The notes below the pieces were generated by a model. That model had not been told where the DNA came from. It did not search any database and saw only the letters and a list, made by a program, of their open reading frames with translations. A stretch of DNA of 64,000 bases, from the NCBI GenBank assembly GCA_001029295.1, contig LDXJ01000052.1, positions 29 through 64,028 of the forward strand, in the 5' to 3' direction. Made by a program: the position numbers and the translations under genes. The stretch's first letter is position 1. Every line of letters begins with the position of its first letter. This document shows positions 1 to 64,000 of the stretch, in pieces. This DNA comes from Peptococcaceae bacterium CEB3. GTDB taxonomy: Bacteria; Bacillota; Desulfitobacteriia; Desulfitobacteriales; Desulfitobacteriaceae.

Positions 1-356
1 CTTTAAGCTGTGCTCACCGGCAACCCGCTCAATCTCTTGGAACTCATCAAAGACGACAATGAGCTTTTTTTTGTCGGCCTTGGCCAATTGCTCTGGCAGA
101 TCCAGCGCGTCGTCAAACAATTGATCATCCGAAACATTTTTTGCTGTATGTGCAAGGGACAATTCTAACCCTTTGAGCTTAAGGCTCAACTTTGACGAGT
201 GAAGGAAATTCTGTTTAATGTGCTCCAACGTGTTGCTTATTCTTGTCCGGTTCTCAAGGCACCCGTCCATTAAAGCCTTGCTGAACATGTTTTTTTCGGA
301 TAGACGGAACAGATCCACAAAAACTGTATAATGTCCCTCTTCTTTCAACTGCCTCA
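1..356 (-). pseudogene. 3' part of an IS-interrupted AAA ATPase (continues beyond the window)
   Basis: Reading leftwards from the end of the insertion element, one open frame runs to the window edge. It contains a hydrophobic strand followed by acidic residues (LIVVFDEFQEI), a typical Walker B, about 110 codons in. Joined to the piece at 1811-1967 it gives one continuous frame (…LELLRQLKEEGHY…), as in the archaeal-type/AAA_14-like ATPases that start with an RE-x-L segment and a P-loop. The element at 357-1810 separates the two parts. The rest of the gene lies outside the window, so its full length and C-terminal domain cannot be judged. Confidence 0.75.
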
Positions 357-386
357 TTGACCTCCTCCCCGGAATAAATTCCGGGG

Positions 387-520
387 ATTCCCGCCTTCCC
401 TCGTCGGAAAGACAGCGGTGGTACAAGCACCTCTAAGCAATCATTCTGTGACACAGAACCTTTGCCTTACATGTATGCAGCGGATACAACCGAACCGGGT
501 TACGCAAAATCCCCTTATCG
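387..520 (-). ncRNA. Possible omega/reRNA of TnpB at the right end
   Basis: TnpB nucleases use a guide RNA transcribed from the 3' end of tnpB through the right end of the element. The stretch from the last codons of tnpB through the 46 bp after its stop and up to the right-end hairpin is the expected location. This is placement by family knowledge only; I did not derive a secondary structure. The guide would be read from the flanking DNA just below position 357, that is, from the interrupted ATPase gene. Confidence 0.3.
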
Positions 521-1713
521 ACAAGACTTAAATCGGTGTCCGGGAATGCCTTGCGCAAAATATTGGCCGAACCGTTCAGATCGGCATTAATCACTTGACC
601 TTTCCCAGATCGGTACAACCCACGGCTAATCCGCCGACCACTAAACGTATGCCGGACCCCGGCTTGATACTCGGGAATTTCATCCCGGTCCAAAAAGCTG
701 GATTTCGATGTGTACGATTCGGTAATCTCCAGGTATTGAATCCCGTTTTTCTCGCAAAGGTACCCAAGAAACCGGCGAAACTTCCAATAAGGAATCTGAA
801 CGAAATTCTGGTTGTTCCTGTGCCCAATATTAATGTTTTGCTTCCATCCGGGGTTTACCCCAACCACTACAGTCCCAATCCTGTACTGTAGGCAATGTTT
901 AACAATTAGGTGTGCTGATTTACTCATGTAGTCTCGGATGAAGTTTTCTCGGTTAAAAGCGATAGCGGCTAGGCGGTTTGTTTCGGTCTTAATGCCCTGT
1001 AAATCCTTGACAGATTGAAGCCGAGATCGTTCTTTGTTATACCATTGATTTTCCGACTTAATTCGTTTCCCGTCGACTAAAAAGGACTGTCCCAGCGTAT
1101 CAATACACGAAGCAAAATTATTTACGCCAAGGTCAATAGACAAAATATCATCCCGCAGGGGTGTTGGACGGACATCCATTTGATAGACAAACTCCGCTTC
1201 TAGAAAACGGGCTTGATGTTTCGGGTTGATCCGTACCTCGCGGATCGGCAAACCGTTCAGGCGGTCTGGAATCCCGATCTTAATGGGTGAAAAAGAGTTT
1301 TGTCTAGACATCGGCACCTGGAAAAATCCGTCATGAATACTGATCGCATTCGTTGAGCAAACAATGGGGTAATACCCATCCTTGGGCAAGTATTTAGGGA
1401 TTGAAACCTTTTCTGTGGGATATTTCCCCTTAACGGCCAACCGCTTGAGAGACAGAAAAGATTTCATAGCCTCATGCGCTTTACGAAGTGTTTGCTGGGA
1501 TACTCCTGCTTGAAGCATGGCATAGCTCTCGTTTGCCTTGGCACTTTTATACAATTTGTTAAACCCCAACAATTTCCCCGTCTTAAAGAAATGCTGGCGC
1601 AAGGTATAAAGTGCCACGTTATACAGGTTTTTGCTGTACCGGCTCAACTGTCTTAATGTCTCAAACTCCTCTCGGGTTAATTTCTTGACTCTCATCGTTT
1701 GGGTAGCGAACAT
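433..1713 (-). CDS. tnpB: TnpB RNA-guided nuclease (OrfB/IS605 family), zinc-finger-less variant
   Basis: A 426-residue TnpB. The RuvC-like catalytic residues are present: D194 in SIDLGVNN, E332 in EITESYTSKSSF and D378 in NADLNGSAN. The CxxC…CxxC zinc finger that normally lies between E and the last D is absent; this segment is DRDEIPEYQAGVRHTF followed by a basic stretch. The start at 1713 was chosen because AGAGGTGG lies four bases upstream; the longer frame from 1752 would translate the leader repeat. TnpB cleaves DNA guided by its reRNA and helps retain the element at its site. Its 18-bp upstream core repeat is shared with Tad genes and the adhesin gene of this replicon. Confidence 0.9.
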   Translation of the reverse strand: MFATQTMRVKKLTREEFETLRQLSRYSKNLYNVALYTLRQHFFKTGKLLGFNKLYKSAKANESYAMLQAGVSQQTLRKAHEAMKSFLSLKRLAVKGKYPTEKVSIPKYLPKDGYYPIVCSTNAISIHDGFFQVPMSRQNSFSPIKIGIPDRLNGLPIREVRINPKHQARFLEAEFVYQMDVRPTPLRDDILSIDLGVNNFASCIDTLGQSFLVDGKRIKSENQWYNKERSRLQSVKDLQGIKTETNRLAAIAFNRENFIRDYMSKSAHLIVKHCLQYRIGTVVVGVNPGWKQNINIGHRNNQNFVQIPYWKFRRFLGYLCEKNGIQYLEITESYTSKSSFLDRDEIPEYQAGVRHTFSGRRISRGLYRSGKGQVINADLNGSANILRKAFPDTDLSLVDKGILRNPVRLYPLHTCKAKVLCHRMIA

Positions 1714-1752
1714 AAAACCACCTCTCATATATAGGTGGTTTTTGTCCAACAA
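1714..1752 (-). repeat. Gene-boundary repeat copy A, upstream of tnpB
   Basis: Contains the 18-bp core TGTTGGACAAAAACCACC (complement of 1734-1751). In RNA of the minus strand, AAAACCACCT (1733-1742) can pair perfectly with AGGTGGTTTT (1714-1723) across a 9-base loop, burying the tnpB ribosome binding site. The whole 40-base leader is nearly identical to copy G at 37351. Confidence 0.9.
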
Positions 1753-1810
1753 ACGCCCGTGGGTGTTTTCATCCCCGGAATGAATTCCGGGGTTTTCAAC
1801 ACCCTATCCT

Positions 1811-1967
1811 ATAATTCCAGGACTATGGATGTCTTGTCAATCCGGCGCGGCCCTGCAAGAACAAGGTTTTGGCCCATAAGCAAACGGGATTTTATTGTTC
1901 TTAAGAAATCCTCCCGGTCGATAATTTCCTCTTTCGGGACCGGCATTCCAAATGGGAACAGGTTCAT
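1811..1967 (-). pseudogene. 5' part of the IS-interrupted ATPase, P-loop altered
   Basis: Starts at ATG 1967 with an ideal AAGGAGGTG ribosome binding site and a textbook promoter upstream. It encodes about 52 residues up to the insertion: a conserved RE-x-L segment and a P-loop read as GPRRIDKTS. Relatives have G before K (RIGKTS); here a GAC codon replaces it, which should damage nucleotide binding. So the gene carries a likely loss-of-function substitution in addition to the insertion. A tight palindrome overlaps its -10 box, so it was probably repressed by an element-encoded regulator. Confidence 0.75.
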
Positions 1968-1980
1968 AATATCACCTCCT

Positions 1981-2015
1981 TGTGATATTATATCACACTA
2001 CTGTGTATATCGCAA
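1981..2015 (-). promoter_or_regulatory. SigA-type promoter with palindromic operator
   Basis: On the minus strand TTGCGA (2010-2015) and TATAAT (1987-1992) are 17 bp apart. The -10 sits inside the palindrome TGTGATATTATATCACA (1981-1997), with a strong ribosome binding site directly after it. This is the cleanest copy of the AT-rich operator motif found in front of many genes here. Confidence 0.8.
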
Positions 2016-2037
2016 AAACTTTCGGACCCCAGCAACA

Positions 2038-2082
2038 GCCAAAGGGGCCCCGTCTCCGTTGGAGATCGAGACCCCTTTGGCT
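2038..2082. terminator. Hairpin terminator after the 2102-3361 genes
   Basis: GCCAAAGGGG and CCCCTTTGGC form the outer stem, with inner complementary GTCTC/GAGAC. A six-T run follows on the plus side about ten bases later. A related hairpin lies at 3519-3565. Confidence 0.6.
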
Positions 2083-2101
2083 TCGGGCTCCTTTTTTGAG
2101 T

Positions 2102-2332
2102 TCATTTGTGAGATTTCGGCAATTCTGCCCTAACAAACAAAGCTATGAATACGACAGCCACCAACGCAAAGAGCACTTCGGAAAAATAAAATCCGCCGAA
2201 TACCATGACATGTTGGATTCCTGGGATAAACCCAAGGGTTAATTTCTGGAGAACAAATAGAATGGCGAAAGCTGCTACATACATATTGATGACTCTTAAA
2301 CGATCTATGATTTTCAACTTCCCCACCTCCAT
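2102..2332 (-). CDS. Small two-helix membrane protein
   Basis: Unrecognised 76-residue protein with two hydrophobic segments (about residues 18-32 and 42-66) and a short charged tail. It lies 21 bp after the stop of the membrane protein at 2354-3361 on the same strand, so the two are probably co-transcribed and end at the hairpin at 2038-2082. The ATG at 2332 has no clear ribosome binding site; GGAGGTGGGG lies just inside the frame and would better serve TTG 2317, giving 71 residues. Function unknown; it may partner the neighbouring protein in the membrane. Confidence 0.6.
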   Translation of the reverse strand: MEVGKLKIIDRLRVINMYVAAFAILFVLQKLTLGFIPGIQHVMVFGGFYFSEVLFALVAVVFIALFVRAELPKSHK

Positions 2333-2353
2333 ACCGTGTTCCCAGAGAATTCT

Positions 2354-3361
2354 TTACAGTTTTTCATCTTCCTCGTCATTTTCGTCTAGTTCCTTTGGTA
2401 GCTTTACCTCCAATGCTGCAAACGCTCGTTGTAATTCCAATTTCTTGAGTTCTACTTCGTGTCTATGCGACTCTTCCATAAATTTGCGAATTTCCTCAAA
2501 AATGCCTTTTAACCCAGGGGTTTGTATCTCGATAACCTTGAATATTTTGTAAGTCCCCCCGGACAAAGCCACTATTAAAATCGCGATAACTCCAATAACA
2601 CTAACCGGCCCAAATAGCTCAATGGGTCCGGGGGATTGAACGTTAATTTTTATTTTTACGTTATTTTTATCTAGATTAACCCCCGTTACGCTATTATAAA
2701 GATCGATCAAGCCGAGAATTGTGCTAATAAATCCGACAATTTCGTTTCCGGAAATATCGCTGGTTCTACGAACATTTAATATTAAATGGGCTTGGTTTTC
2801 TTTCAAGTAGAATCCATACATAGTTCTGTCTATGTAGTGGGCATAGTCATTTGCTTTTGTTATAGCGTAATGCGAATTGAGTAACTTATACAGGTAAGGA
2901 TCCAGTGTGTCTCTGTCTCTCCACGCGACCCACCTCACTTTCCTTCTCTTGACGAAGTCACACTGGTTCATTTCACGGGTTACGACAGGACTTTCGCCCA
3001 AGTAAATATCACCATCAACAATCCCAAACTGAACCAATTCAGAATTTTCGCCGGGTGCAATCACGACGTCGCCAATACCCATCTCGGTAACAAATCTGAT
3101 AATAGGTTTTACGATTCGCCCCGGTTGCGACTCTTCCTTGTCCTTTTTTTGAAGCAATATCTTCGCTTGTTCAACGACTTGGTCATACGCTTTCTGATCA
3201 ACCGCTGCCCTGCGTATTAAGTCTAGGTCACTAATGTCGTTCCAACCAAGTGCTACATAGCCACCTGCTACAAACTCATGAAAATGCTTCCCTCCCGATG
3301 TTCTTACTAACCAATAATTGGTTTCATTTCTTAACTCCTCCATCGATTTCCCCGGCACCAA
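2354..3361 (-). CDS. Membrane-anchored protein of unknown function, defence-like N-terminal domain
   Basis: About 335 residues. The N-terminal region (NYWLVRTSGG…YVALGWNDIS) resembles a domain I associate with predicted restriction or defence proteins, but I cannot name the family securely. A single membrane helix lies around residues 255-278, followed by a charged, coiled-coil-like acidic tail ending in DENDEEDEKL. The start is uncertain: TTG 3361, GTG 3358 and ATG 3343 are all possible, the last preceded by GGGGAAA. With the small membrane protein downstream it forms a two-gene unit. A membrane-tethered sensor or effector is a guess from architecture. Confidence 0.6.
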   Translation of the reverse strand: MVPGKSMEELRNETNYWLVRTSGGKHFHEFVAGGYVALGWNDISDLDLIRRAAVDQKAYDQVVEQAKILLQKKDKEESQPGRIVKPIIRFVTEMGIGDVVIAPGENSELVQFGIVDGDIYLGESPVVTREMNQCDFVKRRKVRWVAWRDRDTLDPYLYKLLNSHYAITKANDYAHYIDRTMYGFYLKENQAHLILNVRRTSDISGNEIVGFISTILGLIDLYNSVTGVNLDKNNVKIKINVQSPGPIELFGPVSVIGVIAILIVALSGGTYKIFKVIEIQTPGLKGIFEEIRKFMEESHRHEVELKKLELQRAFAALEVKLPKELDENDEEDEKL

Positions 3362-3518
3362 CCCTTGCCTCTATGCGACATTGTAGACGGGGGTAGACAT
3401 GCCGAACTCTCCCTCCTTTCTTCTGGCTAGTTACGCCTGACATTTACGCGGTTTCCCCCCCGAAAAAGTCCATTACATTAATTTAGTATAAATCCTTTTC
3501 CGATATCAGGCAACAGGG

Positions 3519-3565
3519 TCCTTGCAAAAGGGCCCCGTCTCAACTTAAGATCGGGACCCCTTTGG
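3519..3565 (-). terminator. Intrinsic terminator of the Tad/T4SS train
   Basis: Immediately after the stop of the lysozyme-like gene, AAAGGGGTCCCG and CGGGGCCCTTT pair and are followed by TTTTG on the minus strand. It is the first clear terminator reached by the genes running from about 21.7 kb. Its sequence is clearly related to the hairpin at 2038-2082. Confidence 0.7.
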
Positions 3566-3568
3566 CTT

Positions 3569-4600
3569 TTACCCCGCCAACGCCAGAATCGCCGGAGCTG
3601 CTAATCCGTCCGTAAGGCCAATCGCCAAAATAGCGGCCCCCACGAATAAAACCGTTAGAGCAACATTTTCCGCCGTAACAACCCCGTACACATGATTCAG
3701 CTGCCCGCTGACGGCGGCCTCCGCCTCCAGGCCGCCATTGTAAAGTGCGTTTTTGGCGTATTTCCACCCCGTGGCCGTCGCGGCCATAAATTTATCCAGC
3801 ACCGTCGCTCCGCCCGAGGCCGGAATGACCTTGCCGAGAATACCCATATTCGTCTGGCCGAACACGGTAATCCCCTGGCCGATGTCCGTCCGCACTTGGG
3901 CTGCCCATCCGGACAGATCGTTGGTCTCGACGTATTGGCTTAGCCCATTCTCAACGTCGGAGACGGCCTGTTCCCAACTGAACGCCTGGGTCGGAATGCC
4001 GTTTTTGCCCAATCGGTAATAAAGGCTCAACGACTTAAGAAAATCCGTAAACTTTTGCGATCCCCACCCGTACGACTGCCAGGATGTCACCTCGCCGGTA
4101 ATAATGCCGGCGGCCCCTATGGCCGATCTCGCGACGCCAATAGCCGGCACGGTATTGACATCCGTCCAGCCGTAGGAAAAAGGATTCAGTTGGGCGTCCC
4201 TATACTGTACCCATCCCCCCTCCGCCATCAGCGCGCTGGCCGAAAGCAGACTGTGCTCGGCGTTTATAATGCCCAGCATCAAGCCCAGACTGATATTTTT
4301 TTGGCGGCAAACCTGGTCGATCGTTTGCAGCATCGGCATCGTAATCAGCGTATCCGGCACCCTTTGGTGAAGCCAATCCAGGACATCTTGGAGTGGATAC
4401 CCCTCATATTGTAGCTCAATTGGCGCAGTCACGGGAACTGGATCAAAACTAGGAACATGTACCGGTGCCGGGGCAAGCCCGTCGCCCGACGGAGGGTTGA
4501 GGATATCGGGAATTTGCGCGTAAAACAGCCAAGGCAATAAAAACAGACATGCAACCAAAAGCGCGATTGCATAGCGGCGTCGGTATTTTGCTTGGATCAT
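3569..4600 (-). CDS. Lysozyme-like cell-wall hydrolase of the secretion system (VirB1-like)
   Basis: 343 residues. A basic N-terminus is followed by one membrane helix (about residues 10-30), a proline-rich linker, and a lysozyme-fold region with MLGIINAEHS (candidate catalytic Glu) and NPFSYGWTD, as in soluble transglycosylases and glucosaminidases. The C-terminus has further hydrophobic segments (about 305-343). Such enzymes open the peptidoglycan for assembly of type IV secretion channels. It is the last gene of the train, has AAGGGGGTG before its ATG, and follows the VirB4-like gene by 4 bp. Which cleavage it makes cannot be told from sequence. Confidence 0.7.
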   Translation of the reverse strand: MIQAKYRRRYAIALLVACLFLLPWLFYAQIPDILNPPSGDGLAPAPVHVPSFDPVPVTAPIELQYEGYPLQDVLDWLHQRVPDTLITMPMLQTIDQVCRQKNISLGLMLGIINAEHSLLSASALMAEGGWVQYRDAQLNPFSYGWTDVNTVPAIGVARSAIGAAGIITGEVTSWQSYGWGSQKFTDFLKSLSLYYRLGKNGIPTQAFSWEQAVSDVENGLSQYVETNDLSGWAAQVRTDIGQGITVFGQTNMGILGKVIPASGGATVLDKFMAATATGWKYAKNALYNGGLEAEAAVSGQLNHVYGVVTAENVALTVLFVGAAILAIGLTDGLAAPAILALAG

Positions 4601-4604
4601 GCTG

Positions 4605-6326
4605 TCACCCCCTTGTTTTGTACAGGGCCGCTTCCTCGGGCGGGATGTCCACCCGAACTTGAACCCAATGCCCGCCCCTGTCCCGAATACAGGCGATATG
4701 GGTCCCGAACTGCTTGCGAATAGCGGTCTCGACCCCGGCCGGAAGGGTAATAACCTTGGTTAATTTGTCAATTTGGTCCGACTCCAAGGCGAAAATGACC
4801 TTCACCGGGGTATTCCCCCAAATCTGGTTCCCCAGATCAGTCGTCCACAGCTGACTCGGGGTATTCGTGGCGAACAGCATAACGCCATTCCATTTCCGAA
4901 TAGTCGTCATTAAGTTCGCGAAATAATTCCCTATGACCGGCTTGGTAATCGTCCGCTGCCCCTCGTCGGAATCGACCACGGTGTTCCGGCCCAATTTGCG
5001 GTTTTGTCGCAGCCATTCCCACGAGGTATCGATCGCCATGGAAAATTTAATCGCGGCCACTTTCGGGCTGGACACGATATCGGGATTGCCTAAATGGAAC
5101 ACGACTAAACGGTTCGGCTGGGTATCCATTTTAATCGGGTCCGAAAAATATCCGGAGAGCCCGCCCTCAAACCCGCGCCAGCATTTCGTCTTAACAGTTT
5201 CGTCGCACTCATCATAAATCTGGCGCATGGTGATGGAGTGGGGTTTATCCCATGTCTCGGGCTTATGCTCGATAATGCCGGCTTGACCGTAAACTTTGGC
5301 CACCGCTTTTTCGACGCTTGTCAGTTCCAAATCGTTCAAATCCCCCATGAGGGTAAACACCCGGCCTATGGCCGACCGCATCCGGGAATAGCGGGTGGAG
5401 TCCTCGTCGGCCAAACCGGTAACCCCCGGGATTAAGCACGGGTCGGGAAACCGCCCGGACTCACCGGACAGATCGATCCAAAGTCCGCCCAGATTTTCAC
5501 AAAGGCTCCGATATTCGCCGTCAATGTCGAATATGATAATCCAGACACCTTTTGTGTACATATCGTACAAAATGGCCTTCATCCAGTAACTTTTGCCGGA
5601 TCCGGTCATACCGAAAATCACGGCATTGCTGGCAAACCCATCTTTGCCCGCCAACAAGTCCAATTGTACCGGGCTTTTCGTACCCAAAATGTGGCCGACA
5701 TAGACCCCCTGCCCGTCCCCGGCGAAACCGACCCCGCGCGGAATAATAGCGGCCGCCCGCTTGGGTACCATGGTCCAGCGATTCCAATGTTCCAGAACTT
5801 TGAGCTTGGCTTTCCCCATCAGTGTGGTAAAGAGCGCCCCAGGAGCCTGTTCGCCGTTGACGGCCACCGCCAACACCCCGTATGAATTCGCGATATCTAA
5901 AAACTTGTTGCAATCAGCCGCCAAGGTTTCCTTGTCCGGGCTGGAAAGCGTTACAAACGTCTCCTCGTCGGTCAACGTCTCATGTTGGTAAAGCATGGCA
6001 TTGCGCAGCGTCAAGATTTTTCGGTAATCCCGCAGCTCGTCGTCGCGGGGGAGCGCGTTGGTGTCCCCTTCTTGGGTGGACATTTCCAAATTGGTTTCCA
6101 ACCGGTTAATTTTGCGGCGGAGGCCGCCGGTCACCTGGAACACGCTGGGCCAAAAAGCGCTTTTAACGCGAAACATTAAATCCGCCCGCATCATCTCAAT
6201 CCACATCACCTCAATACCCTGCGGCGGCCAGGCGGCCAAACGGAATGTTTTATGATAAGCGGCCCCTGACTGCCCTAACCACAGAAAATGATCAAAGTCC
6301 TCTTTAACCGGCACGACGGCTTGCAT
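4605..6326 (-). CDS. virB4: VirB4-like secretion ATPase
   Basis: About 573 residues of a VirB4/TraE-type ATPase. Walker A is GMTGSGKS near residue 238 and a Walker B-like strand ends in VVDSDEGQ near residue 448; further C-terminal motifs include MLFATNTPSQ. VirB4 ATPases sit at the inner face of the membrane and power assembly and substrate movement in type IV secretion. The gene follows the PrgI/VirB3-like gene with an overlap, the usual order in Gram-positive conjugation loci. I prefer ATG 6326 (ribosome binding site GGAGGTGA, eight bases away) to TTG 6332. No VirD4 coupling protein is visible in the window. Confidence 0.85.
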   Translation of the reverse strand: MQAVVPVKEDFDHFLWLGQSGAAYHKTFRLAAWPPQGIEVMWIEMMRADLMFRVKSAFWPSVFQVTGGLRRKINRLETNLEMSTQEGDTNALPRDDELRDYRKILTLRNAMLYQHETLTDEETFVTLSSPDKETLAADCNKFLDIANSYGVLAVAVNGEQAPGALFTTLMGKAKLKVLEHWNRWTMVPKRAAAIIPRGVGFAGDGQGVYVGHILGTKSPVQLDLLAGKDGFASNAVIFGMTGSGKSYWMKAILYDMYTKGVWIIIFDIDGEYRSLCENLGGLWIDLSGESGRFPDPCLIPGVTGLADEDSTRYSRMRSAIGRVFTLMGDLNDLELTSVEKAVAKVYGQAGIIEHKPETWDKPHSITMRQIYDECDETVKTKCWRGFEGGLSGYFSDPIKMDTQPNRLVVFHLGNPDIVSSPKVAAIKFSMAIDTSWEWLRQNRKLGRNTVVDSDEGQRTITKPVIGNYFANLMTTIRKWNGVMLFATNTPSQLWTTDLGNQIWGNTPVKVIFALESDQIDKLTKVITLPAGVETAIRKQFGTHIACIRDRGGHWVQVRVDIPPEEAALYKTRG

Positions 6327-7098
6327 CGGCAATCACCTCCAAATAGCGCTTGCGCAAAGCTCCGGGATTCAGCGCGTCGTGGGATTCCTGGGCCGCATTG
6401 GCCGCGCTCACCCAAATCCATTCCCCTTTCCCGCCCCCCGCGTAATATGCCCGCCGAATCCGGTTCGACAGCGTTTCCGCCTTCGCCACGTCACCGCCAG
6501 CGAAAATGAGCCGGACATATAGCTCTGTAACATAGCGCGAGGTCCCGGTCTCCATCCAATATTTTTCCCGCGTGAGATTTTCCACCCGTTCCGGGACAAA
6601 AGACCTGTGAAATAAATAGGTCTCCAAGACCGCCCCGACCTGCACCGCGGTCCGCACCATAGCGGCCACCCCTTCCGTCAGCATTTCGTATTCGGAATCC
6701 GACAGCAAATCGGTCGGCGGCAAAATCAGATTCGCAAAGACCATGACCTGCCCGTCCTGGACAATGAAATTTTTCAGCGTTTCGAACGGTTTCCAATCGT
6801 AGCCGTGTGCGAGGGGATTCCCCGCCGCAATTTCCCGAGGCCGGGCGGAAAATTCCCTGCGGATCTTTAGTTTTCGCGGCCCGTCCATTTGAAAAAACAA
6901 TCCGGCCCCAATCGGAATTAGAAAAACAAGCGCTCTCACAAGCACGGGGATAAAAGCCAATAAGCCGAACAGCAGCAGTGACAAGGCGGCCACCCCGGCA
7001 ATGATCAGGAAATCCTGCGTTTTAATGTTGCCGATAACGACGGCGTCCGTCCCCGCATCCAGTTCGATCTGTTCGGCCGGCATAAAATCCTGTTTCAC
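6304..7098 (-). CDS. PrgI/VirB3-like inner-membrane secretion protein
   Basis: 264 residues. Two adjacent membrane helices (about residues 29-48 and 51-66) near the N-terminus are followed by a cytoplasmic domain of about 190 residues. Two N-terminal helices just upstream of a VirB4 gene is the classic VirB3/PrgI arrangement, but family members are usually shorter, so the long soluble domain is unusual. The GTG at 7098 has GAGGGGG at good spacing and overlaps the stop of the VirB6-like gene by four bases. It probably docks VirB4 to the membrane channel. Confidence 0.7.
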   Translation of the reverse strand: MKQDFMPAEQIELDAGTDAVVIGNIKTQDFLIIAGVAALSLLLFGLLAFIPVLVRALVFLIPIGAGLFFQMDGPRKLKIRREFSARPREIAAGNPLAHGYDWKPFETLKNFIVQDGQVMVFANLILPPTDLLSDSEYEMLTEGVAAMVRTAVQVGAVLETYLFHRSFVPERVENLTREKYWMETGTSRYVTELYVRLIFAGGDVAKAETLSNRIRRAYYAGGGKGEWIWVSAANAAQESHDALNPGALRKRYLEVIADASRRAG

Positions 7099-9194
7099 AA
7101 AACAATCCCCCTCTGCGCCACCTCTTTCGGAACCGCGTTCCCGTTTTCGTCGATGTATTTCCCGAACACAAAGCGATATGTTTTAATGCCGGACAACACT
7201 CCAGTCACCACTTTTTGTACGTTTTCGTCGCCGGCCGCAAAGACAACGCGCTTCCCCCGGAGCCCGAAGCCGCCGTCCGGTATGTCACTCGTCGGGGCCG
7301 AGAAATCGGACAGCGCCTTGTTCATATTCCCTTTGTTTTTTAAGAGCTTGTAAACCCACTCGGCGGTCTCTTCGTTTTTAAAGTCAATCACTTTTTCCGG
7401 CTGGACGTAAGCCCGCTTCACCAAGTTTTGCCGGTCTCCCAAGACCGCCCCGGCCCTCTGATCCAGTTCGGGGTTGTCCGCCGCGTACGTAATTTTATTC
7501 CCGTCGAGTTGGAACGGCCTGTTTTCGTCCCCTTGGTTAAGCCGATCCGACACCCTTTGGGCAACCACCCGATTCTCAAAGGACATTTCCTTTTTAGGCT
7601 GTTCGCCAACGCCGTAATCCCCCAATATGCGGCGCATTAATTGATTCTCGTTTTGATCCCTCCCGGAGTATGTGATGGTATTATCGCGCCGTTTAAACGA
7701 GTTGTTGGCGGGCACCCTGCTCTGCAAAGCCTCCCACACCTGGTTCGCCGTCGATTCGCTTTTAAAGGCCACGGACTGGCCCCATTTCGGCTGATCATAC
7801 TCGTAAACCGTCTGATCGGACTCGCTCATGGTGTACGGGCTCCCCGGAGCCGACGGCTCGTCCGGATTCGCGTAATCCGCCAGTTTGCCAGCCGCACGCT
7901 CAATTTTATTCCCGCCATATTGAGCCAACGCCCGCACATTGGCCGGCAACTGCTCCCCATGCTGTCGGATAAATTGATTGATATGAGCCCCCGCCACCTG
8001 AACCTGCTGCATCACGTTATAAAACAGGCGCCACATAGGCTTTACACCAACCGTATTAATGACGAGTATCATTACGCCCAACACAATGACGTTAACAAAG
8101 CTCAAAAACCAACCGCCGAACATCTGGGTCATCATTCCAGGCTTAGCCCCAATAACCCAATGATTGATGAGCGCCACGATTAAATCCGCGGTCATCAAAA
8201 GGGCAAGCCCCGCCAACACTCTGAGCGCCGTTTTTAAAAACAGCCAGACCCGGTCCAGGGAAAAGGGGTTGGCAACCATAAAAATACAGACGAACGGGAA
8301 TAGATTAAAGAACAAAATTTGAACGGCCCCCTCAAAGGCCAGCAAGATCGCTTCGAACAAAATGACCATTTCAACGATGATGGACGGATTGAGTACACGT
8401 TCCAAAATCGCGCTGATCGTCTCCAATGGGTCGCCTTGCGCAATCCCCTGAATGAAATTTACAATTGTCGGCCAGAAATTAACGGCGATGTTCCCTAACA
8501 TCCCCCAGGGATTGAATCCCCCGTGGCTGGTTCCAATTCCGAACATCGTAGCTAAAATCCACATGGGATTGCCAAAGGTCGCCGGGTCTATACTGGTGGT
8601 ATTGGCTATCCCTAGGCTTTTCTGAGTGCCCAGGATAAAATGTGTCATGATCGGGCCGTACAGTCCCTTGTCGAAAATTGTCCCTAATTCGGGTGAAAAA
8701 ACAAAGGCCATGAGCGTTACGGGCGCAATGATCCATTCCCACGACCGAACGCGCAGAGTGCCCTTCTCGCGCAACATGAGGAACACTTCCCACATAACAC
8801 CCAACGCCCAGACAAAAATGCCGATCATGAACACCCACTGCGGCAGCGGAATGCCGGCAAACAATTTCGTACCTGGCAAAGGGTTCAGAGGACTGGAATA
8901 CACCTTGGGAGTCCACGGGGCGGGCTTTGACCCCAGTAAAAGGCTACTAATGTTTTGTACAATATCCCCGGTCCCAGTGGTCTTGGTAAAAAGCGACACG
9001 ATGTTCTGCCCCAGCGCGGACAAATTGGAACCGTACAAAGCGACAACCAAGAGACCGAACAAGAGGTAAAACAGCCAATTATCGACCCTCTGCCCCATGT
9101 CCGCACTGTTGATTAGTTTTGAGAAAATCGTGGCCACCTGGCTTAGCTTAAGGTTTGCCAAATTCGCCACAGCCTGCCCCGCAACCGGACCCAC
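7095..9194 (-). CDS. VirB6/TrbL-like polytopic channel protein with triplicated C-terminal repeats
   Basis: 699 residues. An amphipathic N-terminus, then at least six hydrophobic segments (about residues 40-410), as in VirB6/TrbL channel subunits of type IV secretion. From about residue 455 the protein is soluble and contains three related stretches beginning FKSESTANQVWEAL, FENRVVAQRVSDRL and FKNEETAEWVYKLL, each followed by a segment with ITYSG, ITYAAD or VVFAAG and a short helix. These look like tandem copies of one roughly 80-residue module. Start GTG 9194 has AGGTGA upstream and abuts the GGDEF gene. The repeats may bind a partner or substrate in the cytoplasm. Confidence 0.75.
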   Translation of the reverse strand: MGPVAGQAVANLANLKLSQVATIFSKLINSADMGQRVDNWLFYLLFGLLVVALYGSNLSALGQNIVSLFTKTTGTGDIVQNISSLLLGSKPAPWTPKVYSSPLNPLPGTKLFAGIPLPQWVFMIGIFVWALGVMWEVFLMLREKGTLRVRSWEWIIAPVTLMAFVFSPELGTIFDKGLYGPIMTHFILGTQKSLGIANTTSIDPATFGNPMWILATMFGIGTSHGGFNPWGMLGNIAVNFWPTIVNFIQGIAQGDPLETISAILERVLNPSIIVEMVILFEAILLAFEGAVQILFFNLFPFVCIFMVANPFSLDRVWLFLKTALRVLAGLALLMTADLIVALINHWVIGAKPGMMTQMFGGWFLSFVNVIVLGVMILVINTVGVKPMWRLFYNVMQQVQVAGAHINQFIRQHGEQLPANVRALAQYGGNKIERAAGKLADYANPDEPSAPGSPYTMSESDQTVYEYDQPKWGQSVAFKSESTANQVWEALQSRVPANNSFKRRDNTITYSGRDQNENQLMRRILGDYGVGEQPKKEMSFENRVVAQRVSDRLNQGDENRPFQLDGNKITYAADNPELDQRAGAVLGDRQNLVKRAYVQPEKVIDFKNEETAEWVYKLLKNKGNMNKALSDFSAPTSDIPDGGFGLRGKRVVFAAGDENVQKVVTGVLSGIKTYRFVFGKYIDENGNAVPKEVAQRGIVL

Positions 9195-10603
9195 TAGCGC
9201 TCACCTGCTTTCCTCGGCAAAAGCCGCAATATATCGCCGGGTTTATCTAACGGTGATATTGCGATCGCCGGATAGTTGAGGGTCAATCCGTTGTCCTCGG
9301 TGACAAATACAATCCGGTCCACATACGGCGGCGGAGCGGTTTTCCCCGCCCCCACGACAATTGCCCTATCGACGGTATTCAGGCTGTACAAGGCGTTTTC
9401 CCAGAGCGCCTTAGCATTTTTGGGGCGGGGCGGACGCTTACCAAGCCCCCATACCCACAAATTCCCCTCCTGTTTGGTGCCGGACGGAGCCAATGCCGGT
9501 GTCCCGAGTGCCCAGCAATCCGACCAATTGCCCGGCTGCTGAGGATTCGCCAAGTCCCCGTCGAGATAGAGCACCGGGCCAAAACGGGCTAAATATTGAG
9601 CAAAGGCATAATCTACTTCGTGCCCCCGTTCACCCCAAATCCATATGATTTTCCCTTGGAAAGCTCCGCCATCACCGCTATCGCTGGGAACAGGCGGTGG
9701 TGTGCCGGGTTGTTCTGGTTTTTCAATTTTAGGGATAGGGATCTTGGGAATCGGAATGCTAATCTTGTGCCTTTGCCTTTTGGCCGAAAATTTAGGAATG
9801 GGTGGTTTCGGAGCTTCGGGTTTTGCCGTCGCGCGCCCGTCTCTCTCTAATCGAATCCGAACCGGTTGGTCGTCCTCAATTTGCTCCCATTCCGATTCCG
9901 GCACTTTTGTGCGCCACTCCAGATTTTCAATGGGCATACCCCATTCGCCGAATTCGTCTTGGTCGTCGCTTTCAGCCGGTTCGTGCTTGATGCAATGACA
10001 CAATTGGTCCGCACTCTCCACAAAGATTCCCTCCAGGATATCGGGATCTCGGGTAAACACAAAATCGACCCCGCCCTGCTCATACCCCAGGAAAAACCGG
10101 ATTTTGCCCCGCACCAAAGGGACGTACCAATCCGCGGGCCAGTCTGTCTGGATGAGCCCTACCCTTTTTTGGGGCTCGAACATTAAAAGGCCGCCATGAT
10201 GGACGTGCTTCGCCTCATACATCGCGGCATCGGCCATCGCCAGGGCAAGTTCCGCGGTGTCGTTAGGGGCGGTATAGACCACCCCTAACGAATAACCGAT
10301 TTTTATGGACTGATTAAAGATTTCCACGGTCTCCCGCTTCGCTTGTTCCGGGGTTAGGACGATTCGATCCGGCGAAACCCCGATAAACTCGTCCCCTCCG
10401 TAACGGTCCCAGATAAACTCGGGGAAACATCCCCTTAGCTCGTCTAAAACATGTTCCAAATATTCGTTTCCGGCGAGATGACCATATTTGTCATTAATCC
10501 CTTTGAGACCGTCCGCGTCCGCCAGGCAAACCGTCGCCGATCCCGTCCCCAAAACCTCACGTATTTTGTTTTCGCATCCGATTGGGTTCGGCGCCGGCAG
10601 CAT
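9194..10603 (-). CDS. GGDEF domain fused to a CpaE-like C-terminal domain
   Basis: 469 residues. The N-terminal ~145 residues form a diguanylate-cyclase domain: CLADADGLKGINDKYGH followed by an intact RYGGDEF near residue 66. The inhibitory RxxD site five residues before GGDEF is missing, so product inhibition would differ. A central segment (about 150-300) is acidic, then proline/lysine-rich (IPIPKIPIPKI). The C-terminal ~150 residues (GKIIWIWGERG…VLYLDGDLA…AIVVGAG) follow a MinD/CpaE-like strand order but lack a P-loop. It is embedded between VirB2- and VirB6-like genes, suggesting that c-di-GMP synthesis is part of the machine. ATG 10603 has AAAGGAG upstream. Enzymatic activity is inferred only from motifs. 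Confidence 0.75.
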   Translation of the reverse strand: MLPAPNPIGCENKIREVLGTGSATVCLADADGLKGINDKYGHLAGNEYLEHVLDELRGCFPEFIWDRYGGDEFIGVSPDRIVLTPEQAKRETVEIFNQSIKIGYSLGVVYTAPNDTAELALAMADAAMYEAKHVHHGGLLMFEPQKRVGLIQTDWPADWYVPLVRGKIRFFLGYEQGGVDFVFTRDPDILEGIFVESADQLCHCIKHEPAESDDQDEFGEWGMPIENLEWRTKVPESEWEQIEDDQPVRIRLERDGRATAKPEAPKPPIPKFSAKRQRHKISIPIPKIPIPKIEKPEQPGTPPPVPSDSGDGGAFQGKIIWIWGERGHEVDYAFAQYLARFGPVLYLDGDLANPQQPGNWSDCWALGTPALAPSGTKQEGNLWVWGLGKRPPRPKNAKALWENALYSLNTVDRAIVVGAGKTAPPPYVDRIVFVTEDNGLTLNYPAIAISPLDKPGDILRLLPRKAGER

Positions 10604-10621
10604 ACCCAAGACTCCTTTTTA

Positions 10622-11026
10622 TCAATTCGTGTTCGTCGGGGCATTCGGCAATGTCATACCGTTGAGACTTGTGGAGCCAAAGCTCATCAAAGAGTTGACG
10701 ATATTGACCCAGGCTCCGGAGGCCACCAGGCCGATAAGCACGATCCCGATTAAAAACTCGGCTAAAGTGACCACCAATGGATTGCTGGCGAACCCGTGTC
10801 CGCCCATCCCGAAAATGCCGCCGTTCGCGTTCGTCTGCATGACCTGTTTATTGCCTCGGACATAATGCGTAATGATTTTTAGCAAGTTAACAATACCCAG
10901 GAAAATGGCAATTCCCGCTAACGCCGCAATGACGTATTTAGAGAGAAAGGCCACCATAACAACGACCGGGTTGTTCAGGATATCGACCGTACCGACCATA
11001 TTTTGGTTAATCGTTGGGACGCCCAT
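10622..11026 (-). CDS. VirB2-like small membrane subunit (134 aa)
   Basis: About 134 residues with two long hydrophobic segments (around 20-45 and 78-105), separated by a glycine-rich polar loop, and a polar tail. Size, topology and position before VirB6/VirB3/VirB4-like genes suggest a VirB2/TrbC-type pilin-like subunit or an accessory membrane subunit of the channel. ATG 11026 is preferred because AAAGGTGG lies nine bases upstream and its start follows the stop of the preceding gene (TGACATG). The longer frame from 11065 would overlap that gene for no reason. Sequence identity to known pilins is not evident. Confidence 0.6.
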   Translation of the reverse strand: MGVPTINQNMVGTVDILNNPVVVMVAFLSKYVIAALAGIAIFLGIVNLLKIITHYVRGNKQVMQTNANGGIFGMGGHGFASNPLVVTLAEFLIGIVLIGLVASGAWVNIVNSLMSFGSTSLNGMTLPNAPTNTN

Positions 11027-11027
11027 G

Positions 11028-11315
11028 TCACCATCCCACCTTTCCGTTGAGGTTGCTCGCGACACCGTTTCCGAACTGGATCAGGGCGTTTGCCACCCTA
11101 ATCCAGTTGCCGCTGAGGAAAATCCCCACAATCAAAATTCCAATCGCGCATTCAATCATAATGTCTTTCAAGGATTGGCGCGGCATTTTCCCGATATTGA
11201 CCGGGGACATGTGCTGAACTAGCCAGAGCAGGAGATTGATGACGGCGTGGAAAATAATCAGCCCCCCGATAATTCCCGCCAGCCAGCCAAACACCCATGC
11301 GATTGCGCTCTCAAT
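11028..11315 (-). CDS. VirB2-like small membrane subunit (88-95 aa)
   Basis: Two hydrophobic helices with a short amphipathic loop (SPVNIGKMPRQSLKDIM) between them, again a VirB2/TrbC-like topology. GTG 11294 has no ribosome binding site, whereas ATT 11315 overlaps the upstream stop (TATTGA) and has GGAGGGGGTG about eight bases before it. ATT may therefore be the real start, giving 95 residues; otherwise 88. It is translationally linked to both neighbours. Probably one of two paralogous small subunits of the channel. Confidence 0.6.
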   Translation of the reverse strand: MESAIAWVFGWLAGIIGGLIIFHAVINLLLWLVQHMSPVNIGKMPRQSLKDIMIECAIGILIVGIFLSGNWIRVANALIQFGNGVASNLNGKVGW

Positions 11316-11601
11316 AAGCGGTCACCCCCTCCCCCCGGAAAAGAGGGATAGGGCGAATGTCCACTTTTTTCTCGTAAATCACGGCCTTTCCCAGCGTGTC
11401 AAGCTTAAAGTGCCCGGCTAAAAACAGCAGCAGCGCTTCGTCTCCCTTGGCCCGTATTTTTTTCTGCTCGCCCCGCGACTCAATGTAATACGTTTTGTCG
11501 GCGTCCAGGCGGCAGCCTACGGGGACGTCTTTGCCGTCGTAAATCGCCAGCACAACATTGTTATCGCCAAGCACCATGCCTAAGTGAGCATCGTAAATCA
11601 T
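11311..11601 (-). CDS. Small soluble protein in the secretion operon, unknown function
   Basis: 96 residues, no membrane segment or recognisable motif, apparently mostly beta (GMVLGDNNVVLAIYDGKD…). It overlaps the upstream gene by four bases (ATGA) and is followed directly by the small membrane subunit, so it must be co-translated with the machine. Not recognised. Confidence 0.65.
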   Translation of the reverse strand: MIYDAHLGMVLGDNNVVLAIYDGKDVPVGCRLDADKTYYIESRGEQKKIRAKGDEALLLFLAGHFKLDTLGKAVIYEKKVDIRPIPLFRGEGVTAY

Positions 11602-12131
11602 TTTTTCGCCACCCCCAATTTCAGCAGCGACGGAATCATGTGGACGATTTGATTTATATCTGTAACCGTTTGATATTTGCCGGCCTTGGCGTCCCAGTAA
11701 ACCAGGGTCGGCGTCGTAGTGGGATATAAATTCGGATCCCCGGCCAACACCATGGCATTGGGCGTCAGCCCCATACCCGCAACCTCTTTCAGCGCCTTAG
11801 TCGGATCGGACGTGCGGAACTCCGTGGCGACAAAGACCAAGGGGCGGTGCACCGCCGGCAATTTTTTAATGGCGGCTTCAATTTTCTGGGCATCCGCAAC
11901 ATCGCCGCGGTTGTCCTGGATAAAAACCGCCGGGGTTACCTTGACGTTCTCGAAAACCATTTCCGGCTGCCCGTTGTTGGCAAAATACACGGGGATCAGC
12001 TCGTAATTTTGGGCCATTTTAACGGCTCGGACCGGTCCCTGGCTGGGTCCCTTTTGATGGAACACCAGAAACCCCAGGCACAACAGGACGACCAGTGCTC
12101 CCCCCAGAATAACCCATGTTCGTTTGGTCAT
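11598..12131 (-). CDS. Membrane-anchored thioredoxin-fold-like protein without CxxC
   Basis: 177 residues: one N-terminal membrane helix (about 7-25) and an extracytoplasmic domain whose pattern (PLVFVATEF … TTPTLVYWD) resembles a thioredoxin fold with its cis-Pro loop but no redox cysteines. Many conjugation loci carry such proteins (TrbC/DsbC-like) that help fold or stabilise surface subunits. It overlaps the CpaB gene by 113 bp in another frame, so the CpaB C-terminus is constrained. Start ATG 12131 with AAGGAGTG. Assignment is tentative. Confidence 0.6.
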   Translation of the reverse strand: MTKRTWVILGGALVVLLCLGFLVFHQKGPSQGPVRAVKMAQNYELIPVYFANNGQPEMVFENVKVTPAVFIQDNRGDVADAQKIEAAIKKLPAVHRPLVFVATEFRTSDPTKALKEVAGMGLTPNAMVLAGDPNLYPTTTPTLVYWDAKAGKYQTVTDINQIVHMIPSLLKLGVAKK

Positions 12132-12738
12132 TTGTAATCACTCCTTGCCCTAAATTCGCCCACGGGTTGAGCACCAAATAAATGTTTCCCGCCAGAGAAA
12201 TCAGCTCCGGAATGTTTGTTTGCGGGACGGCAATTTCAACAGCGGCGGCATTTCCCGATTGGATCGGTTTGCCTTGGTTATCGACGGCACCGATGACCCG
12301 ATACCCCCCGGGAATGCTTTGAACTCCTTTATTGTTATAAATGTTGACGACGTCTCCGACCGACAAGTACCCAGTTTTCTCTGTGGCGGTCGTGACCCAA
12401 TAAGCTGCATACCCTTGGGGTAAGCTTTGTCTTTGCGCTTGCGTTGACACCATGGACTGGATAATGGGTTCCCCTTTGACGGCGGTCACGTTGAGTTCTT
12501 TCCCTTGCGGGGTTTTCAAATCCGTGAAAGCACCGGCGGGGATTTGCCCTTTTACGGACTGTAGTTTTAAATCTTGGTCTACTAAATGGACCCCTGGGGC
12601 AATTTTCGTGGCGGCGACGACATATTGGGCGACCTTGGGGGCCGCGGCCTTGGTAGCCAATACGTTAATGGCTAAAATTGCGAGACCCCCAAAAATCGAC
12701 AACCCAATGGTTTTGGCTTTTGCTTTCGCGTTAAACAT
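12019..12738 (-). CDS. cpaB: CpaB/RcpC-like Flp pilus assembly protein (SAF domain)
   Basis: 239 residues. An N-terminal membrane helix (about 12-30) is followed by a SAF-type region (KVAQYVVAATKIAPG, then PAGAFTDLKT) and a second half with VGDVVNIYNNKG, as in CpaB/RcpC. In Tad systems this protein helps assemble the pilus outside the membrane. The last ~40 residues are Gly/Ser/Pro-rich and overlap the next gene out of frame. Start ATG 12738 overlaps the stop of the Flp-like peptide (TGATG). A gene that normally sits with flp, placed just before type IV secretion genes. Confidence 0.8.
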   Translation of the reverse strand: MFNAKAKAKTIGLSIFGGLAILAINVLATKAAAPKVAQYVVAATKIAPGVHLVDQDLKLQSVKGQIPAGAFTDLKTPQGKELNVTAVKGEPIIQSMVSTQAQRQSLPQGYAAYWVTTATEKTGYLSVGDVVNIYNNKGVQSIPGGYRVIGAVDNQGKPIQSGNAAAVEIAVPQTNIPELISLAGNIYLVLNPWANLGQGVITNDQTNMGYSGGSTGRPVVPGVSGVPSKGTQPGTGPSR

Positions 12739-12917
12739 CAGTTCGTGTTCCCATTGACGGCGTTTGTCCCCCAGCCTGTCAGTCCCGAGGTTATCGAGCT
12801 GAAAAAGCCGGAAAACCACGTCTGAAAACTGGACGGCAAAAATTTGTAAATGACCACCCCAAGCAAAACCGCCACAATGATCCCGAAAATCCAGGTAATG
12901 TAATCACTCAATTCCAC
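12738..12917 (-). CDS. Flp-type pilin-like peptide (59 aa)
   Basis: GTG 12917 with an AGGGAG ribosome binding site opens a 59-residue frame: short acidic N-terminus (VELSDY), one strong hydrophobic helix (about 7-24), then an amphipathic tail rich in S, F, G and ending GNTN. Size, topology and position directly before cpaB are those of the major Flp pilin of Tad loci, although the classic G-x(4)-EY processing motif is not obvious. Boundary repeat copy B lies 56 bp upstream. If it is the pilin, it should be the most abundant product of the locus. Confidence 0.6.
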   Translation of the reverse strand: MELSDYITWIFGIIVAVLLGVVIYKFLPSSFQTWFSGFFSSITSGLTGWGTNAVNGNTN

Positions 12918-12972
12918 TCAAATTTCGCTCCCTTTCTTTTTGATTTAAAGACCGCCTTGCCAAAAAAGTTCC

Positions 12973-13009
12973 CCTCACTAATAGGTGGTTTTTGTCCAAC
13001 AAAAACTTA
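12973..13009 (-). repeat. Gene-boundary repeat copy B, upstream of the Flp-like gene
   Basis: 18-bp core at 12984-13001. With the adjacent bases it matches copy C (13984-14021) over about 37 bp apart from a one-base indel. The two copies are in the same orientation and flank only the antirepressor gene. Confidence 0.9.
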
Positions 13010-13015
13010 GAGGGA

Positions 13016-13921
13016 TCATTCGCCGGCGTTATCCACTAAGTCGCTATTAACCTCGGCGGACCCTTTCTGTGCCAGAAAATCCCTAACTGTGCCCACGGTC
13101 TTTTCTGACCAAAAAATCTGGAATCCTTCCCATTTCCCAATTGTCATCTGTTTAGACGAATCCTGCATTATGCCGAAGTCCTTGCCCTTTTCCGTGAGCC
13201 GCCAAGGATTTCGTTTGACAAGACGCTCTTTTGTTTTTCCGGCTTCCCGGATACCGTACTGCAAACCCATCTCTTCAAGTAGCAGGTTGACCTTGTTTGC
13301 TTTGAGATTGAACTGCGCTCCTATTTGACTTGGTGTGAGCAGTTCCGCATTCTGCTCTTCGACGGCTGGCAGTTCCTTTCTGTAGTCGGCCAATTGCTTC
13401 CCCGTTTCTTTCTCAATACGGGCAAGTGCAACTGCAACAGCTCGCTCGGGCCGGATACCCACGGCTTTAGCAAATTCTTTTGCGAAACGAATTTCACCGA
13501 TGGCGACACGATCCCATGTGATCACCGGTCTCTTTTTTCTTGCGAGAAATGCGTCTGCCAACGCGTCTTTTGCGTGAAGTTGAAAATCAATTAATTTCTG
13601 CTGAATTTCTGGTGCATCAATGATATTTGCATTAATTTTTGCAAGCCAAAGGGGGAGAAAGTCTAATTCGAGACATAGAACTTCTTGGTTGCCTCCCTGT
13701 GTAGGGAGTCGCATTTTTGCAATACCTTTTGAGAGCACAACATCTTCATTTAATTTTCGAGTTTGATTCTGATACTGTCCATCACTCAGGCCAATTCCGC
13801 TACAAACCCATTTGACCGCTATTCTAATCTTCCCGTCGTTACATTTAACCGCCATGATCTCCGCTCCGTTGAAATCAACGAGCTTTTGTTCTACGGGAGC
13901 CAATGCCTCTGTTTTTTCCAT
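13016..13921 (-). CDS. Phage-type antirepressor (P22_AR_N-like)
   Basis: 301 residues. The N-terminal ~110 residues (VDFNGAEIMAVKCNDGKIRIAV…GIGLSDGQYQNQ) match the pattern of P22-type antirepressor domains; the middle and C-terminus have helix-turn-helix-like segments (LLTPSQIGAQFNLKANKVN) and a lysine-rich end. Antirepressors bind and inactivate phage repressors. It interrupts the Tad order between TadC and the Flp-like pilin and is bracketed by same-direction copies of the boundary repeat, so it looks inserted as a unit. Start ATG 13921 with AAAGGGG. A possible target is the CI-like regulator at 33214. Confidence 0.75.
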   Translation of the reverse strand: MEKTEALAPVEQKLVDFNGAEIMAVKCNDGKIRIAVKWVCSGIGLSDGQYQNQTRKLNEDVVLSKGIAKMRLPTQGGNQEVLCLELDFLPLWLAKINANIIDAPEIQQKLIDFQLHAKDALADAFLARKKRPVITWDRVAIGEIRFAKEFAKAVGIRPERAVAVALARIEKETGKQLADYRKELPAVEEQNAELLTPSQIGAQFNLKANKVNLLLEEMGLQYGIREAGKTKERLVKRNPWRLTEKGKDFGIMQDSSKQMTIGKWEGFQIFWSEKTVGTVRDFLAQKGSAEVNSDLVDNAGE

Positions 13922-13983
13922 TTGTCAGCCCCTTTCCAGAGTATGGGGGAGGGGATGATTGTTCGTCTCCCCGTGAAAGACTC

Positions 13984-14021
13984 CCTCACTATATAGGTGG
14001 TTTTTGTCCAACAAAAACTTA
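13984..14021 (-). repeat. Gene-boundary repeat copy C, between tadC and the antirepressor
   Basis: 18-bp core at 13996-14013, extended similarity to copy B. The stop codon of tadC overlaps its outer edge (TAAGTTTTTG). Confidence 0.9.
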
Positions 14022-14843
14022 ATGACCCAGCGCCCCTGCCGGCAAAGTCCCCATCAGGCTGACAAAAATATGATAAAAATATGGCACCATACCGACGATC
14101 ATCGCCACCATCATGGAAATCCCGGCGTAAACTGTCATTGGCGTAGTAGCCCGTTTCAGCTTGTACCGCTTTTGCATCCCCTTTAAGTGATTCATGTGTT
14201 CGCTCAAATCCCCGAACGGAACCTGTGGGACTCCCTCTTTGGCATACGAGACAAGGCGCACGAGAACGGCCGTTAAATCCCGGTTGTCGATCCGATCGGC
14301 AAAAGACATGAGTGCTGTCTCTAGCGATACCCCCGATTGCGTCATGGCCACAATACGTTCCCACTCGGCGGCCATTCCGCCTTTAAGCAGCGCCGCAATA
14401 TTTTCAACGGCTTTCACCGGAATATCCCCGGTATCCAAGCGGATTTTGAGATATGTCACCAGGTCGGGAACATCCGCTATAATATCTCTGGCCCAGCTTT
14501 GGTAAATAGCCGAATACCGCAAATACGATAAAAGATATCCCAGCCCGATCCCGACGAATCCGAAGAAAATATTCGTAAACGCGGCCAGCATCAACACGGG
14601 CATCACGGCCATGAAAACAATTGTTTCCAAAAAATATTTACTGGGGTCAACCCCAATGGTCTCCAGCCGGCCCTTTAATTTTTTATTTCCGATGAGTTCC
14701 CCCAAATGAGTGACTCTCTGTTTCAAAGACACCTTTTGGGTCCCAACGAGTACTTCTCGGCGCCGCATTTCGGCCCGGTTAAAGGACAATTTGTGGTATA
14801 TTCCAAAGGCTATCAATAGAGCTGATAAAACAGAAAGAAACAT
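14019..14843 (-). CDS. tadC: TadC-like pilus inner-membrane platform protein
   Basis: 274 residues with a T2SSF-type domain: an N-terminal helix, paired helices around residues 88-125, a cytoplasmic helical bundle (DVPDLVTYLKIRLDTGD…GGMAAEWERI…SLETAL) and a C-terminal helix (around 240-262). TadB and TadC form the membrane platform on which the TadA motor acts. It follows tadB by 18 bp with GAGGGGGAGG upstream of the ATG. Length is normal for the family. Confidence 0.85.
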   Translation of the reverse strand: MFLSVLSALLIAFGIYHKLSFNRAEMRRREVLVGTQKVSLKQRVTHLGELIGNKKLKGRLETIGVDPSKYFLETIVFMAVMPVLMLAAFTNIFFGFVGIGLGYLLSYLRYSAIYQSWARDIIADVPDLVTYLKIRLDTGDIPVKAVENIAALLKGGMAAEWERIVAMTQSGVSLETALMSFADRIDNRDLTAVLVRLVSYAKEGVPQVPFGDLSEHMNHLKGMQKRYKLKRATTPMTVYAGISMMVAMIVGMVPYFYHIFVSLMGTLPAGALGH

Positions 14844-14861
14844 TTTAACCTCCCCCTCTGG

Positions 14862-15776
14862 TCAAATCGTCACCCTCAACCTGGAGAATTTTCGGATCCC
14901 ATGGAAAACGATCACCGACCCTACAGCGCTCAATATCGGCACCCAAGCCAAGTGAGTCGGCACAGGCTTGTATACCGCCGGATCGAGGAAGCGGTATATG
15001 AACATCACGGCCGGATTCACGGCAAACATCACGATCGTGAACATCATATACATAAAAATCTCGCCCCTGGTCTCCGCCTGCATGGATTCTTCCTCACGGA
15101 ATTTCCAGTCAAGTTCCCGGAACCCTTGTGTTTTAGCGCCGCTGACCCGCACGGTTTTTACCAAATCCACAAAAAAGCTAAACGACGGGTGGTCCACATC
15201 TTTTGCCAGCACATCCAGGGCCGCGGCCTCATTTTCCCCGGCCGCCAACCGGCGCAAAAACGCCGCGGTATACCGTTCCATCGGCGGCTCTTTCACCGCT
15301 TTCGCGGCTGTTTCCAAGGCGTCCCTAATCGTCCGCCCGGCAAAAAAGACGTCGTTAAATGAACTTACGAAAACGGAAATTTGCTTTTGGAGCACGTTGA
15401 GGGCTTTTGAACCTTTTTGCTCAAACCACATGCCCGGCAGCTGATAAGCCAGGGTCGCCATAATCAAAGCGGAGAAAAAATTTAAAGAAACAAAATACCA
15501 AACAAAGAACCCGATAAGCGCCGCCACTGTCGAGATATTTTTGAAACGTATCAGCGAGACGTCCAGAATCCTCAGCGACTGGAGGGTGGCTACTTTTGAT
15601 TTCCGCAGTTTTTTCTCTTTTTTGGCCCTCTGTTTATGCGCCTTGGCCGCCTTTTCTTTTGGTTTCCGCCTGGCCATGAGCTCGTCATGATGTGTGGGTT
15701 TGCGGATAAAATGCACAAGGACAATCCCGTCCGCAAAGCTCAAAAGAAATAACAAAGCCGTAATCAAAACGTTCAC
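14862..15776 (-). CDS. tadB: TadB-like pilus inner-membrane platform protein
   Basis: 304 residues: N-terminal helix, a very basic linker (about 32-66), helices around 78-118, a T2SSF bundle (FVSSFNDVFFAGRTIRDALETAAKAV) and C-terminal helices. The gene order TadA-TadB-TadC is the canonical one. GTG 15776 overlaps the tadA stop (GGTGA); because the ribosome binding site touches it, TTG 15767 is an alternative start. Confidence 0.85.
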   Translation of the reverse strand: MNVLITALLFLLSFADGIVLVHFIRKPTHHDELMARRKPKEKAAKAHKQRAKKEKKLRKSKVATLQSLRILDVSLIRFKNISTVAALIGFFVWYFVSLNFFSALIMATLAYQLPGMWFEQKGSKALNVLQKQISVFVSSFNDVFFAGRTIRDALETAAKAVKEPPMERYTAAFLRRLAAGENEAAALDVLAKDVDHPSFSFFVDLVKTVRVSGAKTQGFRELDWKFREEESMQAETRGEIFMYMMFTIVMFAVNPAVMFIYRFLDPAVYKPVPTHLAWVPILSAVGSVIVFHGIRKFSRLRVTI

Positions 15777-17080
15777 CCCCTTAATTGAATCTCCAATTGC
15801 CTTTCTGGAGAAAGGTCCGCCAGTTTTTGATGGGTTTTTGTCACAGGATCCAAGGCAAATAACGTCGTAAAAGGCTCCCCGTTTTTGCCCCGTTCGGAAT
15901 CAATGGGGTTAACTTCGACGATTTGAGTGATTTTCCGGCTGCCGTCTCGGAATCGGTCGATAAAGACCATGATGTGAATTTGTTCGCGAATGAACTCCTC
16001 TAACGACTCCCGGTCCATATCCATCTGTCCCGACAACTTGAGGTAAAACATCAGCAAGAACACAGCCCTCTTCGGGTTCCCGGCGTGCATCGTCGTAATA
16101 GGCCCTGGGTGGCCGGACGCGGTGGTCCGTAAAAACGGCGCGGCCTCTTCGCCTCGAATTTCCGAAACGCAGACCCGGTCCGGACGTTTCCGCATCGCCG
16201 CCTTAAACAGCTTAGACATAGTAATGCTTTGTTCTTCGTTCTCGCGTTCCACGGTTTGCAAGCTCAAAAACCGCTTTTTCCGGGCATTCGTTTCCCGTGT
16301 GTCCTCGATGAAAATTACATATTCATCGTCTGAAATCCCTTCCTCAATCAATTCCCGCACCAGCGCGGTTTTACCGGATCCGGTCCGGCCAAAAACCATG
16401 ACCGTAAGCCGGTTCCGGACGGCATTGAGCAGAAATTCCATTTCCTCTTCAGAGGCACTGCCCAGATTGACGAAATCCTTAGCGCTGAAATAGCGAGTCT
16501 GCGAAGCGGCTTTCCGGACATTAACCGTGATATATTCCGTGACCGGCGGCCGAGTAGCCTGTATCCGTTCACCGTCCCGCGTCTCCATATCCAAAAGAGG
16601 AGTATTTTCGTCAAAATGTCTTTTCCCGTCGGACATAACCATAATATGGGTATCAAACCAGAGGCTTAAATCCTCGGCATCCGCAAATGACTCGCGCACA
16701 TCATAGAGCGTCCCGCCCTTCTCGATCATAATGGTGTGAGGACCATTAATGATGATTTCGGTTATCTCTCCGTCTTTACGGTATTTTTCTAAAAACCCAA
16801 ACCCGAACAGATCATCCAGGACCATCTGGAGCAATTTGCCCTTCTCCGACTCCAAGAGCGACTGTTCTTGAACCAGAACCCTAATTTTACTTTCGATCTC
16901 TTTCCGGTGTTCCCACTTTGCTCGGATTAAATCATCCCGAACCAATTGTTCCCGAATTGCTGCCATCGCGGTTTGGATCGGGTCTTGTGAAGGGTTGGCA
17001 CGAGCCTTGATGATGGCCTCTTCTTGCAAATTTATGCCTGTTGTGACGACTTTCTCGGTTATAAGATTAATCTTAGGCAT
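15773..17080 (-). CDS. tadA: TadA/CpaF-type pilus assembly ATPase
   Basis: About 435 residues of a secretion ATPase of the GspE/VirB11 class. Walker A GRTGSGKT is near residue 233; downstream come EDTRE, the Asp-box-like RKRPDRVCVSEIRG and the His-box ASGHPGPITTMHAG. It powers extension (and perhaps retraction) of the Tad pilus. ATG 17080 is chosen for its GGGGGA ribosome binding site; the longer frame from 17122 begins inside the upstream gene. A second, truncated gene of this family lies at 52702. Confidence 0.9.
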   Translation of the reverse strand: MPKINLITEKVVTTGINLQEEAIIKARANPSQDPIQTAMAAIREQLVRDDLIRAKWEHRKEIESKIRVLVQEQSLLESEKGKLLQMVLDDLFGFGFLEKYRKDGEITEIIINGPHTIMIEKGGTLYDVRESFADAEDLSLWFDTHIMVMSDGKRHFDENTPLLDMETRDGERIQATRPPVTEYITVNVRKAASQTRYFSAKDFVNLGSASEEEMEFLLNAVRNRLTVMVFGRTGSGKTALVRELIEEGISDDEYVIFIEDTRETNARKKRFLSLQTVERENEEQSITMSKLFKAAMRKRPDRVCVSEIRGEEAAPFLRTTASGHPGPITTMHAGNPKRAVFLLMFYLKLSGQMDMDRESLEEFIREQIHIMVFIDRFRDGSRKITQIVEVNPIDSERGKNGEPFTTLFALDPVTKTHQKLADLSPERQLEIQLRG

Positions 17081-17094
17081 ACCCGCTTTTCCCC

Positions 17095-18324
17095 CTATTT
17101 GATCCCCAACAGGCTTTTCCAAAAGCCATTTTTCTTAACCCTCTTGGCTTGATTAAACGCCTTGCTGCCCTTGGCCCCCCAATCCAAGGGACTCAATATC
17201 TCCCAGACGTCCCGCCAGGCCGCGGGAATGTTTAATTTCCGGTCATTTATCATCCGATAATACCCCTCGGGATCTGCCGGAACCGTAGCAATTAAGGGAA
17301 TTCCGGTCGTTTCGGCAATCTCGACGTCTTTAACCCCGGCTGTGGGCACGTATTTGTTGATAATGAGTTTGAGTTTACCCGCGACGTCTTTTAACCCTTG
17401 GAGATTTTGCGTCCGTGTGATAAAACGCATTAATTTTTCCTCGGCTTTGATGGTCGGCTCCCCAATCAAAATAATGGTGTCAACCTCTTGCAGCGTTTTG
17501 TACACCGACAGCTCGGAAAGCTGGGGCGGCAAGTCATAAATCACGGTGTCATACGCTTGGCTGTTAACCCAGCTATAGAGATTGGCGATATTGTCTTCAT
17601 CACATTTCATGCCCAGCGTATCGGCACCAATCGGTAAAACGGCGATATCATCCACCTTTTGTAAGTATCCCTGGACCCTTTCCCGAAAAAGGTCATATTG
17701 TTCCCACTCCTCGTCCAGAATGCTTCCCAAGCCTTCCGTAACCGGCGGCGCCCCCAGAGCCTGCAAAACACCCGCGTTGTCGTTGTCTGATTCGACAATG
17801 CAGACGGAATGCCCGGACTCTTGAGCCAGTTTGCCGATCATGACTGAGGCGGTCGTTTTGCCGATCCCGCCCAACGGGGAATAACAGGCTATTTTTAACC
17901 GGGTTTTCGGTTTGACAACTGGCACAAGACTAACGTTCGAGTCCTCCGATTCGACAAAATTCCAGGCAAACTCGTCGTCCGCGTGATCACCGTCCAAAGT
18001 CCGCCGAATCCACCCGGACACATTTTCAGCCGGCGCCAAGTATAATAAATTTGCCTCGGCGATCTTTTCTAGGTCCGAAGCACCTAAAGTGTCACAGACT
18101 TGATTATTGGCATAAATGATTCCGACTTGAGCTTGACCCGGGGTATACCCGGATAAATCCAAAGCTTGTTTGCGGAAAATAATATGGACTTCCGCACTGG
18201 GGACCGCGCTAAACCCGGATAACATGGGGACAATAATCGGATTTCCGCCGTTTTCCCGTACCAGTTCGGCGACACGTTCGACCCCCGAACTGGTCTGCGG
18301 CCCACAAATAACCACCGTTTTCAT
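17095..18324 (-). CDS. TadZ/CpaE-like ParA-type ATPase with intact P-loop
   Basis: 409 residues. An N-terminal receiver-like domain (about 1-120) is followed by a MinD/ParA domain with the deviant Walker A SPLGGIGKTTA near residue 150. TadZ/CpaE proteins place the Tad machine in the cell. The ATG at 18324 overlaps the stop of the preceding, related gene (TTTGATG) with GGAGGTGG upstream. Having two such proteins in a row, one with and one without the signature lysine, suggests a heteromeric positioning unit. Confidence 0.8.
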   Translation of the reverse strand: MKTVVICGPQTSSGVERVAELVRENGGNPIIVPMLSGFSAVPSAEVHIIFRKQALDLSGYTPGQAQVGIIYANNQVCDTLGASDLEKIAEANLLYLAPAENVSGWIRRTLDGDHADDEFAWNFVESEDSNVSLVPVVKPKTRLKIACYSPLGGIGKTTASVMIGKLAQESGHSVCIVESDNDNAGVLQALGAPPVTEGLGSILDEEWEQYDLFRERVQGYLQKVDDIAVLPIGADTLGMKCDEDNIANLYSWVNSQAYDTVIYDLPPQLSELSVYKTLQEVDTIILIGEPTIKAEEKLMRFITRTQNLQGLKDVAGKLKLIINKYVPTAGVKDVEIAETTGIPLIATVPADPEGYYRMINDRKLNIPAAWRDVWEILSPLDWGAKGSKAFNQAKRVKKNGFWKSLLGIK

Positions 18325-19415
18325 CAAATCCCACCTCCGATGACGACCTGCGCGGCCTTAATTATTTTTGTGAGAGATTTTTTGATCTGCCCAGTCGTTT
18401 TCCCGTGAGCCACCTGTTCCCAATCGGCCGAGTCTTTGATCGGGAATTCCGCTTTGATACCGGTCAGCAATTCAAGTTCGCCCGGATCGCCCCCGCGCAT
18501 AACCCAACCGGGAATTATCCGGGTCCAATGAGCCTCCCTGGACATAACCGCAAACCGGACGGCCGAATCCACGGCGACCGGCGAGGCTCCGGCGACCGGG
18601 AATACTTTATTGGCCATCCAAAGCGCCGCGTTCGCCAGGGGAAAGGTGAGATCGCTTCCGGCATCCACCACCACGTAGCCGGAACGCCGACTGGCCCAAC
18701 GATAAAGCTCTTTAGCCGCCGGCAGCGTCCAGTGGGTTTTCCCATGTAAATTCCCCGCCGCCGAAATCGGCAAGATCTCCAACCCTTTGCGAATTTCCGT
18801 GAGGTACGGGCCCATCGTGGCTTCGCCGATTTCGTCCGGGGAAATATCCGAAAAGGTATCCAGTCCCTGCTTAGCCGGCGATTGACCAAACATCCTAGCG
18901 AGACTGCCCCCGCTGCGGGCGGCCTCAATGACCATGACAGGGATCCCTTGGGCATAGAGCTCCCTCGCAACCGCCGCTGACACAGACGAGACCCCCAAGC
19001 CGCCCTTCGTCCCCAAAAACACGATGATCTGATTTGCGGCCACCATTTGCGGGACCGGGCTGTGGGCATGTTCAAAAAAACTCCGTTTGCGCTCTATCGC
19101 CTCGACGAATACGTCTTTAGCCGGTGGGGCGTTCCAGGAAAAATCCTCCTCGACCGTGACGGACAGCTTGTTGGCTGTGTCCTCATTAACCGATATGGCA
19201 TAAGGGCCCCCGGGTTCCAACGTCCGAAACATCACTTCAAAATGCCCCTCTTCGTTGGTAAAGCCCGTTTCCGCTTTAGAGGCAATTTGGGCCTTGACTT
19301 CGGCATTAATCCGGGGCTGACCCGCCGAGTCCAGAAAATAGCCGCTGACTTTGAACGGACATGACACCGTAACCGATCCCGTATGTTCATGGTTGACTTG
19401 AATCCCAACCCACAT
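18324..19415 (-). CDS. CpaE-like MinD-family protein with N-terminal Ig-like domain and degenerate P-loop
   Basis: 363 residues. The first ~95 residues look like a carboxypeptidase-regulatory/Ig-like beta domain (VSGYFLDSAGQP…TGFTNEEGHFEV). The rest is MinD-like: FLGTKGGLGVSSVSAAVA near residue 135, where the usual GK[ST] lysine is Val. CpaE/TadZ proteins often have such atypical P-loops. Start ATG 19415 has GAGGGGG upstream inside boundary repeat copy D. A domain normally found on extracytoplasmic proteins fused to a cytoplasmic ATPase is unusual. Confidence 0.7.
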   Translation of the reverse strand: MWVGIQVNHEHTGSVTVSCPFKVSGYFLDSAGQPRINAEVKAQIASKAETGFTNEEGHFEVMFRTLEPGGPYAISVNEDTANKLSVTVEEDFSWNAPPAKDVFVEAIERKRSFFEHAHSPVPQMVAANQIIVFLGTKGGLGVSSVSAAVARELYAQGIPVMVIEAARSGGSLARMFGQSPAKQGLDTFSDISPDEIGEATMGPYLTEIRKGLEILPISAAGNLHGKTHWTLPAAKELYRWASRRSGYVVVDAGSDLTFPLANAALWMANKVFPVAGASPVAVDSAVRFAVMSREAHWTRIIPGWVMRGGDPGELELLTGIKAEFPIKDSADWEQVAHGKTTGQIKKSLTKIIKAAQVVIGGGI

Positions 19416-19419
19416 CGTT

Positions 19420-19456
19420 AAAAACCCCCTCACTTATAGGTGGTTTTTGTCCAACA
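19420..19456 (-). repeat. Gene-boundary repeat copy D, between the HD-GYP and CpaE-like genes
   Basis: Core at 19439-19456. The HD-GYP frame is read through the core (C-W-T-K-T-T-Y-K) and stops at TGA in the loop, directly before the GAGGGGG ribosome binding site of the next gene. Confidence 0.9.
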
Positions 19457-20038
19457 AGCGACAACGTCTGGATCAAATTTTATCCCCGCTAATTTTTTGA
19501 TATAGCCGAGTGCATCGTCCCCCGACCACGGGGGGGCATAAACCCTATGGGATACCAATGCATCATAGACATCGGCAATGGTCACGATACGGGCGAAGGG
19601 GTGAATTGCCTTATCGCTAAGCCCCCTAGGGTAGCCCGAACCATCCCAATTTTCGTGGTGCTGCAAAATAATCGCCTTTGATGCCGACGGCAAGGGCGGA
19701 CTGATCTCATAGCCTTTTTCCGGATGTTGCCGGACAACGAGAATTTCTTGGCTGTCCAAAGACCCCGGTTTTGTTAAAATTTCTTGAGGAACAAAAAGTT
19801 TACCAATGTCGTGCAGCAAGGCTCCGTAGCCCAGTTGCCTCAGTTGTTCATCCGAATATTTGGCCTCAATACCCAGCAATAAGGCCAGCTGGTACACGTT
19901 CACACTGTGCAAATAGGTGTACTCGTCCCATGCTTTTAACGCATCCAGAATAGGAAACTGGGACAGATTGATACGCTCCAAAAAGGCCACCCCTTCGGTT
20001 AAAAAGTTAAAATACGGAAAAAACCGGTTCCAAACCAA
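19430..20038 (-). CDS. HD-GYP c-di-GMP phosphodiesterase
   Basis: 202 residues, essentially a stand-alone HD-GYP domain: HSVNVYQLALLLG, LLHDIGK, HHENWDGSGYP and IVTIADVYDAL are all present. HD-GYP enzymes hydrolyse c-di-GMP, so this is the natural counterpart of the GGDEF protein at 9194. Its last residues are encoded by boundary repeat copy D, so the ribosome finishing this gene opens the next one. Start is TTG 20038. Intact motifs suggest activity; a role in resetting pilus or channel function is inference. Confidence 0.85.
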   Translation of the reverse strand: MVWNRFFPYFNFLTEGVAFLERINLSQFPILDALKAWDEYTYLHSVNVYQLALLLGIEAKYSDEQLRQLGYGALLHDIGKLFVPQEILTKPGSLDSQEILVVRQHPEKGYEISPPLPSASKAIILQHHENWDGSGYPRGLSDKAIHPFARIVTIADVYDALVSHRVYAPPWSGDDALGYIKKLAGIKFDPDVVACWTKTTYK

Positions 20039-20094
20039 TGTCCTAAGACCATAAACAAAACGAGCGCAATGAGAAAAACAAGCAAAGTGAACAA
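19999..20094 (-). CDS. Possible single-helix membrane peptide (31-37 aa)
   Basis: Between repeat copy E and the HD-GYP gene a short frame encodes almost only hydrophobic residues (LFTLLVFLIALVLFMVLGHW) and stops just inside the HD-GYP gene. Start codon unclear: TTG 20094 or the non-standard ATC 20112 that directly follows AGGGGGAG. Real expression is uncertain. Confidence 0.35.
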   Translation of the reverse strand: MFTLLVFLIALVLFMVLGHWFGTGFFRILTF

Positions 20095-20114
20095 CCCATC
20101 CGACGTTTTGATCT

Positions 20115-20142
20115 CCCCCTAATTAGTGGTTTTTGTCCAACA
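20115..20142 (-). repeat. Gene-boundary repeat copy E, after the glycosyltransferase gene
   Basis: Core at 20125-20142, 17 of 18 bases conserved (last base differs). The upstream gene stops at TAG inside it, immediately before GGGGGAG. Confidence 0.85.
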
Positions 20143-21441
20143 CGAAACTTTGCCATCGTCATAAACCTGGTGCCAACCGGGTAACAGCCAGATTTGATCG
20201 GCAACGATGCTGTGATTCGGGAACACCATATATTTCGCGTTTGGAATATCCACGCGTAAAAGTCTCCTCAAGGGATATTGCCCCACCAGGGTTTCAAAGT
20301 AATGGTCGTACCAAGACTGTCCGAGCCAGATGTCCCGTCCGTCACAAATGGGTTTCAACCCAGCCATTTCCATGGTTGAGCCGTATTCGTACTGATTCAG
20401 CACCCGAACCGCATGAACGGACTTTAAATATTGAACCGCCTGATATTCCACCGGACGGGCAAACGGCTGAGTGATCCAGATTGGAGTCGTCATCAAAAAA
20501 ACACTGAAAACCCCGACAGTGACAAGCGCCATAACCTTTTTTAATGCCGGGGTGAGAGGCGGACATTCAATCACAAGCATGTCGATGATCGCCGAATAAA
20601 TTCCCAGCCGCCGCGAGAACAAAAAGGCCGCGGTGCCAAAAAACACCCAGAGCTTGGACCGTAAATCCCCCCGCTTTATCACTTGGTACCCGGCAATCAA
20701 AGCAAAGCCAATGACAATCCAGGGGAGTGCCCCATGAAAATTCGGCGACCGGTATTCCGGGATCAAAAGGCTCAACCGGTTGCCCTGCATTTTCGTAAAG
20801 GCCACCAGGGACCCGAGACTCGTGGGACTCACAAAAAAGCCGCCGAGCGAAATAAACCACGGCTTCCAGAGCGTCCGCCAATCTCGCTGAATCAAAGTCT
20901 CGATCCCCAGCAGTCCGAGCCATAAAATGGCGGAGGCATGGGTGTTATTCCAGGGAATAACCAAAAGTGACAACAGGGAAAGGTTCCGGCCCCTCAATAT
21001 CCCAACAAGGGCTATCGCGAAAAAGAGATAAGAGAATATTTGCGGTCTGACCACGGCGGCCGACCCCGCCGCAAAGAAAAAGCAGAGCCAAAGCCAACCG
21101 AACTCAGGTATTTTGAGCCGGGAGTGCCACAGGATGAGCCCAAAAAGGCAGCCATATACCACGACCACCAGCCAGCGATCCCCGGCCCATCCGAACAGGG
21201 AATAGATCCACCCCGCCAACAGGTCAAAGCCCCATTCCGCGTTGGCCCACGGAGTGTCCGGCGCTTTCCAGGTAAACCCGTCCCGGTGTAAAATCGCGTG
21301 ATGCCGCAGCATCCAAAGGCCGTTGTGGACGTGCCAGCCGGGATCGTAAGCCCAGCCGCCAATACCGGCGAAACCCCAGGCGATGACCAGTCCGGCCCCA
21401 AATAAAATAAGCTTGCCCCACTGTTTTTGTCGGATTGACAT
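20119..21441 (-). CDS. Polytopic GT-C-like glycosyltransferase
   Basis: 440 residues with about ten hydrophobic segments. The N-terminal pattern, a helix followed by acidic/His residues (YDPGWHVHNGLWMLRHHAIL) and then NAEWGFDLL, is that of GT-C fold membrane glycosyltransferases using lipid-linked sugars. A soluble C-terminal region follows from about residue 340. Placement in a pilus locus suggests modification of pilin or adhesin. The start at 21441 is set by GAGGGGTGG in repeat copy F; the C-terminus (…CWTKTTN) is encoded by copy E, so this gene is bounded by repeats on both sides. Confidence 0.7.
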   Translation of the reverse strand: MSIRQKQWGKLILFGAGLVIAWGFAGIGGWAYDPGWHVHNGLWMLRHHAILHRDGFTWKAPDTPWANAEWGFDLLAGWIYSLFGWAGDRWLVVVVYGCLFGLILWHSRLKIPEFGWLWLCFFFAAGSAAVVRPQIFSYLFFAIALVGILRGRNLSLLSLLVIPWNNTHASAILWLGLLGIETLIQRDWRTLWKPWFISLGGFFVSPTSLGSLVAFTKMQGNRLSLLIPEYRSPNFHGALPWIVIGFALIAGYQVIKRGDLRSKLWVFFGTAAFLFSRRLGIYSAIIDMLVIECPPLTPALKKVMALVTVGVFSVFLMTTPIWITQPFARPVEYQAVQYLKSVHAVRVLNQYEYGSTMEMAGLKPICDGRDIWLGQSWYDHYFETLVGQYPLRRLLRVDIPNAKYMVFPNHSIVADQIWLLPGWHQVYDDGKVSCWTKTTN

Positions 21442-21444
21442 TGG

Positions 21445-21482
21445 AAAACCACCCCTCACAGAAAGGTGGTTTTTGTCCAACA
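21445..21482 (-). repeat. Gene-boundary repeat copy F, upstream of the glycosyltransferase gene
   Basis: Core at 21465-21482. AAAACCACC (21445-21453) and GGTGGTTTT (21465-21473) can form a nine-pair stem that includes the downstream ribosome binding site. Confidence 0.9.
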
Positions 21483-21487
21483 CGAGA

Positions 21488-21673
21488 TTAATGCCCGTCT
21501 ATCGGCAGCGTCGCCCACGCCAACAAGTAAAGAGTCCCCGTTAGCCCCCAAGCAAACAAGGTTACGACCGCAGTCACCCTAATCGACCACGGCGGCAGCC
21601 CCAGCCATTCGGCAATGCCGCCGCACACGCCGCCGATAAGTTTGTGCCGGCTGGACCGGAACAACGGAATCAT
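21488..21673 (-). CDS. PspC-domain membrane protein
   Basis: 61 residues matching a minimal PspC domain: short basic start, KLIGGVCGGIAEWLGL, then a hydrophobic helix (LFAWGLTGTLYLLAWATLPI). PspC proteins sit in the membrane and often sense envelope stress, for example from secretion channels. It is the first gene of the Tad/T4SS train and is preceded by a duplicated promoter/leader block. ATG 21673 lies a few bases after a G-run that may disturb reading of the exact ribosome binding site. Confidence 0.8.
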   Translation of the reverse strand: MIPLFRSSRHKLIGGVCGGIAEWLGLPPWSIRVTAVVTLFAWGLTGTLYLLAWATLPIDGH

Positions 21674-21704
21674 GAAAGCGTCACCCCCCCCCCTTCCCCT
21701 TTAA

Positions 21705-21852
21705 TTTGCCCTGGGACCTCATTGTTTGCCCCGTTCTGCCGTTGGACATTGATGCCGGCATGAATTGTACTGCTTAGATATTCAAATACTATACGGGGCA
21801 AATACGAGGCGCTTGTTCAATTTTGTACAACGTTCACATCAAATATTATCAA
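21705..21852 (-). repeat. Duplicated promoter/leader block, copy 1 (before the PspC gene)
   Basis: About 148 bp closely similar to 22088-22234, both oriented toward a minus-strand gene start 15-32 bp further on. At the upstream end TTGATAATATTTGAT precedes TGTACAAAATTGAAC, a plausible promoter with an operator-like motif. The rest is a leader of about 110 bases ending in GGGGCAAACA…GGGCAAAT. Confidence 0.75.
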
Positions 21853-22073
21853 TCAAGGGTATGAATTTGTCTCGGATCATATGCCTCGCGAAATACTCCA
21901 AGATCAACGACGACAAAGCGATTTTGCGGATGAATGTAGACAATTTTCCCAGTCCGCCGACCGATGCTCTCCGGGCTGACCTTGCCTCCGAGCCACGGTT
22001 TCACGCTAACCCGCTGCCCGAGCCGTACCTCAATTTTGTTTGTGACACCTTGGTTTGTCCTCATGCTGCTCAT
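21849..22073 (-). CDS. Small SH3-like basic protein, unknown function
   Basis: About 74 residues from ATG 22073 (AAGGGGGAGG just upstream). The frame remains open back to 22175 through the duplicated leader, but the leader copy before the PspC gene has an early stop, so I do not count that part as coding. The sequence (VRLGQRVSVKPWLGGKV…RTGKIVYIHPQNRFVVVDLG) resembles a small beta-barrel, like those in plasmid proteins binding nucleic acid or other proteins. Family not recognised. Confidence 0.6.
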   Translation of the reverse strand: MSSMRTNQGVTNKIEVRLGQRVSVKPWLGGKVSPESIGRRTGKIVYIHPQNRFVVVDLGVFREAYDPRQIHTLD

Positions 22074-22087
22074 CCTCCCCCTTTTGA

Positions 22088-22234
22088 TTTGCCCTGAGAC
22101 CGTGCTGTTTGCCCCATCCTGCCTTCGGATATTGATACTGGCATGAACTGTACCGTTTGGATATTCAAATACCACTCGGGGAAAATATGAGGTGCTTGTT
22201 CAATTTTGTACACACTCATATCAAATATTATCAA
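22088..22234 (-). repeat. Duplicated promoter/leader block, copy 2 (before the 21849 gene)
   Basis: About 147 bp, the partner of 21705-21852. TTGATAATATTTGATATGAG at the upstream edge and a conserved leader follow. No known riboswitch consensus was recognised. Confidence 0.75.
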
Positions 22235-22240
22235 ACCGGG

Positions 22241-23041
22241 TCATGCATATGCCACATCCCGCCCTATGGCCACAAGATTTGTATGCCGACTATATACAAT
22301 CGGCTTGTTATACTCCGCACAAAGCGCTTTTGCCGTCCACATAGCGTGATGCCCGATGTGCTCCGTTAACACAACGATGATGTCGCACGCTTTTATGAAA
22401 CCTTCGTATTCGCTCAGATTTTCCCGCCCCGTCATCGTCGTTACATTAGGATATTTGTCTCGAAAAACATTTTTCCCACGATAGCCTCCAATGATGCCGA
22501 TCTTTTTCGTTGTCAGCAATTCCCATGTGTCCGGGCTGGGTTCCTCTCCATCCCCGGCTACACTGTCCTCTAATTCCGCCGCGGGCGGCAAATCCTCGTT
22601 TTTGGGCTGTAATCGCTTAATTTCGGCCCGCATATCGGAAATTAACGCTTTGAAATTTTCCAGTTTTTCTTGACTCCGGGCAGGGGCCGCCTTCAAATCA
22701 GCAATCGTCTGCTTTAGGCGAACCTGTTGGTCTTCCAGTTCTTTGATTTCGCAATGCGCGGCGGCCAGCTTTTTTTCCAAAACCGCCCGTTTGACCCGTT
22801 CGTCCCGAATCATTACCTTTTTCTTGCGGATCTCCTTTTTGATATTTTCGATCTGGTTTATTTCGCGCTGGAATTGCCGGAATCGAGGCGTATTCACGAT
22901 ATATTCGAAAATGCTGTCAATGACAGCACTAAACTCGGGAGAAAATTTGACCCAACTCGGGTCATATTTTTTGCTCGCCCACGTCGATGCGCATAAGCTT
23001 AGCTCTTGCTCTATGGTCTTTATCGCTTTTTGATCGATCAC
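22241..23041 (-). CDS. Coiled-coil protein with C-terminal DUF2325 domain
   Basis: 266 residues. A long charged helical region (about 55-145, IKKEIRKKKVMIRDE…) is followed by an acidic linker and a DUF2325 domain (IGIIGGYRGKNVF … CDIIVVLTEHIGHHAMWTAK … KPIVYSRH) with conserved histidines. DUF2325 proteins are small Rossmann-like proteins of unknown activity found often on plasmids. GTG 23041 overlaps the dnaE stop (GTGA), so the two are coupled, suggesting a role near replication. Nothing more specific can be said. Confidence 0.75.
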   Translation of the reverse strand: MIDQKAIKTIEQELSLCASTWASKKYDPSWVKFSPEFSAVIDSIFEYIVNTPRFRQFQREINQIENIKKEIRKKKVMIRDERVKRAVLEKKLAAAHCEIKELEDQQVRLKQTIADLKAAPARSQEKLENFKALISDMRAEIKRLQPKNEDLPPAAELEDSVAGDGEEPSPDTWELLTTKKIGIIGGYRGKNVFRDKYPNVTTMTGRENLSEYEGFIKACDIIVVLTEHIGHHAMWTAKALCAEYNKPIVYSRHTNLVAIGRDVAYA

Positions 23042-26037
23042 GTAAATAACACCCCCATCAGTTCGTTATTAATGTTGACGTTTTCCCTTGTCTCCGTTTC
23101 GTCCTCGTCCACCGGCGTGACGCTGCTCAGGATATACTCGTTTTCCCCCCGCGTGGACAGCGTCGCGATCATGACATAGCGATGGTTTTTGGTGACCAGG
23201 CCGACGGTTTCCTTGAATGACATGACGGTTAAAATCTCGGAGGCCGTTAACACTTTAAGCGTCGCCATGGGGTCTCCCTTTCTAGTTCGGCGGTTCTGGA
23301 TTTCGATCGGAACGCCTACGCACTGATAGCGGCCACCCCCGATATCCTTGAAGTCCTCAAGGCCGGAGTCCCCGAAAAATAGTCCCGTAACTTGGAATTG
23401 CCGCATAGGGCTTTGGCTGGGCCGACCCAAACATTCCAAGGCGCCGGCATCCGTCAGCAAAGAGCACGTTTTAGTGGTCAATAATTTCCCCAGTTTGATG
23501 CCGAGCTCGGCAAAGCTTTGAAACGGGGAATACCGGGTAATCACCTCGACAACGTCTTTACGTAGACCTTTGATCCCGCGTAATCCAAACCGTATCCCCC
23601 GGTGGTCGGCCGACGGGGCAAAGCCAAAGCCGTCCGACTCATTGACGCTGGGTGGAAAAATCTCCACTCCCAAGGCACGGATCATGTGCGTATGAGCATT
23701 AAGTTTGTCGTATTTCCCGAGCATCCCCGTCAAATAGGCGGAATAGAACTCCAATGGGTAATAATGGGCCAAATAGGCGGTCCGATAACCAATTTCGGCA
23801 TAGGCCGCGGCATGGCTTTTGTTAAACCCATACTCGGCAAATCGCTCCAGCATCACCCATAACTGATCCACTTTGACTTGAGACATTCCCCCTTCTAAAC
23901 ACCCTTTATAAAACTTAGGCTTAAGCTCCGCAATAATTTCCGGCTTTTTTTTGCCCATTCCTTTGCGGAATTTATCCGCCTCGGACGGGGTGAAGCCGGC
24001 CAATTGCTTGGTGATCTCCATGACCTGTTCTTGATAAACAATTGTCCCGTACGTCTCCCGCAAAATCGGCTCCATCCTCGCATCTATGAGATCGATTGGC
24101 TGACGGCCGAATTTGCGTTCAATCATGCCGGGGATTTCGCTTAGCGGACCCGGCCGATACATAGCGTTTAAGGCCACTAGGTGTGTTTGGCTATTCGGCA
24201 CGAACGCTTTGACCACGTTTATTATCCCCTGCGACTCGAATTGAAAAACCCCAACCGTCCGCCCGGCGGCCAAGTCGCTGAAAATATCGGGATCATTTGG
24301 CTGGAAATTGACGCGCCGGCCAAGGTGCCGTTCCGTCTCTTTGATGACATCCAGGGATTCCAGGCCGAGGATGTCCATTTTGACCAACCAGTCCTCGACT
24401 TTTGACCCCTCCCACTGTGTCACAATCTCGTCCCCGACTTTCGCCAAGGGCACCTCGGTCAGCATAGGCCGGGGGCTGATAGCGAACCCGCACGCGTGAA
24501 CCCCGCGGTGCCTAGGCAATTTCAGCAGCATGTATGAGCGTTCCAGTGCTTGTTTTAAAACCGGGTGTTGGGCTAAGAGCTTATTCGCCAGGGCCGCGTC
24601 CTCGAATTCGCCCGGCACGACGGAATTCAATGTTTTGGAAAACTCAATGGTCAGCGCCGGCCGGATACCGAGGGAACGGGCCGCGTCCTGGAAAGCGCTG
24701 CGCGGCTTAAATTCGCTGAAATTGATGATCCGGCACGTATTTTGTTCTCCGTATTTTTGCCGCAAATATTGAAAGACCTCGTCCCGCCGGGCGGACTCAA
24801 AGTCCATGTCCACGTCCGGCATGGACACCCGTCCGGGAGCCAAAAAGCGTTCAAAGAGCAGTCCGTTGGACAATGGCTCGATGTCTGTGACCCTGAGCAA
24901 ATACATGACGATGGAACCTGCGGCGCTTCCCCGGCCGGGGCCGGTGTAAATATCCTGTTCGCGGGCGAAACGGATAATGTCATAAACGATGTAAGCGTAG
25001 TCCAGCATGTTCATGTCTTTGTACACGCCAAGTTCAAACGCAAAGCGCTCGTTCACCGCCGGCCACTCGTCCGGCGCATAGAGCAATTGCATGTTTTTCC
25101 CGCACTCTTGCCGGATAAACGCCTCAACGTCCGGCACATCCGCACGGGGGACTCGATCGGGGATTTCCGGATTCGTGAGTTCCGCCTTCGAACACCGCTC
25201 CGCGATTTCAAGAGCTCGGGTCAAATACGTTACGGGAAAAATTTCGGCCATTTCGTCGTAAGAGCGGAAATGGCAGTTGGGACATCCCCGCGACTCTTTG
25301 CCATTCCGGATGGTATACAACAAATTTTGGACGGACACATCCTCGGGCCTCAAATAATGCACGTCATTTGTGGCCACGATGGGCGCCCCGGTTCGTTCGG
25401 ACAGTTTGGGCATCGTTTCCAAAACCTTGAGCTCTTCTTCCAGGCCATGATTCATGGTCTCCAGGTAAAAATTGTCCGTCCCGACGATTTCCTGGTAACC
25501 GCGAACCAGGGCGACCGCGGCGTCCATATCGCCCTGGAGCAAAGCTTGCGGGATTTCCCCCTGCACGCATGCGCTCAGGAGGATAATCCCCCGACTGTGC
25601 TCTTTGAGCATGAGCTTGTTGATTCGGGGTTTGCGATCGAGACCCTCCAAATAACCCCGTGTGGACAGGGCGATGATGTTTCCAATCCCTTCGTTGGTCT
25701 CCGCCAAAGCGACCAAATGGTTCCGCCCCAGGTAAAATTCGCAGCCATAAATCGGATGAACCCCGGCTTTGGCGCACGCGTCCCGAAACTCCGGCCAGGC
25801 AGATAGATTTCCATGATCTGTAATAGCCAAATACTCCATACCGTTGTCCGCCGCCGCTTTGACCAAATCCGCGGGCATGGCCCCGCCGTCCAATTCCGAA
25901 TACCCGGAGTGCACGTGCAAATGGGCAAAGGGCGGGGAGTCTGGATCGGGAGTGGGGACGGGGGCAACCTTATTTGTGACTGGCTCCACCCGTAATATCT
26001 GCTTCTCAAAAGACTCTAGAGATCGTTGGGCCAACAT
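23038..26037 (-). CDS. dnaE: DNA polymerase III alpha subunit (DnaE type)
   Basis: 999 residues. The N-terminal PHP domain (HLHVHSGYSELDGG, ITDHGN) is followed by the polymerase core with GRGSAAGS and the catalytic PDVDMDF near residue 408, the fingers region, HhH motifs and a short OB-like C-terminus (TRKGDPMATLKVL). It is about 100-150 residues shorter than cellular DnaE and likely the element's own replicase. ATG 26037 has GGAG upstream. The promoter region (26077-26092) carries the AT-rich operator motif. Confidence 0.9.
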   Translation of the reverse strand: MLAQRSLESFEKQILRVEPVTNKVAPVPTPDPDSPPFAHLHVHSGYSELDGGAMPADLVKAAADNGMEYLAITDHGNLSAWPEFRDACAKAGVHPIYGCEFYLGRNHLVALAETNEGIGNIIALSTRGYLEGLDRKPRINKLMLKEHSRGIILLSACVQGEIPQALLQGDMDAAVALVRGYQEIVGTDNFYLETMNHGLEEELKVLETMPKLSERTGAPIVATNDVHYLRPEDVSVQNLLYTIRNGKESRGCPNCHFRSYDEMAEIFPVTYLTRALEIAERCSKAELTNPEIPDRVPRADVPDVEAFIRQECGKNMQLLYAPDEWPAVNERFAFELGVYKDMNMLDYAYIVYDIIRFAREQDIYTGPGRGSAAGSIVMYLLRVTDIEPLSNGLLFERFLAPGRVSMPDVDMDFESARRDEVFQYLRQKYGEQNTCRIINFSEFKPRSAFQDAARSLGIRPALTIEFSKTLNSVVPGEFEDAALANKLLAQHPVLKQALERSYMLLKLPRHRGVHACGFAISPRPMLTEVPLAKVGDEIVTQWEGSKVEDWLVKMDILGLESLDVIKETERHLGRRVNFQPNDPDIFSDLAAGRTVGVFQFESQGIINVVKAFVPNSQTHLVALNAMYRPGPLSEIPGMIERKFGRQPIDLIDARMEPILRETYGTIVYQEQVMEITKQLAGFTPSEADKFRKGMGKKKPEIIAELKPKFYKGCLEGGMSQVKVDQLWVMLERFAEYGFNKSHAAAYAEIGYRTAYLAHYYPLEFYSAYLTGMLGKYDKLNAHTHMIRALGVEIFPPSVNESDGFGFAPSADHRGIRFGLRGIKGLRKDVVEVITRYSPFQSFAELGIKLGKLLTTKTCSLLTDAGALECLGRPSQSPMRQFQVTGLFFGDSGLEDFKDIGGGRYQCVGVPIEIQNRRTRKGDPMATLKVLTASEILTVMSFKETVGLVTKNHRYVMIATLSTRGENEYILSSVTPVDEDETETRENVNINNELMGVLFT

Positions 26038-26076
26038 GTTCTCATCTCCACTCCGTCTATATTATCCGTTGCCATA

Positions 26077-26101
26077 TTATATATTATCACACAACGGCGT
26101 T
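26077..26101 (-). promoter_or_regulatory. Promoter/operator of dnaE-DUF2325
   Basis: On the minus strand TGTGATAATATATAATATGG overlaps a TATAAT box; a weak -35 (TTTAAA) lies 18 bp upstream at the end of the helicase gene. Confidence 0.5.
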
Positions 26102-27747
26102 TAAAGATCAAGTCCGTTGAAATTGCGGTCCAACCAGGCTAGAGCGGAAACAAACTTGGGTCTTAACGTGTGCCGGTCGATATTGAACGAAGTCTCAGCA
26201 ATGGACATCCCGGCGTTCGCTCCTAATTTTTTGGCGAAGGCCCTCTGCTTTTCTGTTGGGAATAGATCCCACCAGCGCGGCTCGGTCCAACCGTATGGTT
26301 TTTTAAGACCTAATTGTTTGGCGCGATTCTGTCCCCACTGCTCGGCGATATAAAAAGCGAACTCCGGGGGAATCGGATGTTCGATCACCCATTCGTGTTT
26401 ACTGGATAGCCCTAGCATATTCCCACTGACGGCACCTCGGATTAAATGGACCGATTCTCCGTTTCCCACGCTTAAGCTATACCCTTCCTCGCCATATTTA
26501 ATCCAGCGGAAGTGCGGATCGTGATAGAGCCCAAACTCCTCCAAATCTGTCGCATCACCTTCTAGCCAGCCATGGCTCCCTCGTTCCCCCCCGTCAGATT
26601 GCATTTGTTTAAAAAACTCAAGCTGCGCTCTTGGCATTTCTCTCAACAATTCTTGTGGGGTTCTGGCTTCTGGCACAATATCCGAGAGCCCGATCGAATG
26701 CTTCCGGGAGTTGTCGGTGATGTCGATAATCAAGGCGTCCCGTTTACCGGGATATAAGCGAAGCGCCCGGCCAATCATTTGCACGTATAATGCCGCGGAC
26801 TGTGTTGGCCGGGCCATGATGACGCAGTCGGTCTCGGGATCATCAAAACCCTCCGTCAAGATTTCACAATTCACTAAGACGTCTAAATCGCGATTTTTGT
26901 ATGCGTTTAAAATGTCCCGCCGTTCAGACATTGAGAGGCCACCGTAAATCCCCTGCACCCTAACCCCTTCGCGAACGAATGCCTCCGTTAATGCCTTGAC
27001 ATTTTCAACGTCCACGGTAAAAACAATAGCTTTCCGTTCCGACGCGAATTCCTGATAACTTTTTACGATTTTCTCATGTCGGCTGGAATCGTTAACGGCA
27101 ATCCCCAAAAGATGTTGGTCAAAGTCGCCGCGCACGGTACGGACATGCCGCTCATCCAGATCGACGCCCGTTTGAACAAATTTCGGTTTGGGCGGTACCA
27201 AATAATCGGCTAAGACCATTTCCATGATCGAACGGTGGTAAACAACTTGGTCAAAGACATTCCCGACCAAAGACTTTTTATCGAGACGTATAGGCGTTGC
27301 CGTAAAGCCAAGTAGCAAATCCGGTTCCACTTTTTCGATAACCCGACGATAACTTTTAGCACTGGCATGATGGGCTTCGTCAATCACCAACAAACGCGGC
27401 GGATTCGCTTCGATGAAGGCGTTTAACCGTTTTTCCCGATTTAATGTTTGCACAGATGCAACGGTCACAAGGCGATCTGTGTCGTTGCGCTCACCTTTCA
27501 CAATACCGATTGTGTCCGGAGACACGCCGATGACACGCAGCTTGTCGGCGGTTTGCGTGATAAGCTCGTCGCGGTGCACTAAAACCAGAGACGGCCAGCC
27601 AAAATCTGTTTGTCTCTTGATGAATGTCGCGAAAACAATGGTCTTCCCTGTCCCCGTAGGCAGCACGATCAACTGCTTTGTAATGCCTCGTTGGTATGTC
27701 TTATTGATTGCGTCAAGGCAATGCTGTTGGTACGGTCGTAATTCCAT
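26101..27747 (-). CDS. Superfamily 2 DEAD/DEAH helicase
   Basis: 548 residues. Walker A LPTGTGKT near residue 30, DEAH in LLVIDEAHH near 120, TATP and the C-terminal helicase motifs (CEILTEGFDDPETDCVIMARPT, QMIGRALR). The first ~350 residues are the helicase; the last ~190 contain W-rich segments with no motif I know. Likely an ATP-dependent DNA translocase in replication or repair. Start ATG 27747 has GAGGTAA. It faces the iteron-rich non-coding region, as an origin-proximal gene would. Confidence 0.85.
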   Translation of the reverse strand: MELRPYQQHCLDAINKTYQRGITKQLIVLPTGTGKTIVFATFIKRQTDFGWPSLVLVHRDELITQTADKLRVIGVSPDTIGIVKGERNDTDRLVTVASVQTLNREKRLNAFIEANPPRLLVIDEAHHASAKSYRRVIEKVEPDLLLGFTATPIRLDKKSLVGNVFDQVVYHRSIMEMVLADYLVPPKPKFVQTGVDLDERHVRTVRGDFDQHLLGIAVNDSSRHEKIVKSYQEFASERKAIVFTVDVENVKALTEAFVREGVRVQGIYGGLSMSERRDILNAYKNRDLDVLVNCEILTEGFDDPETDCVIMARPTQSAALYVQMIGRALRLYPGKRDALIIDITDNSRKHSIGLSDIVPEARTPQELLREMPRAQLEFFKQMQSDGGERGSHGWLEGDATDLEEFGLYHDPHFRWIKYGEEGYSLSVGNGESVHLIRGAVSGNMLGLSSKHEWVIEHPIPPEFAFYIAEQWGQNRAKQLGLKKPYGWTEPRWWDLFPTEKQRAFAKKLGANAGMSIAETSFNIDRHTLRPKFVSALAWLDRNFNGLDL

Positions 27748-28556
27748 AAATTTTTACCTCACTCAATTTTTTTGTCGCCGGCTCGCGGTTGCGGTCGCGA
27801 AGCGAGGGGAGAGAATGGCCAAAAAAGAGGGGGGGGTATCCCTTGTGGGATTTTAATAAAAATGTGGAACAGTGGAACAGAAGTGGAACAGAATGTGGAA
27901 CAAATAAATCCTTTAGTAATGCGGGTTTAGACCCTATATATATATATTGTTCCACTGTTCCACCATAAAAAGTAGATCTATACGGAGGGCTAACACCTAT
28001 AGTTTTTATCTATAGGTGTTATAGATCCAGCTCCCCTTATAATACATATACATGCTTTTTTTTGTGTGGAACAAAAAAATGAAAAACACGTTCAAACCCT
28101 TTCGTGGCATGGGTTTGACCCTGTTCCACACCGGGTGGAACAAAACATATTGGCCTAAAATGTCCTCCCACGGTGGACATCAAAAATCCCATAACCATGC
28201 GGTTTTGCTGGGTTTTTGCTTCCAGTTGTTCCCAATTCTCTGTTCCACCCCCAAGTGGAACAGAGTGGCACAAATCGTGGAACACATACCGCTACCCCCG
28301 GTATACTTTTCTCAGTGGTTCTCATTTAGGGATTTTCGAGGACATTTTACGTATTTTGTCCTCCCCACGCGGACGTTTTTCGTCTTTCGCAATGTCTCTA
28401 GGTGGCGGACATTTTGTCAATTTGTCTCCTATACACGGACGCACTCACTAACATACCCCACCCTGGTATTTTGGCGATTAAATGTCGAAAGGCGATGGGG
28501 GGATGACCACGTTACAGGGAATCCTCTGACTTCAGTCAGGAGTGGTTGACTGGATA
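27748..28556. repeat. Iteron-rich non-coding region, candidate replication origin
   Basis: Over 800 bp without a convincing gene. The 8-mer GTGGAACA or its complement occurs 12 times between 27864 and 28284: direct at 27864, 27872, 27883, 27895, 28066, 28135, 28255 and 28277; inverted at 27948, 27956, 28122 and 28241. Other structure: an alternating TATATATATATA stretch at 27937, a 12-bp perfect inverted repeat at 27991-28002/28010-28021, and four imperfect GTCC/GGAC hairpins between 28158 and 28440. Flanking genes are a helicase and a DUF927 protein. Iterons plus AT-rich DNA beside replication genes point to an origin; a partition site is the alternative. Confidence 0.7.
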
Positions 28557-30764
28557 TTAAGCCTGCTCGTCGTCATTTCTATTTTCGAACGCAAAACGAT
28601 ACATCCATATTGTCTCATCCCCAATTCTGGTTTTTGCTACATCCCTATCCTTCCCCGGGATAAAAATCCCTGTTTTTTTGGCCGCCGTAACAACCCCAGA
28701 CGTTGTAATCCCCATGTAGGCACCCTCCTTTACCACGCGATCCAGCGCCTCTTTCGTCCAACGGTATTCCACTTGGTCGTCGGGTTTGGAAATTCGCCGT
28801 CCCCACCATCCGGTTGGCGGCTCTCTCTTATCTTGGTCTTCAGATTCCCAGAATTTCTCGCGATTCATCACACTCTTAACTTGTAACCATTCCAACATGC
28901 GCTGATTATGGTCTCGTCCCACCGGTGCGGCGTCGTCCACAATCCGAGTCGCGATTGTTTTCCAGGCGTCGACCATATAAGCGGTCTGGTCGGAGTCTTC
29001 GGGGATCCACCCCTGGTCGATAAATAGGTTGGTCAAAATTTCCACAGTTACGCCAACGATGGACATGGCTTCTATCGTTCGGGTGGCAATACCCATATCG
29101 CGGTTTTCGAGGGATATATTTCTCTCTAGAAATTCCTTGAGTCCGGCACGACGTTCGGTAAACCAATCCTGGCCGTAGGTTTCGCGGATTTCCAAAACAC
29201 GCTGCATAAAGAGAGGGAACAACGAGCCGTAATAGCGCGCCGTGTTCCGCTCAACCTCATTGGCCGTTTCACCCGAGGAAAAAAACCGGTTCTGGCTCCC
29301 GATTTCAAAGATGCGGACGTCGCTTCCGGATGTGGCCACATATTCTTTCAGGCGGAATTCTGCGGTGGAAAGCGCGGTCAAATTCCACGATGTGGTCTCG
29401 GCCATACGGGACTTGCCTATGCTTCCCCGCGTGCGTCCCACGCCGTTGGTCAGCATGTAAGCGATGTCTTTTCTTTTCTCGGCCGTTGACTCCGCCCGTT
29501 TTCCCTGTCCGCTGTTTTGGGCGTCGTCCAGCGCGAGGGGAATGTTTCGCATTGTGGCCGCCCGGCTTTCTAACCCCACCACGGATGCGTCCCACCCCAT
29601 ATATCCCAACCCGCGTTCCGGCTTCATAACCGCCGAGACCGCCAAATACAGCAAAATCGACTTCCCTTCGGATGACGAACCGAAAATATGGGTAATCCAA
29701 CCGGTGTTTCGGTTGACTAGCGGCAAAATGGCACTGCTTAAATGAGACGCCAAAACAAAAAGCGGGTATGAATTGGTCCAGCCCTCAGCGGCCGGTTCAA
29801 AAACGTTCTGAAACCACTCTTGGGCCGTGCCCTTCGCTTCCATGGCTTTCGCCAACCGCAACGTTTCCGTGTCGTTCCAGAGGGTAATAGGCTTGCTTTC
29901 GTTCGCTCCGATTAGGTTTTCCCCGTGCACAAATCCGCTGAAATCCGGTCTCCAACCAAAGCGGGTGTAATAGGTTTCTGTTTCGATTATTGTCCCGTTT
30001 GTTTCTAAATACTCCGACATATAGGTCATTGTGGCTAGAATTTTTGCTGGATCTACGGCTAGTCCATGGCAGAGGACATTTTCCCCGAATTTTCGTTTAT
30101 CCAACAGATCCAAATGCTTGCATATGGTGGTCCTCCATTTCCCGGCACTAGTCTGGAAGAGAATTTCGTATTGCGGATCTTGGATATCGTCAATATCGAC
30201 AAATTGCCTTGTGATCAAGGCCCCCCTGGACAATAGTTTAGTTGTCCCTTTCCAAACCCCGCCTTTTTCGTCCACCGAATACTGGATGTTGGGTAATCGA
30301 AGTCCATCCGCAATCTCCGGTAGATCTAAATGGGTATAAAACGGGGCAATGAGTTCCCCAACCTTATAGTCCCCCTGTGCCTCTAAAACCTCGTAAACAT
30401 CCGAGATCACCCCGCTAATCATATTGCGCTGCTCGGGGCCATTGGTAATGTCCCGCATAAAATTAGCAAAACGACTAAAAGGTTCTCCGCTCAGAAACGT
30501 TTCGTTCTGAGAAAGACTTTCCCACTTTTCGGCGACATCCAACAAAATTCCTCGGATGGCCGGAATGTCGTCACGCATGGCGTACCTTTGAACTCCCTGG
30601 ACAAAATTGAGGTTGTGTTTTAACATGTCCATCAATTCATCCACTGTGGTCGTTGCGTGGACGCCTTGGATGAGTTCGTCACAGCCAAAACGGATGTAGC
30701 GTCGGAGTCTGCGGAATTCCGGCGTGCGTTGTAATTCTGGTTGTTGGTCTGGAATGGAGATCAA
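28557..30764 (-). CDS. DUF927-family replication protein/ATPase
   Basis: 735 residues. The central region fits DUF927: IFGSSSEGKSILL (Walker A) near residue 360, ALDDAQN as Walker B region near 410, and LTNGVGRTRG. DUF927 proteins occur on plasmids and phages, often next to primases, and are thought to be helicase-like. The first ~200 residues are helical; the C-terminus includes a winged-helix-like segment. TTG 30764 touches its ribosome binding site (AAAAGGGG), so ATT 30755 is an alternative start. It reads toward the iteron region. Confidence 0.75.
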   Translation of the reverse strand: MISIPDQQPELQRTPEFRRLRRYIRFGCDELIQGVHATTTVDELMDMLKHNLNFVQGVQRYAMRDDIPAIRGILLDVAEKWESLSQNETFLSGEPFSRFANFMRDITNGPEQRNMISGVISDVYEVLEAQGDYKVGELIAPFYTHLDLPEIADGLRLPNIQYSVDEKGGVWKGTTKLLSRGALITRQFVDIDDIQDPQYEILFQTSAGKWRTTICKHLDLLDKRKFGENVLCHGLAVDPAKILATMTYMSEYLETNGTIIETETYYTRFGWRPDFSGFVHGENLIGANESKPITLWNDTETLRLAKAMEAKGTAQEWFQNVFEPAAEGWTNSYPLFVLASHLSSAILPLVNRNTGWITHIFGSSSEGKSILLYLAVSAVMKPERGLGYMGWDASVVGLESRAATMRNIPLALDDAQNSGQGKRAESTAEKRKDIAYMLTNGVGRTRGSIGKSRMAETTSWNLTALSTAEFRLKEYVATSGSDVRIFEIGSQNRFFSSGETANEVERNTARYYGSLFPLFMQRVLEIRETYGQDWFTERRAGLKEFLERNISLENRDMGIATRTIEAMSIVGVTVEILTNLFIDQGWIPEDSDQTAYMVDAWKTIATRIVDDAAPVGRDHNQRMLEWLQVKSVMNREKFWESEDQDKREPPTGWWGRRISKPDDQVEYRWTKEALDRVVKEGAYMGITTSGVVTAAKKTGIFIPGKDRDVAKTRIGDETIWMYRFAFENRNDDEQA

Positions 30765-30791
30765 CCCCTTTTTGCCCTAGAATTAAATGGC

Positions 30792-30989
30792 TCAACGTTC
30801 TTGCTGCGTCTTCGTCCGCGCTTTCAGCCAATTTTCTAATGCTTCTCGGGTGTAATATTTTCGCCCTTTGCTATTTAGACTCAATGTTACAAAGGGGATC
30901 CCGCTCTTGGAGTTGTTTACTAAAATTCCCAAATAGTTTGGCGTAATCCCCAAAAACTCAGCGGCCTCTTTCCTGTTCATTAGTTTCAC
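30792..30989 (-). CDS. Excisionase-like MerR-type DNA-binding protein
   Basis: 65 residues: MNRKEAAEFLGITPNYLGILV is the helix-turn-helix of the excisionase/HTH_17 family, followed by a wing (GRKYYTREALENWL). Such proteins bend DNA in recombination or act as small regulators. GTG 30989 has TAGGAG upstream; ATG 30980 is possible. It precedes the DUF927 gene by 27 bp. Confidence 0.75.
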   Translation of the reverse strand: MKLMNRKEAAEFLGITPNYLGILVNNSKSGIPFVTLSLNSKGRKYYTREALENWLKARTKTQQER

Positions 30990-31066
30990 TTAAGAATCAC
31001 TCCTATTTATTGTTTATTCTCATCCCGACTCTCCCATGATTATATTTTAGCACTCCATCAAATAAT

Positions 31067-31103
31067 ATCAAGAGCCGGCACGCACATCGTTTCGGCTCTT
31101 GAT
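31067..31103 (-). terminator. Hairpin terminator after the primase gene
   Basis: ATCAAGAGCCG and CGGCTCTTGAT form an 11-bp stem just after the primase stop; the tail on the minus strand is ATTATTTG. The hairpin also overlaps an AT-rich operator motif (31055-31071). Confidence 0.6.
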
Positions 31104-31114
31104 CGGTTATCTTA

Positions 31115-32083
31115 TCAAGTATTTCCTTTTTTTGCGTACCGCCCCGGGGTCAGCGCCTTGCACGTTCTCAGCTTTGAACATTCAAACCCCCAGCCGGAAT
31201 TGACGAGGTATTGACAGCTGTGAGGATAGCCCGCTCGGATGGCATGGAGGATTTTTTTCTGGGTCTCGACCGCTTTATAGCGAGGGTCCTCGCTGGATAT
31301 CTGGTGGATCATGACTTCCCCGCCCTCGTAGCGGATAAGACTCGTGATCAGCGCATACCAAAGCGGCTCCGGGATATGCTCCGCGTGGTCAAGGCACCAG
31401 CCGAAAAACTCACACCCGTGCATAGCCTTGTTTAAGGCCGGCAGGGGAAACTGGTAAATCTCCTGCCGGTTCGTAACGCTTAATTTTCTCCCGGACTTTT
31501 CGGCCATGCCCTGGAATACGCTGACGGGATAGCGGATATCGGGATGCCAAGAGATTATTTCGGCTTTTCGCATCGTTTCAGGCTTGATATTCATGGTCCC
31601 GGGGACCCGAAAAATCCGCGCCAAATCCGTGGCCGCCATATCCCCGCCCATGTGCCGTGTGAGACCGCGTTCGATGGCCGCGGCGTCGTCTCTCGTCTCA
31701 TCGTCGGGCGTCGGGTAAAAATCATCCAGGAGCCAATAGGCGTGATAGCCTCCTCCGGAATCGACCAAAACGCTGGGCAACGGGTCTAATTTTTGCACCT
31801 GTTCCCACGCTTCGCTCTTTGGCCGCCCGTGGGCGTCGATGTCCGCCCAAAGTACGGAAATTCCGGAGACGTCATGAATCTCTTTGCCCTCCGGCGTATT
31901 GCGCGGACAGAGCGAAAAATAACAGTGGGCCTTGGTGTCGTAATACTCGACCAACCGGTCTATTTTTTCCCAGCTCTCCGCTCCCCCTAAATCAACTGAA
32001 TATCGTCGAATACTTTTATTGGGGTGTATGAATCGCAGTTCGACACACCCATGAGCGTTTTTGAATATTTCCTGAAAGAACAT
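31115..32083 (-). CDS. Plasmid-type prim-pol primase (archaeo-eukaryotic primase family)
   Basis: 322 residues. The first ~200 form an AEP/prim-pol core: VLWADIDAHG near residue 75 (metal-binding acidic pair), VDSGGGYHAYWLL near 107, and a basic RIFRVPGTMN. The C-terminal part (about 215-315) resembles a PriCT-type helical domain with cysteines (CQYLVNSGWGFECSKLRTC) that may bind metal. It would lay primers for the element's DnaE. Start ATG 32083 with AAAGGAG. Neighbours: DUF927 downstream, a candidate SSB upstream. Confidence 0.8.
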   Translation of the reverse strand: MFFQEIFKNAHGCVELRFIHPNKSIRRYSVDLGGAESWEKIDRLVEYYDTKAHCYFSLCPRNTPEGKEIHDVSGISVLWADIDAHGRPKSEAWEQVQKLDPLPSVLVDSGGGYHAYWLLDDFYPTPDDETRDDAAAIERGLTRHMGGDMAATDLARIFRVPGTMNIKPETMRKAEIISWHPDIRYPVSVFQGMAEKSGRKLSVTNRQEIYQFPLPALNKAMHGCEFFGWCLDHAEHIPEPLWYALITSLIRYEGGEVMIHQISSEDPRYKAVETQKKILHAIRAGYPHSCQYLVNSGWGFECSKLRTCKALTPGRYAKKGNT

Positions 32084-32110
32084 GGACCGGTCTCCTTTCG
32101 TGTGAAAAAT

Positions 32111-32137
32111 AAGGCCCTTGCAACATACAAGGGCCTT
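32111..32137 (-). terminator. Intrinsic terminator after the SSB-like gene
   Basis: AAGGCCCTTG/CAAGGGCCTT with a 7-base loop, then ATTTTTC on the minus strand: a textbook terminator between the SSB-like gene and the primase gene. Confidence 0.85.
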
Positions 32138-32170
32138 AGCTAGAAAGAAGGGAAGGGGTTCACAAAAAAA

Positions 32171-32623
32171 TTAGAATCGACGGCCGCCGGCGGCAGGTTG
32201 CCTTGCCGCAGGCGCCGGTGCCGGGCGCATAGCCACAAAGTCCGAGATATTGTAAAACTTAACCAAAGCGCCGGCCCGATTGGGTTTTTCTTTGCAGTCC
32301 ACCATGAACTGACAATTTTTGCCAATGAACTGTTCCAAATTGACCTGTTCGCCGATAGCAAGCTCCCGTCCGCCATTTAAGGCAGTGATCCATTTATTGA
32401 GTTTTGACTTCGGAGAGAGGTAAAGGGTTGCTGAACCCTTCACTGTGGTCTCGGCCGGAATCTCCGGGTCATTGATTTCGACGACGAACTCGGCCATGGT
32501 CGTGACCCCCCGGTCAAACGTCGCCTCTTTTTCCCTGATCTCTGTGATTACACCCGACAGGACCGTGGCAATGGGTAAATCCGGATAAGCTTGGTCTTCG
32601 TGTTTAACAATCGTAAGCGGCAT
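32171..32623 (-). CDS. Candidate single-stranded-DNA-binding (OB-fold) protein
   Basis: 150 residues from ATG 32623 (GAAAGGAGTG upstream). The pattern of beta strands (TVLSGVITEIREKEATF, MAEFVVEIND, ATLYLSPKSK, NCQFMVDCKE) suggests an OB fold, and the C-terminus is Ala/Pro-rich with a Gly-Arg end rather than the acidic tip of bacterial SSB. Located between primase and other replication genes, with the strongest promoter in the window, it is a good candidate for the element's SSB. Family not securely named. Confidence 0.55.
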   Translation of the reverse strand: MPLTIVKHEDQAYPDLPIATVLSGVITEIREKEATFDRGVTTMAEFVVEINDPEIPAETTVKGSATLYLSPKSKLNKWITALNGGRELAIGEQVNLEQFIGKNCQFMVDCKEKPNRAGALVKFYNISDFVAMRPAPAPAARQPAAGGRRF

Positions 32624-32671
32624 GATATACACTCCTTTCAAAAGTCGGCGTATTGCCTCGTGTTTGATAAT

Positions 32672-32700
32672 ATTATATATCGTACCTGGTTTGATGTCAA
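32672..32700 (-). promoter_or_regulatory. Consensus promoter with operator, SSB-like gene
   Basis: Perfect TTGACA (32695-32700) and TATAAT (32672-32677) 17 bp apart on the minus strand. TATAATATTATCAAAC overlaps and follows the -10, and a second half-site-like AAATATTATCG lies at 32711. Confidence 0.85.
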
Positions 32701-32708
32701 TGTTCTGT

Positions 32709-33062
32709 TCAAATATTATCGTGCAAAAGTTCATCAGTCTTTTCGATGCCATAGTTTACCCCGCTTGCATACGTCGCCGCCAAGAGCTGTTCGACGAGTA
32801 CGTCATATGTCTCGAAAAGCTGCCTCTTTTTTCCCGTTAACGTTAGGGTTGCGGTCAATTTCTCTTCGCGGATATCCTCCGCTGTCAGACGCAGCGCTTC
32901 TTGGATGCCGTGTCGAATCCCGTCTTTGTGTTTAGAAAGCACGAGCTGCCCAATAAGTGTCTCATATTCCCGAAAAAGTTGTGCTTCGCTCTCAGTTAAA
33001 GAAAGACCCAAAAGCCGATTTCTGGCAGCCCTCGTGTTGTTGGTCAGTTCCACAACCGTCAT
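32709..33062 (-). CDS. Helical protein with two similar halves, unknown function
   Basis: 117 residues from ATG 33062 (AGAAAGGGGA upstream). Two halves share a pattern: LSLTESEAQLFREYETLIGQLV…HGIQEAL and LTLTGKKRQLFETYDVLVEQLL…YGIEKT, so the protein is probably an internal duplication of a helical unit. It lies divergently from the CI-like regulator, a common place for a partner or target of such a regulator. Not recognised. Confidence 0.65.
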   Translation of the reverse strand: MTVVELTNNTRAARNRLLGLSLTESEAQLFREYETLIGQLVLSKHKDGIRHGIQEALRLTAEDIREEKLTATLTLTGKKRQLFETYDVLVEQLLAATYASGVNYGIEKTDELLHDNI

Positions 33063-33114
33063 AGAAAAAATCCCCTTTCTCATCTTTTTTTGCAAATGGG
33101 CGAATATACCTGTT

Positions 33115-33146
33115 GCATTCTGTCGATAATATATGATAGAATATTG
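33115..33146 (+). promoter_or_regulatory. Promoter/operator of the CI-like regulator
   Basis: TTGCAT and TAGAAT are 18 bp apart, with GATAATATATGATAGAATATTG covering the spacer and -10. A close relative (AATATGATAGAATATCA, 33804-33820) lies just after the same gene, so this may be the regulator's own site. Confidence 0.6.
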
Positions 33147-33213
33147 CCAGCGAAGCTCAGATCTGTCTGAAAATACCAGAGATCTTATTTGAGGAATGAA
33201 AGGTCGGGATGAA

Positions 33214-33789
33214 ATGCGTATTGGTGAGGAAATCAGAAAGGCCCGCATTAAAAAAGGCTTAACCCAAATCGAATTGGCCGAGCGGGCGGACGTTGCTCAG
33301 GGCAGGTTGTCCATGATTGAAAATGACAAATACTTAGACATGAGTCCGGAGGGGCTCGCTTCCATATTGGGAGCGTTAGGCATATCTTATGCCGAGATCG
33401 CGGCTCGTGCCCAAGAGGCCGACGAGCGGGTAACGATATTGGACGTCATCTCAGGTAAGCTAGACAAAGTGATTCAAGTGCTCTTTGCCGGGAACGGCCG
33501 CATGATTGAAACACGGCCCAAGCTTATCAATCAACTGGGAGACGCCACGCTTTTGCCGGTTGAGTTTGCCCCGCTGCTGACCGTCGAGCTGCTGGAACCC
33601 GTCGGCCAGTACAATACCGGGGACGTGATGTTCTTTGCCCCCATAAAAAATAATGCGGAAATTCATGAGAATGATTATTTAGCGGCCGAAACCGAAGCCG
33701 GGCTTCCCGTGGTGTTCCCGGCTTCGGATAGGGACCAATACCCGCGACCCATCGGGAGAGCCATCCGGGTCCTGGTAAAAATTGGCTAG
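33214..33789 (+). CDS. CI/LexA-like repressor: HTH_3 domain plus S24-like C-terminus
   Basis: 191 residues from ATG 33214. Residues about 1-65 are a Cro/CI helix-turn-helix (IRKARIKKGLTQIELAERADVAQGRLSMIEN). The last ~90 residues (LLPVEFAPLLTVELLEPVGQYNTGDVMFFAP…NDYLAAETEA) have the shape of the S24/LexA dimerisation domain, but I see no clear Ser-Lys catalytic pair, so self-cleavage is doubtful. It is the best candidate for the protein that binds the AT-rich operator motif found across the element, and for the target of the antirepressor at 13016. Confidence 0.75.
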   Translation: MRIGEEIRKARIKKGLTQIELAERADVAQGRLSMIENDKYLDMSPEGLASILGALGISYAEIAARAQEADERVTILDVISGKLDKVIQVLFAGNGRMIETRPKLINQLGDATLLPVEFAPLLTVELLEPVGQYNTGDVMFFAPIKNNAEIHENDYLAAETEAGLPVVFPASDRDQYPRPIGRAIRVLVKIG

Positions 33790-33831
33790 AACATATGTTC
33801 AGGAATATGATAGAATATCAGTTCTATAATG

Positions 33832-34848
33832 TCAATAGGAGATTTTGAACAGTCCAAATCTTGGGCTGTTTTGTTTTTCGGTATAAGTCCCCTCAATAAC
33901 GCATTCAGGCAGTTTTTTTACGGCCTTGGCACTGACTGAGAAAACATCCAAGGGGTTAATGCCCTCGTCGTGGAGTCTGCCCGAGAGTAATGCGAGATCG
34001 AAGACCTTGGTCGGGCTTGCCGGATTAAGGCGCCACTCTTTTTCACCGACTGCGAGGGGTCCGTTGGCCTCCACGTAGGGCCTCAAAAGATCTTTCCCTT
34101 GGTTAACGGCGGCCGCGGCCCTCATCGTCCAGCCGGCCAGGGCTTGATAATCGTTGTCGTGGCGCGGGTCGGTCAAGTGACAGAGTATGGCTCCGGGGCA
34201 GCCGTCGCAATAATGCTCGTTTGCCGAGAATGCCGGGTATCCCTGGGGGATTCTGTCTAAGATTTCTTTCCCCATGCTTTTGTAATATTTCAGGGTTGGG
34301 TTCATGATTTTGCGCGTGTAGACAGCGGCAACCTTTTGATTGTAGCGAAGGAAAAAGAGGACAGCGGTTACCGATTGGATGGTCTTGTCCTGCTTGAAAA
34401 CCGCCGCGGCATAGGTTCTGAGCTGAAGCGTGTCATCCGGATGATACATGACCCGGTTGGTCTTATAATCCAGGATGGTCATGTGCCGCCCCTGGGCGAT
34501 AAGCACATCCATAGAGCCGTTGAGGGTAATCCCTCTGGCTATGGGAACGCGGAATTCATATTCCCTTTTGACGTCCGCGCCAACCAAATTAAGACTGTCC
34601 AGGAATTCTTGCCCCCGGCCGACCCATTCCTGTATTTCCTCGGGAGAGTCCTCGGGGACAGCCTCCGAATCCTCGTCCGCCAGTGCTTCGTGTGTGGCCG
34701 TGCCGTTTTCCAACGCTTCGGTTGACGCACCCCGCAGACTCATCACGTATTCGATGTAATACCGCCTCGGGCAATGAGCATAGGTGGTGCCGCGCGAGAA
34801 GCTTAGATTCAGGCTTACTTTTTGCAATGATTTCAACGTTGCTTCCAT
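33832..34848 (-). CDS. PD-(D/E)XK nuclease of the Cas4/RecB type with cysteine cluster
   Basis: 338 residues. The nuclease core shows LNGSMDVLIAQG and TILDYKTNR (catalytic D…D-x-K), and the QLRTYAAA helix that follows in RecB-like nucleases. One cysteine near the N-terminus (AHCPRRYYIEY) and three later (HYCDGCPGAILC) suit an iron-sulphur or zinc site as in Cas4/AddB. About 90 C-terminal residues form an extra domain. Probably an exonuclease in recombination or end processing. ATG 34848 has AAAGGGGG and a very good promoter; the gene converges on the CI-like regulator. Confidence 0.8.
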   Translation of the reverse strand: MEATLKSLQKVSLNLSFSRGTTYAHCPRRYYIEYVMSLRGASTEALENGTATHEALADEDSEAVPEDSPEEIQEWVGRGQEFLDSLNLVGADVKREYEFRVPIARGITLNGSMDVLIAQGRHMTILDYKTNRVMYHPDDTLQLRTYAAAVFKQDKTIQSVTAVLFFLRYNQKVAAVYTRKIMNPTLKYYKSMGKEILDRIPQGYPAFSANEHYCDGCPGAILCHLTDPRHDNDYQALAGWTMRAAAAVNQGKDLLRPYVEANGPLAVGEKEWRLNPASPTKVFDLALLSGRLHDEGINPLDVFSVSAKAVKKLPECVIEGTYTEKQNSPRFGLFKISY

Positions 34849-34872
34849 TCTAAAGGCCCCCTTTCATTTGTT

Positions 34873-34901
34873 ATTATATCATATGTTATCGTGATACACA
34901 A
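34873..34901 (-). promoter_or_regulatory. Promoter of the Cas4/RecB-like gene
   Basis: TTGTGT (34896-34901) and TATAAT (34873-34878) 17 bp apart on the minus strand; the spacer contains GTGATACA/TGATAT elements of the operator type. Confidence 0.75.
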
Positions 34902-34970
34902 TGATATCCCCGGCTCTCGCTTCCCTATTGTGGGGCCTGGTGTCATTTGATATATTTTTGATATACTCTA

Positions 34971-35005
34971 TTGTAAATTAATATTCATTGTGATATTATA
35001 TATAT
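34971..35005 (+). promoter_or_regulatory. Promoter/operator of the GGCT-like gene
   Basis: TTGTAA (34971-34976), 17 bp, TATTAT (34994-34999); TTGTGATATTATATATA overlaps the -10. A five-codon frame (MSYQL) with an AAAGGGG site precedes and overlaps the gene start (TTATGA), perhaps coupling its translation. Confidence 0.7.
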
Positions 35006-35038
35006 AAAGCGTTATCGAAAGGGGATGAGTTATCAATT

Positions 35039-35410
35039 ATGAAATTCTTTGTCTATGGCACATTAAAGCGGGGTTTCCCAAACGCGCGTTTTATCCCGGA
35101 CAAGCACATCCAATCGGCGGTGCCGGCGCGGCTTAAGGGCTTTGACATGTATTCGACCGGCGCTTTCCCAGCGATTATCCGCGGCGAAGGTGTCTCTCAA
35201 GGTGAGCTGATTACTCTAAAATCCGATGCCCCGGCCCAAGAGATATTACGCAGTGTGGATCAATTGGAGAATGAAGGCCGCATGTACCGGCGCGAGACCT
35301 TGCCCGTGATCACGAAGAGCGGAGACATCGAAGAGGCATATGTATATGTCTGGTTATATGAAACAACTCGTTTAAAAAGGATTAAGGATAATATATGGCA
35401 TAAGAGATAG
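35039..35410 (+). CDS. Gamma-glutamylcyclotransferase-like (AIG2/GGCT family) protein
   Basis: 123 residues. The N-terminus MKFFVYGTLKRGFPN is the family's substrate-loop motif (YGxLrrG), and VDQLENEG…MYRRETLPV follows with the conserved Glu. Such enzymes cyclise gamma-glutamyl amines to release 5-oxoproline. In bacteria and phages they have been linked to amidoligases in peptide-tagging or wall-modifying systems; an amidoligase is encoded at 43431. It starts the rightward half of the replicon, just before the partition locus. Confidence 0.8.
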   Translation: MKFFVYGTLKRGFPNARFIPDKHIQSAVPARLKGFDMYSTGAFPAIIRGEGVSQGELITLKSDAPAQEILRSVDQLENEGRMYRRETLPVITKSGDIEEAYVYVWLYETTRLKRIKDNIWHKR

Positions 35411-35654
35411 CTTATCGATGAGTAATGAGATAATTGACATTTCAATGAGTACTATCGGACAGAAAAAGAGCGCACTTTAGTGGGATAAAAAAGGGTGTTT
35501 TTAACAGTGTGTTTAAACTATTATTTCATGCCATATCGATATCGCATAGCGATAGCCCCGACCCGTTATACGGCAAGGGATTGGTGGATCGGATGCAGTC
35601 AAAATTCGTCAATGAAAAGGGGGGCTTTTTACGGACCAGTTTATCGATTATATT
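35411..35654. other. Non-coding stretch, candidate partition centromere
   Basis: About 240 bp before the winged-helix/TubZ genes. It holds several TATCG/CGATA pentamers, including a dense cluster ATATCGATATCGCATAGCGATA near 35532, and an A/T-rich middle. In TubZ systems the centromere lies just upstream of tubR, so this is the place to expect it. No gene seen. Confidence 0.4.
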
Positions 35655-35876
35655 GTGAGACATCATAAAGATTCAAATGACCTTGTCAAAATCATGCGTT
35701 TATGCGCCGACAAAAAGGCGCTAACGAAGCGTCAAATTTTAGACTACATGGACGTCTCCCCCGCCCGATTAAGCAACATGATTTACCTCTTGGAATCCCT
35801 CGGTCTCGTCAAAACGTCTTTTGTCGGCCGGACCATATTTGTCACAAGGGGGGACTCTCATGGAGTTGGATTATGA
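35655..35876 (+). CDS. Winged-helix protein, TubR-like (first of two)
   Basis: 73 residues from GTG 35655, with a winged-helix pattern (LTKRQILDYMDVSPARLSNMIYLLESLGLVKTS). The frame is open upstream to ACG 35631 (TDQFIDYI…), and that part aligns with the start of the next gene (YDQFKSLI…), so the true start may be upstream at a rare codon; the AAAGGGGGG site fits that. Two adjacent, related winged-helix genes before tubZ suggest duplicated TubR adaptors. It overlaps the next gene by 17 bp. Confidence 0.6.
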   Translation: MRHHKDSNDLVKIMRLCADKKALTKRQILDYMDVSPARLSNMIYLLESLGLVKTSFVGRTIFVTRGDSHGVGL

Positions 35877-36153
35877 TCAATTCAAGAGCTTGATTTTGGA
35901 TCATCCGGACCGGAATAAATTGATCCGCATTTTGACGCTCATCGACAACTCGGCGAGCCCGGCGACGACGGGGCCGATTATTCGCAAGCAGGTCCGGATC
36001 GCGCCCGCCTCGCTTGAGCGGATGTTATATTTTTTGACCGGGATTGGAGCGGTGGTCGCCCAACCGGTGGGACGGGCCCAGGCGTACGCGCTCACGGCAA
36101 ATTATAGCGGCCATCTATTAGACGATCTGAAAGGCGGAGATGAAAATGCTTAA
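35860..36153 (+). CDS. Winged-helix protein, TubR-like (second of two)
   Basis: 97 residues from ATG 35860 (AAGGGGGG six bases upstream). ELDYDQFKSLILDHPDRNKLIRILTL is followed by a winged-helix segment (TGPIIRKQVRIAPASLERMLYFLTGIGAVV). In type III partition, TubR binds the centromere and links it to TubZ filaments. Its stop overlaps the tubZ start. Identity as TubR rests on size, fold pattern and position, not on sequence matches. Confidence 0.6.
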   Translation: MELDYDQFKSLILDHPDRNKLIRILTLIDNSASPATTGPIIRKQVRIAPASLERMLYFLTGIGAVVAQPVGRAQAYALTANYSGHLLDDLKGGDENA

Positions 36154-37315
36154 AACGCTCGTAATTGGCGCCGGACAAGGGGGCGGGAAAATTGCCGTCG
36201 CTTTTCAGGACGGGCCGATTTTCGCTCTCAATTCCACCGACAGCGACGCACTGCCGGAACTGTCGGGCGAACATAAAATCTATTTTTCGAATGGCGGCGC
36301 CGGTCAAAACGCGTCCGTCGGCCAGCAGCTCTTCGCAGAACATTATAACAGGATAGAGGAACAATTGTTTGCTAGGATTAAAGACACCGGTCAGCCCCAG
36401 GTTATTATCGTCTCCGCTTCGCTGGGCGGAGGGACCGGTTCGGGCACGCTCGGGCACTTGGCAGACATGTTAAAAGCCCAATATCCCGACGTGCCGGTGT
36501 TTGGGGTGGTCACGCTGCCGGAAAACGCTTTTCTCAACCCGAACTCGGCCGCTAATGTGATCGTAGCCATGGAGATTTTGAAACAAGCCGCCGCTTTGGA
36601 TGCCATGATTTTCTGGGATAACAATAAAGTACTGGCACGGGATATTCCTTTGGATACGGTCAACAAATTGGCTTGGGGGCCTATCAAGCGCTTTATGAAA
36701 TACGTGGGTTATCCCAGCACGGTCCGGACGCTGGACACCCAGGATTTTTATTCGCTGATTCAGCGGGGCGGCTCTATGGCAGTCTTTGATACCAATCTTC
36801 CCTTGGCGATGACCGACCCGGACGAAATCATTGACCAAATTCAAAAGACATGGGGGCGCGGGTTTTACCCCTCAGAAATCACTGAAAACCTTGACTTCGT
36901 GGGCGGATTCGGCTTCATCGTCGCCGTTCCGGAAATCAGGCAAAACCGGGAAAGACTGTATCACCAGCTTAACACTCGCTTGAGCGGCATGTTTCCCCAA
37001 AAAACAATCCGCGCCACAGGATTTTTCATGGATCCCGAACTGCCGGCATCTCAATACAAGGTCATCACACTGTTATCCGGTCTCCCCTTCCCTAACCGCC
37101 GATTGGCGGACATCATCAGCGTGGCCAAGACCAAGCGGACCATCGTGGAAATGCCGGATCTCACTCAAGATGACGATTTGGTTGCAACTCTGGGAGACAA
37201 TTTGCGGGTCGTTATCCCGCAAAAACGAGGTGAGGACAGTAAGCTCGCGGCGTTTTTAGGCGGAATGGCAAAGCCTCCGGCAAGAACGCCAATGATGAAA
37301 AAGAATAGGATTTGA
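36146..37315 (+). CDS. tubZ: TubZ-like tubulin/FtsZ-family partition GTPase
   Basis: 389 residues. The tubulin signature GGGTGSG is at about residues 94-100, after the N-terminal GAGQGGGKI nucleotide-binding loop. The C-terminal tail is basic (RTPMMKKNRI), as in plasmid TubZ proteins, and there is no FtsZ-type partner peptide. TubZ forms treadmilling filaments that move plasmid DNA. ATG 36146 is chosen over ATG 36140 for ribosome-binding-site spacing. The gene ends at a strong terminator. Confidence 0.85.
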   Translation: MLKTLVIGAGQGGGKIAVAFQDGPIFALNSTDSDALPELSGEHKIYFSNGGAGQNASVGQQLFAEHYNRIEEQLFARIKDTGQPQVIIVSASLGGGTGSGTLGHLADMLKAQYPDVPVFGVVTLPENAFLNPNSAANVIVAMEILKQAAALDAMIFWDNNKVLARDIPLDTVNKLAWGPIKRFMKYVGYPSTVRTLDTQDFYSLIQRGGSMAVFDTNLPLAMTDPDEIIDQIQKTWGRGFYPSEITENLDFVGGFGFIVAVPEIRQNRERLYHQLNTRLSGMFPQKTIRATGFFMDPELPASQYKVITLLSGLPFPNRRLADIISVAKTKRTIVEMPDLTQDDDLVATLGDNLRVVIPQKRGEDSKLAAFLGGMAKPPARTPMMKKNRI

Positions 37316-37318
37316 CCC

Positions 37319-37352
37319 AAATATCCGACGGCCAGAACCGTCGGATATTTTT
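37319..37352 (+). terminator. Strong intrinsic terminator after tubZ
   Basis: AATATCCGACGG/CCGTCGGATATT with a six-base loop, followed by TTTTTG. Boundary repeat copy G begins inside the T-run, leaving no room for a normal promoter before the next gene except within the repeat. Confidence 0.9.
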
Positions 37353-37390
37353 GTTGGACAAAAACCACCTATATATGAGAGGTGGTTTTT
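37351..37390 (+). repeat. Gene-boundary repeat copy G, upstream of the adhesin gene
   Basis: Core TGTTGGACAAAAACCACC at 37352-37369, then TATATATGAG and AGGTGGTTTT. The stem AAAACCACCT/AGGTGGTTTT contains the ribosome binding site. The only plus-strand copy; almost identical to copy A of the TnpB element. Confidence 0.9.
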
Positions 37391-40300
37391 ATGTTTAAAG
37401 ATGACCGTGGCGGTATCGATCCTTATATTGCCCTCATCATTTCCATAACAGTCCTTATGGTGGGGCTGATTTTCGGGGTCGAAGCATTAATCGTCCCCCG
37501 AACCCAGACAACCCTGCAAACCGCGGCGGAAATGCTGGTCAAGTCCGAGTCGATCAATGGCTGTATTACCACCGGGACGCAAAAAGCGGTCGAAAATTAT
37601 TTGCTGGACAACCAGTTGGATCCCAAAAAAGTGTTTTTCTCTCCCCCGCCCAGTTCCCAGTCGGCATACGGAACCGACATGGGGTCAACATCCCAGCCAG
37701 CTATTACTTTGGGATACGACCTAAATGTCTTTGCCCTATCCCCCTCCAAGACGGATCCCCTGTATGTTCAGGCCCAGGCACCCATTAACAAAAGCTCGTA
37801 CACTCCGAACAGCGCAAATAATTCCGCGGACTGCGCCAATTCGGGGCTCTTTACCGGGGTTCCCGGGGGCTCCGATTCCGGGAATTCGCCCGGGGCCGGC
37901 AACATCAGCACGCCGACCGCGGGGTCAATATCTGCTCAAGTTCCGTCCACGGCAACTCAAGGGGTCGTCACTATGATTTCCGGTCAGACGGATTTACCCG
38001 GTGCCCAGGTTTCCATTTTTGGAGCCGGTTTTTCCTCGACCACCACCGCCGACGGGAATGGTAATTTCTCTTTCCCGGCCGTTTTTACTCTGGCCGGCCC
38101 TAATCAAGTGTTAACCTTGTCCTCGGGGAGCGCCAGTCAGGTTTATTCCATCACGGTGAATCCGGATCCCGTGGGTTCCATCCAGTTCACCTCTCCGAAC
38201 CCAAATGCCGTGCAAATCGGACAGCCTTTTGTCATTGCCGGCACGGCCAGGGACACGAACGGGAACCCGTTGCCGGATGGCACACGGTTGAGTTTTACCA
38301 GCAATGATCAAACAGACATCCCGACACAAACGGTTCCGGTCTTAAACGGGCAGTTTTCACTCACGTTACCCTCCGGGATTACCCAAAATGTCGCCAGCGT
38401 GTTGGTAAGCGAAACCGACACGAGTCCGGCCACCACCTATTCCATTACCGCAACCCCGGGCCAGCCCAAATCCATCACCGTTTCCGCCAGTCCGACGACC
38501 GTCAAGGTCGGCAATCCGGTCAACTTGACAGGGTTTGTCGCCTCATATGGCGGAATGGCCGTCCAAGACGGCACCCCGGTTACCATAAGCTTAAACGATA
38601 ATACGTTGGGAACCGCAACAACCACCGGCGGCCATTACTCTTTCACGGTGCCCGGAGCGGATTTAACCCAAGCGGGCCCCAACAACCTCTATGTTTCTAC
38701 GGGGAATAATATTTCGGCCTCGGCAACAGTCCTTGTCAATCCCGGCATCCCGGCCCAGATCTCCGGTTTGTCCGGAGTCCCCAATCCGGTCAGTCCGGGA
38801 TCCAATACGGCCATTACCGGCGTCGTCGAGGACCAATACGGGAACCCCGTCAATCAAGCCTACTCAATCAGCGTCAACGGCGCATCCGAAACGTGTGACA
38901 CCCATGGGGTTTTGTCTTTCAGCTGGTCATTTCCCAATCCGGGGATGCAAACGCTCGATTTCACTTACGGGGGCGCGGTTATTGGCGCTTTAACGATCAA
39001 CGTGAATACCACTGTGAATGGGCTAAGACTAACCCCCGTCCAATCGATTTACACCATTATCGCCGGCCAATCTGTCACCGGCATACAATTCAAAATGACC
39101 GACTCGAACGGAAACCCCGTCAAGGGCGATACTGTAAGCTTTGAGGGCCAAAACGGCACGACGGCTTCAAACGGATTGGCCGGGCCATTTAACACGCCCG
39201 TCTTGACAACGGCTGGCTCTCAAACTTTGACGGCCACCGTTCCCAGCATTCCCGGCTCGGAGGGGACCGTAGGCGTTGTGGTTAACCCTGCCGCCGCTTA
39301 CCAGCTCCAGGGGGCGACCGTTTCCCCCAACCCAGTGATTGCTGGTTTCAAGGCCAGCGTCAACGGGATTGTGGCCGATCAATACGGGAACCCCGTCAGC
39401 GGCGACTCTATCGTTGTTTCTGGGGGCTACGGCGCGCCATCGTCCCCATCGGTTTCCGGGCAAAACGGCATTCCGGGCTACGTGAGCGTCCCTATAACCG
39501 GAACGAATGTTGGCGGGCCTTATCCGTTGGCTGTCAAAGACTCCACGACCAGGGTAGCCTTAGTTTCATCATTATCCCTTACGGTCAAAGCTCCGTCAGG
39601 CGCGACACTCAGCCTATCCCCCGTGAACGGGACCGCTATTGCGGACGTTAACACCGGATTCCAAATCAAAGCCTCGGTTACCGATAATACGGGGGCGGCC
39701 ATTCCGGACGTCTCGGTGTCGTTCAGCGTATCGCCGGATACGTCGGCGGGGTTGAACCCCATTCCTGGGATAACGGACAGCTCGGGGAACGTGATAGAGA
39801 CGGCGACTTTCAATCAAACCGGAAACCAAGTGATAACCGCCGCGGCAACCGTTGACGGGCAAAACCTCAGCACCTCGATTGATTTGTATGCGACCACTCC
39901 GATCATGGGGAGCATTTCTTGGGGTACGGTTGGACCTAATCCCGTGGTTGCGGGTAACGGTTTAACCGTTGCCGGGCAAGCGCTGGATATCACAGGCAAC
40001 CCGATTAGGAACACCCAAATTCAAATCTATTTCAAAGAGGGCGGCGCCGGAGTCCAAACTCTAAACACAGACGCGAACGGATATTTCTGGACGACATTGA
40101 CGCCTACGGTAACCGGCCAGATAACCTTGATGGCGCAAATTGGAAACGTCGTGATCCAATATCCGACTCCAATTACCGTCAATCCGGGTCCGCCGGTGAG
40201 CGGCACAATCAGCTTCAATTACACCCCACCGCTGCTGACAAACGATACTTTCACCGTCGTTGTCCATTTGCAGGACGCCAGCGGCAACAGTGTGCCGAAT

Positions 40301-41026
40301 GTCCCGGTCACCATTAACGCATCGTCGCCAACGAAAGCCTTTTATAATCCCAGCACTTGGCATCCAGATACTTGTAGTGATGGTTCACCAGTGCTATGGA
40401 ACTATTATGGTTATTACTGCAACTGGCCAGCCACGCTTATTCCCGGTTATTACACCTATCAATATCCAGAAACCGTCAATACTGACGCCAACGGCAACGC
40501 GACGGTAACGATGCAGACCAGCCAGGACAACTCAAAATATGGGACCATAAACGTGACGGCAACGGCGGGGTCATTAAATTTAACAAAATCTATTTACGCC
40601 GATGTCCAATCTCCCGTGTCATATAATGTCACAGGTTTTACGGATACAATATCTCAACAGTCTGCCTATATAAGCATTTTGGATCAAAAGGGAAGGCCGA
40701 TCAATAATGTCCCTGTGCACGTAGCTTGTACATGGGTGGGAGGGAGTGTCTTTAATCCGTATGACAATATTGGATTTAACAATACGTCAGTAAATATCCT
40801 TTCACCAACATGGCAAACTCTTTGGTATTCCGCTGCCGGTCAAGGGAATCAATACTCCCCCGTGGATACCACATTCAGCGGGACACAGTTTGTATCTTTT
40901 GCTTCGTTATCCCCCTCAAAATATCAGGCATCACAATACTATTGTCACATGGAGGGAGCTGCGTGCACCATAACCTATAAAATTAAAATTACGGTCAATG
41001 CAGTGTCGATTACTTTAGATTTTTAA
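37391..41026 (+). CDS. Giant adhesin: TadE-like N-terminus plus about ten Ig-like repeats
   Basis: 1211 residues. The start (KDDRGGIDPYIALIISITVLMVGLIFG) has the basic/acidic stub and helix of TadE/TadG-type minor pilins, followed by a helical stretch and a Ser/Pro/Gly linker. From about residue 180 the protein is a chain of 80-100-residue beta modules in the Big_1/invasin style, repeatedly with D-x-x-G-N-P/V (DTNGNPLPDG, DQYGNPV). Near residues 980-1030 one module holds an aromatic, cysteine-bearing insertion (NYYGYYCNW, IPGYYTYQYP) that could be a binding tip. I infer a pilus-associated adhesive stalk. Start ATG 37391 follows AGGTGG in repeat copy G. Confidence 0.75.
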   Translation: MFKDDRGGIDPYIALIISITVLMVGLIFGVEALIVPRTQTTLQTAAEMLVKSESINGCITTGTQKAVENYLLDNQLDPKKVFFSPPPSSQSAYGTDMGSTSQPAITLGYDLNVFALSPSKTDPLYVQAQAPINKSSYTPNSANNSADCANSGLFTGVPGGSDSGNSPGAGNISTPTAGSISAQVPSTATQGVVTMISGQTDLPGAQVSIFGAGFSSTTTADGNGNFSFPAVFTLAGPNQVLTLSSGSASQVYSITVNPDPVGSIQFTSPNPNAVQIGQPFVIAGTARDTNGNPLPDGTRLSFTSNDQTDIPTQTVPVLNGQFSLTLPSGITQNVASVLVSETDTSPATTYSITATPGQPKSITVSASPTTVKVGNPVNLTGFVASYGGMAVQDGTPVTISLNDNTLGTATTTGGHYSFTVPGADLTQAGPNNLYVSTGNNISASATVLVNPGIPAQISGLSGVPNPVSPGSNTAITGVVEDQYGNPVNQAYSISVNGASETCDTHGVLSFSWSFPNPGMQTLDFTYGGAVIGALTINVNTTVNGLRLTPVQSIYTIIAGQSVTGIQFKMTDSNGNPVKGDTVSFEGQNGTTASNGLAGPFNTPVLTTAGSQTLTATVPSIPGSEGTVGVVVNPAAAYQLQGATVSPNPVIAGFKASVNGIVADQYGNPVSGDSIVVSGGYGAPSSPSVSGQNGIPGYVSVPITGTNVGGPYPLAVKDSTTRVALVSSLSLTVKAPSGATLSLSPVNGTAIADVNTGFQIKASVTDNTGAAIPDVSVSFSVSPDTSAGLNPIPGITDSSGNVIETATFNQTGNQVITAAATVDGQNLSTSIDLYATTPIMGSISWGTVGPNPVVAGNGLTVAGQALDITGNPIRNTQIQIYFKEGGAGVQTLNTDANGYFWTTLTPTVTGQITLMAQIGNVVIQYPTPITVNPGPPVSGTISFNYTPPLLTNDTFTVVVHLQDASGNSVPNVPVTINASSPTKAFYNPSTWHPDTCSDGSPVLWNYYGYYCNWPATLIPGYYTYQYPETVNTDANGNATVTMQTSQDNSKYGTINVTATAGSLNLTKSIYADVQSPVSYNVTGFTDTISQQSAYISILDQKGRPINNVPVHVACTWVGGSVFNPYDNIGFNNTSVNILSPTWQTLWYSAAGQGNQYSPVDTTFSGTQFVSFASLSPSKYQASQYYCHMEGAACTITYKIKITVNAVSITLDF

Positions 41027-41076
41027 CAGAATCCAGAGCAACATTGTACCGGTTAGCCTTTCGTCGATGCCTAAAT

Positions 41077-41102
41077 AACCGGATGTCCACAAACATCCGG
41101 TT
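41077..41102 (+). terminator. Hairpin terminator after the adhesin gene
   Basis: AACCGGATGT/ACATCCGGTT with a six-base loop and a T-rich tail (GTCTTCTGTTT). Confidence 0.7.
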
Positions 41103-41138
41103 GTCTTCTGTTTCCAAAACAGGGACACCTATCCTCTC

Positions 41139-41174
41139 TTGCAATATTATCAACCATGCTATAATATATTATCA
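41139..41174 (+). promoter_or_regulatory. Promoter/operator of the 41184-46080 genes
   Basis: TTGCAA (41139-41144) and TATAAT (41160-41165), 15 bp apart. Operator-like CAATATTATCAA and TATAATATATTATCA overlap both boxes. Confidence 0.6.
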
Positions 41175-41183
41175 TGAAAGGGA

Positions 41184-41828
41184 GTGGTCTCTATCAGAGC
41201 ATATTATCAACGGTGTTGGGATGTCTATATGACTTGGTTGGGGGATCGTCCCGTAACCTCGGCTACCATTCGGGAATACGCCGAGTCGTTGGAAACACCC
41301 GATAAAGTCAATACGTTCCTCGTCGCCGCTAAGTACAACGGGCTTCCCAATATAAAAATCCCAGCCAAAACGATTAAAGCCGCGACCGAGCGGTATTACG
41401 AACAGCGGTGGAACGCTTATTTGGATTGGCTTGGAGAGGGAAAGCCCTTAACCTCGAAAACTATCGCAAACTATGTCGAGGAAACGAAAAACAAACATTA
41501 CAGCCACGCCACCATTAATGCCTTTTTGAACGCGGCCGCGTATTTTGCTCCGTCGTATATTACCATCCCGCCCAAAGAGTACCGGCCGAACGTGAAGCGA
41601 ATGCCGAAATTGACGGCGACGGAGCTGGATTATTTTAAGCGGGGTATCCCCACGCTTAAGCCGGACCAGCAAGAGGAAATCCGCCGGTTGTTGCGGGGCG
41701 AAAAGCCGCAGCGGCGCTATGCCGCTTATTATTTCCTGGTCCAGCGGCTGGGGCTTATGACACTTGGGCGGTCCGTCGCCCCCAGCCAAATTACCGGATT
41801 GGAGCGACAAAACGATGCCGTCGGTTAA
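41184..41828 (+). CDS. Tandem core-binding (recombinase N-terminal-like) protein without catalytic domain
   Basis: 214 residues. Two similar halves, AYYQRCWDVYMTWLGDRPVTSATIREYAESL… and RYYEQRWNAYLDWLGEGKPLTSKTIANYVEE…, resemble the SAM-like core-binding domain of tyrosine recombinases. No RHRY catalytic domain follows; the C-terminus is basic. It might bind DNA in a recombination complex or block a recombinase. GTG 41184 touches its ribosome binding site, so a start slightly downstream is possible. It overlaps the recU-like gene by 14 bp. Confidence 0.6.
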   Translation: MVSIRAYYQRCWDVYMTWLGDRPVTSATIREYAESLETPDKVNTFLVAAKYNGLPNIKIPAKTIKAATERYYEQRWNAYLDWLGEGKPLTSKTIANYVEETKNKHYSHATINAFLNAAAYFAPSYITIPPKEYRPNVKRMPKLTATELDYFKRGIPTLKPDQQEEIRRLLRGEKPQRRYAAYYFLVQRLGLMTLGRSVAPSQITGLERQNDAVG

Positions 41829-42318
41829 GGCCAACCTTGGCATGATTTTGGAACAACAAATCTTTTTGGCTTGCGATTGGTATGCCGCGCGGGGTTATGC
41901 TCTCATCCAAAAAATCCCTACGCCGTGGGAGCCGGAACGTCGGGACGGACGTATCATCGGGGCGCACCCGGCGAAAAAGTCAACCATTGATTTTCTCGGG
42001 GCCCTTGCGCCCCATGGTCAAGCCATCGCCCTGGAAGCCAAAGAGGAGCAGACTGCCGCCATCCGCAAAAGCCGGGTTAAACCTCACCAAGTGAAATTTC
42101 TCAAAACGCTGGCCGCTTGCGGCGGGGCAGCCTATATCGTGGTCGGGTTTTACAATGCGAACCGGTTTTTCCTCGTTCCCGCCCCGCTTTGGGGCGATTG
42201 GCCGAATCCGATCTTTACTGTTCAAGACTGCGCCCGGTTTGGCACGGAGATCTTCCTCTGGGATGAGAACCGGAGACTGGATTTTTTGGGGGTAGCATCA
42301 TGCCCGAACGTCAAATAA
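41815..42318 (+). CDS. recU: RecU-like Holliday junction resolvase
   Basis: 167 residues from ATG 41815 (GGAGCGA). The nuclease core STIDFLGAL…HGQAIALEAKEE holds the D…E-x-K catalytic set, followed by the basic RKSRVKPHQVKFL and a VVGFYN strand, the RecU pattern. RecU cuts Holliday junctions in Gram-positive bacteria and their phages. Neighbouring recombinase-like and DUF4417 genes overlap it, forming a tight operon. Confidence 0.8.
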   Translation: MPSVKANLGMILEQQIFLACDWYAARGYALIQKIPTPWEPERRDGRIIGAHPAKKSTIDFLGALAPHGQAIALEAKEEQTAAIRKSRVKPHQVKFLKTLAACGGAAYIVVGFYNANRFFLVPAPLWGDWPNPIFTVQDCARFGTEIFLWDENRRLDFLGVASCPNVK

Positions 42319-42521
42319 ACATTTTCGGCAGTGACGATCTGATTGAAAACCTGGTTGATACGAAAGGTTTTTCACCTCAAGCACAAGATCATATCCGGCT
42401 GCTGAAAAACCTTTCCCAAGAAATAGCCGTTTTAAATCTTTACGATTTTTCCCAGGACGAACGTGAGTACGTCCGGTTTTTAAGGGGAAGGGTTGTGAAC
42501 GCCCTTGACAAGCCTGTGTAA
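42300..42521 (+). CDS. Small helical protein, unknown function
   Basis: 73 residues, mostly charged helix (SPQAQDHIRLLKNLSQEIAVLN). It overlaps recU at its start and the DUF4417 gene at its end, so it is translationally embedded in the operon. Not recognised. Confidence 0.65.
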   Translation: MPERQINIFGSDDLIENLVDTKGFSPQAQDHIRLLKNLSQEIAVLNLYDFSQDEREYVRFLRGRVVNALDKPV

Positions 42522-43470
42522 AACGAAGCTCTGCGATCTGTGTCCGTATCAGCAAATTTGCGGCGGGTGCCCCGGCTGCGACCGGATTTATATTCACGAT
42601 CACCAGTGCCAAAAGTGCTTGTTGACATGCGTGGATAAGCCCGGTGTTTTGGCGGCAGCCCATAACGAGTGGGACCGGCTGCAATGGCCGCGCCCGACAC
42701 AAGCACACAAGGGGATCCCGGGGCTCCCAGAAATCATTCATACCGTGGGGTCTATTTCCAAAGCCCCCGTGGAATGGGAAGCATGGCTCCCCACAATTTA
42801 TAAAAACAAACGTCCGGATCGATCCGCGTCCGCCAGCCGGTTCGTCGCCGTTCATGGATATTCGCCGGATGGGTATTTAGCCGACTTGTGGGCACACCGG
42901 GCGGATTATTGGGCTTATTACCGTCAATTTGATCTGGTCTTTACCCCTAATTTCTCAATCTATGATAACGCCCCCCGCTTTGAACAGCTCATCAATCTCT
43001 ACCGGACGACTAAATGCTACGCCGAAATGGTGAACGCCGGATTGCCGGCGATCTTGGACGTGGCTTGGGGGCAGTCGGCCGATATAGAGCGCTGGGTGGA
43101 ATACATCAGGGCGATCCACCCCCCGGCAATTGCCATGAGCCTCCAGGGGATCGGGGGCGTCAAGCAGTCCAAGGACTGGATTATGGTGACCATTGGGTAT
43201 GCCTCCATTCTCAAACGGATCCCGGCGGATATCGAGGTCATTTTTGTGGGCGTGGCCTCAAAATATCGGGCCAACACCGTCCGGGCCATCACCGGGCGGG
43301 ACGATTTGCACTGGATGACAACATTCGCGTACATGTATTCCCGCTATGGCAGACTCTGGGACGGCCGCAAGGCGAGTTCCGAGCTGACCCGAGACGAAAT
43401 ATTTCAACTATCAACAAGGGAGATGAGTTTATGCCCAAAGGACGGTATTCCACAGCCAACAACGGCATGA
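42505..43470 (+). CDS. DUF4417-type protein with N-terminal cysteine cluster
   Basis: 321 residues from TTG 42505. The first ~45 residues hold nine cysteines (CDLCPYQQICGGCPGC…CQKCLLTC), likely binding an Fe-S cluster or zinc. The C-terminal domain (FDLVFTPNFSIYDNAPRF…GLPAILDVAWGQSADIERW…HPPAIAMSLQG) resembles DUF4417, of phages and plasmids, function unknown. It overlaps the next gene's start by 40 bp. Confidence 0.7.
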   Translation: MTSLCKTKLCDLCPYQQICGGCPGCDRIYIHDHQCQKCLLTCVDKPGVLAAAHNEWDRLQWPRPTQAHKGIPGLPEIIHTVGSISKAPVEWEAWLPTIYKNKRPDRSASASRFVAVHGYSPDGYLADLWAHRADYWAYYRQFDLVFTPNFSIYDNAPRFEQLINLYRTTKCYAEMVNAGLPAILDVAWGQSADIERWVEYIRAIHPPAIAMSLQGIGGVKQSKDWIMVTIGYASILKRIPADIEVIFVGVASKYRANTVRAITGRDDLHWMTTFAYMYSRYGRLWDGRKASSELTRDEIFQLSTREMSLCPKDGIPQPTTA

Positions 43471-44855
43471 GCGCCGGTCACAGCGGCGGAGGCCACGCGG
43501 ACGGACCCGGCGGCGTTGCCGGCGGGTATGCTCCCGGCGGAATGGGGGTTGAACCCCAGGCGATTTCTGAAGAGCCCCGGTCTGTCGTGATCGAACAGTA
43601 CAGCCGGACGAGGCACCAAATGGAACCGTTGCTCGTAACATTCAATGGACCCGGCAACGGCGCTCATGTTGTGAGTGGCTCGGGCCACGGGTATGAAACG
43701 ACGATTGACTCTTGTACTTGCCCGGATTTTGTCATGCGTCATCATGCGTGTCGGCATATTCAAGCCATCCGCAATTCGATGGGATTGCCGCCTTTAGGGG
43801 ATGATTGGCGGCCGGGGGCCAACACAGAGACGCAGGTGCCACCGGATGATTTAGCACAACAGCAGCATCAACGGGACGAGGAAATGCGCGACCGGTTAGC
43901 CCGCCTGGCAGAAATGGACACCGAACAGGGGTTTGTTTCCGAGGATGAAAATCTTTGGAACCAATGCGCTGAAATGGCCCAAGAGCCCCCGATTTATGAA
44001 ACCGAAAATGTCTTGGACGGACCCGAGGGAAATACATTTGGGATCGAGCTTGAGTTTGCCGGTGGCAACCGGATAGGCTTGGGGAGGGCTTTATACGAGG
44101 CGGGGCTAATACGGAGTCCACAGCAAGACGGCTATCACAGCGGCGTCTATAATAACGACATGGTTCATTGGCGCTATGAACGCGATGGTTCGGTCGATGG
44201 TGAAATTGTTTCCCCACCGCTGCGGGATACCCCCGAGAGCTGGGAACAGATTAAAAAAGTGTGCGAAATTGCCAAGCAGTACGGCGCCCGCGTGGATGCC
44301 CGCTGCGGCGGTCACGTGCACGTCGGAAAAGAGCCTCTCGACCAGAATCGGAATCGGAAACACCGGCTGTTTCAGCTTGTTGCCGGCAATGAGGATATCT
44401 TTTTCCGGATGGCGGCCGCCGGGGAGATGAACGGGCGATTTCGCGGGTTCCATTATGTCAACCCGATTGGGGACCAGTGGTATGACCGGAGGGCCGCCAC
44501 CGATCAGGAAGCGGAGCGTCGAATCGGAATCCGTGACAGGACAAGTAATTACCCGGCCGTGAATATGCGGGAAAACACGGTTGAATTCCGTTATTTTAAT
44601 GGTTCGTTGACCCCCGAACAAATACAAGCCAACGTTAAATTAGCCTATAATACAGTCAAAGCGGCCGCTATCGAAAACCGGCGGACTCAACGAGGTCAAT
44701 TGCTGCCGGAACGGTCTATGCCGGTTGGGACCAGCCGGGAATCCGAGGACATGGGGACTGTTAAGCGGTTTTTTGATACTGTATTCTCGAAAAGCAAAGA
44801 CAAGGTCAGCGCCATGAGAGCATTCATGAGCTCGCGTTGGCAAGAAAGGAGCTAA
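43431..44855 (+). CDS. SWIM zinc finger fused to an amidoligase (COOH-NH2 ligase)
   Basis: 474 residues from ATG 43431 (AAGGGAG). After a Gly-rich start, a SWIM motif (SCTCPDFVMRHHACRH) lies near residues 93-109. From about residue 200 comes an amidoligase_2-like domain: NTFGIELEFAGG, DGSVDGEIVSPPL, CGGHVHVG, MRENTVEFRYFNGSL. These enzymes use ATP to join a carboxyl to an amine, as in peptide tags or wall cross-links. With the GGCT-like protein at 35039 it may form a make-and-break pair. The longer frame from 43014 only overlaps the upstream gene and is rejected. Confidence 0.8.
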   Translation: MPKGRYSTANNGMSAGHSGGGHADGPGGVAGGYAPGGMGVEPQAISEEPRSVVIEQYSRTRHQMEPLLVTFNGPGNGAHVVSGSGHGYETTIDSCTCPDFVMRHHACRHIQAIRNSMGLPPLGDDWRPGANTETQVPPDDLAQQQHQRDEEMRDRLARLAEMDTEQGFVSEDENLWNQCAEMAQEPPIYETENVLDGPEGNTFGIELEFAGGNRIGLGRALYEAGLIRSPQQDGYHSGVYNNDMVHWRYERDGSVDGEIVSPPLRDTPESWEQIKKVCEIAKQYGARVDARCGGHVHVGKEPLDQNRNRKHRLFQLVAGNEDIFFRMAAAGEMNGRFRGFHYVNPIGDQWYDRRAATDQEAERRIGIRDRTSNYPAVNMRENTVEFRYFNGSLTPEQIQANVKLAYNTVKAAAIENRRTQRGQLLPERSMPVGTSRESEDMGTVKRFFDTVFSKSKDKVSAMRAFMSSRWQERS

Positions 44856-44858
44856 TTT

Positions 44859-45482
44859 ATGTACAAATTTCTCTTAGACTCCGAACCGGACGACGGGCCG
44901 ATTTTGTTAATCGACGTCCAAACGGGAGACCGTATCGTCGGGGAGAGTCCGCGGGACATGGTGGCCGGATACATGCGAAATTTTGATTACCTCGATATCC
45001 AGGACGGCGGGGTGGCCGCTTTTATGAGACAGAGGCTCGGTAAAGACCTGCTTGACGCCATGCCGCTGTCGTTGAGGCGGCTGCCCAAATTCCCCATAGA
45101 TTACACGTCCGACCGCAAGTTTTTGGAAGGGCTGGCTCTTAACGAAATCATCGGGATTTACGAAAATGACGGCTCGTACCGAGTTCGACCGGAAACACCG
45201 GATCTGCCCCCGATAGAGCACCATTGCTCACGCTGCCAATACGACAAAGGAAACGAAAAATGCAGTCAATTTGAGGCGTGGGCCGATGACGACGGTGCCC
45301 ATTGCGTGGGGTTTGCCCGTCCGGATCTGCCGCCTCAAGAGATGGACGGGGACAAGCCGGTGTTGCGCTTGGTGGACTTTGGACATCCGGAAGTGTTTTT
45401 CGGCGAGCACGATCCGGAAGCCGAGGAGCAGGAAGCGCTCCGGGCGATTTTCGAATATGACGGGGAAGACGATGAGGATTAA
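44859..45482 (+). CDS. Acidic protein with CxxC-type metal site, unknown function
   Basis: 207 residues. The C-terminal half contains CSRCQYDKGNEKCSQFE…HC, a plausible zinc or Fe-S ligand set, then a very acidic tail (YDGEDDED). It begins 3 bp after the amidoligase gene with AAAGGAG, so it is co-expressed and could be its substrate or partner; this is inference from position only. Confidence 0.65.
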   Translation: MYKFLLDSEPDDGPILLIDVQTGDRIVGESPRDMVAGYMRNFDYLDIQDGGVAAFMRQRLGKDLLDAMPLSLRRLPKFPIDYTSDRKFLEGLALNEIIGIYENDGSYRVRPETPDLPPIEHHCSRCQYDKGNEKCSQFEAWADDDGAHCVGFARPDLPPQEMDGDKPVLRLVDFGHPEVFFGEHDPEAEEQEALRAIFEYDGEDDED

Positions 45483-45483
45483 A

Positions 45484-46080
45484 ATGGCAAATTTAGAGAA
45501 AAACCCACTTAACGAAATCGTTAAAAGTCTAACCGACAAAGGGGTTAATCTTGCCCGAACCGAAACATTAACGCTTTCCCCGGATCAAGCCAGGGCCGTA
45601 TTATTTATGGTAGGGCAAGGGGCCACGAATCAGGATTTGAATTCCCCTGAGCTGTCCGAAAAAAAGCTGCAGTTGATGGAACAGTTACAGGCGCGAATCT
45701 CTGATGGGGAAAATACTGTCCCCATCCAAATGGGATATCTCGATGTCATGGTTTTAAACTTTTGCGTGGTCAACTTAACAAGACCCGCACTTCAAAACAT
45801 TTTGAATGTGCTAAAGGGTGCCGCCGGTAACCAGACGGAGAGCACTATGTTGCTCAAAGATCCGGCACAAGGGTTGCTGTTTCTTATTGGTCAAGACTTT
45901 GAGGCTGACGCCGAAGTCAAAAACCAGTTTATGCAGGAATTACTGAAACATATCAGATCAGGGGATGAGCCGTTTTTAATCAATTTAGATTCCGGGAAAA
46001 AGCTTCTTATCGCGATGGGCATTCTGAATTTCATGGGCATCCTGCAGTCGTTGGTTGAAGGGGCTGGGTTAAACCCGTAA
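45484..46080 (+). CDS. Helical protein, unknown function
   Basis: 198 residues from ATG 45484, one base after the previous stop. Two parts of the protein repeat a pattern (LSPDQARAVLFMVGQG and LKDPAQGLLFLIGQDF, followed by helix and IPIQMGYLDVMVLNF / PFLINLDSGKKLLIAMGILNF), so it appears to be an internal duplication. Last gene of the 41184-46080 operon, before a strong terminator. Not recognised. Confidence 0.65.
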   Translation: MANLEKNPLNEIVKSLTDKGVNLARTETLTLSPDQARAVLFMVGQGATNQDLNSPELSEKKLQLMEQLQARISDGENTVPIQMGYLDVMVLNFCVVNLTRPALQNILNVLKGAAGNQTESTMLLKDPAQGLLFLIGQDFEADAEVKNQFMQELLKHIRSGDEPFLINLDSGKKLLIAMGILNFMGILQSLVEGAGLNP

Positions 46081-46149
46081 TGTCAGCCACCCCATGGCTA
46101 AAGTAAGATGGCTATAGGGCCCCTAACAATCCCCCCTGGACATACGGAG

Positions 46150-46187
46150 AAAAAAGGTGCCCCCAATGTTAGGGGGTGCTTTTTTCT
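46150..46187. terminator. Bidirectional intrinsic terminator
   Basis: AAAAAAGGTGCCCCC and GGGGGTGCTTTTTT flank a short loop; poly-A/poly-T on each side allows termination of the plus-strand operon and of the converging minus-strand genes. Confidence 0.85.
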
Positions 46188-46192
46188 ATGGA

Positions 46193-46414
46193 TTAATTTT
46201 CCGATTTAAGCAGTGTTTCGATCACTTGTACAAGTTTGTATGCATCTGAGTTGGCGGCATCCCCCTCCTCTAGAAGACAAACTGCCAAACCAAAATAGGA
46301 ATGAAATCCGTATTTCCTCAGTTTGTACTCGACCACAAAATCCAAATCACTTTGCTCCGTCCCTTCGTTTCTAGCAACAGAACCGAACAAAGCCAATCTT
46401 TTTACTCCGAACAT
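46193..46414 (-). CDS. Truncated MNT-type nucleotidyltransferase (antitoxin-like)
   Basis: 73 residues beginning FGVKRLALFGSVARNEGTEQSDLDFVVEY, the nucleotidyltransferase motif GSxxR…SDxD of MNT antitoxins and related minimal transferases. The usual N-terminal helix of ~20 residues is missing, because a stop and the preceding gene lie just upstream; the partner HEPN toxin is also absent. Probably a decaying remnant of a toxin-antitoxin or defence locus. Confidence 0.55.
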   Translation of the reverse strand: MFGVKRLALFGSVARNEGTEQSDLDFVVEYKLRKYGFHSYFGLAVCLLEEGDAANSDAYKLVQVIETLLKSEN

Positions 46415-46420
46415 CTTTGC

Positions 46421-47326
46421 TCAAATCATCGTTACCGGTATCATCTGCCCGACCAGGTCTTCACACGGGCAAATAACGCCACCGGAACCCCTTACAACCC
46501 CGCTGATTTTGTCCAACACCGAAAATGCCTCGACGTCTTTGCGGCTCAGGTCGGCATACTTTTTGACTTCAATCGGATAAAGCGCCCCGTTTTCAGAAAT
46601 GATCAGGTCTATCTCATTCTGCTCCTTATCACGATAAAAGAAGAGAGGCGGTTCGAGGACGCCCGCGTTGAAATAACTTTTAATGATCTCGGCTATCACG
46701 AAAGTTTCAAAGAAGGCCCCGGCCATCGCCCCGTTTTGCATCACGTCGGGGGTATTCCACCTTGTCAGGTAAGCGGCCAGCCCTGCATCCAGAAAATACA
46801 CTTTGGGCGTCTTGACAGCCCGTTTTGTCAAATTGTTAGAATAAGGCTGTAATAAGTAGACCAGATGGGAGGTCTGCAAAATAGAGAGCCAACGATGTGC
46901 GGTAGGCTGACTGACACCAATATCCCGGCAGGCGGAAGCGAGGTTTAGTAATTGCCCGGTGGAAGCCGCCATGGCCGTGATGAATTTAAGGAACTTTACT
47001 TCATCACCCACTTGGGTGAGTTCCCGCACGTCTCTCTCAATGTAAGACTTTGTGTAGGCTCCGTAGAACATCTGCCAGTCAATCTCTGGGTTGGCGTGCA
47101 GCTCCGGCATACTGCCCCGGTGTATGATCTGCCAAATCTGCTTATAGGTCGTTTTCTTTAAGTCCCAAGATCTTTCCGTGAAATACCCAGGGGTGGGGAT
47201 AAAGGGTTTACTAAACTGGGTTCCATTGATTTCACGCAACGAAAGCCCCAGCAGACTGAGGATACCCATGCGCCCCGCCAAGGACTCGCCTACATTTCTC
47301 ATCATCCTGAACTGTTGCGATGCCAT
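46421..47326 (-). pseudogene. 5'-truncated DUF4143 ATPase
   Basis: 301 residues. It begins at the sensor region typical of AAA_14/DUF4143 proteins (SQQFRMMRNVGESLAGRMG), continues with the winged helix (LASACRDIGVSQPTAHRWL) and DUF4143 end (EIDLIISENGALYPIEVKKY). The first ~90 residues with Walker A and B are missing; an in-frame stop lies about 35 bp before the ATG. Relatives are DNA-associated ATPases with a nuclease-like C-terminus. It cannot bind ATP as it stands. Confidence 0.75.
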
Positions 47327-47407
47327 GGTTTGTGTTGCTCTATTCTCTTGCCCCTAAACTTGATTTCACGCATGAAAATTCGCCTCTCTTTCCTCTATTT
47401 TTCAACA

Positions 47408-47815
47408 TCAACAAATGCTTTTTAGATCTTCATCCGTTACTGACGTGAATTCATCGCCATCAGACCGGCAAATAAAAAACGTGCCACAGATCACATCTCG
47501 CCCAACTCGCCGATTAGGCGGGTAGCCCTTGAGTTTTCCTTCCTCGTCGCACACTAGGAGCAACCCATCGTCCAGATGGATTACCTCGATGTACCCTCCG
47601 ACAACATTTTGGCACGCGGCCAGGGTGTTTTGGATTTCCCGAATCTGTGCTAATTGGCCGGGTTGAAAGACCAGAACCTTAATTTTGTCCACAAGTCGTT
47701 CTTCAACTGCGTTCGCGAACTCGTGTGCCATTTTGGTAATAACCCCCTTTTGCTTTTCGCTGAATTTCCCTAACGCTTCTCGGCAAGCCTCTTTGTTGAT
47801 GGACCATTCGTCCAT
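47408..47815 (-). CDS. DUF3846-domain protein
   Basis: 135 residues. After a helical N-terminus, IKVLVFQPGQ…IREIQNTLAACQNVVGGYIEVIHL…LLVCDEEGKLKGYPPNRRV…GTFFICR matches the DUF3846 pattern common on plasmids and conjugative elements. Function unknown. It reads leftwards with the two small genes at 47942 and 48167, probably from the divergent promoter at 48310. Confidence 0.75.
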   Translation of the reverse strand: MDEWSINKEACREALGKFSEKQKGVITKMAHEFANAVEERLVDKIKVLVFQPGQLAQIREIQNTLAACQNVVGGYIEVIHLDDGLLLVCDEEGKLKGYPPNRRVGRDVICGTFFICRSDGDEFTSVTDEDLKSIC

Positions 47816-47941
47816 AGTTTCATCTCCTCCTTTTGGGGTGAACCGCCGCCATACCGCATTATGGGCGGGCGGCCCTGCTTTTGATCAGTTTCCCGTGAAA
47901 CTAACGGTTGCTCAATTTCTGCAATCGTTCTTTCACTTCAT

Positions 47942-48112
47942 TCATTCGATTATCTTAATTTCTTCAACTTTCGTATCTATCTCTTCCCACGAACCACTTC
48001 CGTCTTCATCAAAAGCTTGCGCATATGCTAATTCTTTTGCATCTTCTTCATTTTCAGCCTCAACAAATTGAACCGACCTCATTTTGTGAGTCATGTAAAT
48101 AGTGTATTTCAT
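47942..48112 (-). CDS. Small acidic protein (56 aa)
   Basis: ATG 48112 opens a 56-residue frame (MKYTIYMTHKMRSVQFVEAENEEDAKELA…) with GAGAGGGA upstream. The pattern, a short beta strand then an Asp/Glu-rich helix and EEIKIIE at the end, is typical of small plasmid proteins with a DpnD/PcfM-like fold, but I cannot be sure. Composition and ribosome binding site support a real gene. Confidence 0.6.
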   Translation of the reverse strand: MKYTIYMTHKMRSVQFVEAENEEDAKELAYAQAFDEDGSGSWEEIDTKVEEIKIIE

Positions 48113-48166
48113 CGCTCATTATCCCTCTCTTCCTTTTCTCATAGAACGCAATCGTATTGGCCGTAG

Positions 48167-48274
48167 TCATAATCCGGCCGGAATACTATTTGGCTTTTTC
48201 CACATTTGCACCCAACGGCACTGTTCACACGAGCAATTCGTATACCTTTTGATGGACGAAGAAATCCGTCTCAT
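48167..48274 (-). CDS. Possible small cysteine-containing peptide (35 aa)
   Basis: ATG 48274 with an upstream AGGAGGG site opens a 35-residue frame with a compact cysteine motif (NCSCEQC) and a basic N-terminus. It is the first frame after the divergent promoter at 48310-48337. Short, so only moderately supported. Confidence 0.4.
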   Translation of the reverse strand: MRRISSSIKRYTNCSCEQCRWVQMWKKPNSIPAGL

Positions 48275-48309
48275 CAAACGTTCTCGCCCTCCTCTCTGTG
48301 GTTTCGTAT

Positions 48310-48337
48310 ATTATATTATATCATATATTATTAGCAA
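48310..48337 (-). promoter_or_regulatory. Leftward promoter of the divergent region
   Basis: TTGCTA (48332-48337) and TATAAT (48310-48315) 16 bp apart on the minus strand, with TGATATAATATAATA of the operator type overlapping. Confidence 0.6.
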
Positions 48338-48343
48338 TCGCTA

Positions 48344-48380
48344 TTGCTTTTTCCCGGCCATGGTATATAATATTATCACA
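48344..48380 (+). promoter_or_regulatory. Rightward promoter/operator of the HD protein operon
   Basis: TTGCTT (48344-48349), 16 bp, TATAAT (48366-48371); TATAATATTATCACA overlaps and follows the -10, the same arrangement as at 1981 and 32672. Confidence 0.8.
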
Positions 48381-48402
48381 ACTAAGGAAAGGGGTGCCTC
48401 TC

Positions 48403-49281
48403 ATGTATGCTCAGGGGGATTTTGTCGATAAGACTTTTTATCTCGCCAATGTGCAGCAAGGTTATACAAACAACCAAGGTAAGCCATACCTTTGCATTGC
48501 CCTGGCGGACCAGGACGAGGATTTGGACGGCCACTATTGGGATATGGAAATCGGGAATCTCGGTGCCGAAAAGGGGGATTGTGCCCGAGTTCAGGGCACC
48601 ATTCAGGTGTTCAATGGGTCTGTCCAGCTGAAAATCACCAGTCTGCACAAAGTGGCTCCTGTGGATATGATGCGCGAGGGTCGAACACCCCTAGATGAGC
48701 TAATGACCCGACTGGATCGTGTTGTCGCCCATATTCCAGCGGACTCGATTTCCAATGATTTGTGGGAGAGGTTCGTGCAAACCGACATGTTTCGAGACTT
48801 TGTCAACGCACCTGCGGCCATGACCATGCATCACAACTATAAGCACGGACTTCTGGAGCATAGCGTTTCCGTAGCCGATATCGTGATGCCCCGACTCCCG
48901 GAAGACGAGTTTGGAATCGGAACGGTGGCCGCCATCATGCACGATATCGGCAAGGTGGACACCTATGCTTTCGAGGGACCGGCCGTCGTGATGACGGATC
49001 AGGGAAAAATGCTGGGACATATCGTTTTAGGCGTCATGAGGCTCCAACCCTTGCTGGAGGGTTTCCCGGACGCATTCAAGACTGTTTTCCTCAACGCTGT
49101 GGTCGGCCACCACGGCAAATATGAATGGGGTTCGCCCGAATTGCCTAAAACCCGCTTTGCTTGGCTCTTGCATTGGGCCGACCAGTTAGATTCGGTCAGT
49201 CAACATATTGTGGACATGCGGGATTGGAATGGCTGGATGTCCGGGGACAAGATGTTTAGGACGGAGTTGTTAAGGTTTTAG
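48403..49281 (+). CDS. HD-domain nuclease-like protein with OB fold (YhaM-like)
   Basis: 292 residues from ATG 48403 (GGAAAGGGG). An OB-type N-terminal region (YLCIALADQDEDLDGHYWD…RVQGTIQVFNGSVQLKI) is followed by an HD domain (HHNYKHGLLEHSVSVADI…IMHDIGK…HHGKYEWGSPELPKT). This is the architecture of YhaM 3'-5' exoribonucleases. It may process RNA or DNA for the element. Well expressed judging from its promoter. Confidence 0.75.
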   Translation: MYAQGDFVDKTFYLANVQQGYTNNQGKPYLCIALADQDEDLDGHYWDMEIGNLGAEKGDCARVQGTIQVFNGSVQLKITSLHKVAPVDMMREGRTPLDELMTRLDRVVAHIPADSISNDLWERFVQTDMFRDFVNAPAAMTMHHNYKHGLLEHSVSVADIVMPRLPEDEFGIGTVAAIMHDIGKVDTYAFEGPAVVMTDQGKMLGHIVLGVMRLQPLLEGFPDAFKTVFLNAVVGHHGKYEWGSPELPKTRFAWLLHWADQLDSVSQHIVDMRDWNGWMSGDKMFRTELLRF

Positions 49282-49363
49282 GGGGCAATTTTGTGCACCT
49301 GCCCCGCCTTTCAAAACAAAAAGCAGTGCAAACATCTAAAATCTTTGGAAAGGATGATTCGGA

Positions 49364-49486
49364 ATGTGTAAATGTCGGACCTGTGACGGCACGGCCTGTC
49401 AATGTTCTAAGTGTCCAAACAAGAGCTGCATTTATCTCAAGTATGATTTGTGCCGTAAACGAGAGGTGTTGCGCCGTGAATCGTAA
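49364..49486 (+). CDS. Cysteine-rich 40-residue peptide
   Basis: ATG 49364, preceded by GGAAAGGATG, encodes a 40-residue peptide with eight cysteines, mostly in CxC and CxxC spacing (MCKCRTCDGTACQCSKC…C…C), then a basic tail. It could bind zinc or another metal, or act as an oxidisable partner of the thioredoxin-like protein whose start overlaps it by 11 bp. Too short for family assignment. Confidence 0.6.
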   Translation: MCKCRTCDGTACQCSKCPNKSCIYLKYDLCRKREVLRRES

Positions 49487-49859
49487 GCGAGTTATGGTCA
49501 CCGTTTTAGCGGTATTCGTGATTCTTTTGACATTAACTGTGGTCCCAAAGACTGGGTACAGGGTTTACAAATCCGACGGGTCTATCATAACGCTCGTCCC
49601 GTCTAAGCAGCATCCCCTAATTTTCTTTGCCACTTGGTGTCCTCACTGCCAGCAAGACCTGGCCAACAAAATTAATCCGAACGCTTATTATATTGACACA
49701 TTTACGCGGGAACCGAACCCAAAAGCTAGTTTTGCCGCCGTCCGAAACTTTGTCAAGGTTTATCACGCTGACCCAGACTTAAGCCGCTATTTTGTCAGTG
49801 TGGATAAGCAGCCTCGTGGGGTCCCGCACGTGCCATTCATAGAAAAGGGGGTCTTTTAA
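49476..49859 (+). CDS. Membrane-anchored thioredoxin-like protein
   Basis: 127 residues from GTG 49476 (GAGAGGTG seven bases upstream). A basic start and one membrane helix (about 7-27) are followed by a thioredoxin fold with FFATWCPHC and a late GVPHVPF cis-Pro loop. It is probably extracytoplasmic and acts on cysteines of secreted or surface proteins. Unlike the CxxC-less protein at 11598 it should be redox-active. The longer frame from 49293 only covers the cysteine-rich gene. Confidence 0.75.
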   Translation: MNRKRVMVTVLAVFVILLTLTVVPKTGYRVYKSDGSIITLVPSKQHPLIFFATWCPHCQQDLANKINPNAYYIDTFTREPNPKASFAAVRNFVKVYHADPDLSRYFVSVDKQPRGVPHVPFIEKGVF

Positions 49860-50029
49860 TGTTTACCGCTATGATTTTAGTTGTTGAAACCAACGAATCC
49901 CACCCGGTCTACGGCAAGTTTGAAACCCGCGCCGAGGCAATCGAAGCGGCAAAAAATTTGGCTTCGGTGTTGATGGAGACTTATGGAGGCAAATATACTT
50001 TTGATTTTATAGTGAGCCCGTTGGCGTAA
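49859..50029 (+). CDS. Small protein (56 aa), unknown function
   Basis: ATG 49859 overlaps the stop of the thioredoxin-like gene (TAATG) with AAAAGGGGG upstream. 56 residues in a strand-helix-strand pattern (MFTAMILVVETNESHPVYGKF…AEAIEAAKNLASVL…KYTFDFIV). Translationally coupled, hence probably real; not recognised. Confidence 0.6.
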   Translation: MFTAMILVVETNESHPVYGKFETRAEAIEAAKNLASVLMETYGGKYTFDFIVSPLA

Positions 50030-50050
50030 ACAAAGAGGGGGCACGTGACC

Positions 50051-50302
50051 ATGAAACACCAGTATTTCACTCCCCCAGATCACGGTTGTGATAAAGAGCA
50101 ATATTGCCTCATTTGCGACGGCGGTCTCGCCGTATGCAAGGTTTGCCACCTGGCCGAGGGGACATTGACCACGGATTGCCCGGGCGAGCCAGTGCCTCCG
50201 AATCTAGAGGATTTGATCTATTCCGGGGAACTGGATTATAGGGACGGCCGAGGATGGGTCAGCGAGGCGAACCCCACGAATCAGTCATTGTTAAGGGCCT
50301 GA
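50051..50302 (+). CDS. Small zinc-binding-type protein
   Basis: 83 residues from ATG 50051 (AGAGGGGGC). Four cysteines in CLICDGGLAVCKVCHLAEGTLTTDC with nearby histidines suggest a zinc site. Similar small proteins of unknown role are common in phage and plasmid accessory DNA. From its stop to the IS-like element (50303-50540) I see no gene. Confidence 0.65.
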   Translation: MKHQYFTPPDHGCDKEQYCLICDGGLAVCKVCHLAEGTLTTDCPGEPVPPNLEDLIYSGELDYRDGRGWVSEANPTNQSLLRA

Positions 50303-50540
50303 TCAGAGTCGCTACCATGCCTAGAGTATGCCTTTCGGGATGGCAGCCGGAATAGACGGCAAAAAGTATAAGTGTCAACGATCAACTAATCGCTGCTTAG
50401 TTCAGCACCAAAACGGAGAGTGCCCAGACAACTCCTGACGGTTTAAAGAGTTGGGATGTTTCTTGCATAGACCAATGCAAGTGGTGGAGGAAAGGGGTTC
50501 GCTGGTTGGCAATTCCAGCGGATGATTCCAGTGCAGAAAC

Positions 50541-52495
50541 CCCCTGATTTTTTGGTCCAAAGGCAGGAATTCGCCCCTGGTATGCCGAATTGTACAGTAT
50601 GACGGACATATTATGAGGTATCTGGATATATTCTGTATATATGGTTATTTGAGGTGATTGTTGCCATGTTTAGAGAGAATACGTTACATAGACAAGAGAA
50701 ATTGTTTAATAATTTGAGTGGAATGGACCCCCGCTATAAAAGGAGACTGGAAGAAAGTTGGGCTGGACTGTTTTATAAGCATGTTTTTTGTCAGATTGAC
50801 GAGAGGTTGTTTTCTCCTCTTTATTCGAGTGATAATGGACGTCCCAATTTTCCTATCAACATCTTGGTTGCGCTCGAAATCATCAAGCATTTGAAGAACT
50901 TTACGGATGAAGTGCTTTTTGATGCGTTTGCCTACGACTTTCAAATTTCCTACGCCTTGGGCCTACGTAATATCGGCGAACGTTATTTTGCACGCAGAAC
51001 CTTCTATGATTTTCGGGCCAGACTGTATCAATACACCTTGGAACACCCCAAGGAAGGAAGTGTGATCTTTCAACAGTTTGAAACACTCGTTCAACACTTC
51101 ATTGAAGTCGCTCAACTGGATACCGAGGAACAGAGAATGGATTCAACTCAGATTATGTCGAACATCAAGCGGGCTGGTCGACTCGCCTTGGCTTATGATG
51201 TTTTGCTTCAAGGAATCAAGGCATGTCCCTTAGAAATCCTTGGTTCTGAGTTTAAAGAGGTCTTAGATCCACATTACAAGACGAATCTTCTCTATAAATT
51301 GAAAGATACCGAAGCCTCGTCACGCCTGGAAAAACTCTTGAATTTAGGCGGTGAATTGAGCCAACTCGTAAAAGACAACTTGGAATTACAAGGGCGTCTA
51401 GAAATTCAAGTACTCGTTCGCTTTATAAAGGAACAAACGGTTCATGATGACGAACGTAACGTGTGGCTCGCGAAAGAAAATAAAGATATCACCGCAAGTT
51501 CCCTTCAATCCGCTTTCGACGCAGAGGCAACGTATCGGAAAAAGGCGGGCAAGAGTCACGTTGGCTTTGTGGTTAATCTCACCGAGACCTGCGCTGATAA
51601 TAATCCTGTTCAAATTGTGACAGACTACCAAGTGGAGCCCAATAGCACAAGTGATGTTAAAATGGCCGGTGAGAGTCTCGAAAAACTCCAAGAAACAACT
51701 CCAATGAACGATCTTTACGTGGACGGTGGGTATTATAGCAGCGATCTCGTGAAAAAAGCGGAAGGACAGGGAGTTCAACTCCATTACACGGATATGACGG
51801 GGCGGAACGTCACCTCGAACAAACTGCCTTACAACGTCTTTAGTATTGAGCACTTCGAAAGGATCTTGAGCTGTCCGAAATTGCAGGCGCCCTTGCGGAG
51901 TAACTTTGATTCCAAGAGCGGCATCTTGAGCGCCCACTTTGACATAAATGTCTGCATGCAATGTCCCTTAAAGGATCAATGTCCGGTCAAGTTTCAAAAA
52001 AGGGATACCGTATTGCGCGTCAGCCAGAAAAGCCTCATGGCCGAAGATACTCGTTTAATCCTGATGGATAAAAAGGATCGAAGCGAAAACGGTAGTAAAC
52101 GTGCCGCTATCGAAGGAACCAATTCCGCTTTTAAACGGGCGCATGGAGCTGGGAAACTTAAAGTTAGAGGTTTAGTACGCTGTAGTTTGGTTATGGGCTT
52201 GAAAACGATCGCTCATAACTTCCACCAGATCGTTCGTTTCCTCCAAGGTGATACTCGTCAAAAGTGCAGCAGAAAAAATATAGACCTACACCAAGGGATA
52301 CTTGCGGCCATTTAGAGAAAATGACGGGTTGGAGAGAAGAAATATCCCTCGCATAACGAAAATAGCGCTATTTTCTAAGAGTATTCCCTGATCTTGAGGA
52401 GCGCAGGATCTACAAGCTGGCAAAAGTCGTTTGGATGGGCAGTCAAATGGGAATGAGACTGCTATCTTTTAGACTTTTTGCAGTGAAATCAGCGG
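50541..52495 (+). mobile_element. IS1182-family-like insertion element
   Basis: The transposase gene at 50666 plus flanking non-coding DNA. A weak inverted-repeat pair is visible: CCCCTGATTT at 50541 and the complement of AAATCAGCGG ending at 52495. No target duplication was recognised, so the borders are tentative. The right border lies just before a tRNA fragment. Base composition and codon use of the transposase are more AT-rich than neighbouring replicon genes, fitting recent arrival. Confidence 0.5.
50666..52315 (+). CDS. IS1182-family DDE transposase
   Basis: 549 residues, full length for the family. The N-terminal region (FVCQIDERLFSPLYSS-like, read here FCQIDERLFSPLYSS) and IKHLKNFTDEVLFDAF are typical; the DDE residues fit QRMDSTQIMSN, VDGGYYSSD and AIEGTNSAFKRAHG. 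A cysteine cluster (CMQCPLKDQCPVKF) lies before the last acidic residue. ATG 50666 is chosen for GAGGTGA at eight bases. It cuts and joins IS ends. The gene looks intact. Confidence 0.85.
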   Translation: MFRENTLHRQEKLFNNLSGMDPRYKRRLEESWAGLFYKHVFCQIDERLFSPLYSSDNGRPNFPINILVALEIIKHLKNFTDEVLFDAFAYDFQISYALGLRNIGERYFARRTFYDFRARLYQYTLEHPKEGSVIFQQFETLVQHFIEVAQLDTEEQRMDSTQIMSNIKRAGRLALAYDVLLQGIKACPLEILGSEFKEVLDPHYKTNLLYKLKDTEASSRLEKLLNLGGELSQLVKDNLELQGRLEIQVLVRFIKEQTVHDDERNVWLAKENKDITASSLQSAFDAEATYRKKAGKSHVGFVVNLTETCADNNPVQIVTDYQVEPNSTSDVKMAGESLEKLQETTPMNDLYVDGGYYSSDLVKKAEGQGVQLHYTDMTGRNVTSNKLPYNVFSIEHFERILSCPKLQAPLRSNFDSKSGILSAHFDINVCMQCPLKDQCPVKFQKRDTVLRVSQKSLMAEDTRLILMDKKDRSENGSKRAAIEGTNSAFKRAHGAGKLKVRGLVRCSLVMGLKTIAHNFHQIVRFLQGDTRQKCSRKNIDLHQGILAAI

Positions 52496-52529
52496 ATATA
52501 TTCTCGAATTTCCGATGGCAAAAGAGGCA

Positions 52530-52577
52530 AAGGGTTAGACATGGTATACCCGGGTGCAATTCCCGGCAGGTCCACCA
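52530..52577 (+). pseudogene. 3' fragment of a tRNA gene
   Basis: CCGGG-TGCAATT-CCCGG forms a T-arm, then CAGGTCC, A, CCA. The matching 5' acceptor (GGACCTG) and an anticodon stem are not present upstream; the IS-like element ends about 35-45 bp before. A truncated tRNA 3' half. Confidence 0.65.
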
Positions 52578-52580
52578 AAC

Positions 52581-52654
52581 GCCGACTTAATTTAATGGCA
52601 GAATAGCTGCCCTGTAAGCAGCGAGTTTCGGTTCGAGTCCGAAAGTCGGCTCCA
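52581..52654 (+). tRNA. tRNA-Thr (anticodon TGT), with C at position 33
   Basis: Acceptor GCCGACT/AGTCGGC (7 pairs), four-pair D-stem, anticodon stem GCTGC/GCAGC with loop CCTGTAA, T-arm TTCGG/CCGAA with TTCGAGT loop, and an encoded CCA after discriminator T. The anticodon reads TGT. Position 33, almost always U, is C here, so function is uncertain. It sits between two tRNA fragments, so the cluster has decayed. Confidence 0.8.
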
Positions 52655-52666
52655 AAAAACTTTCAC

Positions 52667-52706
52667 GGAGAGTTGGCAGAGTGGCCTATTGCGGCTGTTT
52701 TGAAAA
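52667..52706 (+). pseudogene. 5' half of a tRNA-Ser (TGA)
   Basis: GGAGAGTTGGCAGAGTGG and a following GGCTGTTTTGAAAA match the acceptor, D-arm and anticodon-loop region of a serine tRNA. After the loop the sequence changes to a protein-coding fragment; the anticodon 3' stem, variable arm and T-arm are missing. Confidence 0.65.
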
Positions 52707-52930
52707 AAGAGAGGTATCCGACAATGACAAATTCACTCGAACACTTAATCGAACAAACTATGCAAATGAAGCCTGACCGAATGCTTGTCTCGGAAATTCG
52801 GGGGCTGGATGAGGTGGAACTGCTTTTGAAAACGGCATCCGGTCACCATGGGACAATTACGACTATCCATGCGGTTACGCAAGACCGTCAAAAAAGGCAG
52901 CCTAACCATGTTGTACAGTGCGTCCGTTAA
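52702..52930 (+). pseudogene. Fragment of a second TadA/CpaF-type ATPase
   Basis: About 60 codons encode TNSLEHLIEQTMQMKPDRMLVSEIRG…ASGHHGTITTIHA, the stretch around the Asp/His boxes of VirB11/CpaF ATPases. It matches the corresponding part of the intact TadA at 15773 in style but not in sequence, so it comes from another copy. It is fused at its 5' side to the tRNA-Ser half and runs out before the next gene. Not functional. Confidence 0.75.
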
Positions 52931-53477
52931 TTTATTCCAATTCGGTATCGGGCTGGCTTTAATCGTTTTGAATTTGCGCCACGGTTTTTCCGGCTTGCTC
53001 TTCATCCCTTTTGTGCTTTCCGAGTCTATTCAAATGCTGCTCTTGCTGCCCGGGATGCCGTGGAAGGCGCCGCTTCAAGCGATTCACGCTCGACCCGCCG
53101 ATGTGATCATTGCCCTATTGAGCGCAAATTTCTGGCTGATTTGGAACATATGGAAACCGGTCGGCGGCACCTGGGCTACCTCTGGGTGGGTCTCAATACC
53201 AAGTGCCATGCTGTACGTTTTGGGATTCGCTCTCAGTCTGGTCAGCACAATATATCTCTATCCGTCTTTCTCTGTGTTGCCCGAAAGGCGGAAATTGGTG
53301 ACGGACGGGCCTTACAAGGTTATTAAGCACCCCATATACACCGGATACGTCTTAATGGCTTTAGGGCAGTCGGCCGCCGGCGGGTCATTGTTTATGTGGC
53401 TTGGGTTTGTGCTAAGCAGCGGGCTGTACTGTTTGCGGGCAAAAAGAGAGGAAAAGGTCCTAACAATGGAGGGATAA
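52908..53477 (+). CDS. Isoprenylcysteine-methyltransferase-like (ICMT/PEMT family) membrane protein
   Basis: 189 residues from ATG 52908 (AAGGCAG). About five hydrophobic segments and the C-terminal signature DGPYKVIKHPIYTGY, with GLYCLRAKREEK after the last helix, fit the ICMT/PEMT-type methyltransferases. These use S-adenosylmethionine to methylate lipids or protein ends. Substrate unknown. It overlaps the end of the TadA fragment, so its former 5' neighbour was lost. Confidence 0.75.
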   Translation: MLYSASVNLFQFGIGLALIVLNLRHGFSGLLFIPFVLSESIQMLLLLPGMPWKAPLQAIHARPADVIIALLSANFWLIWNIWKPVGGTWATSGWVSIPSAMLYVLGFALSLVSTIYLYPSFSVLPERRKLVTDGPYKVIKHPIYTGYVLMALGQSAAGGSLFMWLGFVLSSGLYCLRAKREEKVLTMEG

Positions 53478-53479
53478 AA

Positions 53480-53845
53480 ATGGCGATTTTCCGGGCGTTT
53501 TGCCCATTCTGGCGTGAAAAATGTCTCAATTGTGGTGAGCGCTTTAGCTTTTTCCAGGATTTGATGCGAAATCATGATATGTGTGGAATCAGAATTGCTA
53601 CTTGCCGGAAGTGCCAAACAAAACATTTTAGGGGATTTTCTGAGGACTTGTCTTTGGTTCACCCGTACACGGGCACTAATCAGGGCGTTTGGGAACATGA
53701 GAGTTCGAACAGAATAGTTTTCCCTGTTATTTTAGTCACATCGATCGTAGTTGCAATTTACTCGATCTTGCAGCCCCTGTTTGGCTGGCCTCATTTGCAA
53801 ACTATCTTAAATCATATTGTTGGACCCATGCGTAGCCCTAACTGA
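53480..53845 (+). CDS. Zinc-ribbon membrane protein
   Basis: 121 residues from ATG 53480, directly after the methyltransferase stop. An N-terminal ribbon (CLNCGERF…CRKCQTKH) is followed by one membrane helix (about 85-105). Such proteins are common and poorly understood; it could be regulatory for the methyltransferase neighbour. Confidence 0.65.
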   Translation: MAIFRAFCPFWREKCLNCGERFSFFQDLMRNHDMCGIRIATCRKCQTKHFRGFSEDLSLVHPYTGTNQGVWEHESSNRIVFPVILVTSIVVAIYSILQPLFGWPHLQTILNHIVGPMRSPN

Positions 53846-53868
53846 GTACAGAAAGGGATGACAGCAAA

Positions 53869-54234
53869 ATGGACGAAGCGGAAATTTGTTGCTCTTGCGG
53901 GGCAGAGTTCACCTGGGAGGAAGTCAAGGCAAAGGGCCAACCTGCCGATGTCGAAGGGATGCTCAACTTTCTGGAACGGCAGACCGGCGAATCTTTCGAG
54001 GATTGGAACATCACGGAGGCTTATTTTCATGAGTGCGCTTGCGGGCGTGGATTCGTCGTAGCAGAAGTGCCTGATGCGTGTAACCCTGATGAAAATGGAG
54101 ATACAGCCCCGGCCTATTTAACCCTTGGGTTGCACGGAAAGGCGGAAAAGACCGAACGGTTTCTACCGCTAAGGATTCAGAAACAGGCGGACAAAGAGGT
54201 GCTTCTCAAGCGAGATACGCTGAGGTTAGTTTAA
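53869..54234 (+). CDS. Cysteine-containing protein of unknown function
   Basis: 121 residues with cysteine pairs at both ends of a helical middle (ICCSCGAEFTW … HECACGRGF), likely one zinc site, then AEVPDACNPDENGDTAPAYLTLG. The last motif is repeated, degraded, just after the stop (54235-54318). Not recognised. Confidence 0.6.
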   Translation: MDEAEICCSCGAEFTWEEVKAKGQPADVEGMLNFLERQTGESFEDWNITEAYFHECACGRGFVVAEVPDACNPDENGDTAPAYLTLGLHGKAEKTERFLPLRIQKQADKEVLLKRDTLRLV

Positions 54235-54318
54235 GTGGCCGCTGAAATTCCAGAAATGTGCGAGCCGGATGAAAATGGATATTCGGCACCAGCATATCTA
54301 ACGTTGGGGTGGCAGTAA
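54235..54318 (+). pseudogene. Partial duplicate of the preceding gene's 3' part
   Basis: The frame VAAEIPEMCEPDENGYSAPA…TLGWQ then stop repeats the segment VAEVPDACNPDENGDTAPA…TLGLHG of the gene before it. It is about 27 codons long and has drifted, so an old partial tandem duplication. Confidence 0.7.
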
Positions 54319-54435
54319 CCTAGACATCCCAAGCCAGGGGAGTGAGATTCCCCGTAGCGGCAAACGTGTCCTCACTGAAGCGGAATATAACGCATTAGTC
54401 CGGCGGGTTTTCCAAACACAAGGGAGTGATAAGCA

Positions 54436-54747
54436 GTGATTAACGGGAGCGACCTCAAACTGGTGAAAATTGAGCGTCATGGGGGATATTTGGGCGAGTG
54501 GTTTTGCTTCTATAAGTACAAAGAGGAGTGCGAACCGGAGGCGAACAAAGTCCGGTGGCCTAACCCAGAGGACAGGTGGTACGAAGATTATCTGGTTGAG
54601 AAGCAAATCCTACAAGCAATCGCCGGCGGGGCTGAGTTTGTAGACGAGGAGAACATCTTTAAGATTCACAATTGTGAACATAAATGGGTCCGGGTTGGTT
54701 ATGATGTCGTATGCAATGAATGCGGCATCAATATAAAAAATACGTGA
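54436..54747 (+). CDS. Small protein with C-terminal zinc motif, unknown function
   Basis: 103 residues from GTG 54436 (AAGGGAGTG). The end (HNCEHKWVRVGYDVVCNECGI) suggests a zinc-ribbon-like C-H…C-x-x-C site; the body is Trp- and Glu-rich. Typical of accessory phage/plasmid proteins. Not recognised. Confidence 0.6.
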   Translation: MINGSDLKLVKIERHGGYLGEWFCFYKYKEECEPEANKVRWPNPEDRWYEDYLVEKQILQAIAGGAEFVDEENIFKIHNCEHKWVRVGYDVVCNECGINIKNT

Positions 54748-54766
54748 AAAAGCAGAGATATTTGGT

Positions 54767-55036
54767 ATGGACTCAAAATTCAAACCCGGCGACTTGGTCC
54801 TATGGACTTCTCAAGTCAGAGGCATAGAGAAGCGCAAAACCGGCACGTTCATTCGAATTGTCGGCATAAACGAAGACGCTTTCGCGGGCCTGCGGATCAA
54901 AGCAAACCGGCGCAAGGGACAGCAATACAACAGGGTCTCCGTCCGCGCCCTGGTCGAAGTCCCACGCGGCGGGAAAAGTATTCTCACTGACTTCTACACA
55001 CCCCGATTGGAGGTGATTAAACATGCTTCGCGTTAA
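54767..55036 (+). CDS. Small basic protein, unknown function
   Basis: 89 residues; the start FKPGDLVLWTSQVRG…RKTGTFIRIVGIN suggests a small beta-barrel (SH3/KOW-like). No strong ribosome binding site is visible. It overlaps the next gene by 14 bp. Not recognised. Confidence 0.5.
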   Translation: MDSKFKPGDLVLWTSQVRGIEKRKTGTFIRIVGINEDAFAGLRIKANRRKGQQYNRVSVRALVEVPRGGKSILTDFYTPRLEVIKHASR

Positions 55037-55469
55037 ACAGTTTGTACCGCCTAATTTTAAGCACGAATGGGCCTATTGGCGGGATCTCTGCAAAGAGGGT
55101 GCGGCCATTAGTATTCCGTGGTGTGAAAACCCGTTAGAGCCTCCCGCAGCTGGTGATGTCCGGCAAATGTTTGGCCGCGAATTCATTACCGGGGAATACG
55201 ATGAGATCGAAAATATTGTCGCCAACCTCAATCACGAGGTTAAAGATCGCGAATACGATTTTCAGGAACCTATCGACAACAGTGTTGAATACCTTTTAAT
55301 GTTCAACGACCATGTGCTGGCCTTTCTGTCCGGCGCCGACGAGTATTTGGGCCAAGGCGAGTCGGAGACATATTTTACCCTTAAGGGGATCGCCTTGTTG
55401 GATAACAAGGTTACAACAGACGAGCTTGCCGAAATTGTCGGCTGGTTCAAAGAGATATTTGTTTTTTAG
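55023..55469 (+). CDS. Protein of unknown function before gyrB
   Basis: 148 residues, acidic, no membrane segment or motif recognised (WAYWRDLCKEG … MFGREFITGEYDEIENI). GGAGG precedes ATG 55023. It ends 12 bp before gyrB and is likely co-transcribed with it. Confidence 0.6.
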   Translation: MLRVKQFVPPNFKHEWAYWRDLCKEGAAISIPWCENPLEPPAAGDVRQMFGREFITGEYDEIENIVANLNHEVKDREYDFQEPIDNSVEYLLMFNDHVLAFLSGADEYLGQGESETYFTLKGIALLDNKVTTDELAEIVGWFKEIFVF

Positions 55470-55481
55470 GGGGGCCTCTTA

Positions 55482-57374
55482 ATGCAAACCTACACCGCTG
55501 AATCCATCCAAGTCCTTGAGGGCCTTGAGGCCGTCCGGAAGCGCCCCGGCATGTACATCGGATCCACGGGACCCAAAGGCGTCCATCACTGCGCGTGGGA
55601 AATTATTGACAACGCCATCGACGAGGCCGGAGCCGGATATTCTGACGCCATCCGGGTTGAACTCCATCCGGACGGCTCCCTGAGCGTCGAGGACAACGGC
55701 CGCGGGATACCCGTGGACATCCATCCCAAGCTGGGCATCCCGGCCGTCAGAGTGGCCTTTGAACAGCTCCACGCGGGCGGGAAATTTGACGGCACGGTCT
55801 ACAAGTCAGCCGGCGGACTGCACGGGGTGGGCGCCAGCGTTGTGAACGCCCTGTCCGGTTGGATGACCGTCGAGATCAAACGCGACGGCAAGCGGTACCG
55901 GCTGGAATATGCCAACGGCGGGCATTTAAAGTCCGACTTAACCATCGTCGAGCGGAACGTCAAGGGAACCGGAACGAAGGTGATTTTTAAACCGGACCTC
56001 CTTATTTTCAAGGAGACCACGGCTTTCAGTCCCAATACGCTCAGGAATCGGCTGCAGGAGCTTGCTTTCCTCAATTCCGGCCTAAGAATTATTTTAAAGA
56101 CTCCGACAAATGAGGCAGTCTTTAGCTCACAGTCCGGACTAGCCGGCTTTGTCGAGTTCATCAACAAGGACTCCGACAGCTCGCCGGTACAGAAAAAGAT
56201 CATCCAGTTTAAAGGCGAACGAGACCAGGTGGTCGTTGAATGCGCCATCCAATATAACGATGGCGATAATGAGGACCTTTTTTCGTTTGTGAACAACATC
56301 CCCACCATTGAAGGCGGGACTCACGAATCCGGTCTGAGGACCGCGATGACCCGAGTGTTTAACACTTTCGGTCGGCGCGGCGGAATTTTTAAGGGGGACG
56401 AGTCGTTCATTGGGGATGACCTTAAAGACGGGCTAACCTGCGTCCTCTCTCTCAAGGTTGCGGAGCCCCAATTTGAGGGGCAGACCAAAACAAAGCTGTC
56501 GAACAGTGAAATCGAGGGGATCGTTCAATCCATTGCGAACGAGGGACTGTCCGCCTTTTTTGAGAACAATGCCAGCGTAGCCAAGGACGTACTGAGTCGA
56601 GTATTGGCCACCACAAAGGCGCGGTTGGCCGAAAAAAAGGCTAAGGAAATCAAGAAAAAAGCAAAGGATGCCGGGGCAAAGGCCCTTTCCGGGAAGCTCG
56701 CCGCCTGTTCGGAGAGAAATCCAAAGGCCAATGAGTTGTTTCTGGTCGAAGGCGACTCGGCCGGTGGGTCGGCCAAAACGGGGCGTGACCGGAAATTCCA
56801 AGCCATCCTGCCTTTGCGGGGGAAAGTGCTCAACACGTATCGGGCTAAATTAGACAAAGTGCTAGAAAACGAGGAAATCCGGTCCATTATCACGGCCATT
56901 GGCGCGGGGATGGGTAAAGAGTTTGATTTAGCTCGCTCTAATTATGACAAAGTCTGCATCATGACCGATGCCGACTTGGACGGAGCGCATATTCGGACAT
57001 TGCTTTTGACATTTTTTTACCGGTTCATGAGACCCTTATTGTTTGCCGGTCATGTCTATATCGCCCAATCCCCTCTATACAAAGTTGAAAAAGGCAAAGA
57101 AGTCCGTTACGCCTATGATGACAATGAATTAAAGGCGGCCTTTAAGGCCCTGGGACGCAGCGCGAAAGTACAGCGCTACAAGGGCCTGGGGGAAATGAAC
57201 CCAGATCAGCTTTGGGAAACGACTCTGAATCCCGCAAACCGCCGCATGATTCAGGTCACCATTGAGGACGCGGTCGATGCCGAGCACAAGCTCAAAGTGC
57301 TCATGGGCGACCAGGTGGAGCCCCGCAAGGAATTCCTGATGGAAAACATTGTATTTGAGGAGGGGGATTTTTAA
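55482..57374 (+). CDS. gyrB: Type IIA topoisomerase ATPase subunit (GyrB/ParE)
   Basis: 630 residues. GHKL ATPase: WEIIDNAIDEAGAG, DNGRGIP, GGLHGVGASVVNALS; transducer domain; Toprim: LVEGDSAGGSAK near residue 422 and MTDADLDGAHIRTL near 494; then RYKGLGEMNPDQLW. All catalytic motifs are intact. Length fits GyrB or ParE; the partner at 62087 has a GyrA-box-like motif, so I favour gyrase. An element-encoded gyrase would relieve supercoils during its replication. GGGGGGCC precedes the ATG. Confidence 0.9.
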   Translation: MQTYTAESIQVLEGLEAVRKRPGMYIGSTGPKGVHHCAWEIIDNAIDEAGAGYSDAIRVELHPDGSLSVEDNGRGIPVDIHPKLGIPAVRVAFEQLHAGGKFDGTVYKSAGGLHGVGASVVNALSGWMTVEIKRDGKRYRLEYANGGHLKSDLTIVERNVKGTGTKVIFKPDLLIFKETTAFSPNTLRNRLQELAFLNSGLRIILKTPTNEAVFSSQSGLAGFVEFINKDSDSSPVQKKIIQFKGERDQVVVECAIQYNDGDNEDLFSFVNNIPTIEGGTHESGLRTAMTRVFNTFGRRGGIFKGDESFIGDDLKDGLTCVLSLKVAEPQFEGQTKTKLSNSEIEGIVQSIANEGLSAFFENNASVAKDVLSRVLATTKARLAEKKAKEIKKKAKDAGAKALSGKLAACSERNPKANELFLVEGDSAGGSAKTGRDRKFQAILPLRGKVLNTYRAKLDKVLENEEIRSIITAIGAGMGKEFDLARSNYDKVCIMTDADLDGAHIRTLLLTFFYRFMRPLLFAGHVYIAQSPLYKVEKGKEVRYAYDDNELKAAFKALGRSAKVQRYKGLGEMNPDQLWETTLNPANRRMIQVTIEDAVDAEHKLKVLMGDQVEPRKEFLMENIVFEEGDF

Positions 57375-57613
57375 TGGACGAGAACTACTCAGATTCAACA
57401 GCTTTGATTGGCTACGGCATTGTTTTGCCGCTGATAGCGCCTCTCGTCAATCATGCTTCACATGGAAAACTTCTTTCAGATTTAACACGGCCTTTTACAG
57501 GAATGCTCCCTGTCAAGGTGCTTCCGTGGCTCGTCATGCTAACCGTAGCCGTCGTGTCCTTTGTGCCGGGAGTCATTCTTGCTTGTGTTCACATTAGAGC
57601 AAGACAATCTTGA
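57374..57613 (+). CDS. Small two-helix membrane protein
   Basis: 79 residues with two hydrophobic segments (about 9-26 and 50-72) and a short basic end (HIRARQS). Its ATG overlaps the gyrB stop (TAATG), so it is translationally coupled to gyrase; why is unknown. It converges with the kinase-like gene and overlaps its end by 20 bp. Confidence 0.6.
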   Translation: MDENYSDSTALIGYGIVLPLIAPLVNHASHGKLLSDLTRPFTGMLPVKVLPWLVMLTVAVVSFVPGVILACVHIRARQS

Positions 57614-58145
57614 TTAACGAGTCAACGGCCTGTTCTAAATCGTCGTTGATTACAACGTAATCACATTGGTTTTCCATACTGATTTCTAAGGGGACCCGCT
57701 TTAGCCTTCGCTCTAAAGTTTCCTGGGATTCCGAATGCCTCAATTCAAGCCGTTCAACCAGGACATCGGGGTCTGAGGGGCGGATGAAAATGGTCGTGAC
57801 TAACTCAGGCCAAGCGTGTTTTATTTTGAGGCCACCTAAAATATCAACATCTGTGATCCCTATCTGATTATTTGTGATAATTTTGCGAAACTCTTTTTTT
57901 GATGTTCCGTAAAGATTTCCGTGCACCTCTTGGTATTCGAAAAACTCGTTTTCAGTAATGCGTTGAGCAAAATCTACCTTTGAAATGAAGTGATACGGAT
58001 TGGCCTCCGATTCCCCGGGTCGTGGGTCACGGGTAGTAAAAGATGGTATGTAGACCAATTGCGACTGTGGTTGGAGTAAACAATTAATCAGTGTGTTTTT
58101 CCCGGCTCCGGCGGAGCCGATTAATAAGAAAATACGGACTGGCAT
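57594..58145 (-). CDS. Guanylate-kinase-like protein
   Basis: 183 residues. P-loop IGSAGAGKNTL near residues 9-19, then SFTTRDPRPGESEANPYHFIS (GMP-binding region of guanylate kinases), FFEYQEVHGNLYGTS, DVDILGGLKI and ERRLKRV. The serine or threonine after the P-loop lysine is Asn. A nucleotide kinase on a replicon may tune nucleotide supply. It is the only minus-strand gene in this region and lies divergent from the AAA ATPase gene. Confidence 0.75.
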   Translation of the reverse strand: MPVRIFLLIGSAGAGKNTLINCLLQPQSQLVYIPSFTTRDPRPGESEANPYHFISKVDFAQRITENEFFEYQEVHGNLYGTSKKEFRKIITNNQIGITDVDILGGLKIKHAWPELVTTIFIRPSDPDVLVERLELRHSESQETLERRLKRVPLEISMENQCDYVVINDDLEQAVDSLIKIVLL

Positions 58146-58160
58146 ATTCCATGCCTCCTC

Positions 58161-58210
58161 TTGATTTTATTGGATAAATGTTATATACTATCAAATATAA
58201 TATCATATAG
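58161..58210 (+). promoter_or_regulatory. Promoter/operator of the AAA ATPase gene
   Basis: TTGATT (58161-58166), 17 bp, TATACT (58184-58189); CTATCAAATATAATATCATATAG follows directly as an imperfect palindrome, then GAGGAGGGGG before the ATG. Confidence 0.75.
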
Positions 58211-58224
58211 AGGAGGGGGTTGCA

Positions 58225-59127
58225 ATGCCGCGTTCAGCGGATGTGGCCGCGCTCATTCAAGCGGCCGGGACCAGGGACTTTTACGTTTTCAAGGCTATCG
58301 CTGAGGCTATGATTGCCCGGGAGCGCACACGAGATCAAGAAGACGCCGCCCGAACGATGGAGCTGGCGGTCGAGCGTTATTTATCCGATTCCACGACACC
58401 CTCATTGCGCTTGCCGAGCGAAATAGGCGCTTTCGTTTGGCTTGAACAACCGCGGCTCGGTCTTTCGGAACTTTTTTTAGACCCAGGGCTTTTGTTAAAA
58501 ATTCGATGGTTTGTCCGCGAGCGCACCCAAATATCTAAATTGCGCGAGGCCGGCTTACCGCTGCGCAACCGGATATTACTTGCGGGACCGCCCGGAAACG
58601 GGAAAACCAGTTTGGCCGGCGCCCTGGCCAAAGAGCTAGATCTCCCTCTCATCGTCCTGAAATCTCAAACCATCGTTGATTCGTACATAGGCCGGACGGC
58701 TCGTCTGTTAGAAATGGTCTTTGAGTTTGTTCGGCGTAACGACTGCTTGTTCTTTATGGACGAGTTGGATTCCCTCGGGGCCAAGCGACAAGGCGGCGGA
58801 GGCGGCCAACAGGAATACAACAATATCCTAAACAGTTTGTTGGTTAATTTAGACCGGCTGCCGGACACAACGATTGTCGTCGGTGCCACCAATAGGCTTG
58901 GTGCGTTGGACCCGGCGCTGACCCGGCGGTTTAACCTTGATTTGCACATGGGCAATCCGAGCGCCACCGACATCCGAAAGTACATCCTAGCCTACCAGGC
59001 CAAGAACGAGATGCCATTCGGGATTCCGCTTGATCACGTCGTCCCGCGTTTAGAGGGGAAACCGTGGTCAAAGGTGGCCGAATACTGCCAGGATAGGCAT
59101 CGGGAATTAATTTTGGGGAGTGATTAA
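58225..59127 (+). CDS. AAA ATPase, paralogue 1
   Basis: 300 residues: a helical N-terminal part (about 1-70, IAEAMIARERTRDQEDAARTMELAVERYL), then an AAA domain with GPPGNGKT near residue 121, FFMDELDSLG near 176, and ATNRLGALDPALTRRF holding the arginine finger. It closely parallels the ATPase at 61182 throughout, so the two are paralogues and might form a mixed ring. The family suggests remodelling of protein complexes; targets unknown. Confidence 0.8.
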   Translation: MPRSADVAALIQAAGTRDFYVFKAIAEAMIARERTRDQEDAARTMELAVERYLSDSTTPSLRLPSEIGAFVWLEQPRLGLSELFLDPGLLLKIRWFVRERTQISKLREAGLPLRNRILLAGPPGNGKTSLAGALAKELDLPLIVLKSQTIVDSYIGRTARLLEMVFEFVRRNDCLFFMDELDSLGAKRQGGGGGQQEYNNILNSLLVNLDRLPDTTIVVGATNRLGALDPALTRRFNLDLHMGNPSATDIRKYILAYQAKNEMPFGIPLDHVVPRLEGKPWSKVAEYCQDRHRELILGSD

Positions 59128-59130
59128 ATT

Positions 59131-59589
59131 ATGTACTATTTAGAGCTTTACGCAATGGAGATTGCTGTTGTATCTGCTGTAATTACTGTGTTGGCCCTAA
59201 TCGTTTTTGTACTTGCGAGCAGTACTACAAGAACGGGAAAAATGAGTGAAAAAATTAGCAATGTTGCTGGTGTCGTCTTCCCCGTTCTGGTGGTGGTTAT
59301 GCTTGCATTCGCCGATGTTCGAGCGGTATTTAGCATGAGGTATAACATTGTTGTCTCTTCGCAATCGGCTAACGTCGTAAGCGTGTCAAGGTTAACTCAA
59401 GACGGGGCGCATGTAGGATACCTGCTCCATAACAATGTTTACAAGGTTGCCGACTACAATGGGCCAATAACAGTTAGCACGACCGCCAAGGTTCCGACAG
59501 TAGATGTCCAAGTTCGCAAGAATATGTATGGAGGGCAAAAAACGGTTCTTTCACACTTGGTTGTTCCGGAAAGCGACATCAAAAAATAG
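59131..59589 (+). CDS. Two-helix membrane protein with extracytoplasmic domain
   Basis: 152 residues: helices at about 9-30 and 46-66 and a C-terminal soluble domain (NIVVSSQSANVVSVSRLTQDG…) with beta character. It begins 3 bp after the AAA gene, though its own ribosome binding site (GGGGAGTG) is good. Not recognised. Confidence 0.6.
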   Translation: MYYLELYAMEIAVVSAVITVLALIVFVLASSTTRTGKMSEKISNVAGVVFPVLVVVMLAFADVRAVFSMRYNIVVSSQSANVVSVSRLTQDGAHVGYLLHNNVYKVADYNGPITVSTTAKVPTVDVQVRKNMYGGQKTVLSHLVVPESDIKK

Positions 59590-59602
59590 GGGTGTGTTCT
59601 AG

Positions 59603-59935
59603 ATGGAGGAAACCCACGATTTAATGGAAAAGTTAATAAGGTTATTCATCCTGCATGATCCAACAATGGGTGTATCAGACATTAACCTTAAAGTTTTAGA
59701 GGCGCGGATAGCACGGTGGGCGCACAAGCAACCAGACAATTGGGAGATCGACAACGCCATTAATCAAGTGCTCAACATGTCAGATGATCATTGCAAAGAC
59801 CGAGAGTGCTTCCGGGACTGTAATTACTGGATGAGGTGCCCTTTAGCGGTTCTCACTAAAGGACCGTTTACAGTAGCGGGGGGGGGGCTTGCGCCCGGTG
59901 TACGCGCAGAGGTTGTTCGAATAGGCAACCGCTAG
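59603..59935 (+). CDS. Small protein with clustered cysteines, unknown function
   Basis: 110 residues. The N-terminal ~70 residues are helical (LMEKLIRLFILHDP…LKVLEARIARWAHK); then CKDRECFRDCNYWMRC may bind a metal. The C-terminal tail after a G-run (GGGGGGG at 59879) would shift with a miscount in that run. Not recognised. Confidence 0.55.
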   Translation: MEETHDLMEKLIRLFILHDPTMGVSDINLKVLEARIARWAHKQPDNWEIDNAINQVLNMSDDHCKDRECFRDCNYWMRCPLAVLTKGPFTVAGGGLAPGVRAEVVRIGNR

Positions 59936-59954
59936 AAAGAGAGGTTTTTTAGTA

Positions 59955-60308
59955 ATGGACAATTCTTTTTTTACACAGCTTGCCAACTTTATCCAAAACA
60001 CTCTAATCGCCGGAATCGGAGTAATCGGATTAATTCTGTGTTTGGGCGGCGTGCTGGTCGGGGCTATCAAGCGGAAATGGCAACTCGTAGGCGGGGCCGT
60101 TGTCGGTGGCCTCATTATATCTGCGGCAATGCCGCAGAACAGTTGGCTTAACATTGGGCACATCAGTTGGCCGTCTCTTGTAGCCAACGGCAGTGCCAAC
60201 GCTCCAACGTGGGTTCGGGTCCTGATTGGTATGGTTCTGTTCGCCGGGATGATTGATGCTTTTGCGCAATTAATCGCCGCGCCGTTAAAGCCCAAAAAAC
60301 AGAAATAG
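59955..60308 (+). CDS. Three-helix small membrane protein, VirB2/TrbC-like topology
   Basis: 117 residues: hydrophobic segments at about 16-37, 44-61 and 88-106, and a very basic end (LKPKKQK). Topology resembles the small membrane subunits at 10622 and 11028, but there is no clear identity. Start ATG 59955. Could be a stray secretion subunit or a holin-like protein. Confidence 0.5.
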   Translation: MDNSFFTQLANFIQNTLIAGIGVIGLILCLGGVLVGAIKRKWQLVGGAVVGGLIISAAMPQNSWLNIGHISWPSLVANGSANAPTWVRVLIGMVLFAGMIDAFAQLIAAPLKPKKQK

Positions 60309-60371
60309 CAAAGGACGCGAAACCCGACCGAACCCTGGGTGCGGCGAAATATATGGAAGGAAGGAACGACA

Positions 60372-60791
60372 ATGTCAGAATACCAAATTCAAGCCAATAG
60401 GGAGCTTTGTGAACAGTGGGATAGTCTGGATTATCGTATTAACCAGCTTAAGGGTTTCGTCCAACATGATATGCTTGTGGATTCTTACGCTCTTGCCCAA
60501 TGGGAGTCGTTGGCCGAGGAGACCCAAAGAGTTTTAAAAACGGTAATTAACGAAACCCACGATTATGTCACCAGCGGTCTCGTCCGCGGCAATTGGACGA
60601 TCCTCGCCTCCACTGATTTGACGAAAATTCGCATTCGGCTTGACGAGGTTTTGACTAAAGAGGAGGCAGAGGCCATCGGTCGCGAGGGATGCGAAGCTCA
60701 CGGATACACTTTCCATGGGGTCTATTCCGACCAGGAAATCGACCAGGCCGTGGCGGACCGGATTGAGGAAGACTTTGATATCCCATTTTGA
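60372..60791 (+). CDS. Helical protein of unknown function
   Basis: 139 residues from ATG 60372 (GGAAGGAACG). Long helices (QANRELCEQWDSLDYRINQLKG-like start, WESLAEETQRVLKTVINETH), then a short C-terminal acidic part. Not recognised. It lies between gyrB and gyrA with other small genes. Confidence 0.6.
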   Translation: MSEYQIQANRELCEQWDSLDYRINQLKGFVQHDMLVDSYALAQWESLAEETQRVLKTVINETHDYVTSGLVRGNWTILASTDLTKIRIRLDEVLTKEEAEAIGREGCEAHGYTFHGVYSDQEIDQAVADRIEEDFDIPF

Positions 60792-60805
60792 TGTTGGAGG
60801 GAACC

Positions 60806-61189
60806 ATGCCTGATTCAAAATACACCGAATCGCTACCTAAAGTCTTGGCCCTGTATCAACAGGGCTCCTCCATCAAAAGCATCAGCCAACAAATAGGGGT
60901 CAGAGATTCAACCGTCGCCCGCTGGCTAGAAAAAAGCGGGCATTATCAGATAACACACAACCGGAAACATCGGGAGCCATCCGGGGAGCCGATGGAAAGC
61001 GCGTTAACACCGGAGCAATGCTCAGAGGCGCATTTGTTCTTGGTTGTGGCCCAATGGCTGCATAAGAAGGATAGAACAAACTTCTCCGAAAACCTGTGCA
61101 ACCTGATGAGAAATTGGGACGCCGTAAAGACCCAACTTGTGTCTGGCAAATTCGGTGTCAACAAAAAGAAAGGTGATTCGCTTGCCTAA
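60806..61189 (+). CDS. Helix-turn-helix protein (Hin/MarR-like HTH)
   Basis: 127 residues from ATG 60806 (TGGAGGGAACC). SLPKVLALYQQGSSIKSIS…GVRDSTVARWLEK is a resolvase-type helix-turn-helix near the N-terminus; the remainder is helical with no motif I know. Likely a DNA-binding regulator or adaptor. It overlaps the next AAA gene by 8 bp. Confidence 0.65.
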   Translation: MPDSKYTESLPKVLALYQQGSSIKSISQQIGVRDSTVARWLEKSGHYQITHNRKHREPSGEPMESALTPEQCSEAHLFLVVAQWLHKKDRTNFSENLCNLMRNWDAVKTQLVSGKFGVNKKKGDSLA

Positions 61190-62090
61190 ATTAGATCATG
61201 TCTTATCTCTGATTAACACGGTTGGTCAGCGCGATTATCGCCGAGCCAGGCAATGTGTCGAGGCTATGATCGCCCAGGAACGCCAGAACCGGCGAGAACA
61301 GGCCGCAAAATCATTGGAACGTGCACTGAATCATTGGCCCAATCAAAGCATGGTCGAATTGCCACAGGATGTTTCGCGTTTTGTCTGGTCGGAGCAACCT
61401 AAAAGATCCCTAGATTCACTCTATCTCACTGTTGACGTTCAGAAAGAAATCCGCCGATTTTTTAACGAATGGGAACATGCGGAACAAATCCAAGAAGCCG
61501 GGTTGTCACTGACCAACAAATTATTATTGACCGGCCCCCCTGGGAATGGGAAGACAAGTCTCGCCGAGGCGTTGGCTAAGTCTTTTGGCCTAACATTCCT
61601 GCCTATTAAGTTGCATACCGTCATTGACGGCCACATGGGCAGCAGCGGGAAAAACTTGGGTAAATTGTTTGAGTTTGCCTCTTTCAATAACGTTGTTCTT
61701 TTTATTGACGAACTGGATGCTATTGGCTCGTTCCGGTCTTCTGGTGTCGGCGATGCCGCGACGAAAGAATACAATGTTGTCGTAAACACATTGCTCACCA
61801 ATTTAGACCGTTTTCCTGACACTGGCGTTGTTATTGGCGCCACGAATTTACCAGACGCGCTTGACCCGGCGCTTGAACGTCGGTTCAACATTAAGCTCTG
61901 GTTGGACAACCCAACGGAAGCACAAATCGAAGCGTATTTGGATGATTACCAGCAGGCGCACAGCGTTCGGCTTTTCCCAGAATCGGTCTCCCATTTAGCC
62001 GGGCTGCCGTGGTCTCGGATTGAGGAATTTTGCATGAATAAACACAAAGACCTTATTCTTGGGGAGTTCAGGACGAGTACGGGGGTGTGA
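61182..62090 (+). CDS. AAA ATPase, paralogue 2
   Basis: 302 residues from TTG 61182 (AAAGGTG). Architecture as at 58225: helical N-terminus (DYRRARQCVEAMIAQERQNRREQAAKSLERAL), GPPGNGKT near residue 119, LFIDELDAIG near 174, and ATNLPDALDPALERRF. The substrate-facing loops differ between the paralogues (HTVIDGHMGSSGK here). Its stop overlaps the gyrA start (GTGTGA), linking it to the gyrase. Confidence 0.8.
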   Translation: MPKLDHVLSLINTVGQRDYRRARQCVEAMIAQERQNRREQAAKSLERALNHWPNQSMVELPQDVSRFVWSEQPKRSLDSLYLTVDVQKEIRRFFNEWEHAEQIQEAGLSLTNKLLLTGPPGNGKTSLAEALAKSFGLTFLPIKLHTVIDGHMGSSGKNLGKLFEFASFNNVVLFIDELDAIGSFRSSGVGDAATKEYNVVVNTLLTNLDRFPDTGVVIGATNLPDALDPALERRFNIKLWLDNPTEAQIEAYLDDYQQAHSVRLFPESVSHLAGLPWSRIEEFCMNKHKDLILGEFRTSTGV

Positions 62091-64000
62091 CCAAATTGGA
62101 TAATGAATCCGTTCTTATTCAACGTCCCCTTGAGGACGTTTTGCCGGAATCCTATTTAGGCTATTCCAAGTTTGTCATTTTGCACAGGGCCATCCCGGAT
62201 GTCCGGGACGGCCTCAAGCCGGTGCATCGCCGCATTATCTACGCTATGTCCGAGTTAGGAATGTCTCCAGATAAGGCATACAGCAAGTCCGCTAGGTTGG
62301 TGGGGCACTGTATGGGTGCCTACCACCCGCACGGCGACACCGCGATTTACGATTCAGCCGTTCGTATGGCACAGCCGTGGGCGAGCCGGTATCCGCTTGT
62401 GGACGGGCATGGGAACTTTGGATCCGTTGACGGGGACGGACCGGCCGCTATGCGTTACACCGAAATCCGCATGACCTCCCTTTCCCTGCTCATGTGCCAA
62501 GACCTCAACAAGGATACGGTACCAACCCGGGCCAACTATGATAACCGGCTGCAAGAGCCCGCGGTATTGCCGAGCCCGGTACCCAACATTTTGCTCAACG
62601 GGACCTCGGGGATCGCTGTCGGTATGTCGTCCAATATGCCACCTCACAATTTAGGCGAGGCGGTGGCCTCCGCCGTTGCCCAGATAGACCGGCCGGACAT
62701 TGCCCTGGACGAACTGATGGACATTATGCCGGGACCTGATTTCCCCACAGGGGCCTTTATCGTGGATAATGGGGGAATCCGCGACGCCTATGAAACGGGA
62801 CGCGGGAAAATCATCATGCGCGCTAAGGCTGATATTGTGCCGAGCAAAGGTGGGAAAACGCTTATCGTCATTACCGAGATCCCGTATCAAGTCAATAAGG
62901 CCACACTGGCCGCCAAAATCGAAACCTTAGCCGAGACCAAGCTTGACGGCATTAGTGATGTCCGGGACGAGTCTGACCGCGAGGGGATGCGACTCGTCGT
63001 CGAGGTCAAAAAGGACTCGGATCCGGCCCGTATCCTTGAACAGCTTTACAAAAACACACAATTACAAGAGACGTTTGGGGTTATCAATCTGGTTGTTTCG
63101 GCGGATGGGACGCCTCAAATTATGAGCCTTAAAGCCATCCTAGCCGCTTATATCGAGCACCGCAAAGTCGTCATCACCCGGCGGACCGAATACGATTTAA
63201 AGGCCGCTAAGGCCCGTGCGCATATTTTAACGGCCTTGGTCACCGCAATTCAAAACCTGGACGAAATCATTGCCCTCATTCGCTCCGCCAAGAGTTCCAC
63301 ACAAGCCAAAGCCGCTTTGGTGATGCGGTTTGATTTCGACGAGATTCAGGCGCAAGCCATTCTCGACCTAAAATTGCAGCACTTAACCGGTCTGGAGCTG
63401 GAATCCGTTCGCAAAGAGTACGATTCCATCGTCAAACGGATTGCCAGCTTGGAGGCCATCCTGTCCGACGAGAGCCGAGTTTACTTAGTCATGAAAAAAG
63501 AGTTGAGAGAGATCGCCGGTCAATACGGCGACGCACGCCGGACACAGATCATCAGCGAGGAAAAATCCCGGATTGCCTACGAACAAAAAACGCCGGTTTA
63601 TGTCAGCCGTCTCGGCCAAATCGCCAAAGCGTCCCTTATTTTACAAGACGGGGACGCTGCCATAGCCTCCTTCGCTTCCGCCGAAACGGTTTGTTTAGTG
63701 ACGGCCCATGGCAAATGCATCCGGTTCAGCTCAGACGCCGTCCCTGCCATTCAAGGCGACAAAACCAAAGGGGTCAAGGGAATCACCCTAGACCCTGGGG
63801 ACACCGTCATTTCGGCCTTTTCCGTGGCCTCGGAGGACGAATTTCTCGTGACCCTGACCGAACAGGGATACATTAAGAGAACCCCTGTTTCAGAATACCC
63901 GATACAGGGCCGCGGGGGCAAAGGCGTGGCCGTCGCCCACGTAGACGATAAAACCGGGCGGATTCAAGCGGCCGCTTGCGGGGACGAACGGCAAAAGCTC
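62087..64000 (+). CDS. gyrA: Type IIA topoisomerase cleavage subunit (GyrA), runs off the window
   Basis: The frame from GTG 62087 (or TTG 62096, which has a better ribosome binding site) stays open to the window edge, about 638 codons. RAIPDVRDGLKPVHRRI is the start of the winged-helix core and the catalytic tyrosine is in AMRYTEIRM (Y124 from the GTG). Near residue 607 comes QGRGGKGV, the GyrA-box pattern that marks gyrase rather than topoisomerase IV. With gyrB at 55482 the element has its own gyrase. The C-terminal beta-pinwheel continues outside. Confidence 0.9.
   Translation, partial: MTKLDNESVLIQRPLEDVLPESYLGYSKFVILHRAIPDVRDGLKPVHRRIIYAMSELGMSPDKAYSKSARLVGHCMGAYHPHGDTAIYDSAVRMAQPWASRYPLVDGHGNFGSVDGDGPAAMRYTEIRMTSLSLLMCQDLNKDTVPTRANYDNRLQEPAVLPSPVPNILLNGTSGIAVGMSSNMPPHNLGEAVASAVAQIDRPDIALDELMDIMPGPDFPTGAFIVDNGGIRDAYETGRGKIIMRAKADIVPSKGGKTLIVITEIPYQVNKATLAAKIETLAETKLDGISDVRDESDREGMRLVVEVKKDSDPARILEQLYKNTQLQETFGVINLVVSADGTPQIMSLKAILAAYIEHRKVVITRRTEYDLKAAKARAHILTALVTAIQNLDEIIALIRSAKSSTQAKAALVMRFDFDEIQAQAILDLKLQHLTGLELESVRKEYDSIVKRIASLEAILSDESRVYLVMKKELREIAGQYGDARRTQIISEEKSRIAYEQKTPVYVSRLGQIAKASLILQDGDAAIASFASAETVCLVTAHGKCIRFSSDAVPAIQGDKTKGVKGITLDPGDTVISAFSVASEDEFLVTLTEQGYIKRTPVSEYPIQGRGGKGVAVAHVDDKTGRIQAAACGDERQKL

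Follow-up and report, generated by a model that had tools for sequence, protein, structure and literature searches.

The window considered here is a 64,000-nucleotide stretch of the genome of Peptococcaceae bacterium CEB3, and its minus strand carries a train of 20 open reading frames (positions 21673-3569, from the list of reading frames). In this train an HD-GYP protein, two MinD/TadZ ATPases, TadA-TadB-TadC, a small Flp-like protein and CpaB are followed by a VirB4-type type IV secretion system (T4SS) set; re-examination of the reading-frame order bears out both the Tad-to-T4SS succession and the common strand claimed in the preliminary description. The replicon carrying the train, C52, is probably a circular 109-kb plasmid. 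Its spore-forming host had been taken as Gram-positive, in agreement with the two Spo0A genes and the absence of a secretin in searches of the genome. At the head of the train lie a PspC-domain protein (21488..21673; Pfam PspC 2.9e-18), whose membership in the system is uncertain, and a polytopic membrane protein (20119..21483) with no Pfam family above cut-off, a homologue of which sits within locus 1 of the relative G008 (tblastn, 32% identity, 5e-53). The HD-GYP domain protein, of the c-di-GMP phosphodiesterase type (19430..20038; Pfam HD_5 6e-33), has a counterpart in a Paenibacillus plasmid relative (36%, 4e-31), and a GGDEF-domain protein of the c-di-GMP synthase type (9194..10609; Pfam GGDEF 4e-13) is encoded further along. 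Such c-di-GMP domains recur in relatives, as GGDEF and EAL in G008 and as HD-GYP or EAL in Paenibacillus. The preliminary description had overlooked the HD-GYP, GGDEF and P22_AR domains, as well as the hairpin repeat described below.

The identities proposed for TadZ, TadA, TadB/TadC and CpaB are upheld by Pfam or NCBIfam profiles and, for TadA, also by PDB structures. A MinD/ParA-like protein with an N-terminal extension and an uncertain start codon (18324..19433; Pfam ParA 1e-5; 30% in G008) precedes the TadZ/CpaE-type ATPase (17095..18327; Pfam CbiA 2e-9; NCBIfam CpaE_hom 3e-8). The TadA/VirB11-family ATPase (15773..17122; Pfam T2SSE 6e-25; NCBIfam VirB11 5e-50 and TadA-conjugal 7e-46) possesses both the Walker A motif and the His box, and its family profile matches CpaF structures at 2e-81. 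It is followed by the platform proteins TadB (14862..15776; Pfam T2SSF 7e-8) and TadC (14019..14843; Pfam T2SSF 4e-4, below the Pfam cut-off; 26% in G008), and further on by CpaB/RcpC (12019..12819; Pfam SAF 1e-5; NCBIfam pilus_cpaB 4e-9). A P22_AR_N antirepressor-like protein (13016..13921; Pfam P22_AR_N 1e-26), probably not a part of the machine, is inserted between TadC and the Flp-like gene.

The Flp-like pilin of the preliminary description stands only in part: a small membrane protein of 59 residues is in place (12738..12917; 33% over 30 residues, 2e-4, with a Paenibacillus protein that occupies the Flp position), but it has no prepilin leader to be processed, a stop codon directly preceding its start. 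The set is thus treated here as pilus-like in its working rather than classed as a proven Tad member. Look-alike short reading frames are seen by eye after tadC in G008 and within the pLS20 operon, and the pilin role may be taken by other pilin-like proteins (37382-41026; L010:4908-5360). The first of these, a large Ig-domain surface protein encoded outside the train on the plus strand (37382..41026; Pfam Big_1 1e-25; 36%, 2e-79 in G008), has a hydrophobic N-terminus that by eye resembles TadE/G, and its G008 homologue is placed between tadC and cpaB, making it a candidate pilus adhesin. No prepilin peptidase was found in the train; the sole one found in the host genome is on contig C64, and the G008 locus encodes its own.

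In the T4SS part, the VirB4-family ATPase (4605..6332) is confirmed by P-loop_TraG (3e-12) and, with the family profile, by the VirB4 structure 4ag5 (1e-30). The names VirB2, VirB3, VirB6 and lysozyme-like agree with topology and position, and none of them has profile support. Two small membrane proteins occupy the VirB2-like position; that at 11028..11294 has two hydrophobic segments, no Pfam family above cut-off and a position kept in Paenibacillus and G008, and that at 10622..11065, also conserved in position, gave no match in a PDB profile search and a structure model of low confidence (pLDDT 58). Hydropathy predicts two and three membrane segments for this pair, seven for the polytopic protein in the VirB6-like position (7095..9194; position conserved, no noteworthy Pfam or PDB match), and two each for the remaining pair. 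The latter consists of the VirB3-like protein, with a soluble domain (6304..7098; 33% in G008, profile match 1e-15 in G377), and the membrane-anchored protein in the cell-wall-hydrolase position (3569..4600; 35% in G008), formerly called lysozyme-like, which has no Pfam or PDB match and whose place is occupied by M23 peptidases in other loci. The VirB3-like and the smaller VirB2-like proteins were scanned with Pfam only. A membrane-anchored protein of no assigned fold (11598..12131), conserved in relatives (30-33% in G008 and G018), and a small soluble protein with no Pfam family found (11311..11601) are also part of the train, and none of its 20 proteins has a Pfam match to a VirB8/TcpC-like subunit.

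The train had been described as continuous, and between PspC and the final T4SS gene 16 of the 19 junctions do overlap or leave at most 18 nt; it is not seamless, as the others measure 80, 97 and 98 nt. All three gaps contain or adjoin a hairpin repeat that is confined to the C52 replicon in a search of the genome. Minus-strand copies precede the antirepressor-like gene (13993..14014) and the Flp-like gene (12981..13002), so that the antirepressor-like gene is flanked on either side, and others precede the MinD-like gene (19436..19457) and the HD-GYP gene (20122..20143, three mismatches) or lie at the 5' end of the polytopic membrane-protein gene (21462..21483, two mismatches); a plus-strand copy precedes the Ig-domain gene (37351..37372). 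The 97- and 98-nt gaps with their repeats, together with the foreign-looking antirepressor gene, separate the core Tad genes from the Flp/CpaB/T4SS part, within which genes overlap or almost touch. A simple scan, with 40 sites overall where 30.5 (sd 4.4) would be expected, found no minus-strand terminator-like site at 12.0-12.9 kb. Judging from the sequence, transcript ends, if any, are likely to fall in these two longest gaps, whose hairpin repeats lie at 12.98 and 13.99 kb.

The reported lack of a VirD4 or relaxase family holds for the whole C52 replicon (103 reading frames) as far as Pfam sees, the relaxase search covering the Pfam relaxase families. In the host genome the PF03432 relaxase is absent by profile search, and VirD4 has one match (4e-8), on contig C46; the G008 genome and three Paenibacillus plasmids have neither PF03432 nor VirD4 (PF02534). 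What the replicon does encode beyond the window, at 85 kb, is an FtsK/SpoIIIE-type motor (C52:85308-86645), likely a stand-in for VirD4. Some 80 kb of contig separate it from VirB4; in relatives FtsK is near VirB4. The family profile best matches FtsK DNA translocases (2iut, 6e-110), reaching only 7e-37 with the DNA translocase coupling protein 6o1z, and NCBIfam TraB matches at 1e-15. FtsK motors also serve chromosome segregation. The sequence-reading gamma domain, present in the FtsK of one relative (L018, 6e-18), has no Pfam match in that of C52.

The proximity of TadA to VirB4 in other genomes had been set beforehand as a test, and the outcome is positive. Each of the 14 assessable loci that have this type of VirB4 and FtsK also has TadA, within 25 kb of VirB4 and on its strand; they are the window, two loci in G008, one in G377 and those of 10 Paenibacillus species. 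These loci span the organism's own family, a second family and Paenibacillus, on both plasmids and chromosomes; four further VirB4 loci (G011, G018, L032, L033) were left out because their contigs end, and in a fifth (L030) TadA is cut by the contig end. No relative with the two sets apart was met, the nearest being G008 locus 1 and one Paenibacillus locus, in which VirB4 and TadA are about 23 kb and about 20 kb apart, respectively. The association of TadA, VirB4 and FtsK is found in at least four gene orders. Distances are correlated between VirB4 and FtsK (Mantel r 0.89) and between VirB4 and TadA (0.55), with 0 of 5000 permutations as high. In Paenibacillus, plasmid-type and chromosomal-type sets are 61% identical in VirB4, 42% in FtsK and only 15.5% in TadA, and each retains a Tad set; these values suggest that the Tad set was probably exchanged while remaining attached to VirB4. 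Other relatives of the same class combine Tad, VirB4 and VirD4, with a weak relaxase match in between in G050, and in this type VirB4 has diverged deeply, scoring about 1e-20 with the profile that gives 1e-87 or better for the FtsK-linked type.

The arrangement has precedents in Gram-positive replicons: Tad and T4SS genes together are already known from Sulfobacillus thermotolerans and Cutibacterium acnes plasmids and from pLS20, and the FtsK-type set is a variant. The proven conjugative plasmid pLS20 of Bacillus subtilis groups its genes for TadA, VirB4 and TadB/C-like and Flp-like proteins in 16 kb of a single strand, much as the train does, but has VirD4 and a MobP2 relaxase in the same stretch, and its VirB4 scores no better than 7e-24 with the family profile. 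A virB11 is named in the description of its operon (PMC11730352). The backbone of S. thermotolerans pL15/pY0017 and the integrated plasmid of Kr1 have been interpreted as a conjugation system that combines homologues of T4SS and T2SS proteins; the backbone shares MinD, CpaF/TadA, TadB/TadC and VirB4 with the train and has a lytic transglycosylase, but the account lists a MOBP relaxase and TraG/VirD4 without mention of FtsK, where C52 has FtsK linked and neither of the others found (PMC6803676). C. acnes p15.1.R1/pIMPLE, compared by description, likewise unite VirB4 and a protein with an FtsK domain with a tad locus in a Gram-positive plasmid, but are actinobacterial with a TcpC-like protein reported, and their authors leave open the link between pili and conjugation (PMC5696575). 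IncI plasmids such as TP114, whose adhesin tip is reported to switch (PMC9045228), and PAPI-1 (PMC12857230) also pair a type IV pilus with a VirB4-type transfer system; they are Gram-negative, with a type IVb rather than a Tad (type IVc) pilus, and PAPI-1 has VirD4. Streptomyces TraB is an FtsK-type dsDNA motor for relaxase-independent transfer, alongside which the review text describes neither a VirB4 channel nor a Tad pilus (PMC12857230).

The evidence leans towards a relaxase-less, FtsK-driven DNA-transfer machine that uses a Tad pilus for contact, most of its parts being encoded by the train, which may be read as a single transcript. The earlier suggestion of one machine, or of a co-regulated pilus and conjugation apparatus, is partly supported, and the occurrence of TadA with the VirB4/FtsK pair in every assessable locus is strong comparative support. 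The pilus (TadZ-TadA-TadB-TadC, CpaB and the leaderless Flp-like subunit, plus the Ig-domain adhesin from the same plasmid) would touch a partner cell and keep hold of it. The conduit would be a VirB-type membrane channel of VirB4, the VirB2-, VirB3- and VirB6-position proteins and the wall-hydrolase-position protein, for which TadA may double as channel ATPase, as VirB11 does in Gram-negative T4SSs. The FtsK motor would replace VirD4 and relaxase and pump DNA, probably double-stranded by analogy with Streptomyces TraB, and the GGDEF and HD-GYP enzymes would decide the timing of assembly. The chromosomal home in several relatives counts against simple plasmid conjugation. Points that run against a single machine are the remote FtsK of C52 with no match to the gamma domain, the part that FtsK motors also play in chromosome segregation, the unconfirmed VirB2, VirB3 and VirB6 names, the two longest gaps and the want of a prepilin peptidase in the train.

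A tentative and more far-reaching version, possible though well short of probable, is that such loci are the bacterial counterpart of archaeal Ups/Ced: relaxase-independent, chromosomal or plasmid-borne and c-di-GMP-tuned, with a Tad pilus to gather partners, a VirB-like pore and FtsK pump to move genomic or plasmid dsDNA, and in one relative a switching adhesin. An archaeal origin has been suggested for the class of filaments to which Tad pili belong (PMC6668835). Ups pili and the Ced importer similarly join a relaxase-less chromosomal VirB2/VirB6/VirB4-like set to a contact type IV filament, but they are archaeal and import DNA, FtsK does not figure in the accounts cited here, and several of the present loci are plasmid-borne (PMC9905601, PMC11868833). 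Matches to Ced/Ups families in NCBIfam are weak and far below cut-off (CedD 3e-9, UpsF 1e-4).

Alternatively, a Tad pilus that serves adhesion or biofilm formation on surfaces and a T4SS-like transporter independent of it may be two devices of one regulon, kept as neighbours by joint switching, for instance through c-di-GMP. The gaps and hairpin repeats that set the core Tad genes apart from the remaining ones, the spacing of 20-23 kb in two loci, and a Paenibacillus Tad module so divergent that it was probably exchanged, as modules can be, would all suit this view. It nevertheless seems unlikely, as the tight packing of the Flp-like, CpaB and T4SS genes speaks against it and a shared promoter alone explains less well an association that outlasts four gene orders and an apparent Tad exchange. 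Contact-dependent protein secretion or killing, in which the VirB channel exports the Ig-domain protein or effectors and FtsK acts like the type VII ATPases EccC/EssC, is distinctly improbable. The absent relaxase, the chromosomal loci and matches of FtsK to NCBIfam EccC/EssC models (3e-21 to 9e-28) agree with it, but the FtsK family is far closer to DNA translocases than to YukB (2e-27), and no effector/immunity pair was recognised in the general profile scans. Slightly less probable again is a normal conjugative T4SS, akin to those of pL15 and pLS20, that either lost VirD4 and relaxase and is mobilised in trans or uses an unrecognised TcpM-like relaxase of the tyrosine-recombinase type (TcpM is listed as a MOBM-class tyrosine recombinase, PMC12857230), since, for all the tyrosine recombinases encoded on C52 and the VirD4-bearing relatives of the same class, the VirB4 of those relatives is deeply diverged and the FtsK-type set forms a complete, conserved unit of its own.

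Gram-positive conjugation systems are said to form no pili (PMC8014075, PMC8092201), and a 2025 review describes VirB11 homologues as universally missing from them (PMC12857230). Here a VirB11-family TadA and a pilus set accompany VirB4 throughout the assessable loci of one family, and they do so in pLS20 too. As pLS20 is genetically tractable, a laboratory strain now allows pilus-based Gram-positive mating to be tested. Should the FtsK version transfer dsDNA independently of a relaxase, it would represent a route intermediate between classical conjugation and that of Streptomyces, and relaxase-based typing would overlook such elements; in PLSDB, all four Paenibacillus records examined are classed as non-mobilizable.

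On the minus strand, twenty open reading frames (ORFs; their starts were set mechanically, and some are uncertain) lie between 21673 and 3569, encoding in order a PspC protein, a membrane protein, an HD-GYP protein, a MinD-like protein, TadZ, TadA, TadB, TadC, a P22_AR_N protein, an Flp-like protein and CpaB, followed by two unknown proteins, two small membrane proteins, a GGDEF protein, a membrane protein with seven segments, a protein in the position of VirB3, VirB4 and, last, a membrane-anchored protein in the position of a hydrolase. The preliminary description had read this run as a single gene train joining a Tad pilus to a type IV secretion system (T4SS), and that observation is confirmed with corrections. 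The gene order stands, and TadA, TadB/TadC, TadZ, CpaB and VirB4 are confirmed by profiles; TadA is also of the VirB11 family (NCBIfam VirB11 at 5e-50 versus TadA at 7e-46). The names given to the other T4SS parts (two VirB2-like proteins, VirB3-like, VirB6-like and lysozyme-like), however, are supported by none of the profiles tried, and the two structures predicted were too poor for fold comparison (pLDDT 58 for a VirB2-like protein and 42 for the VirB6-like one). The Flp-like ORF lacks a leader. Sixteen of the 19 junctions overlap or span at most 18 nt, and the remaining three measure 80, 97 and 98 nt; a gap of 207 nt separates the end of the train from the next gene.

That the Tad and T4SS genes may specify one machine is well supported by comparison among genomes. 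The expectation that TadA would lie beside VirB4 elsewhere was borne out: TadA is found near this VirB4, on the same strand, in all 14 loci with enough sequence to assess. The distance between the two genes is 9.4 kb in the window, about 23 kb and about 13 kb in loci 1 and 2 of genome G008, about 11 kb in genome G377 and about 20 kb in the Paenibacillus locus L025. Ten Paenibacillus species enter the count (L018, L019, L020, L021/L031, L024, L025 with L059, L026, L027, L028 and L029), L021 and L031 being two assemblies of one species, counted once; L030, whose TadA runs off the contig end, is a further example left out of it, and G011 (a 3.9-kb contig), G018, L032 and L033 stand outside it as not assessable. 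Locus 1 of G008 shares the order of the window, namely MinD, TadZ, TadABC, an Ig-domain protein, CpaB, a prepilin peptidase, a membrane protein, two small membrane proteins, YdjM, GGDEF and EAL proteins, VirB6-, VirB3- and VirB4-type proteins, a protein in the hydrolase position and FtsK, and the orders in G008 locus 2, G377 and Paenibacillus differ from it. In contrast, among five other VirB4 lineages of the phylum sample, some of whose fetched spans are cut by contig ends, TadA lies within the span in G363 and not in G314, G294, G391 or G392.

Of 82 genomes from the class to which the window belongs, 16 have a match at 1e-15, and the strong VirB4 type occurs in four of these (G000, G008 twice, G011 and G018); in a phylum sample of 398 genomes 20 have a match at 1e-30, and only G000, G008 and G377 reach 1e-90 or better. 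A scan of one genome per species (84,980 species) returned 11 loci, ten from Paenibacillus and one from Trichodesmium, the latter a short match without the module. On Paenibacillus plasmids the VirB4 relatives, at 27-29% identity, lie near TadA, CpaB, FtsK and an M23 peptidase, and one of the three plasmids also has an annotated HD-GYP protein in that region.

Within Paenibacillus, the loci of plasmid type and of chromosomal type share on average 61% identity in VirB4 and 42% in FtsK, and 15.5% in TadA, which within the two groups is 51% and 55% identical. The simplest reading of these identities is that one Tad lineage may have been replaced by another with the neighbourhood retained; TadA could instead have evolved unusually fast in one of the groups. 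Across loci, distances correlate at 0.89 for VirB4 and FtsK and at 0.55 for VirB4 and TadA, neither value being reached in 5000 permutations, with shared ancestry of the hosts contributing. Some Paenibacillus loci gave no tblastn match to Tad proteins, as if the two sets were kept apart there; this was rejected, since a diverged CpaB-TadZ-TadA set lies 1-4 kb beyond FtsK (about 15 kb in L025). The matches of L024, L028 and L031 to the local TadA model are by construction, their proteins having been included in it. Independent support comes from Pfam T2SSE matches at the corresponding places in five records (2.9e-8, 1.1e-8, 1.5e-8, 3.4e-10 and 7.4e-8), two of which (L021 and L031) represent one species; in L028 and L030, which have no T2SSE match at 1e-6, the TadA call rests on likeness to neighbours.

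A second, diverged VirB4 type occurs in the same class, and two kinds of system thus exist side by side, one with VirD4 and the other, that of the window, with FtsK. In G050, G076 and G014, the diverged VirB4 has TadA on its own strand at a distance of 8-13 kb and, to the other side, VirD4 at about 12-13 kb, an arrangement similar to that described for S. thermotolerans (PMC6803676). G050 has a weak relaxase match between VirB4 and VirD4, and G056 has both VirB4 and VirD4 on a contig that ends where TadA would be. Neither the relaxase family PF03432 nor VirD4 (PF02534) was found in G008 or in the three Paenibacillus plasmids tested.

The same holds for the replicon of the window. Pfam scans of 103 ORFs of contig C52 revealed no relaxase family and no VirD4, which upholds, and extends to these ORFs, the earlier statement that both were missing. 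C52 does encode an FtsK/SpoIIIE protein (L010:1409-2746, equivalent to C52:85308-86645; Pfam 6e-44), close to a YdjM protein and an ORF judged pilin-like by eye. The profile of the FtsK family scores 6e-110 against FtsK DNA translocases, 7e-37 against the DNA translocase coupling protein 6o1z and 2e-27 against the type VII ATPase YukB, and a gamma domain is present in the FtsK of one Paenibacillus member. A presumed pump for double-stranded DNA combined with VirB4, a putative channel and a putative pilus, and with no relaxase found, argues for DNA as the probable cargo. Three kinds of c-di-GMP domain recur across the loci, which suggests control of the system by this messenger. The occurrence of Tad and T4SS genes together on Gram-positive plasmids is itself already published for S. 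thermotolerans (PMC6803676) and for C. acnes, there with FtsK and with the functional link called unclear (PMC5696575); reviews describe Gram-positive systems as lacking VirB11 and pili. A search of one open-access literature collection found no account in which the FtsK kind appears as a system that is conserved, relaxase-less and partly chromosomal. Relatives of the pLS20 TadA at 1e-30 occur in 151 records of plasmids, of which 94 are typed as conjugative, a count of TadA alone irrespective of VirB4. In the conjugation region of pLS20 itself (L076:9839-12586), platform-like genes and an Flp-like ORF of 47 aa come after TadA.

C52 is a contig of 110,911 bp in a genome of 5.3 Mb and 64 contigs, and the window spans its bases 29-64028. 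Just before the window (contig bases 1-28), bases 1-26 resemble a sequencing adapter and are followed by NN, presumably an assembly remnant. The 1765 bases after the NN match the last 1765 bases of the contig exactly, which makes a circular replicon of about 109.1 kb likelier; a contig ending in a repeated insertion sequence was rejected on the strength of this exact identity and the adapter-like start. A phage was also rejected, since capsid, tail and portal families did not stand out in the Pfam scans. The replicon encodes GyrB, a GTPase of FtsZ/tubulin type, RecU and primase genes, and a DnaE-like ORF of 999 aa, named by eye (23038-26037). Near the FtsK cluster it also encodes three proteins, each about 300 aa long, that are paralogues of one another and probably secreted (L010:8476-9390, 14026-14970 and 16114-17022). 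The host genome has two Spo0A genes and no secretin was found in it, which fits a spore-forming host with a single membrane. A further VirB4-like protein, matching the profile at 2e-12, is encoded on contig C54 (L016:10906-13038), and a scan of 20 kb there gave no match to TadA.

Locus 1 of G008 (L048:6604-13315) has a shufflon-like part, in which an Ig-domain adhesin gene is followed by two inverted cassettes, with a tyrosine recombinase alongside. The last common stretch of the adhesin gene recurs in the cassettes (at 94% over 488 nt in one and 72% over 491 nt in the other), and beyond it they code for differing C-termini, an arrangement like that of PilV in the shufflon of IncI plasmids (PMC9045228). 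Long inverted cassettes were found neither in the window (37300-47500) nor in G008 locus 2. Short proteins resembling pieces of TadA occur in the window (52673-52930, plus strand), in locus 1 of G008 (L048:3870-4361) and in stretch L047 (9550-9792); two hold the His-box stretch without Walker A, and all that the third holds is a degenerate stretch like Walker A.

A hairpin repeat, whose 17-nt core is invariant, precedes gene starts in the window in seven distinct copies, at 1731-1752, 12981-13002, 13993-14014, 19436-19457, 20122-20143 and 21462-21483 on the minus strand and at 37351-37372 on the plus strand. No copy was found elsewhere in the 5.3-Mb genome or in a reversed control, and Rfam gave no match. 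Several copies have a further hairpin lying over the probable ribosome-binding site; shared translational or transcriptional control is one candidate function of the repeat, and a small mobile cassette is another. A TnpB-type (OrfB_IS605) protein at 433-1752 and the Ig-domain gene at 37382 have nearly the same leader, with 98% identity over 46 nt.

Follow-up and report, generated by a model that had tools for sequence, protein, structure and literature searches.

Asymmetric intergenic motifs of 18 bp, several per replicon, are carried by Microbacterium phages of clusters EC and EI; those of cluster EC lie 22–30 bp before start codons and their function is unknown (PMC7302621). In cluster K mycobacteriophages, the start-associated sequences SAS and ESAS are likewise asymmetric and are tied, in one orientation, to the points where translation of some genes, drawn from different families, begins, the SAS containing or adjoining the Shine-Dalgarno sequence (PMC3203893). 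The stoperators of cluster A mycobacteriophages are 13 bp long, occur at >20 sites and are bound by the phage repressor (PMC9283540). Gene 14 of phage Corndog is flanked by a 17-bp direct repeat that is present once in relatives (PMC4351075).

The stretch of 64,000 nucleotides analysed here (the window, C52:29-64028) belongs to a single draft genome of 64 contigs and 5.3 Mb. It contains an 18-mer with exact matches at 1734, 12984, 13996, 19439 and 21465 on the minus strand and at 37352 on the plus strand, as well as a 17/18 copy at 20125 (minus); our scan confirmed all these core positions as given by the first-pass annotation. At up to three mismatches, the window holds 7 matches versus 0.07 expected. 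The copies are numbered 1–7 in coordinate order. A scan of the whole replicon found no site with fewer than four mismatches beyond these seven, and the commonest 13-mers of the entire replicon fall inside the core. The ends of contig C52 overlap exactly across 1,765 bp; the replicon is therefore probably circular, of approximately 109.1 kb, and an additional exact match at C52:110880 is copy 1 again. When the genome was scanned at up to two mismatches, the sole other contig matched was C58, with 2 mismatches, which looks like chance.

The genomes of 60 relatives gave no convincing repeat, just 2-mismatch chance matches, and the repeat was not found among viral contigs by exact search nor among phage and plasmid records by short-query searches. 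An exact 16-mer has at least 110 scattered matches in a genome contigs collection of 257 Gb, where about 120 are expected by chance, and all of them are without the downstream unit described below. The repeat is thus private to one ~109-kb, apparently circular plasmid. We found no near relatives of this plasmid, the nearest Tad loci showing 30–40% protein identity, and an Rfam scan of the window returned nothing but a tRNA.

According to our analysis the repeat is, by its position and orientation, of a kind known from phages, namely start-associated sequences and cluster EC motifs, with an unrelated sequence. All seven copies face a gene that lies downstream on their own strand, as the first-pass annotation had claimed (p = 0.055 for random sites with an ORF start no more than 100 nt away). 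In architecture (18 bp, asymmetric, several copies per replicon in short intergenic gaps) the repeat resembles the cluster EC motifs; four of its copies lie 20–23 nt before a start, compared with 22–30 bp there. Unlike the EC/EI motifs, which differ in sequence and host and are conserved between related phages, it occurs in one plasmid and has an apparent coding origin; none has been reported for the EC/EI motifs. With SAS it shares asymmetry, a single orientation relative to downstream genes (7/7 copies), a link to the starts of some genes from various families and an adjoining Shine-Dalgarno sequence. However, SAS is a ribosome-binding site located 3–7 bp from the start, whereas here the invariant block precedes the Shine-Dalgarno sequence and lies 20–23 nt (4 copies) or 30–74 nt (3 copies) before the main start; conservation in related replicons was not seen either, as no relative with the repeat was found. 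The resemblance to stoperators (asymmetry, short intergenic gaps, orientation with transcription) is not accompanied by an identified cognate repressor for the plasmid repeat. The antirepressor unit described below parallels Corndog gene 14 as a gained gene between short direct repeats at its junctions, but that was a single event, while here one sequence stands at seven junctions. With respect to integrons, where a palindromic attC precedes each GTTRRRY core site, GTTGGAC fits GTTRRRY, but the sequences to the left of the copies are unrelated and conservation is confined to the opposite side. The two-arm organization of Xer/pdif or shufflon-type sites is not seen in all copies, the arms ACCACC/GGTGGT being complete in 3/7 only.

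Alignment of the seven copies shows that conservation does not stop at the 18-bp core but continues for ~13 nt beyond it. From 5' to 3' the order is the 18-nt invariant block, TATNNR, TGAGGGG, a T-rich stretch and, in the best-kept copies, a start codon 20–23 nt after the block. The 13 nt after the block fit TATNNRTGAGGGG, with 17/91 cells off the column majority versus ~50 for random columns; in the same alignment the left flanks are unrelated, with columns at chance level (70/140 cells off the majority). The block is invariant bar one base in copy 5: outside this glycosyltransferase copy, there are 0/108 changes in the core versus 10/78 just downstream (p = 1e-4). The repeat is seen in one plasmid only, and recent copying could explain part of this identity. 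Copies 1 and 7 are identical across ~40 nt, and copies 2 and 3 are almost identical across 39 bp, including bases around the TadC stop.

A Shine-Dalgarno sequence, GAGGGG or GAGAGG, occupies a fixed place after the block. It is followed by an ATG 20–23 nt past the block in copies 1, 4, 6 and 7, and by the TTG of a 19-aa leader ORF at the same distance in copy 2. The pilin start lies 66 nt after copy 2, the antirepressor start 74 nt after copy 3 and the small-peptide start 30 nt after copy 5. Read in the frame TGT TGG ACA AAA ACC ACC, the block meets a stop within three codons in 6/7 copies, and in five copies TGAGGGG provides a stop in this frame that overlaps the Shine-Dalgarno sequence. A core-encoded peptide in all copies was rejected, since copies 1 and 7 are without an in-frame upstream gene and copy 3 is without a stop. 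A conserved RNA hairpin or attenuator was also rejected: the full ACCACC/GGTGGT hairpin is present and stable in copies 1, 6 and 7 only (z about -3), and the other copies are no better than shuffles. No conserved hexamers were found at the copies, and a sigma-A promoter was rejected.

Copies 2 to 6 are situated within a minus-strand Tad pilus cluster, in which the gene order is PspC-like, glycosyltransferase, small peptide and HD-GYP, TadZ1-TadZ2-TadA-TadB-TadC, antirepressor, pilin and RcpC. Copy 6 (21442..21482, core 21465–21482) lies between the PspC-like gene and the putative membrane glycosyltransferase-like gene (20119..21441, minus; ATG 21441). The 3' coding end of the latter is copy 5 (20104..20142, core 20125–20142), followed by the 31-aa peptide and HD-GYP genes. 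The HD-GYP coding region (19430..20038, minus) ends inside copy 4 (19416..19456, core 19439–19456), the first codons of which form the end of the truncated gene (...CWTKTTYK and a stop); the TadZ1 ATG follows at 19415. The conserved block of TadC, TadB, TadA, TadZ2 and TadZ1 (14019..19415, minus) has no repeat at any of its internal boundaries. Copy 3 (13975..14013, core 13996–14013) lies 5 nt past the TadC stop and has no start codon at the usual distance. The antirepressor gene (P22_AR_N; 13016..13921, minus; ATG 13921) is inserted between TadC and pilin, with copies 3 and 2 at its borders. Copy 2 (12964..13001, core 12984–13001) precedes the 19-aa leader ORF (TTG 12963), which overlaps the pilin start (GTG 12917).

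In four relatives, TadZ1-Z2-A-B-C is followed by a surface protein gene, with pilin before it and RcpC after it where these were detected. The antirepressor, HD-GYP and the repeat are all absent from these four Tad loci. The surface protein gene, located between pilin and RcpC in relatives, is found here at 37 kb (Ig-domain protein of 1214 aa; 37391..41026, plus), displaced from the Tad locus and with copy 7 in front. This copy (37352..37390, core 37352–37369, plus) spans the whole interval from a terminator-like hairpin, which follows a tubulin-like gene, to the surface protein ATG (37391); the hairpin was not listed by a formal terminator scan. Copies stand at 5/6 altered boundaries versus 0/5 conserved ones (p = 0.013, indicative only, as the boundary classes were assigned post hoc). 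The idea that the repeat marks gained or moved units is thereby supported; the match says that the leader arrived with the new arrangements or was needed for them. The first-pass annotation had offered the repeat as a marker of exchangeable cassettes. The association with gene gain and movement stands, and the gene-content comparison, made on distant Tad loci (30–40%), agrees in that the repeat-bounded genes and the repeat are absent together; a dedicated recombination site is not supported, for lack of a two-armed dyad in the invariant block and with unrelated left flanks.

Copy 1 (1714..1751, core 1734–1751, minus) lies within an IS605-type element and is the leader of tnpB (OrfB_IS605; 433..1713, minus), with core, Shine-Dalgarno sequence and T run leading to the ATG (1713). 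The element interrupts an ATPase gene, the paralog of which on the same plasmid is intact. The tnpB paralogs of the same genome keep the left-end hairpin and have tnpA, its remnant or a different leader ahead, without the core. Compared with these paralogs, the native tnpB leader is replaced here by the repeat. An IS-borne origin of the repeat was rejected, since the paralogous tnpB elements do not have it.

The end of the glycosyltransferase gene suggests where the core comes from. Its reading frame continues without a break into copy 5 and closes with ...VYDDGKVSCWTKTTN (VSCWTKTTN before the stop); the tails of its nearest homologs are ...VYDNASVSVWTKS, ...IYDKKGVAIWQRKSP and ...VYSDDKAEIWERVKG.... 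Tails of the family follow W-[TQE]-[KR], and the core encodes W-T-K in register; at the matching place one repeat-less relative has the DNA TTGGACAAAA, also in register. As the W-T-K encoded by the core is conserved in the family, the core of copy 5 is most simply explained as native coding sequence, which it apparently is, and the other copies as derived from it; the first-pass annotation had not anticipated this. The coding match consists of three residues and could in principle be coincidence. The protein itself has no Pfam or PHROG match; its name was given at first pass and is putative. Homologs of HD-GYP extend at least 30 residues beyond the block, which indicates that the HD-GYP gene was cut at copy 4.

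We propose that the repeat is a start-associated leader, made from a gene–gene junction, copied before other units and kept as a cis-acting site, and assign to this reading a probability of about 0.5. The terminal codons of the glycosyltransferase gene would most likely have been the source of the block. This gene end, together with the ribosome-binding junction, would have been copied to the front of units gained or moved on the plasmid, where it may act as a ready-made 5' junction that ends upstream translation and supplies the ribosome-binding site of the next gene. The block would have stayed nearly unchanged probably since it also serves a factor as a putative cis-acting site, either a promoter/operator or an mRNA leader. 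We infer the direction of copying, the function in expression, the binding factor and the mechanism of copying. Several observations count against a leader: in copies 2, 3 and 5 the main start codon is not found at the usual distance, pilin and the antirepressor possess their own Shine-Dalgarno sequences, the Tad operon seems to carry its own upstream promoter region, and neither fitting promoter hexamers nor a binding factor were identified.

The same arrangement could be produced by a recombination site bounding exchangeable cassettes, with a plasmid or host recombinase joining the units and having its binding site in the strictly conserved half. The bias of the copies towards changed boundaries would be expected in this case, as would the two copies around the antirepressor, which resemble each other across 39 bp that include the surroundings of the TadC stop, and the plasmid encodes two proteins of the phage integrase family. 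Both integrase genes, however, are away from any copy. The surface protein gene is bordered by the repeat on a single side, and no copy remained at the place between pilin and RcpC from which this gene was lost. There is no attC-like structure upstream. The lack of paired arms in the invariant block (complete arms occur in a minority of copies) and of any relation among the left flanks speaks against a classical recombination site, which we regard as doubtful.

The copies could also be passive scars, namely short stretches from the glycosyltransferase end that illegitimate or short-homology recombination duplicated during gene gain, whose identity only reflects recency and which offer an ordinary ribosome-binding site only. 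The coding origin of the core and the truncation of HD-GYP at the block are consistent with such an origin, and a phage gene with a flanking 17-bp direct repeat, single in relatives, provides a precedent (PMC4351075). Scars of this kind would not readily account for six derived copies that share the first nucleotide, the sense orientation and the Shine-Dalgarno sequence, nor for a block that is invariant while the following 13 nt have diverged. The sense orientation, the fixed Shine-Dalgarno sequence, the replaced tnpB leader and the invariant block beside diverging bases favour a retained leader over scars, which we consider unlikely; the regulatory leader already envisaged at first pass is favoured by the first three of these features.

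That the repeat is a promoter served by a phage-type RNA polymerase of its own or by a sigma factor of the plasmid is highly improbable: a continuous conserved block directly before genes, the place of copy 7 right after a terminator-like hairpin and a plasmid-encoded protein of 104 aa that carries a sigma-70 region-4-like domain would suit it, but the single-subunit RNA polymerase family (PF00940) had no match in the genome in a search whose control was silent, no such polymerase was seen among the large plasmid proteins scanned, there is no conserved -35/-10 pair, and the core forms part of the reading frame of the glycosyltransferase gene.

The proposed start-associated leader ties together, by one sequence, a plasmid-borne Tad pilus locus, the surface protein displaced from it and the tnpB of an IS605-type element. 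It is conceivable, though we would not bet on it, that a gene end turned into a mobile leader with a stop, a ribosome-binding site and a control site, and spread within the plasmid by being joined before newly gained genes, so that each newcomer entered one regulon. If the repeat is traced to a coding end and to gene-gain events, it would provide a concrete case for asking how the many intergenic repeats that still lack an explanation in phages and plasmids arise, and whether such repeats draw new genes into expression programs already in place.

The two ends of contig C52 (LDXJ01000052.1) share an exact 1,765-bp overlap (window 1-1765 versus C52:109147-110911), from which it follows that C52 is probably a circular replicon of about 109.1 kb. 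The first bases of the contig, GGCAGCGTCAGATGTGTATAAGAGACNN (C52:1-28 of draft genome G000), just upstream of window position 1, match a Nextera sequencing adapter and are presumably what remains of it at this end of the contig.

Upstream of the Tad operon, a 134-nt leader is present twice (window 21696-21829 and 22079-22212; 82% identity). This duplicated leader carries GGGCAAA motifs and lies close to GGDEF and HD-GYP genes. An Rfam search with the leader, lax threshold included, gave no match; it may be an undescribed RNA leader. Besides the 18-bp gene-start core, a second repeat, TTGATAATATTTGAT, occurs on the plasmid in front of genes (window 21838, 22220 and 31057; C52:88611, 92317 and 106749), and the last site is followed downstream by a promoter-like pair, TTGACT-17-TATATT. 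It may be the operator of another plasmid regulon.

The plasmid also encodes a candidate regulator, a 104-aa protein in which a domain resembles sigma-70 region 4 (minus strand, L010:4264-4578, in another stretch of C52). Antisense to a radical SAM gene there is a 13-nt match to the core (L010:2958-2970; C52:86958), so that the radical SAM mRNA could pair with the core; the match is probably due to chance.

An IS605-type tnpB element without tnpA (window 433-1990) interrupts an ATPase gene, of which an intact paralog is found at C52:103632-104726. As phage-plasmids do, the plasmid carries genes for a DNA polymerase III alpha subunit of its own (window 23038-26037), a topoisomerase II large subunit (window 55482-57374) and a tRNA-Thr (window 52581-52654).
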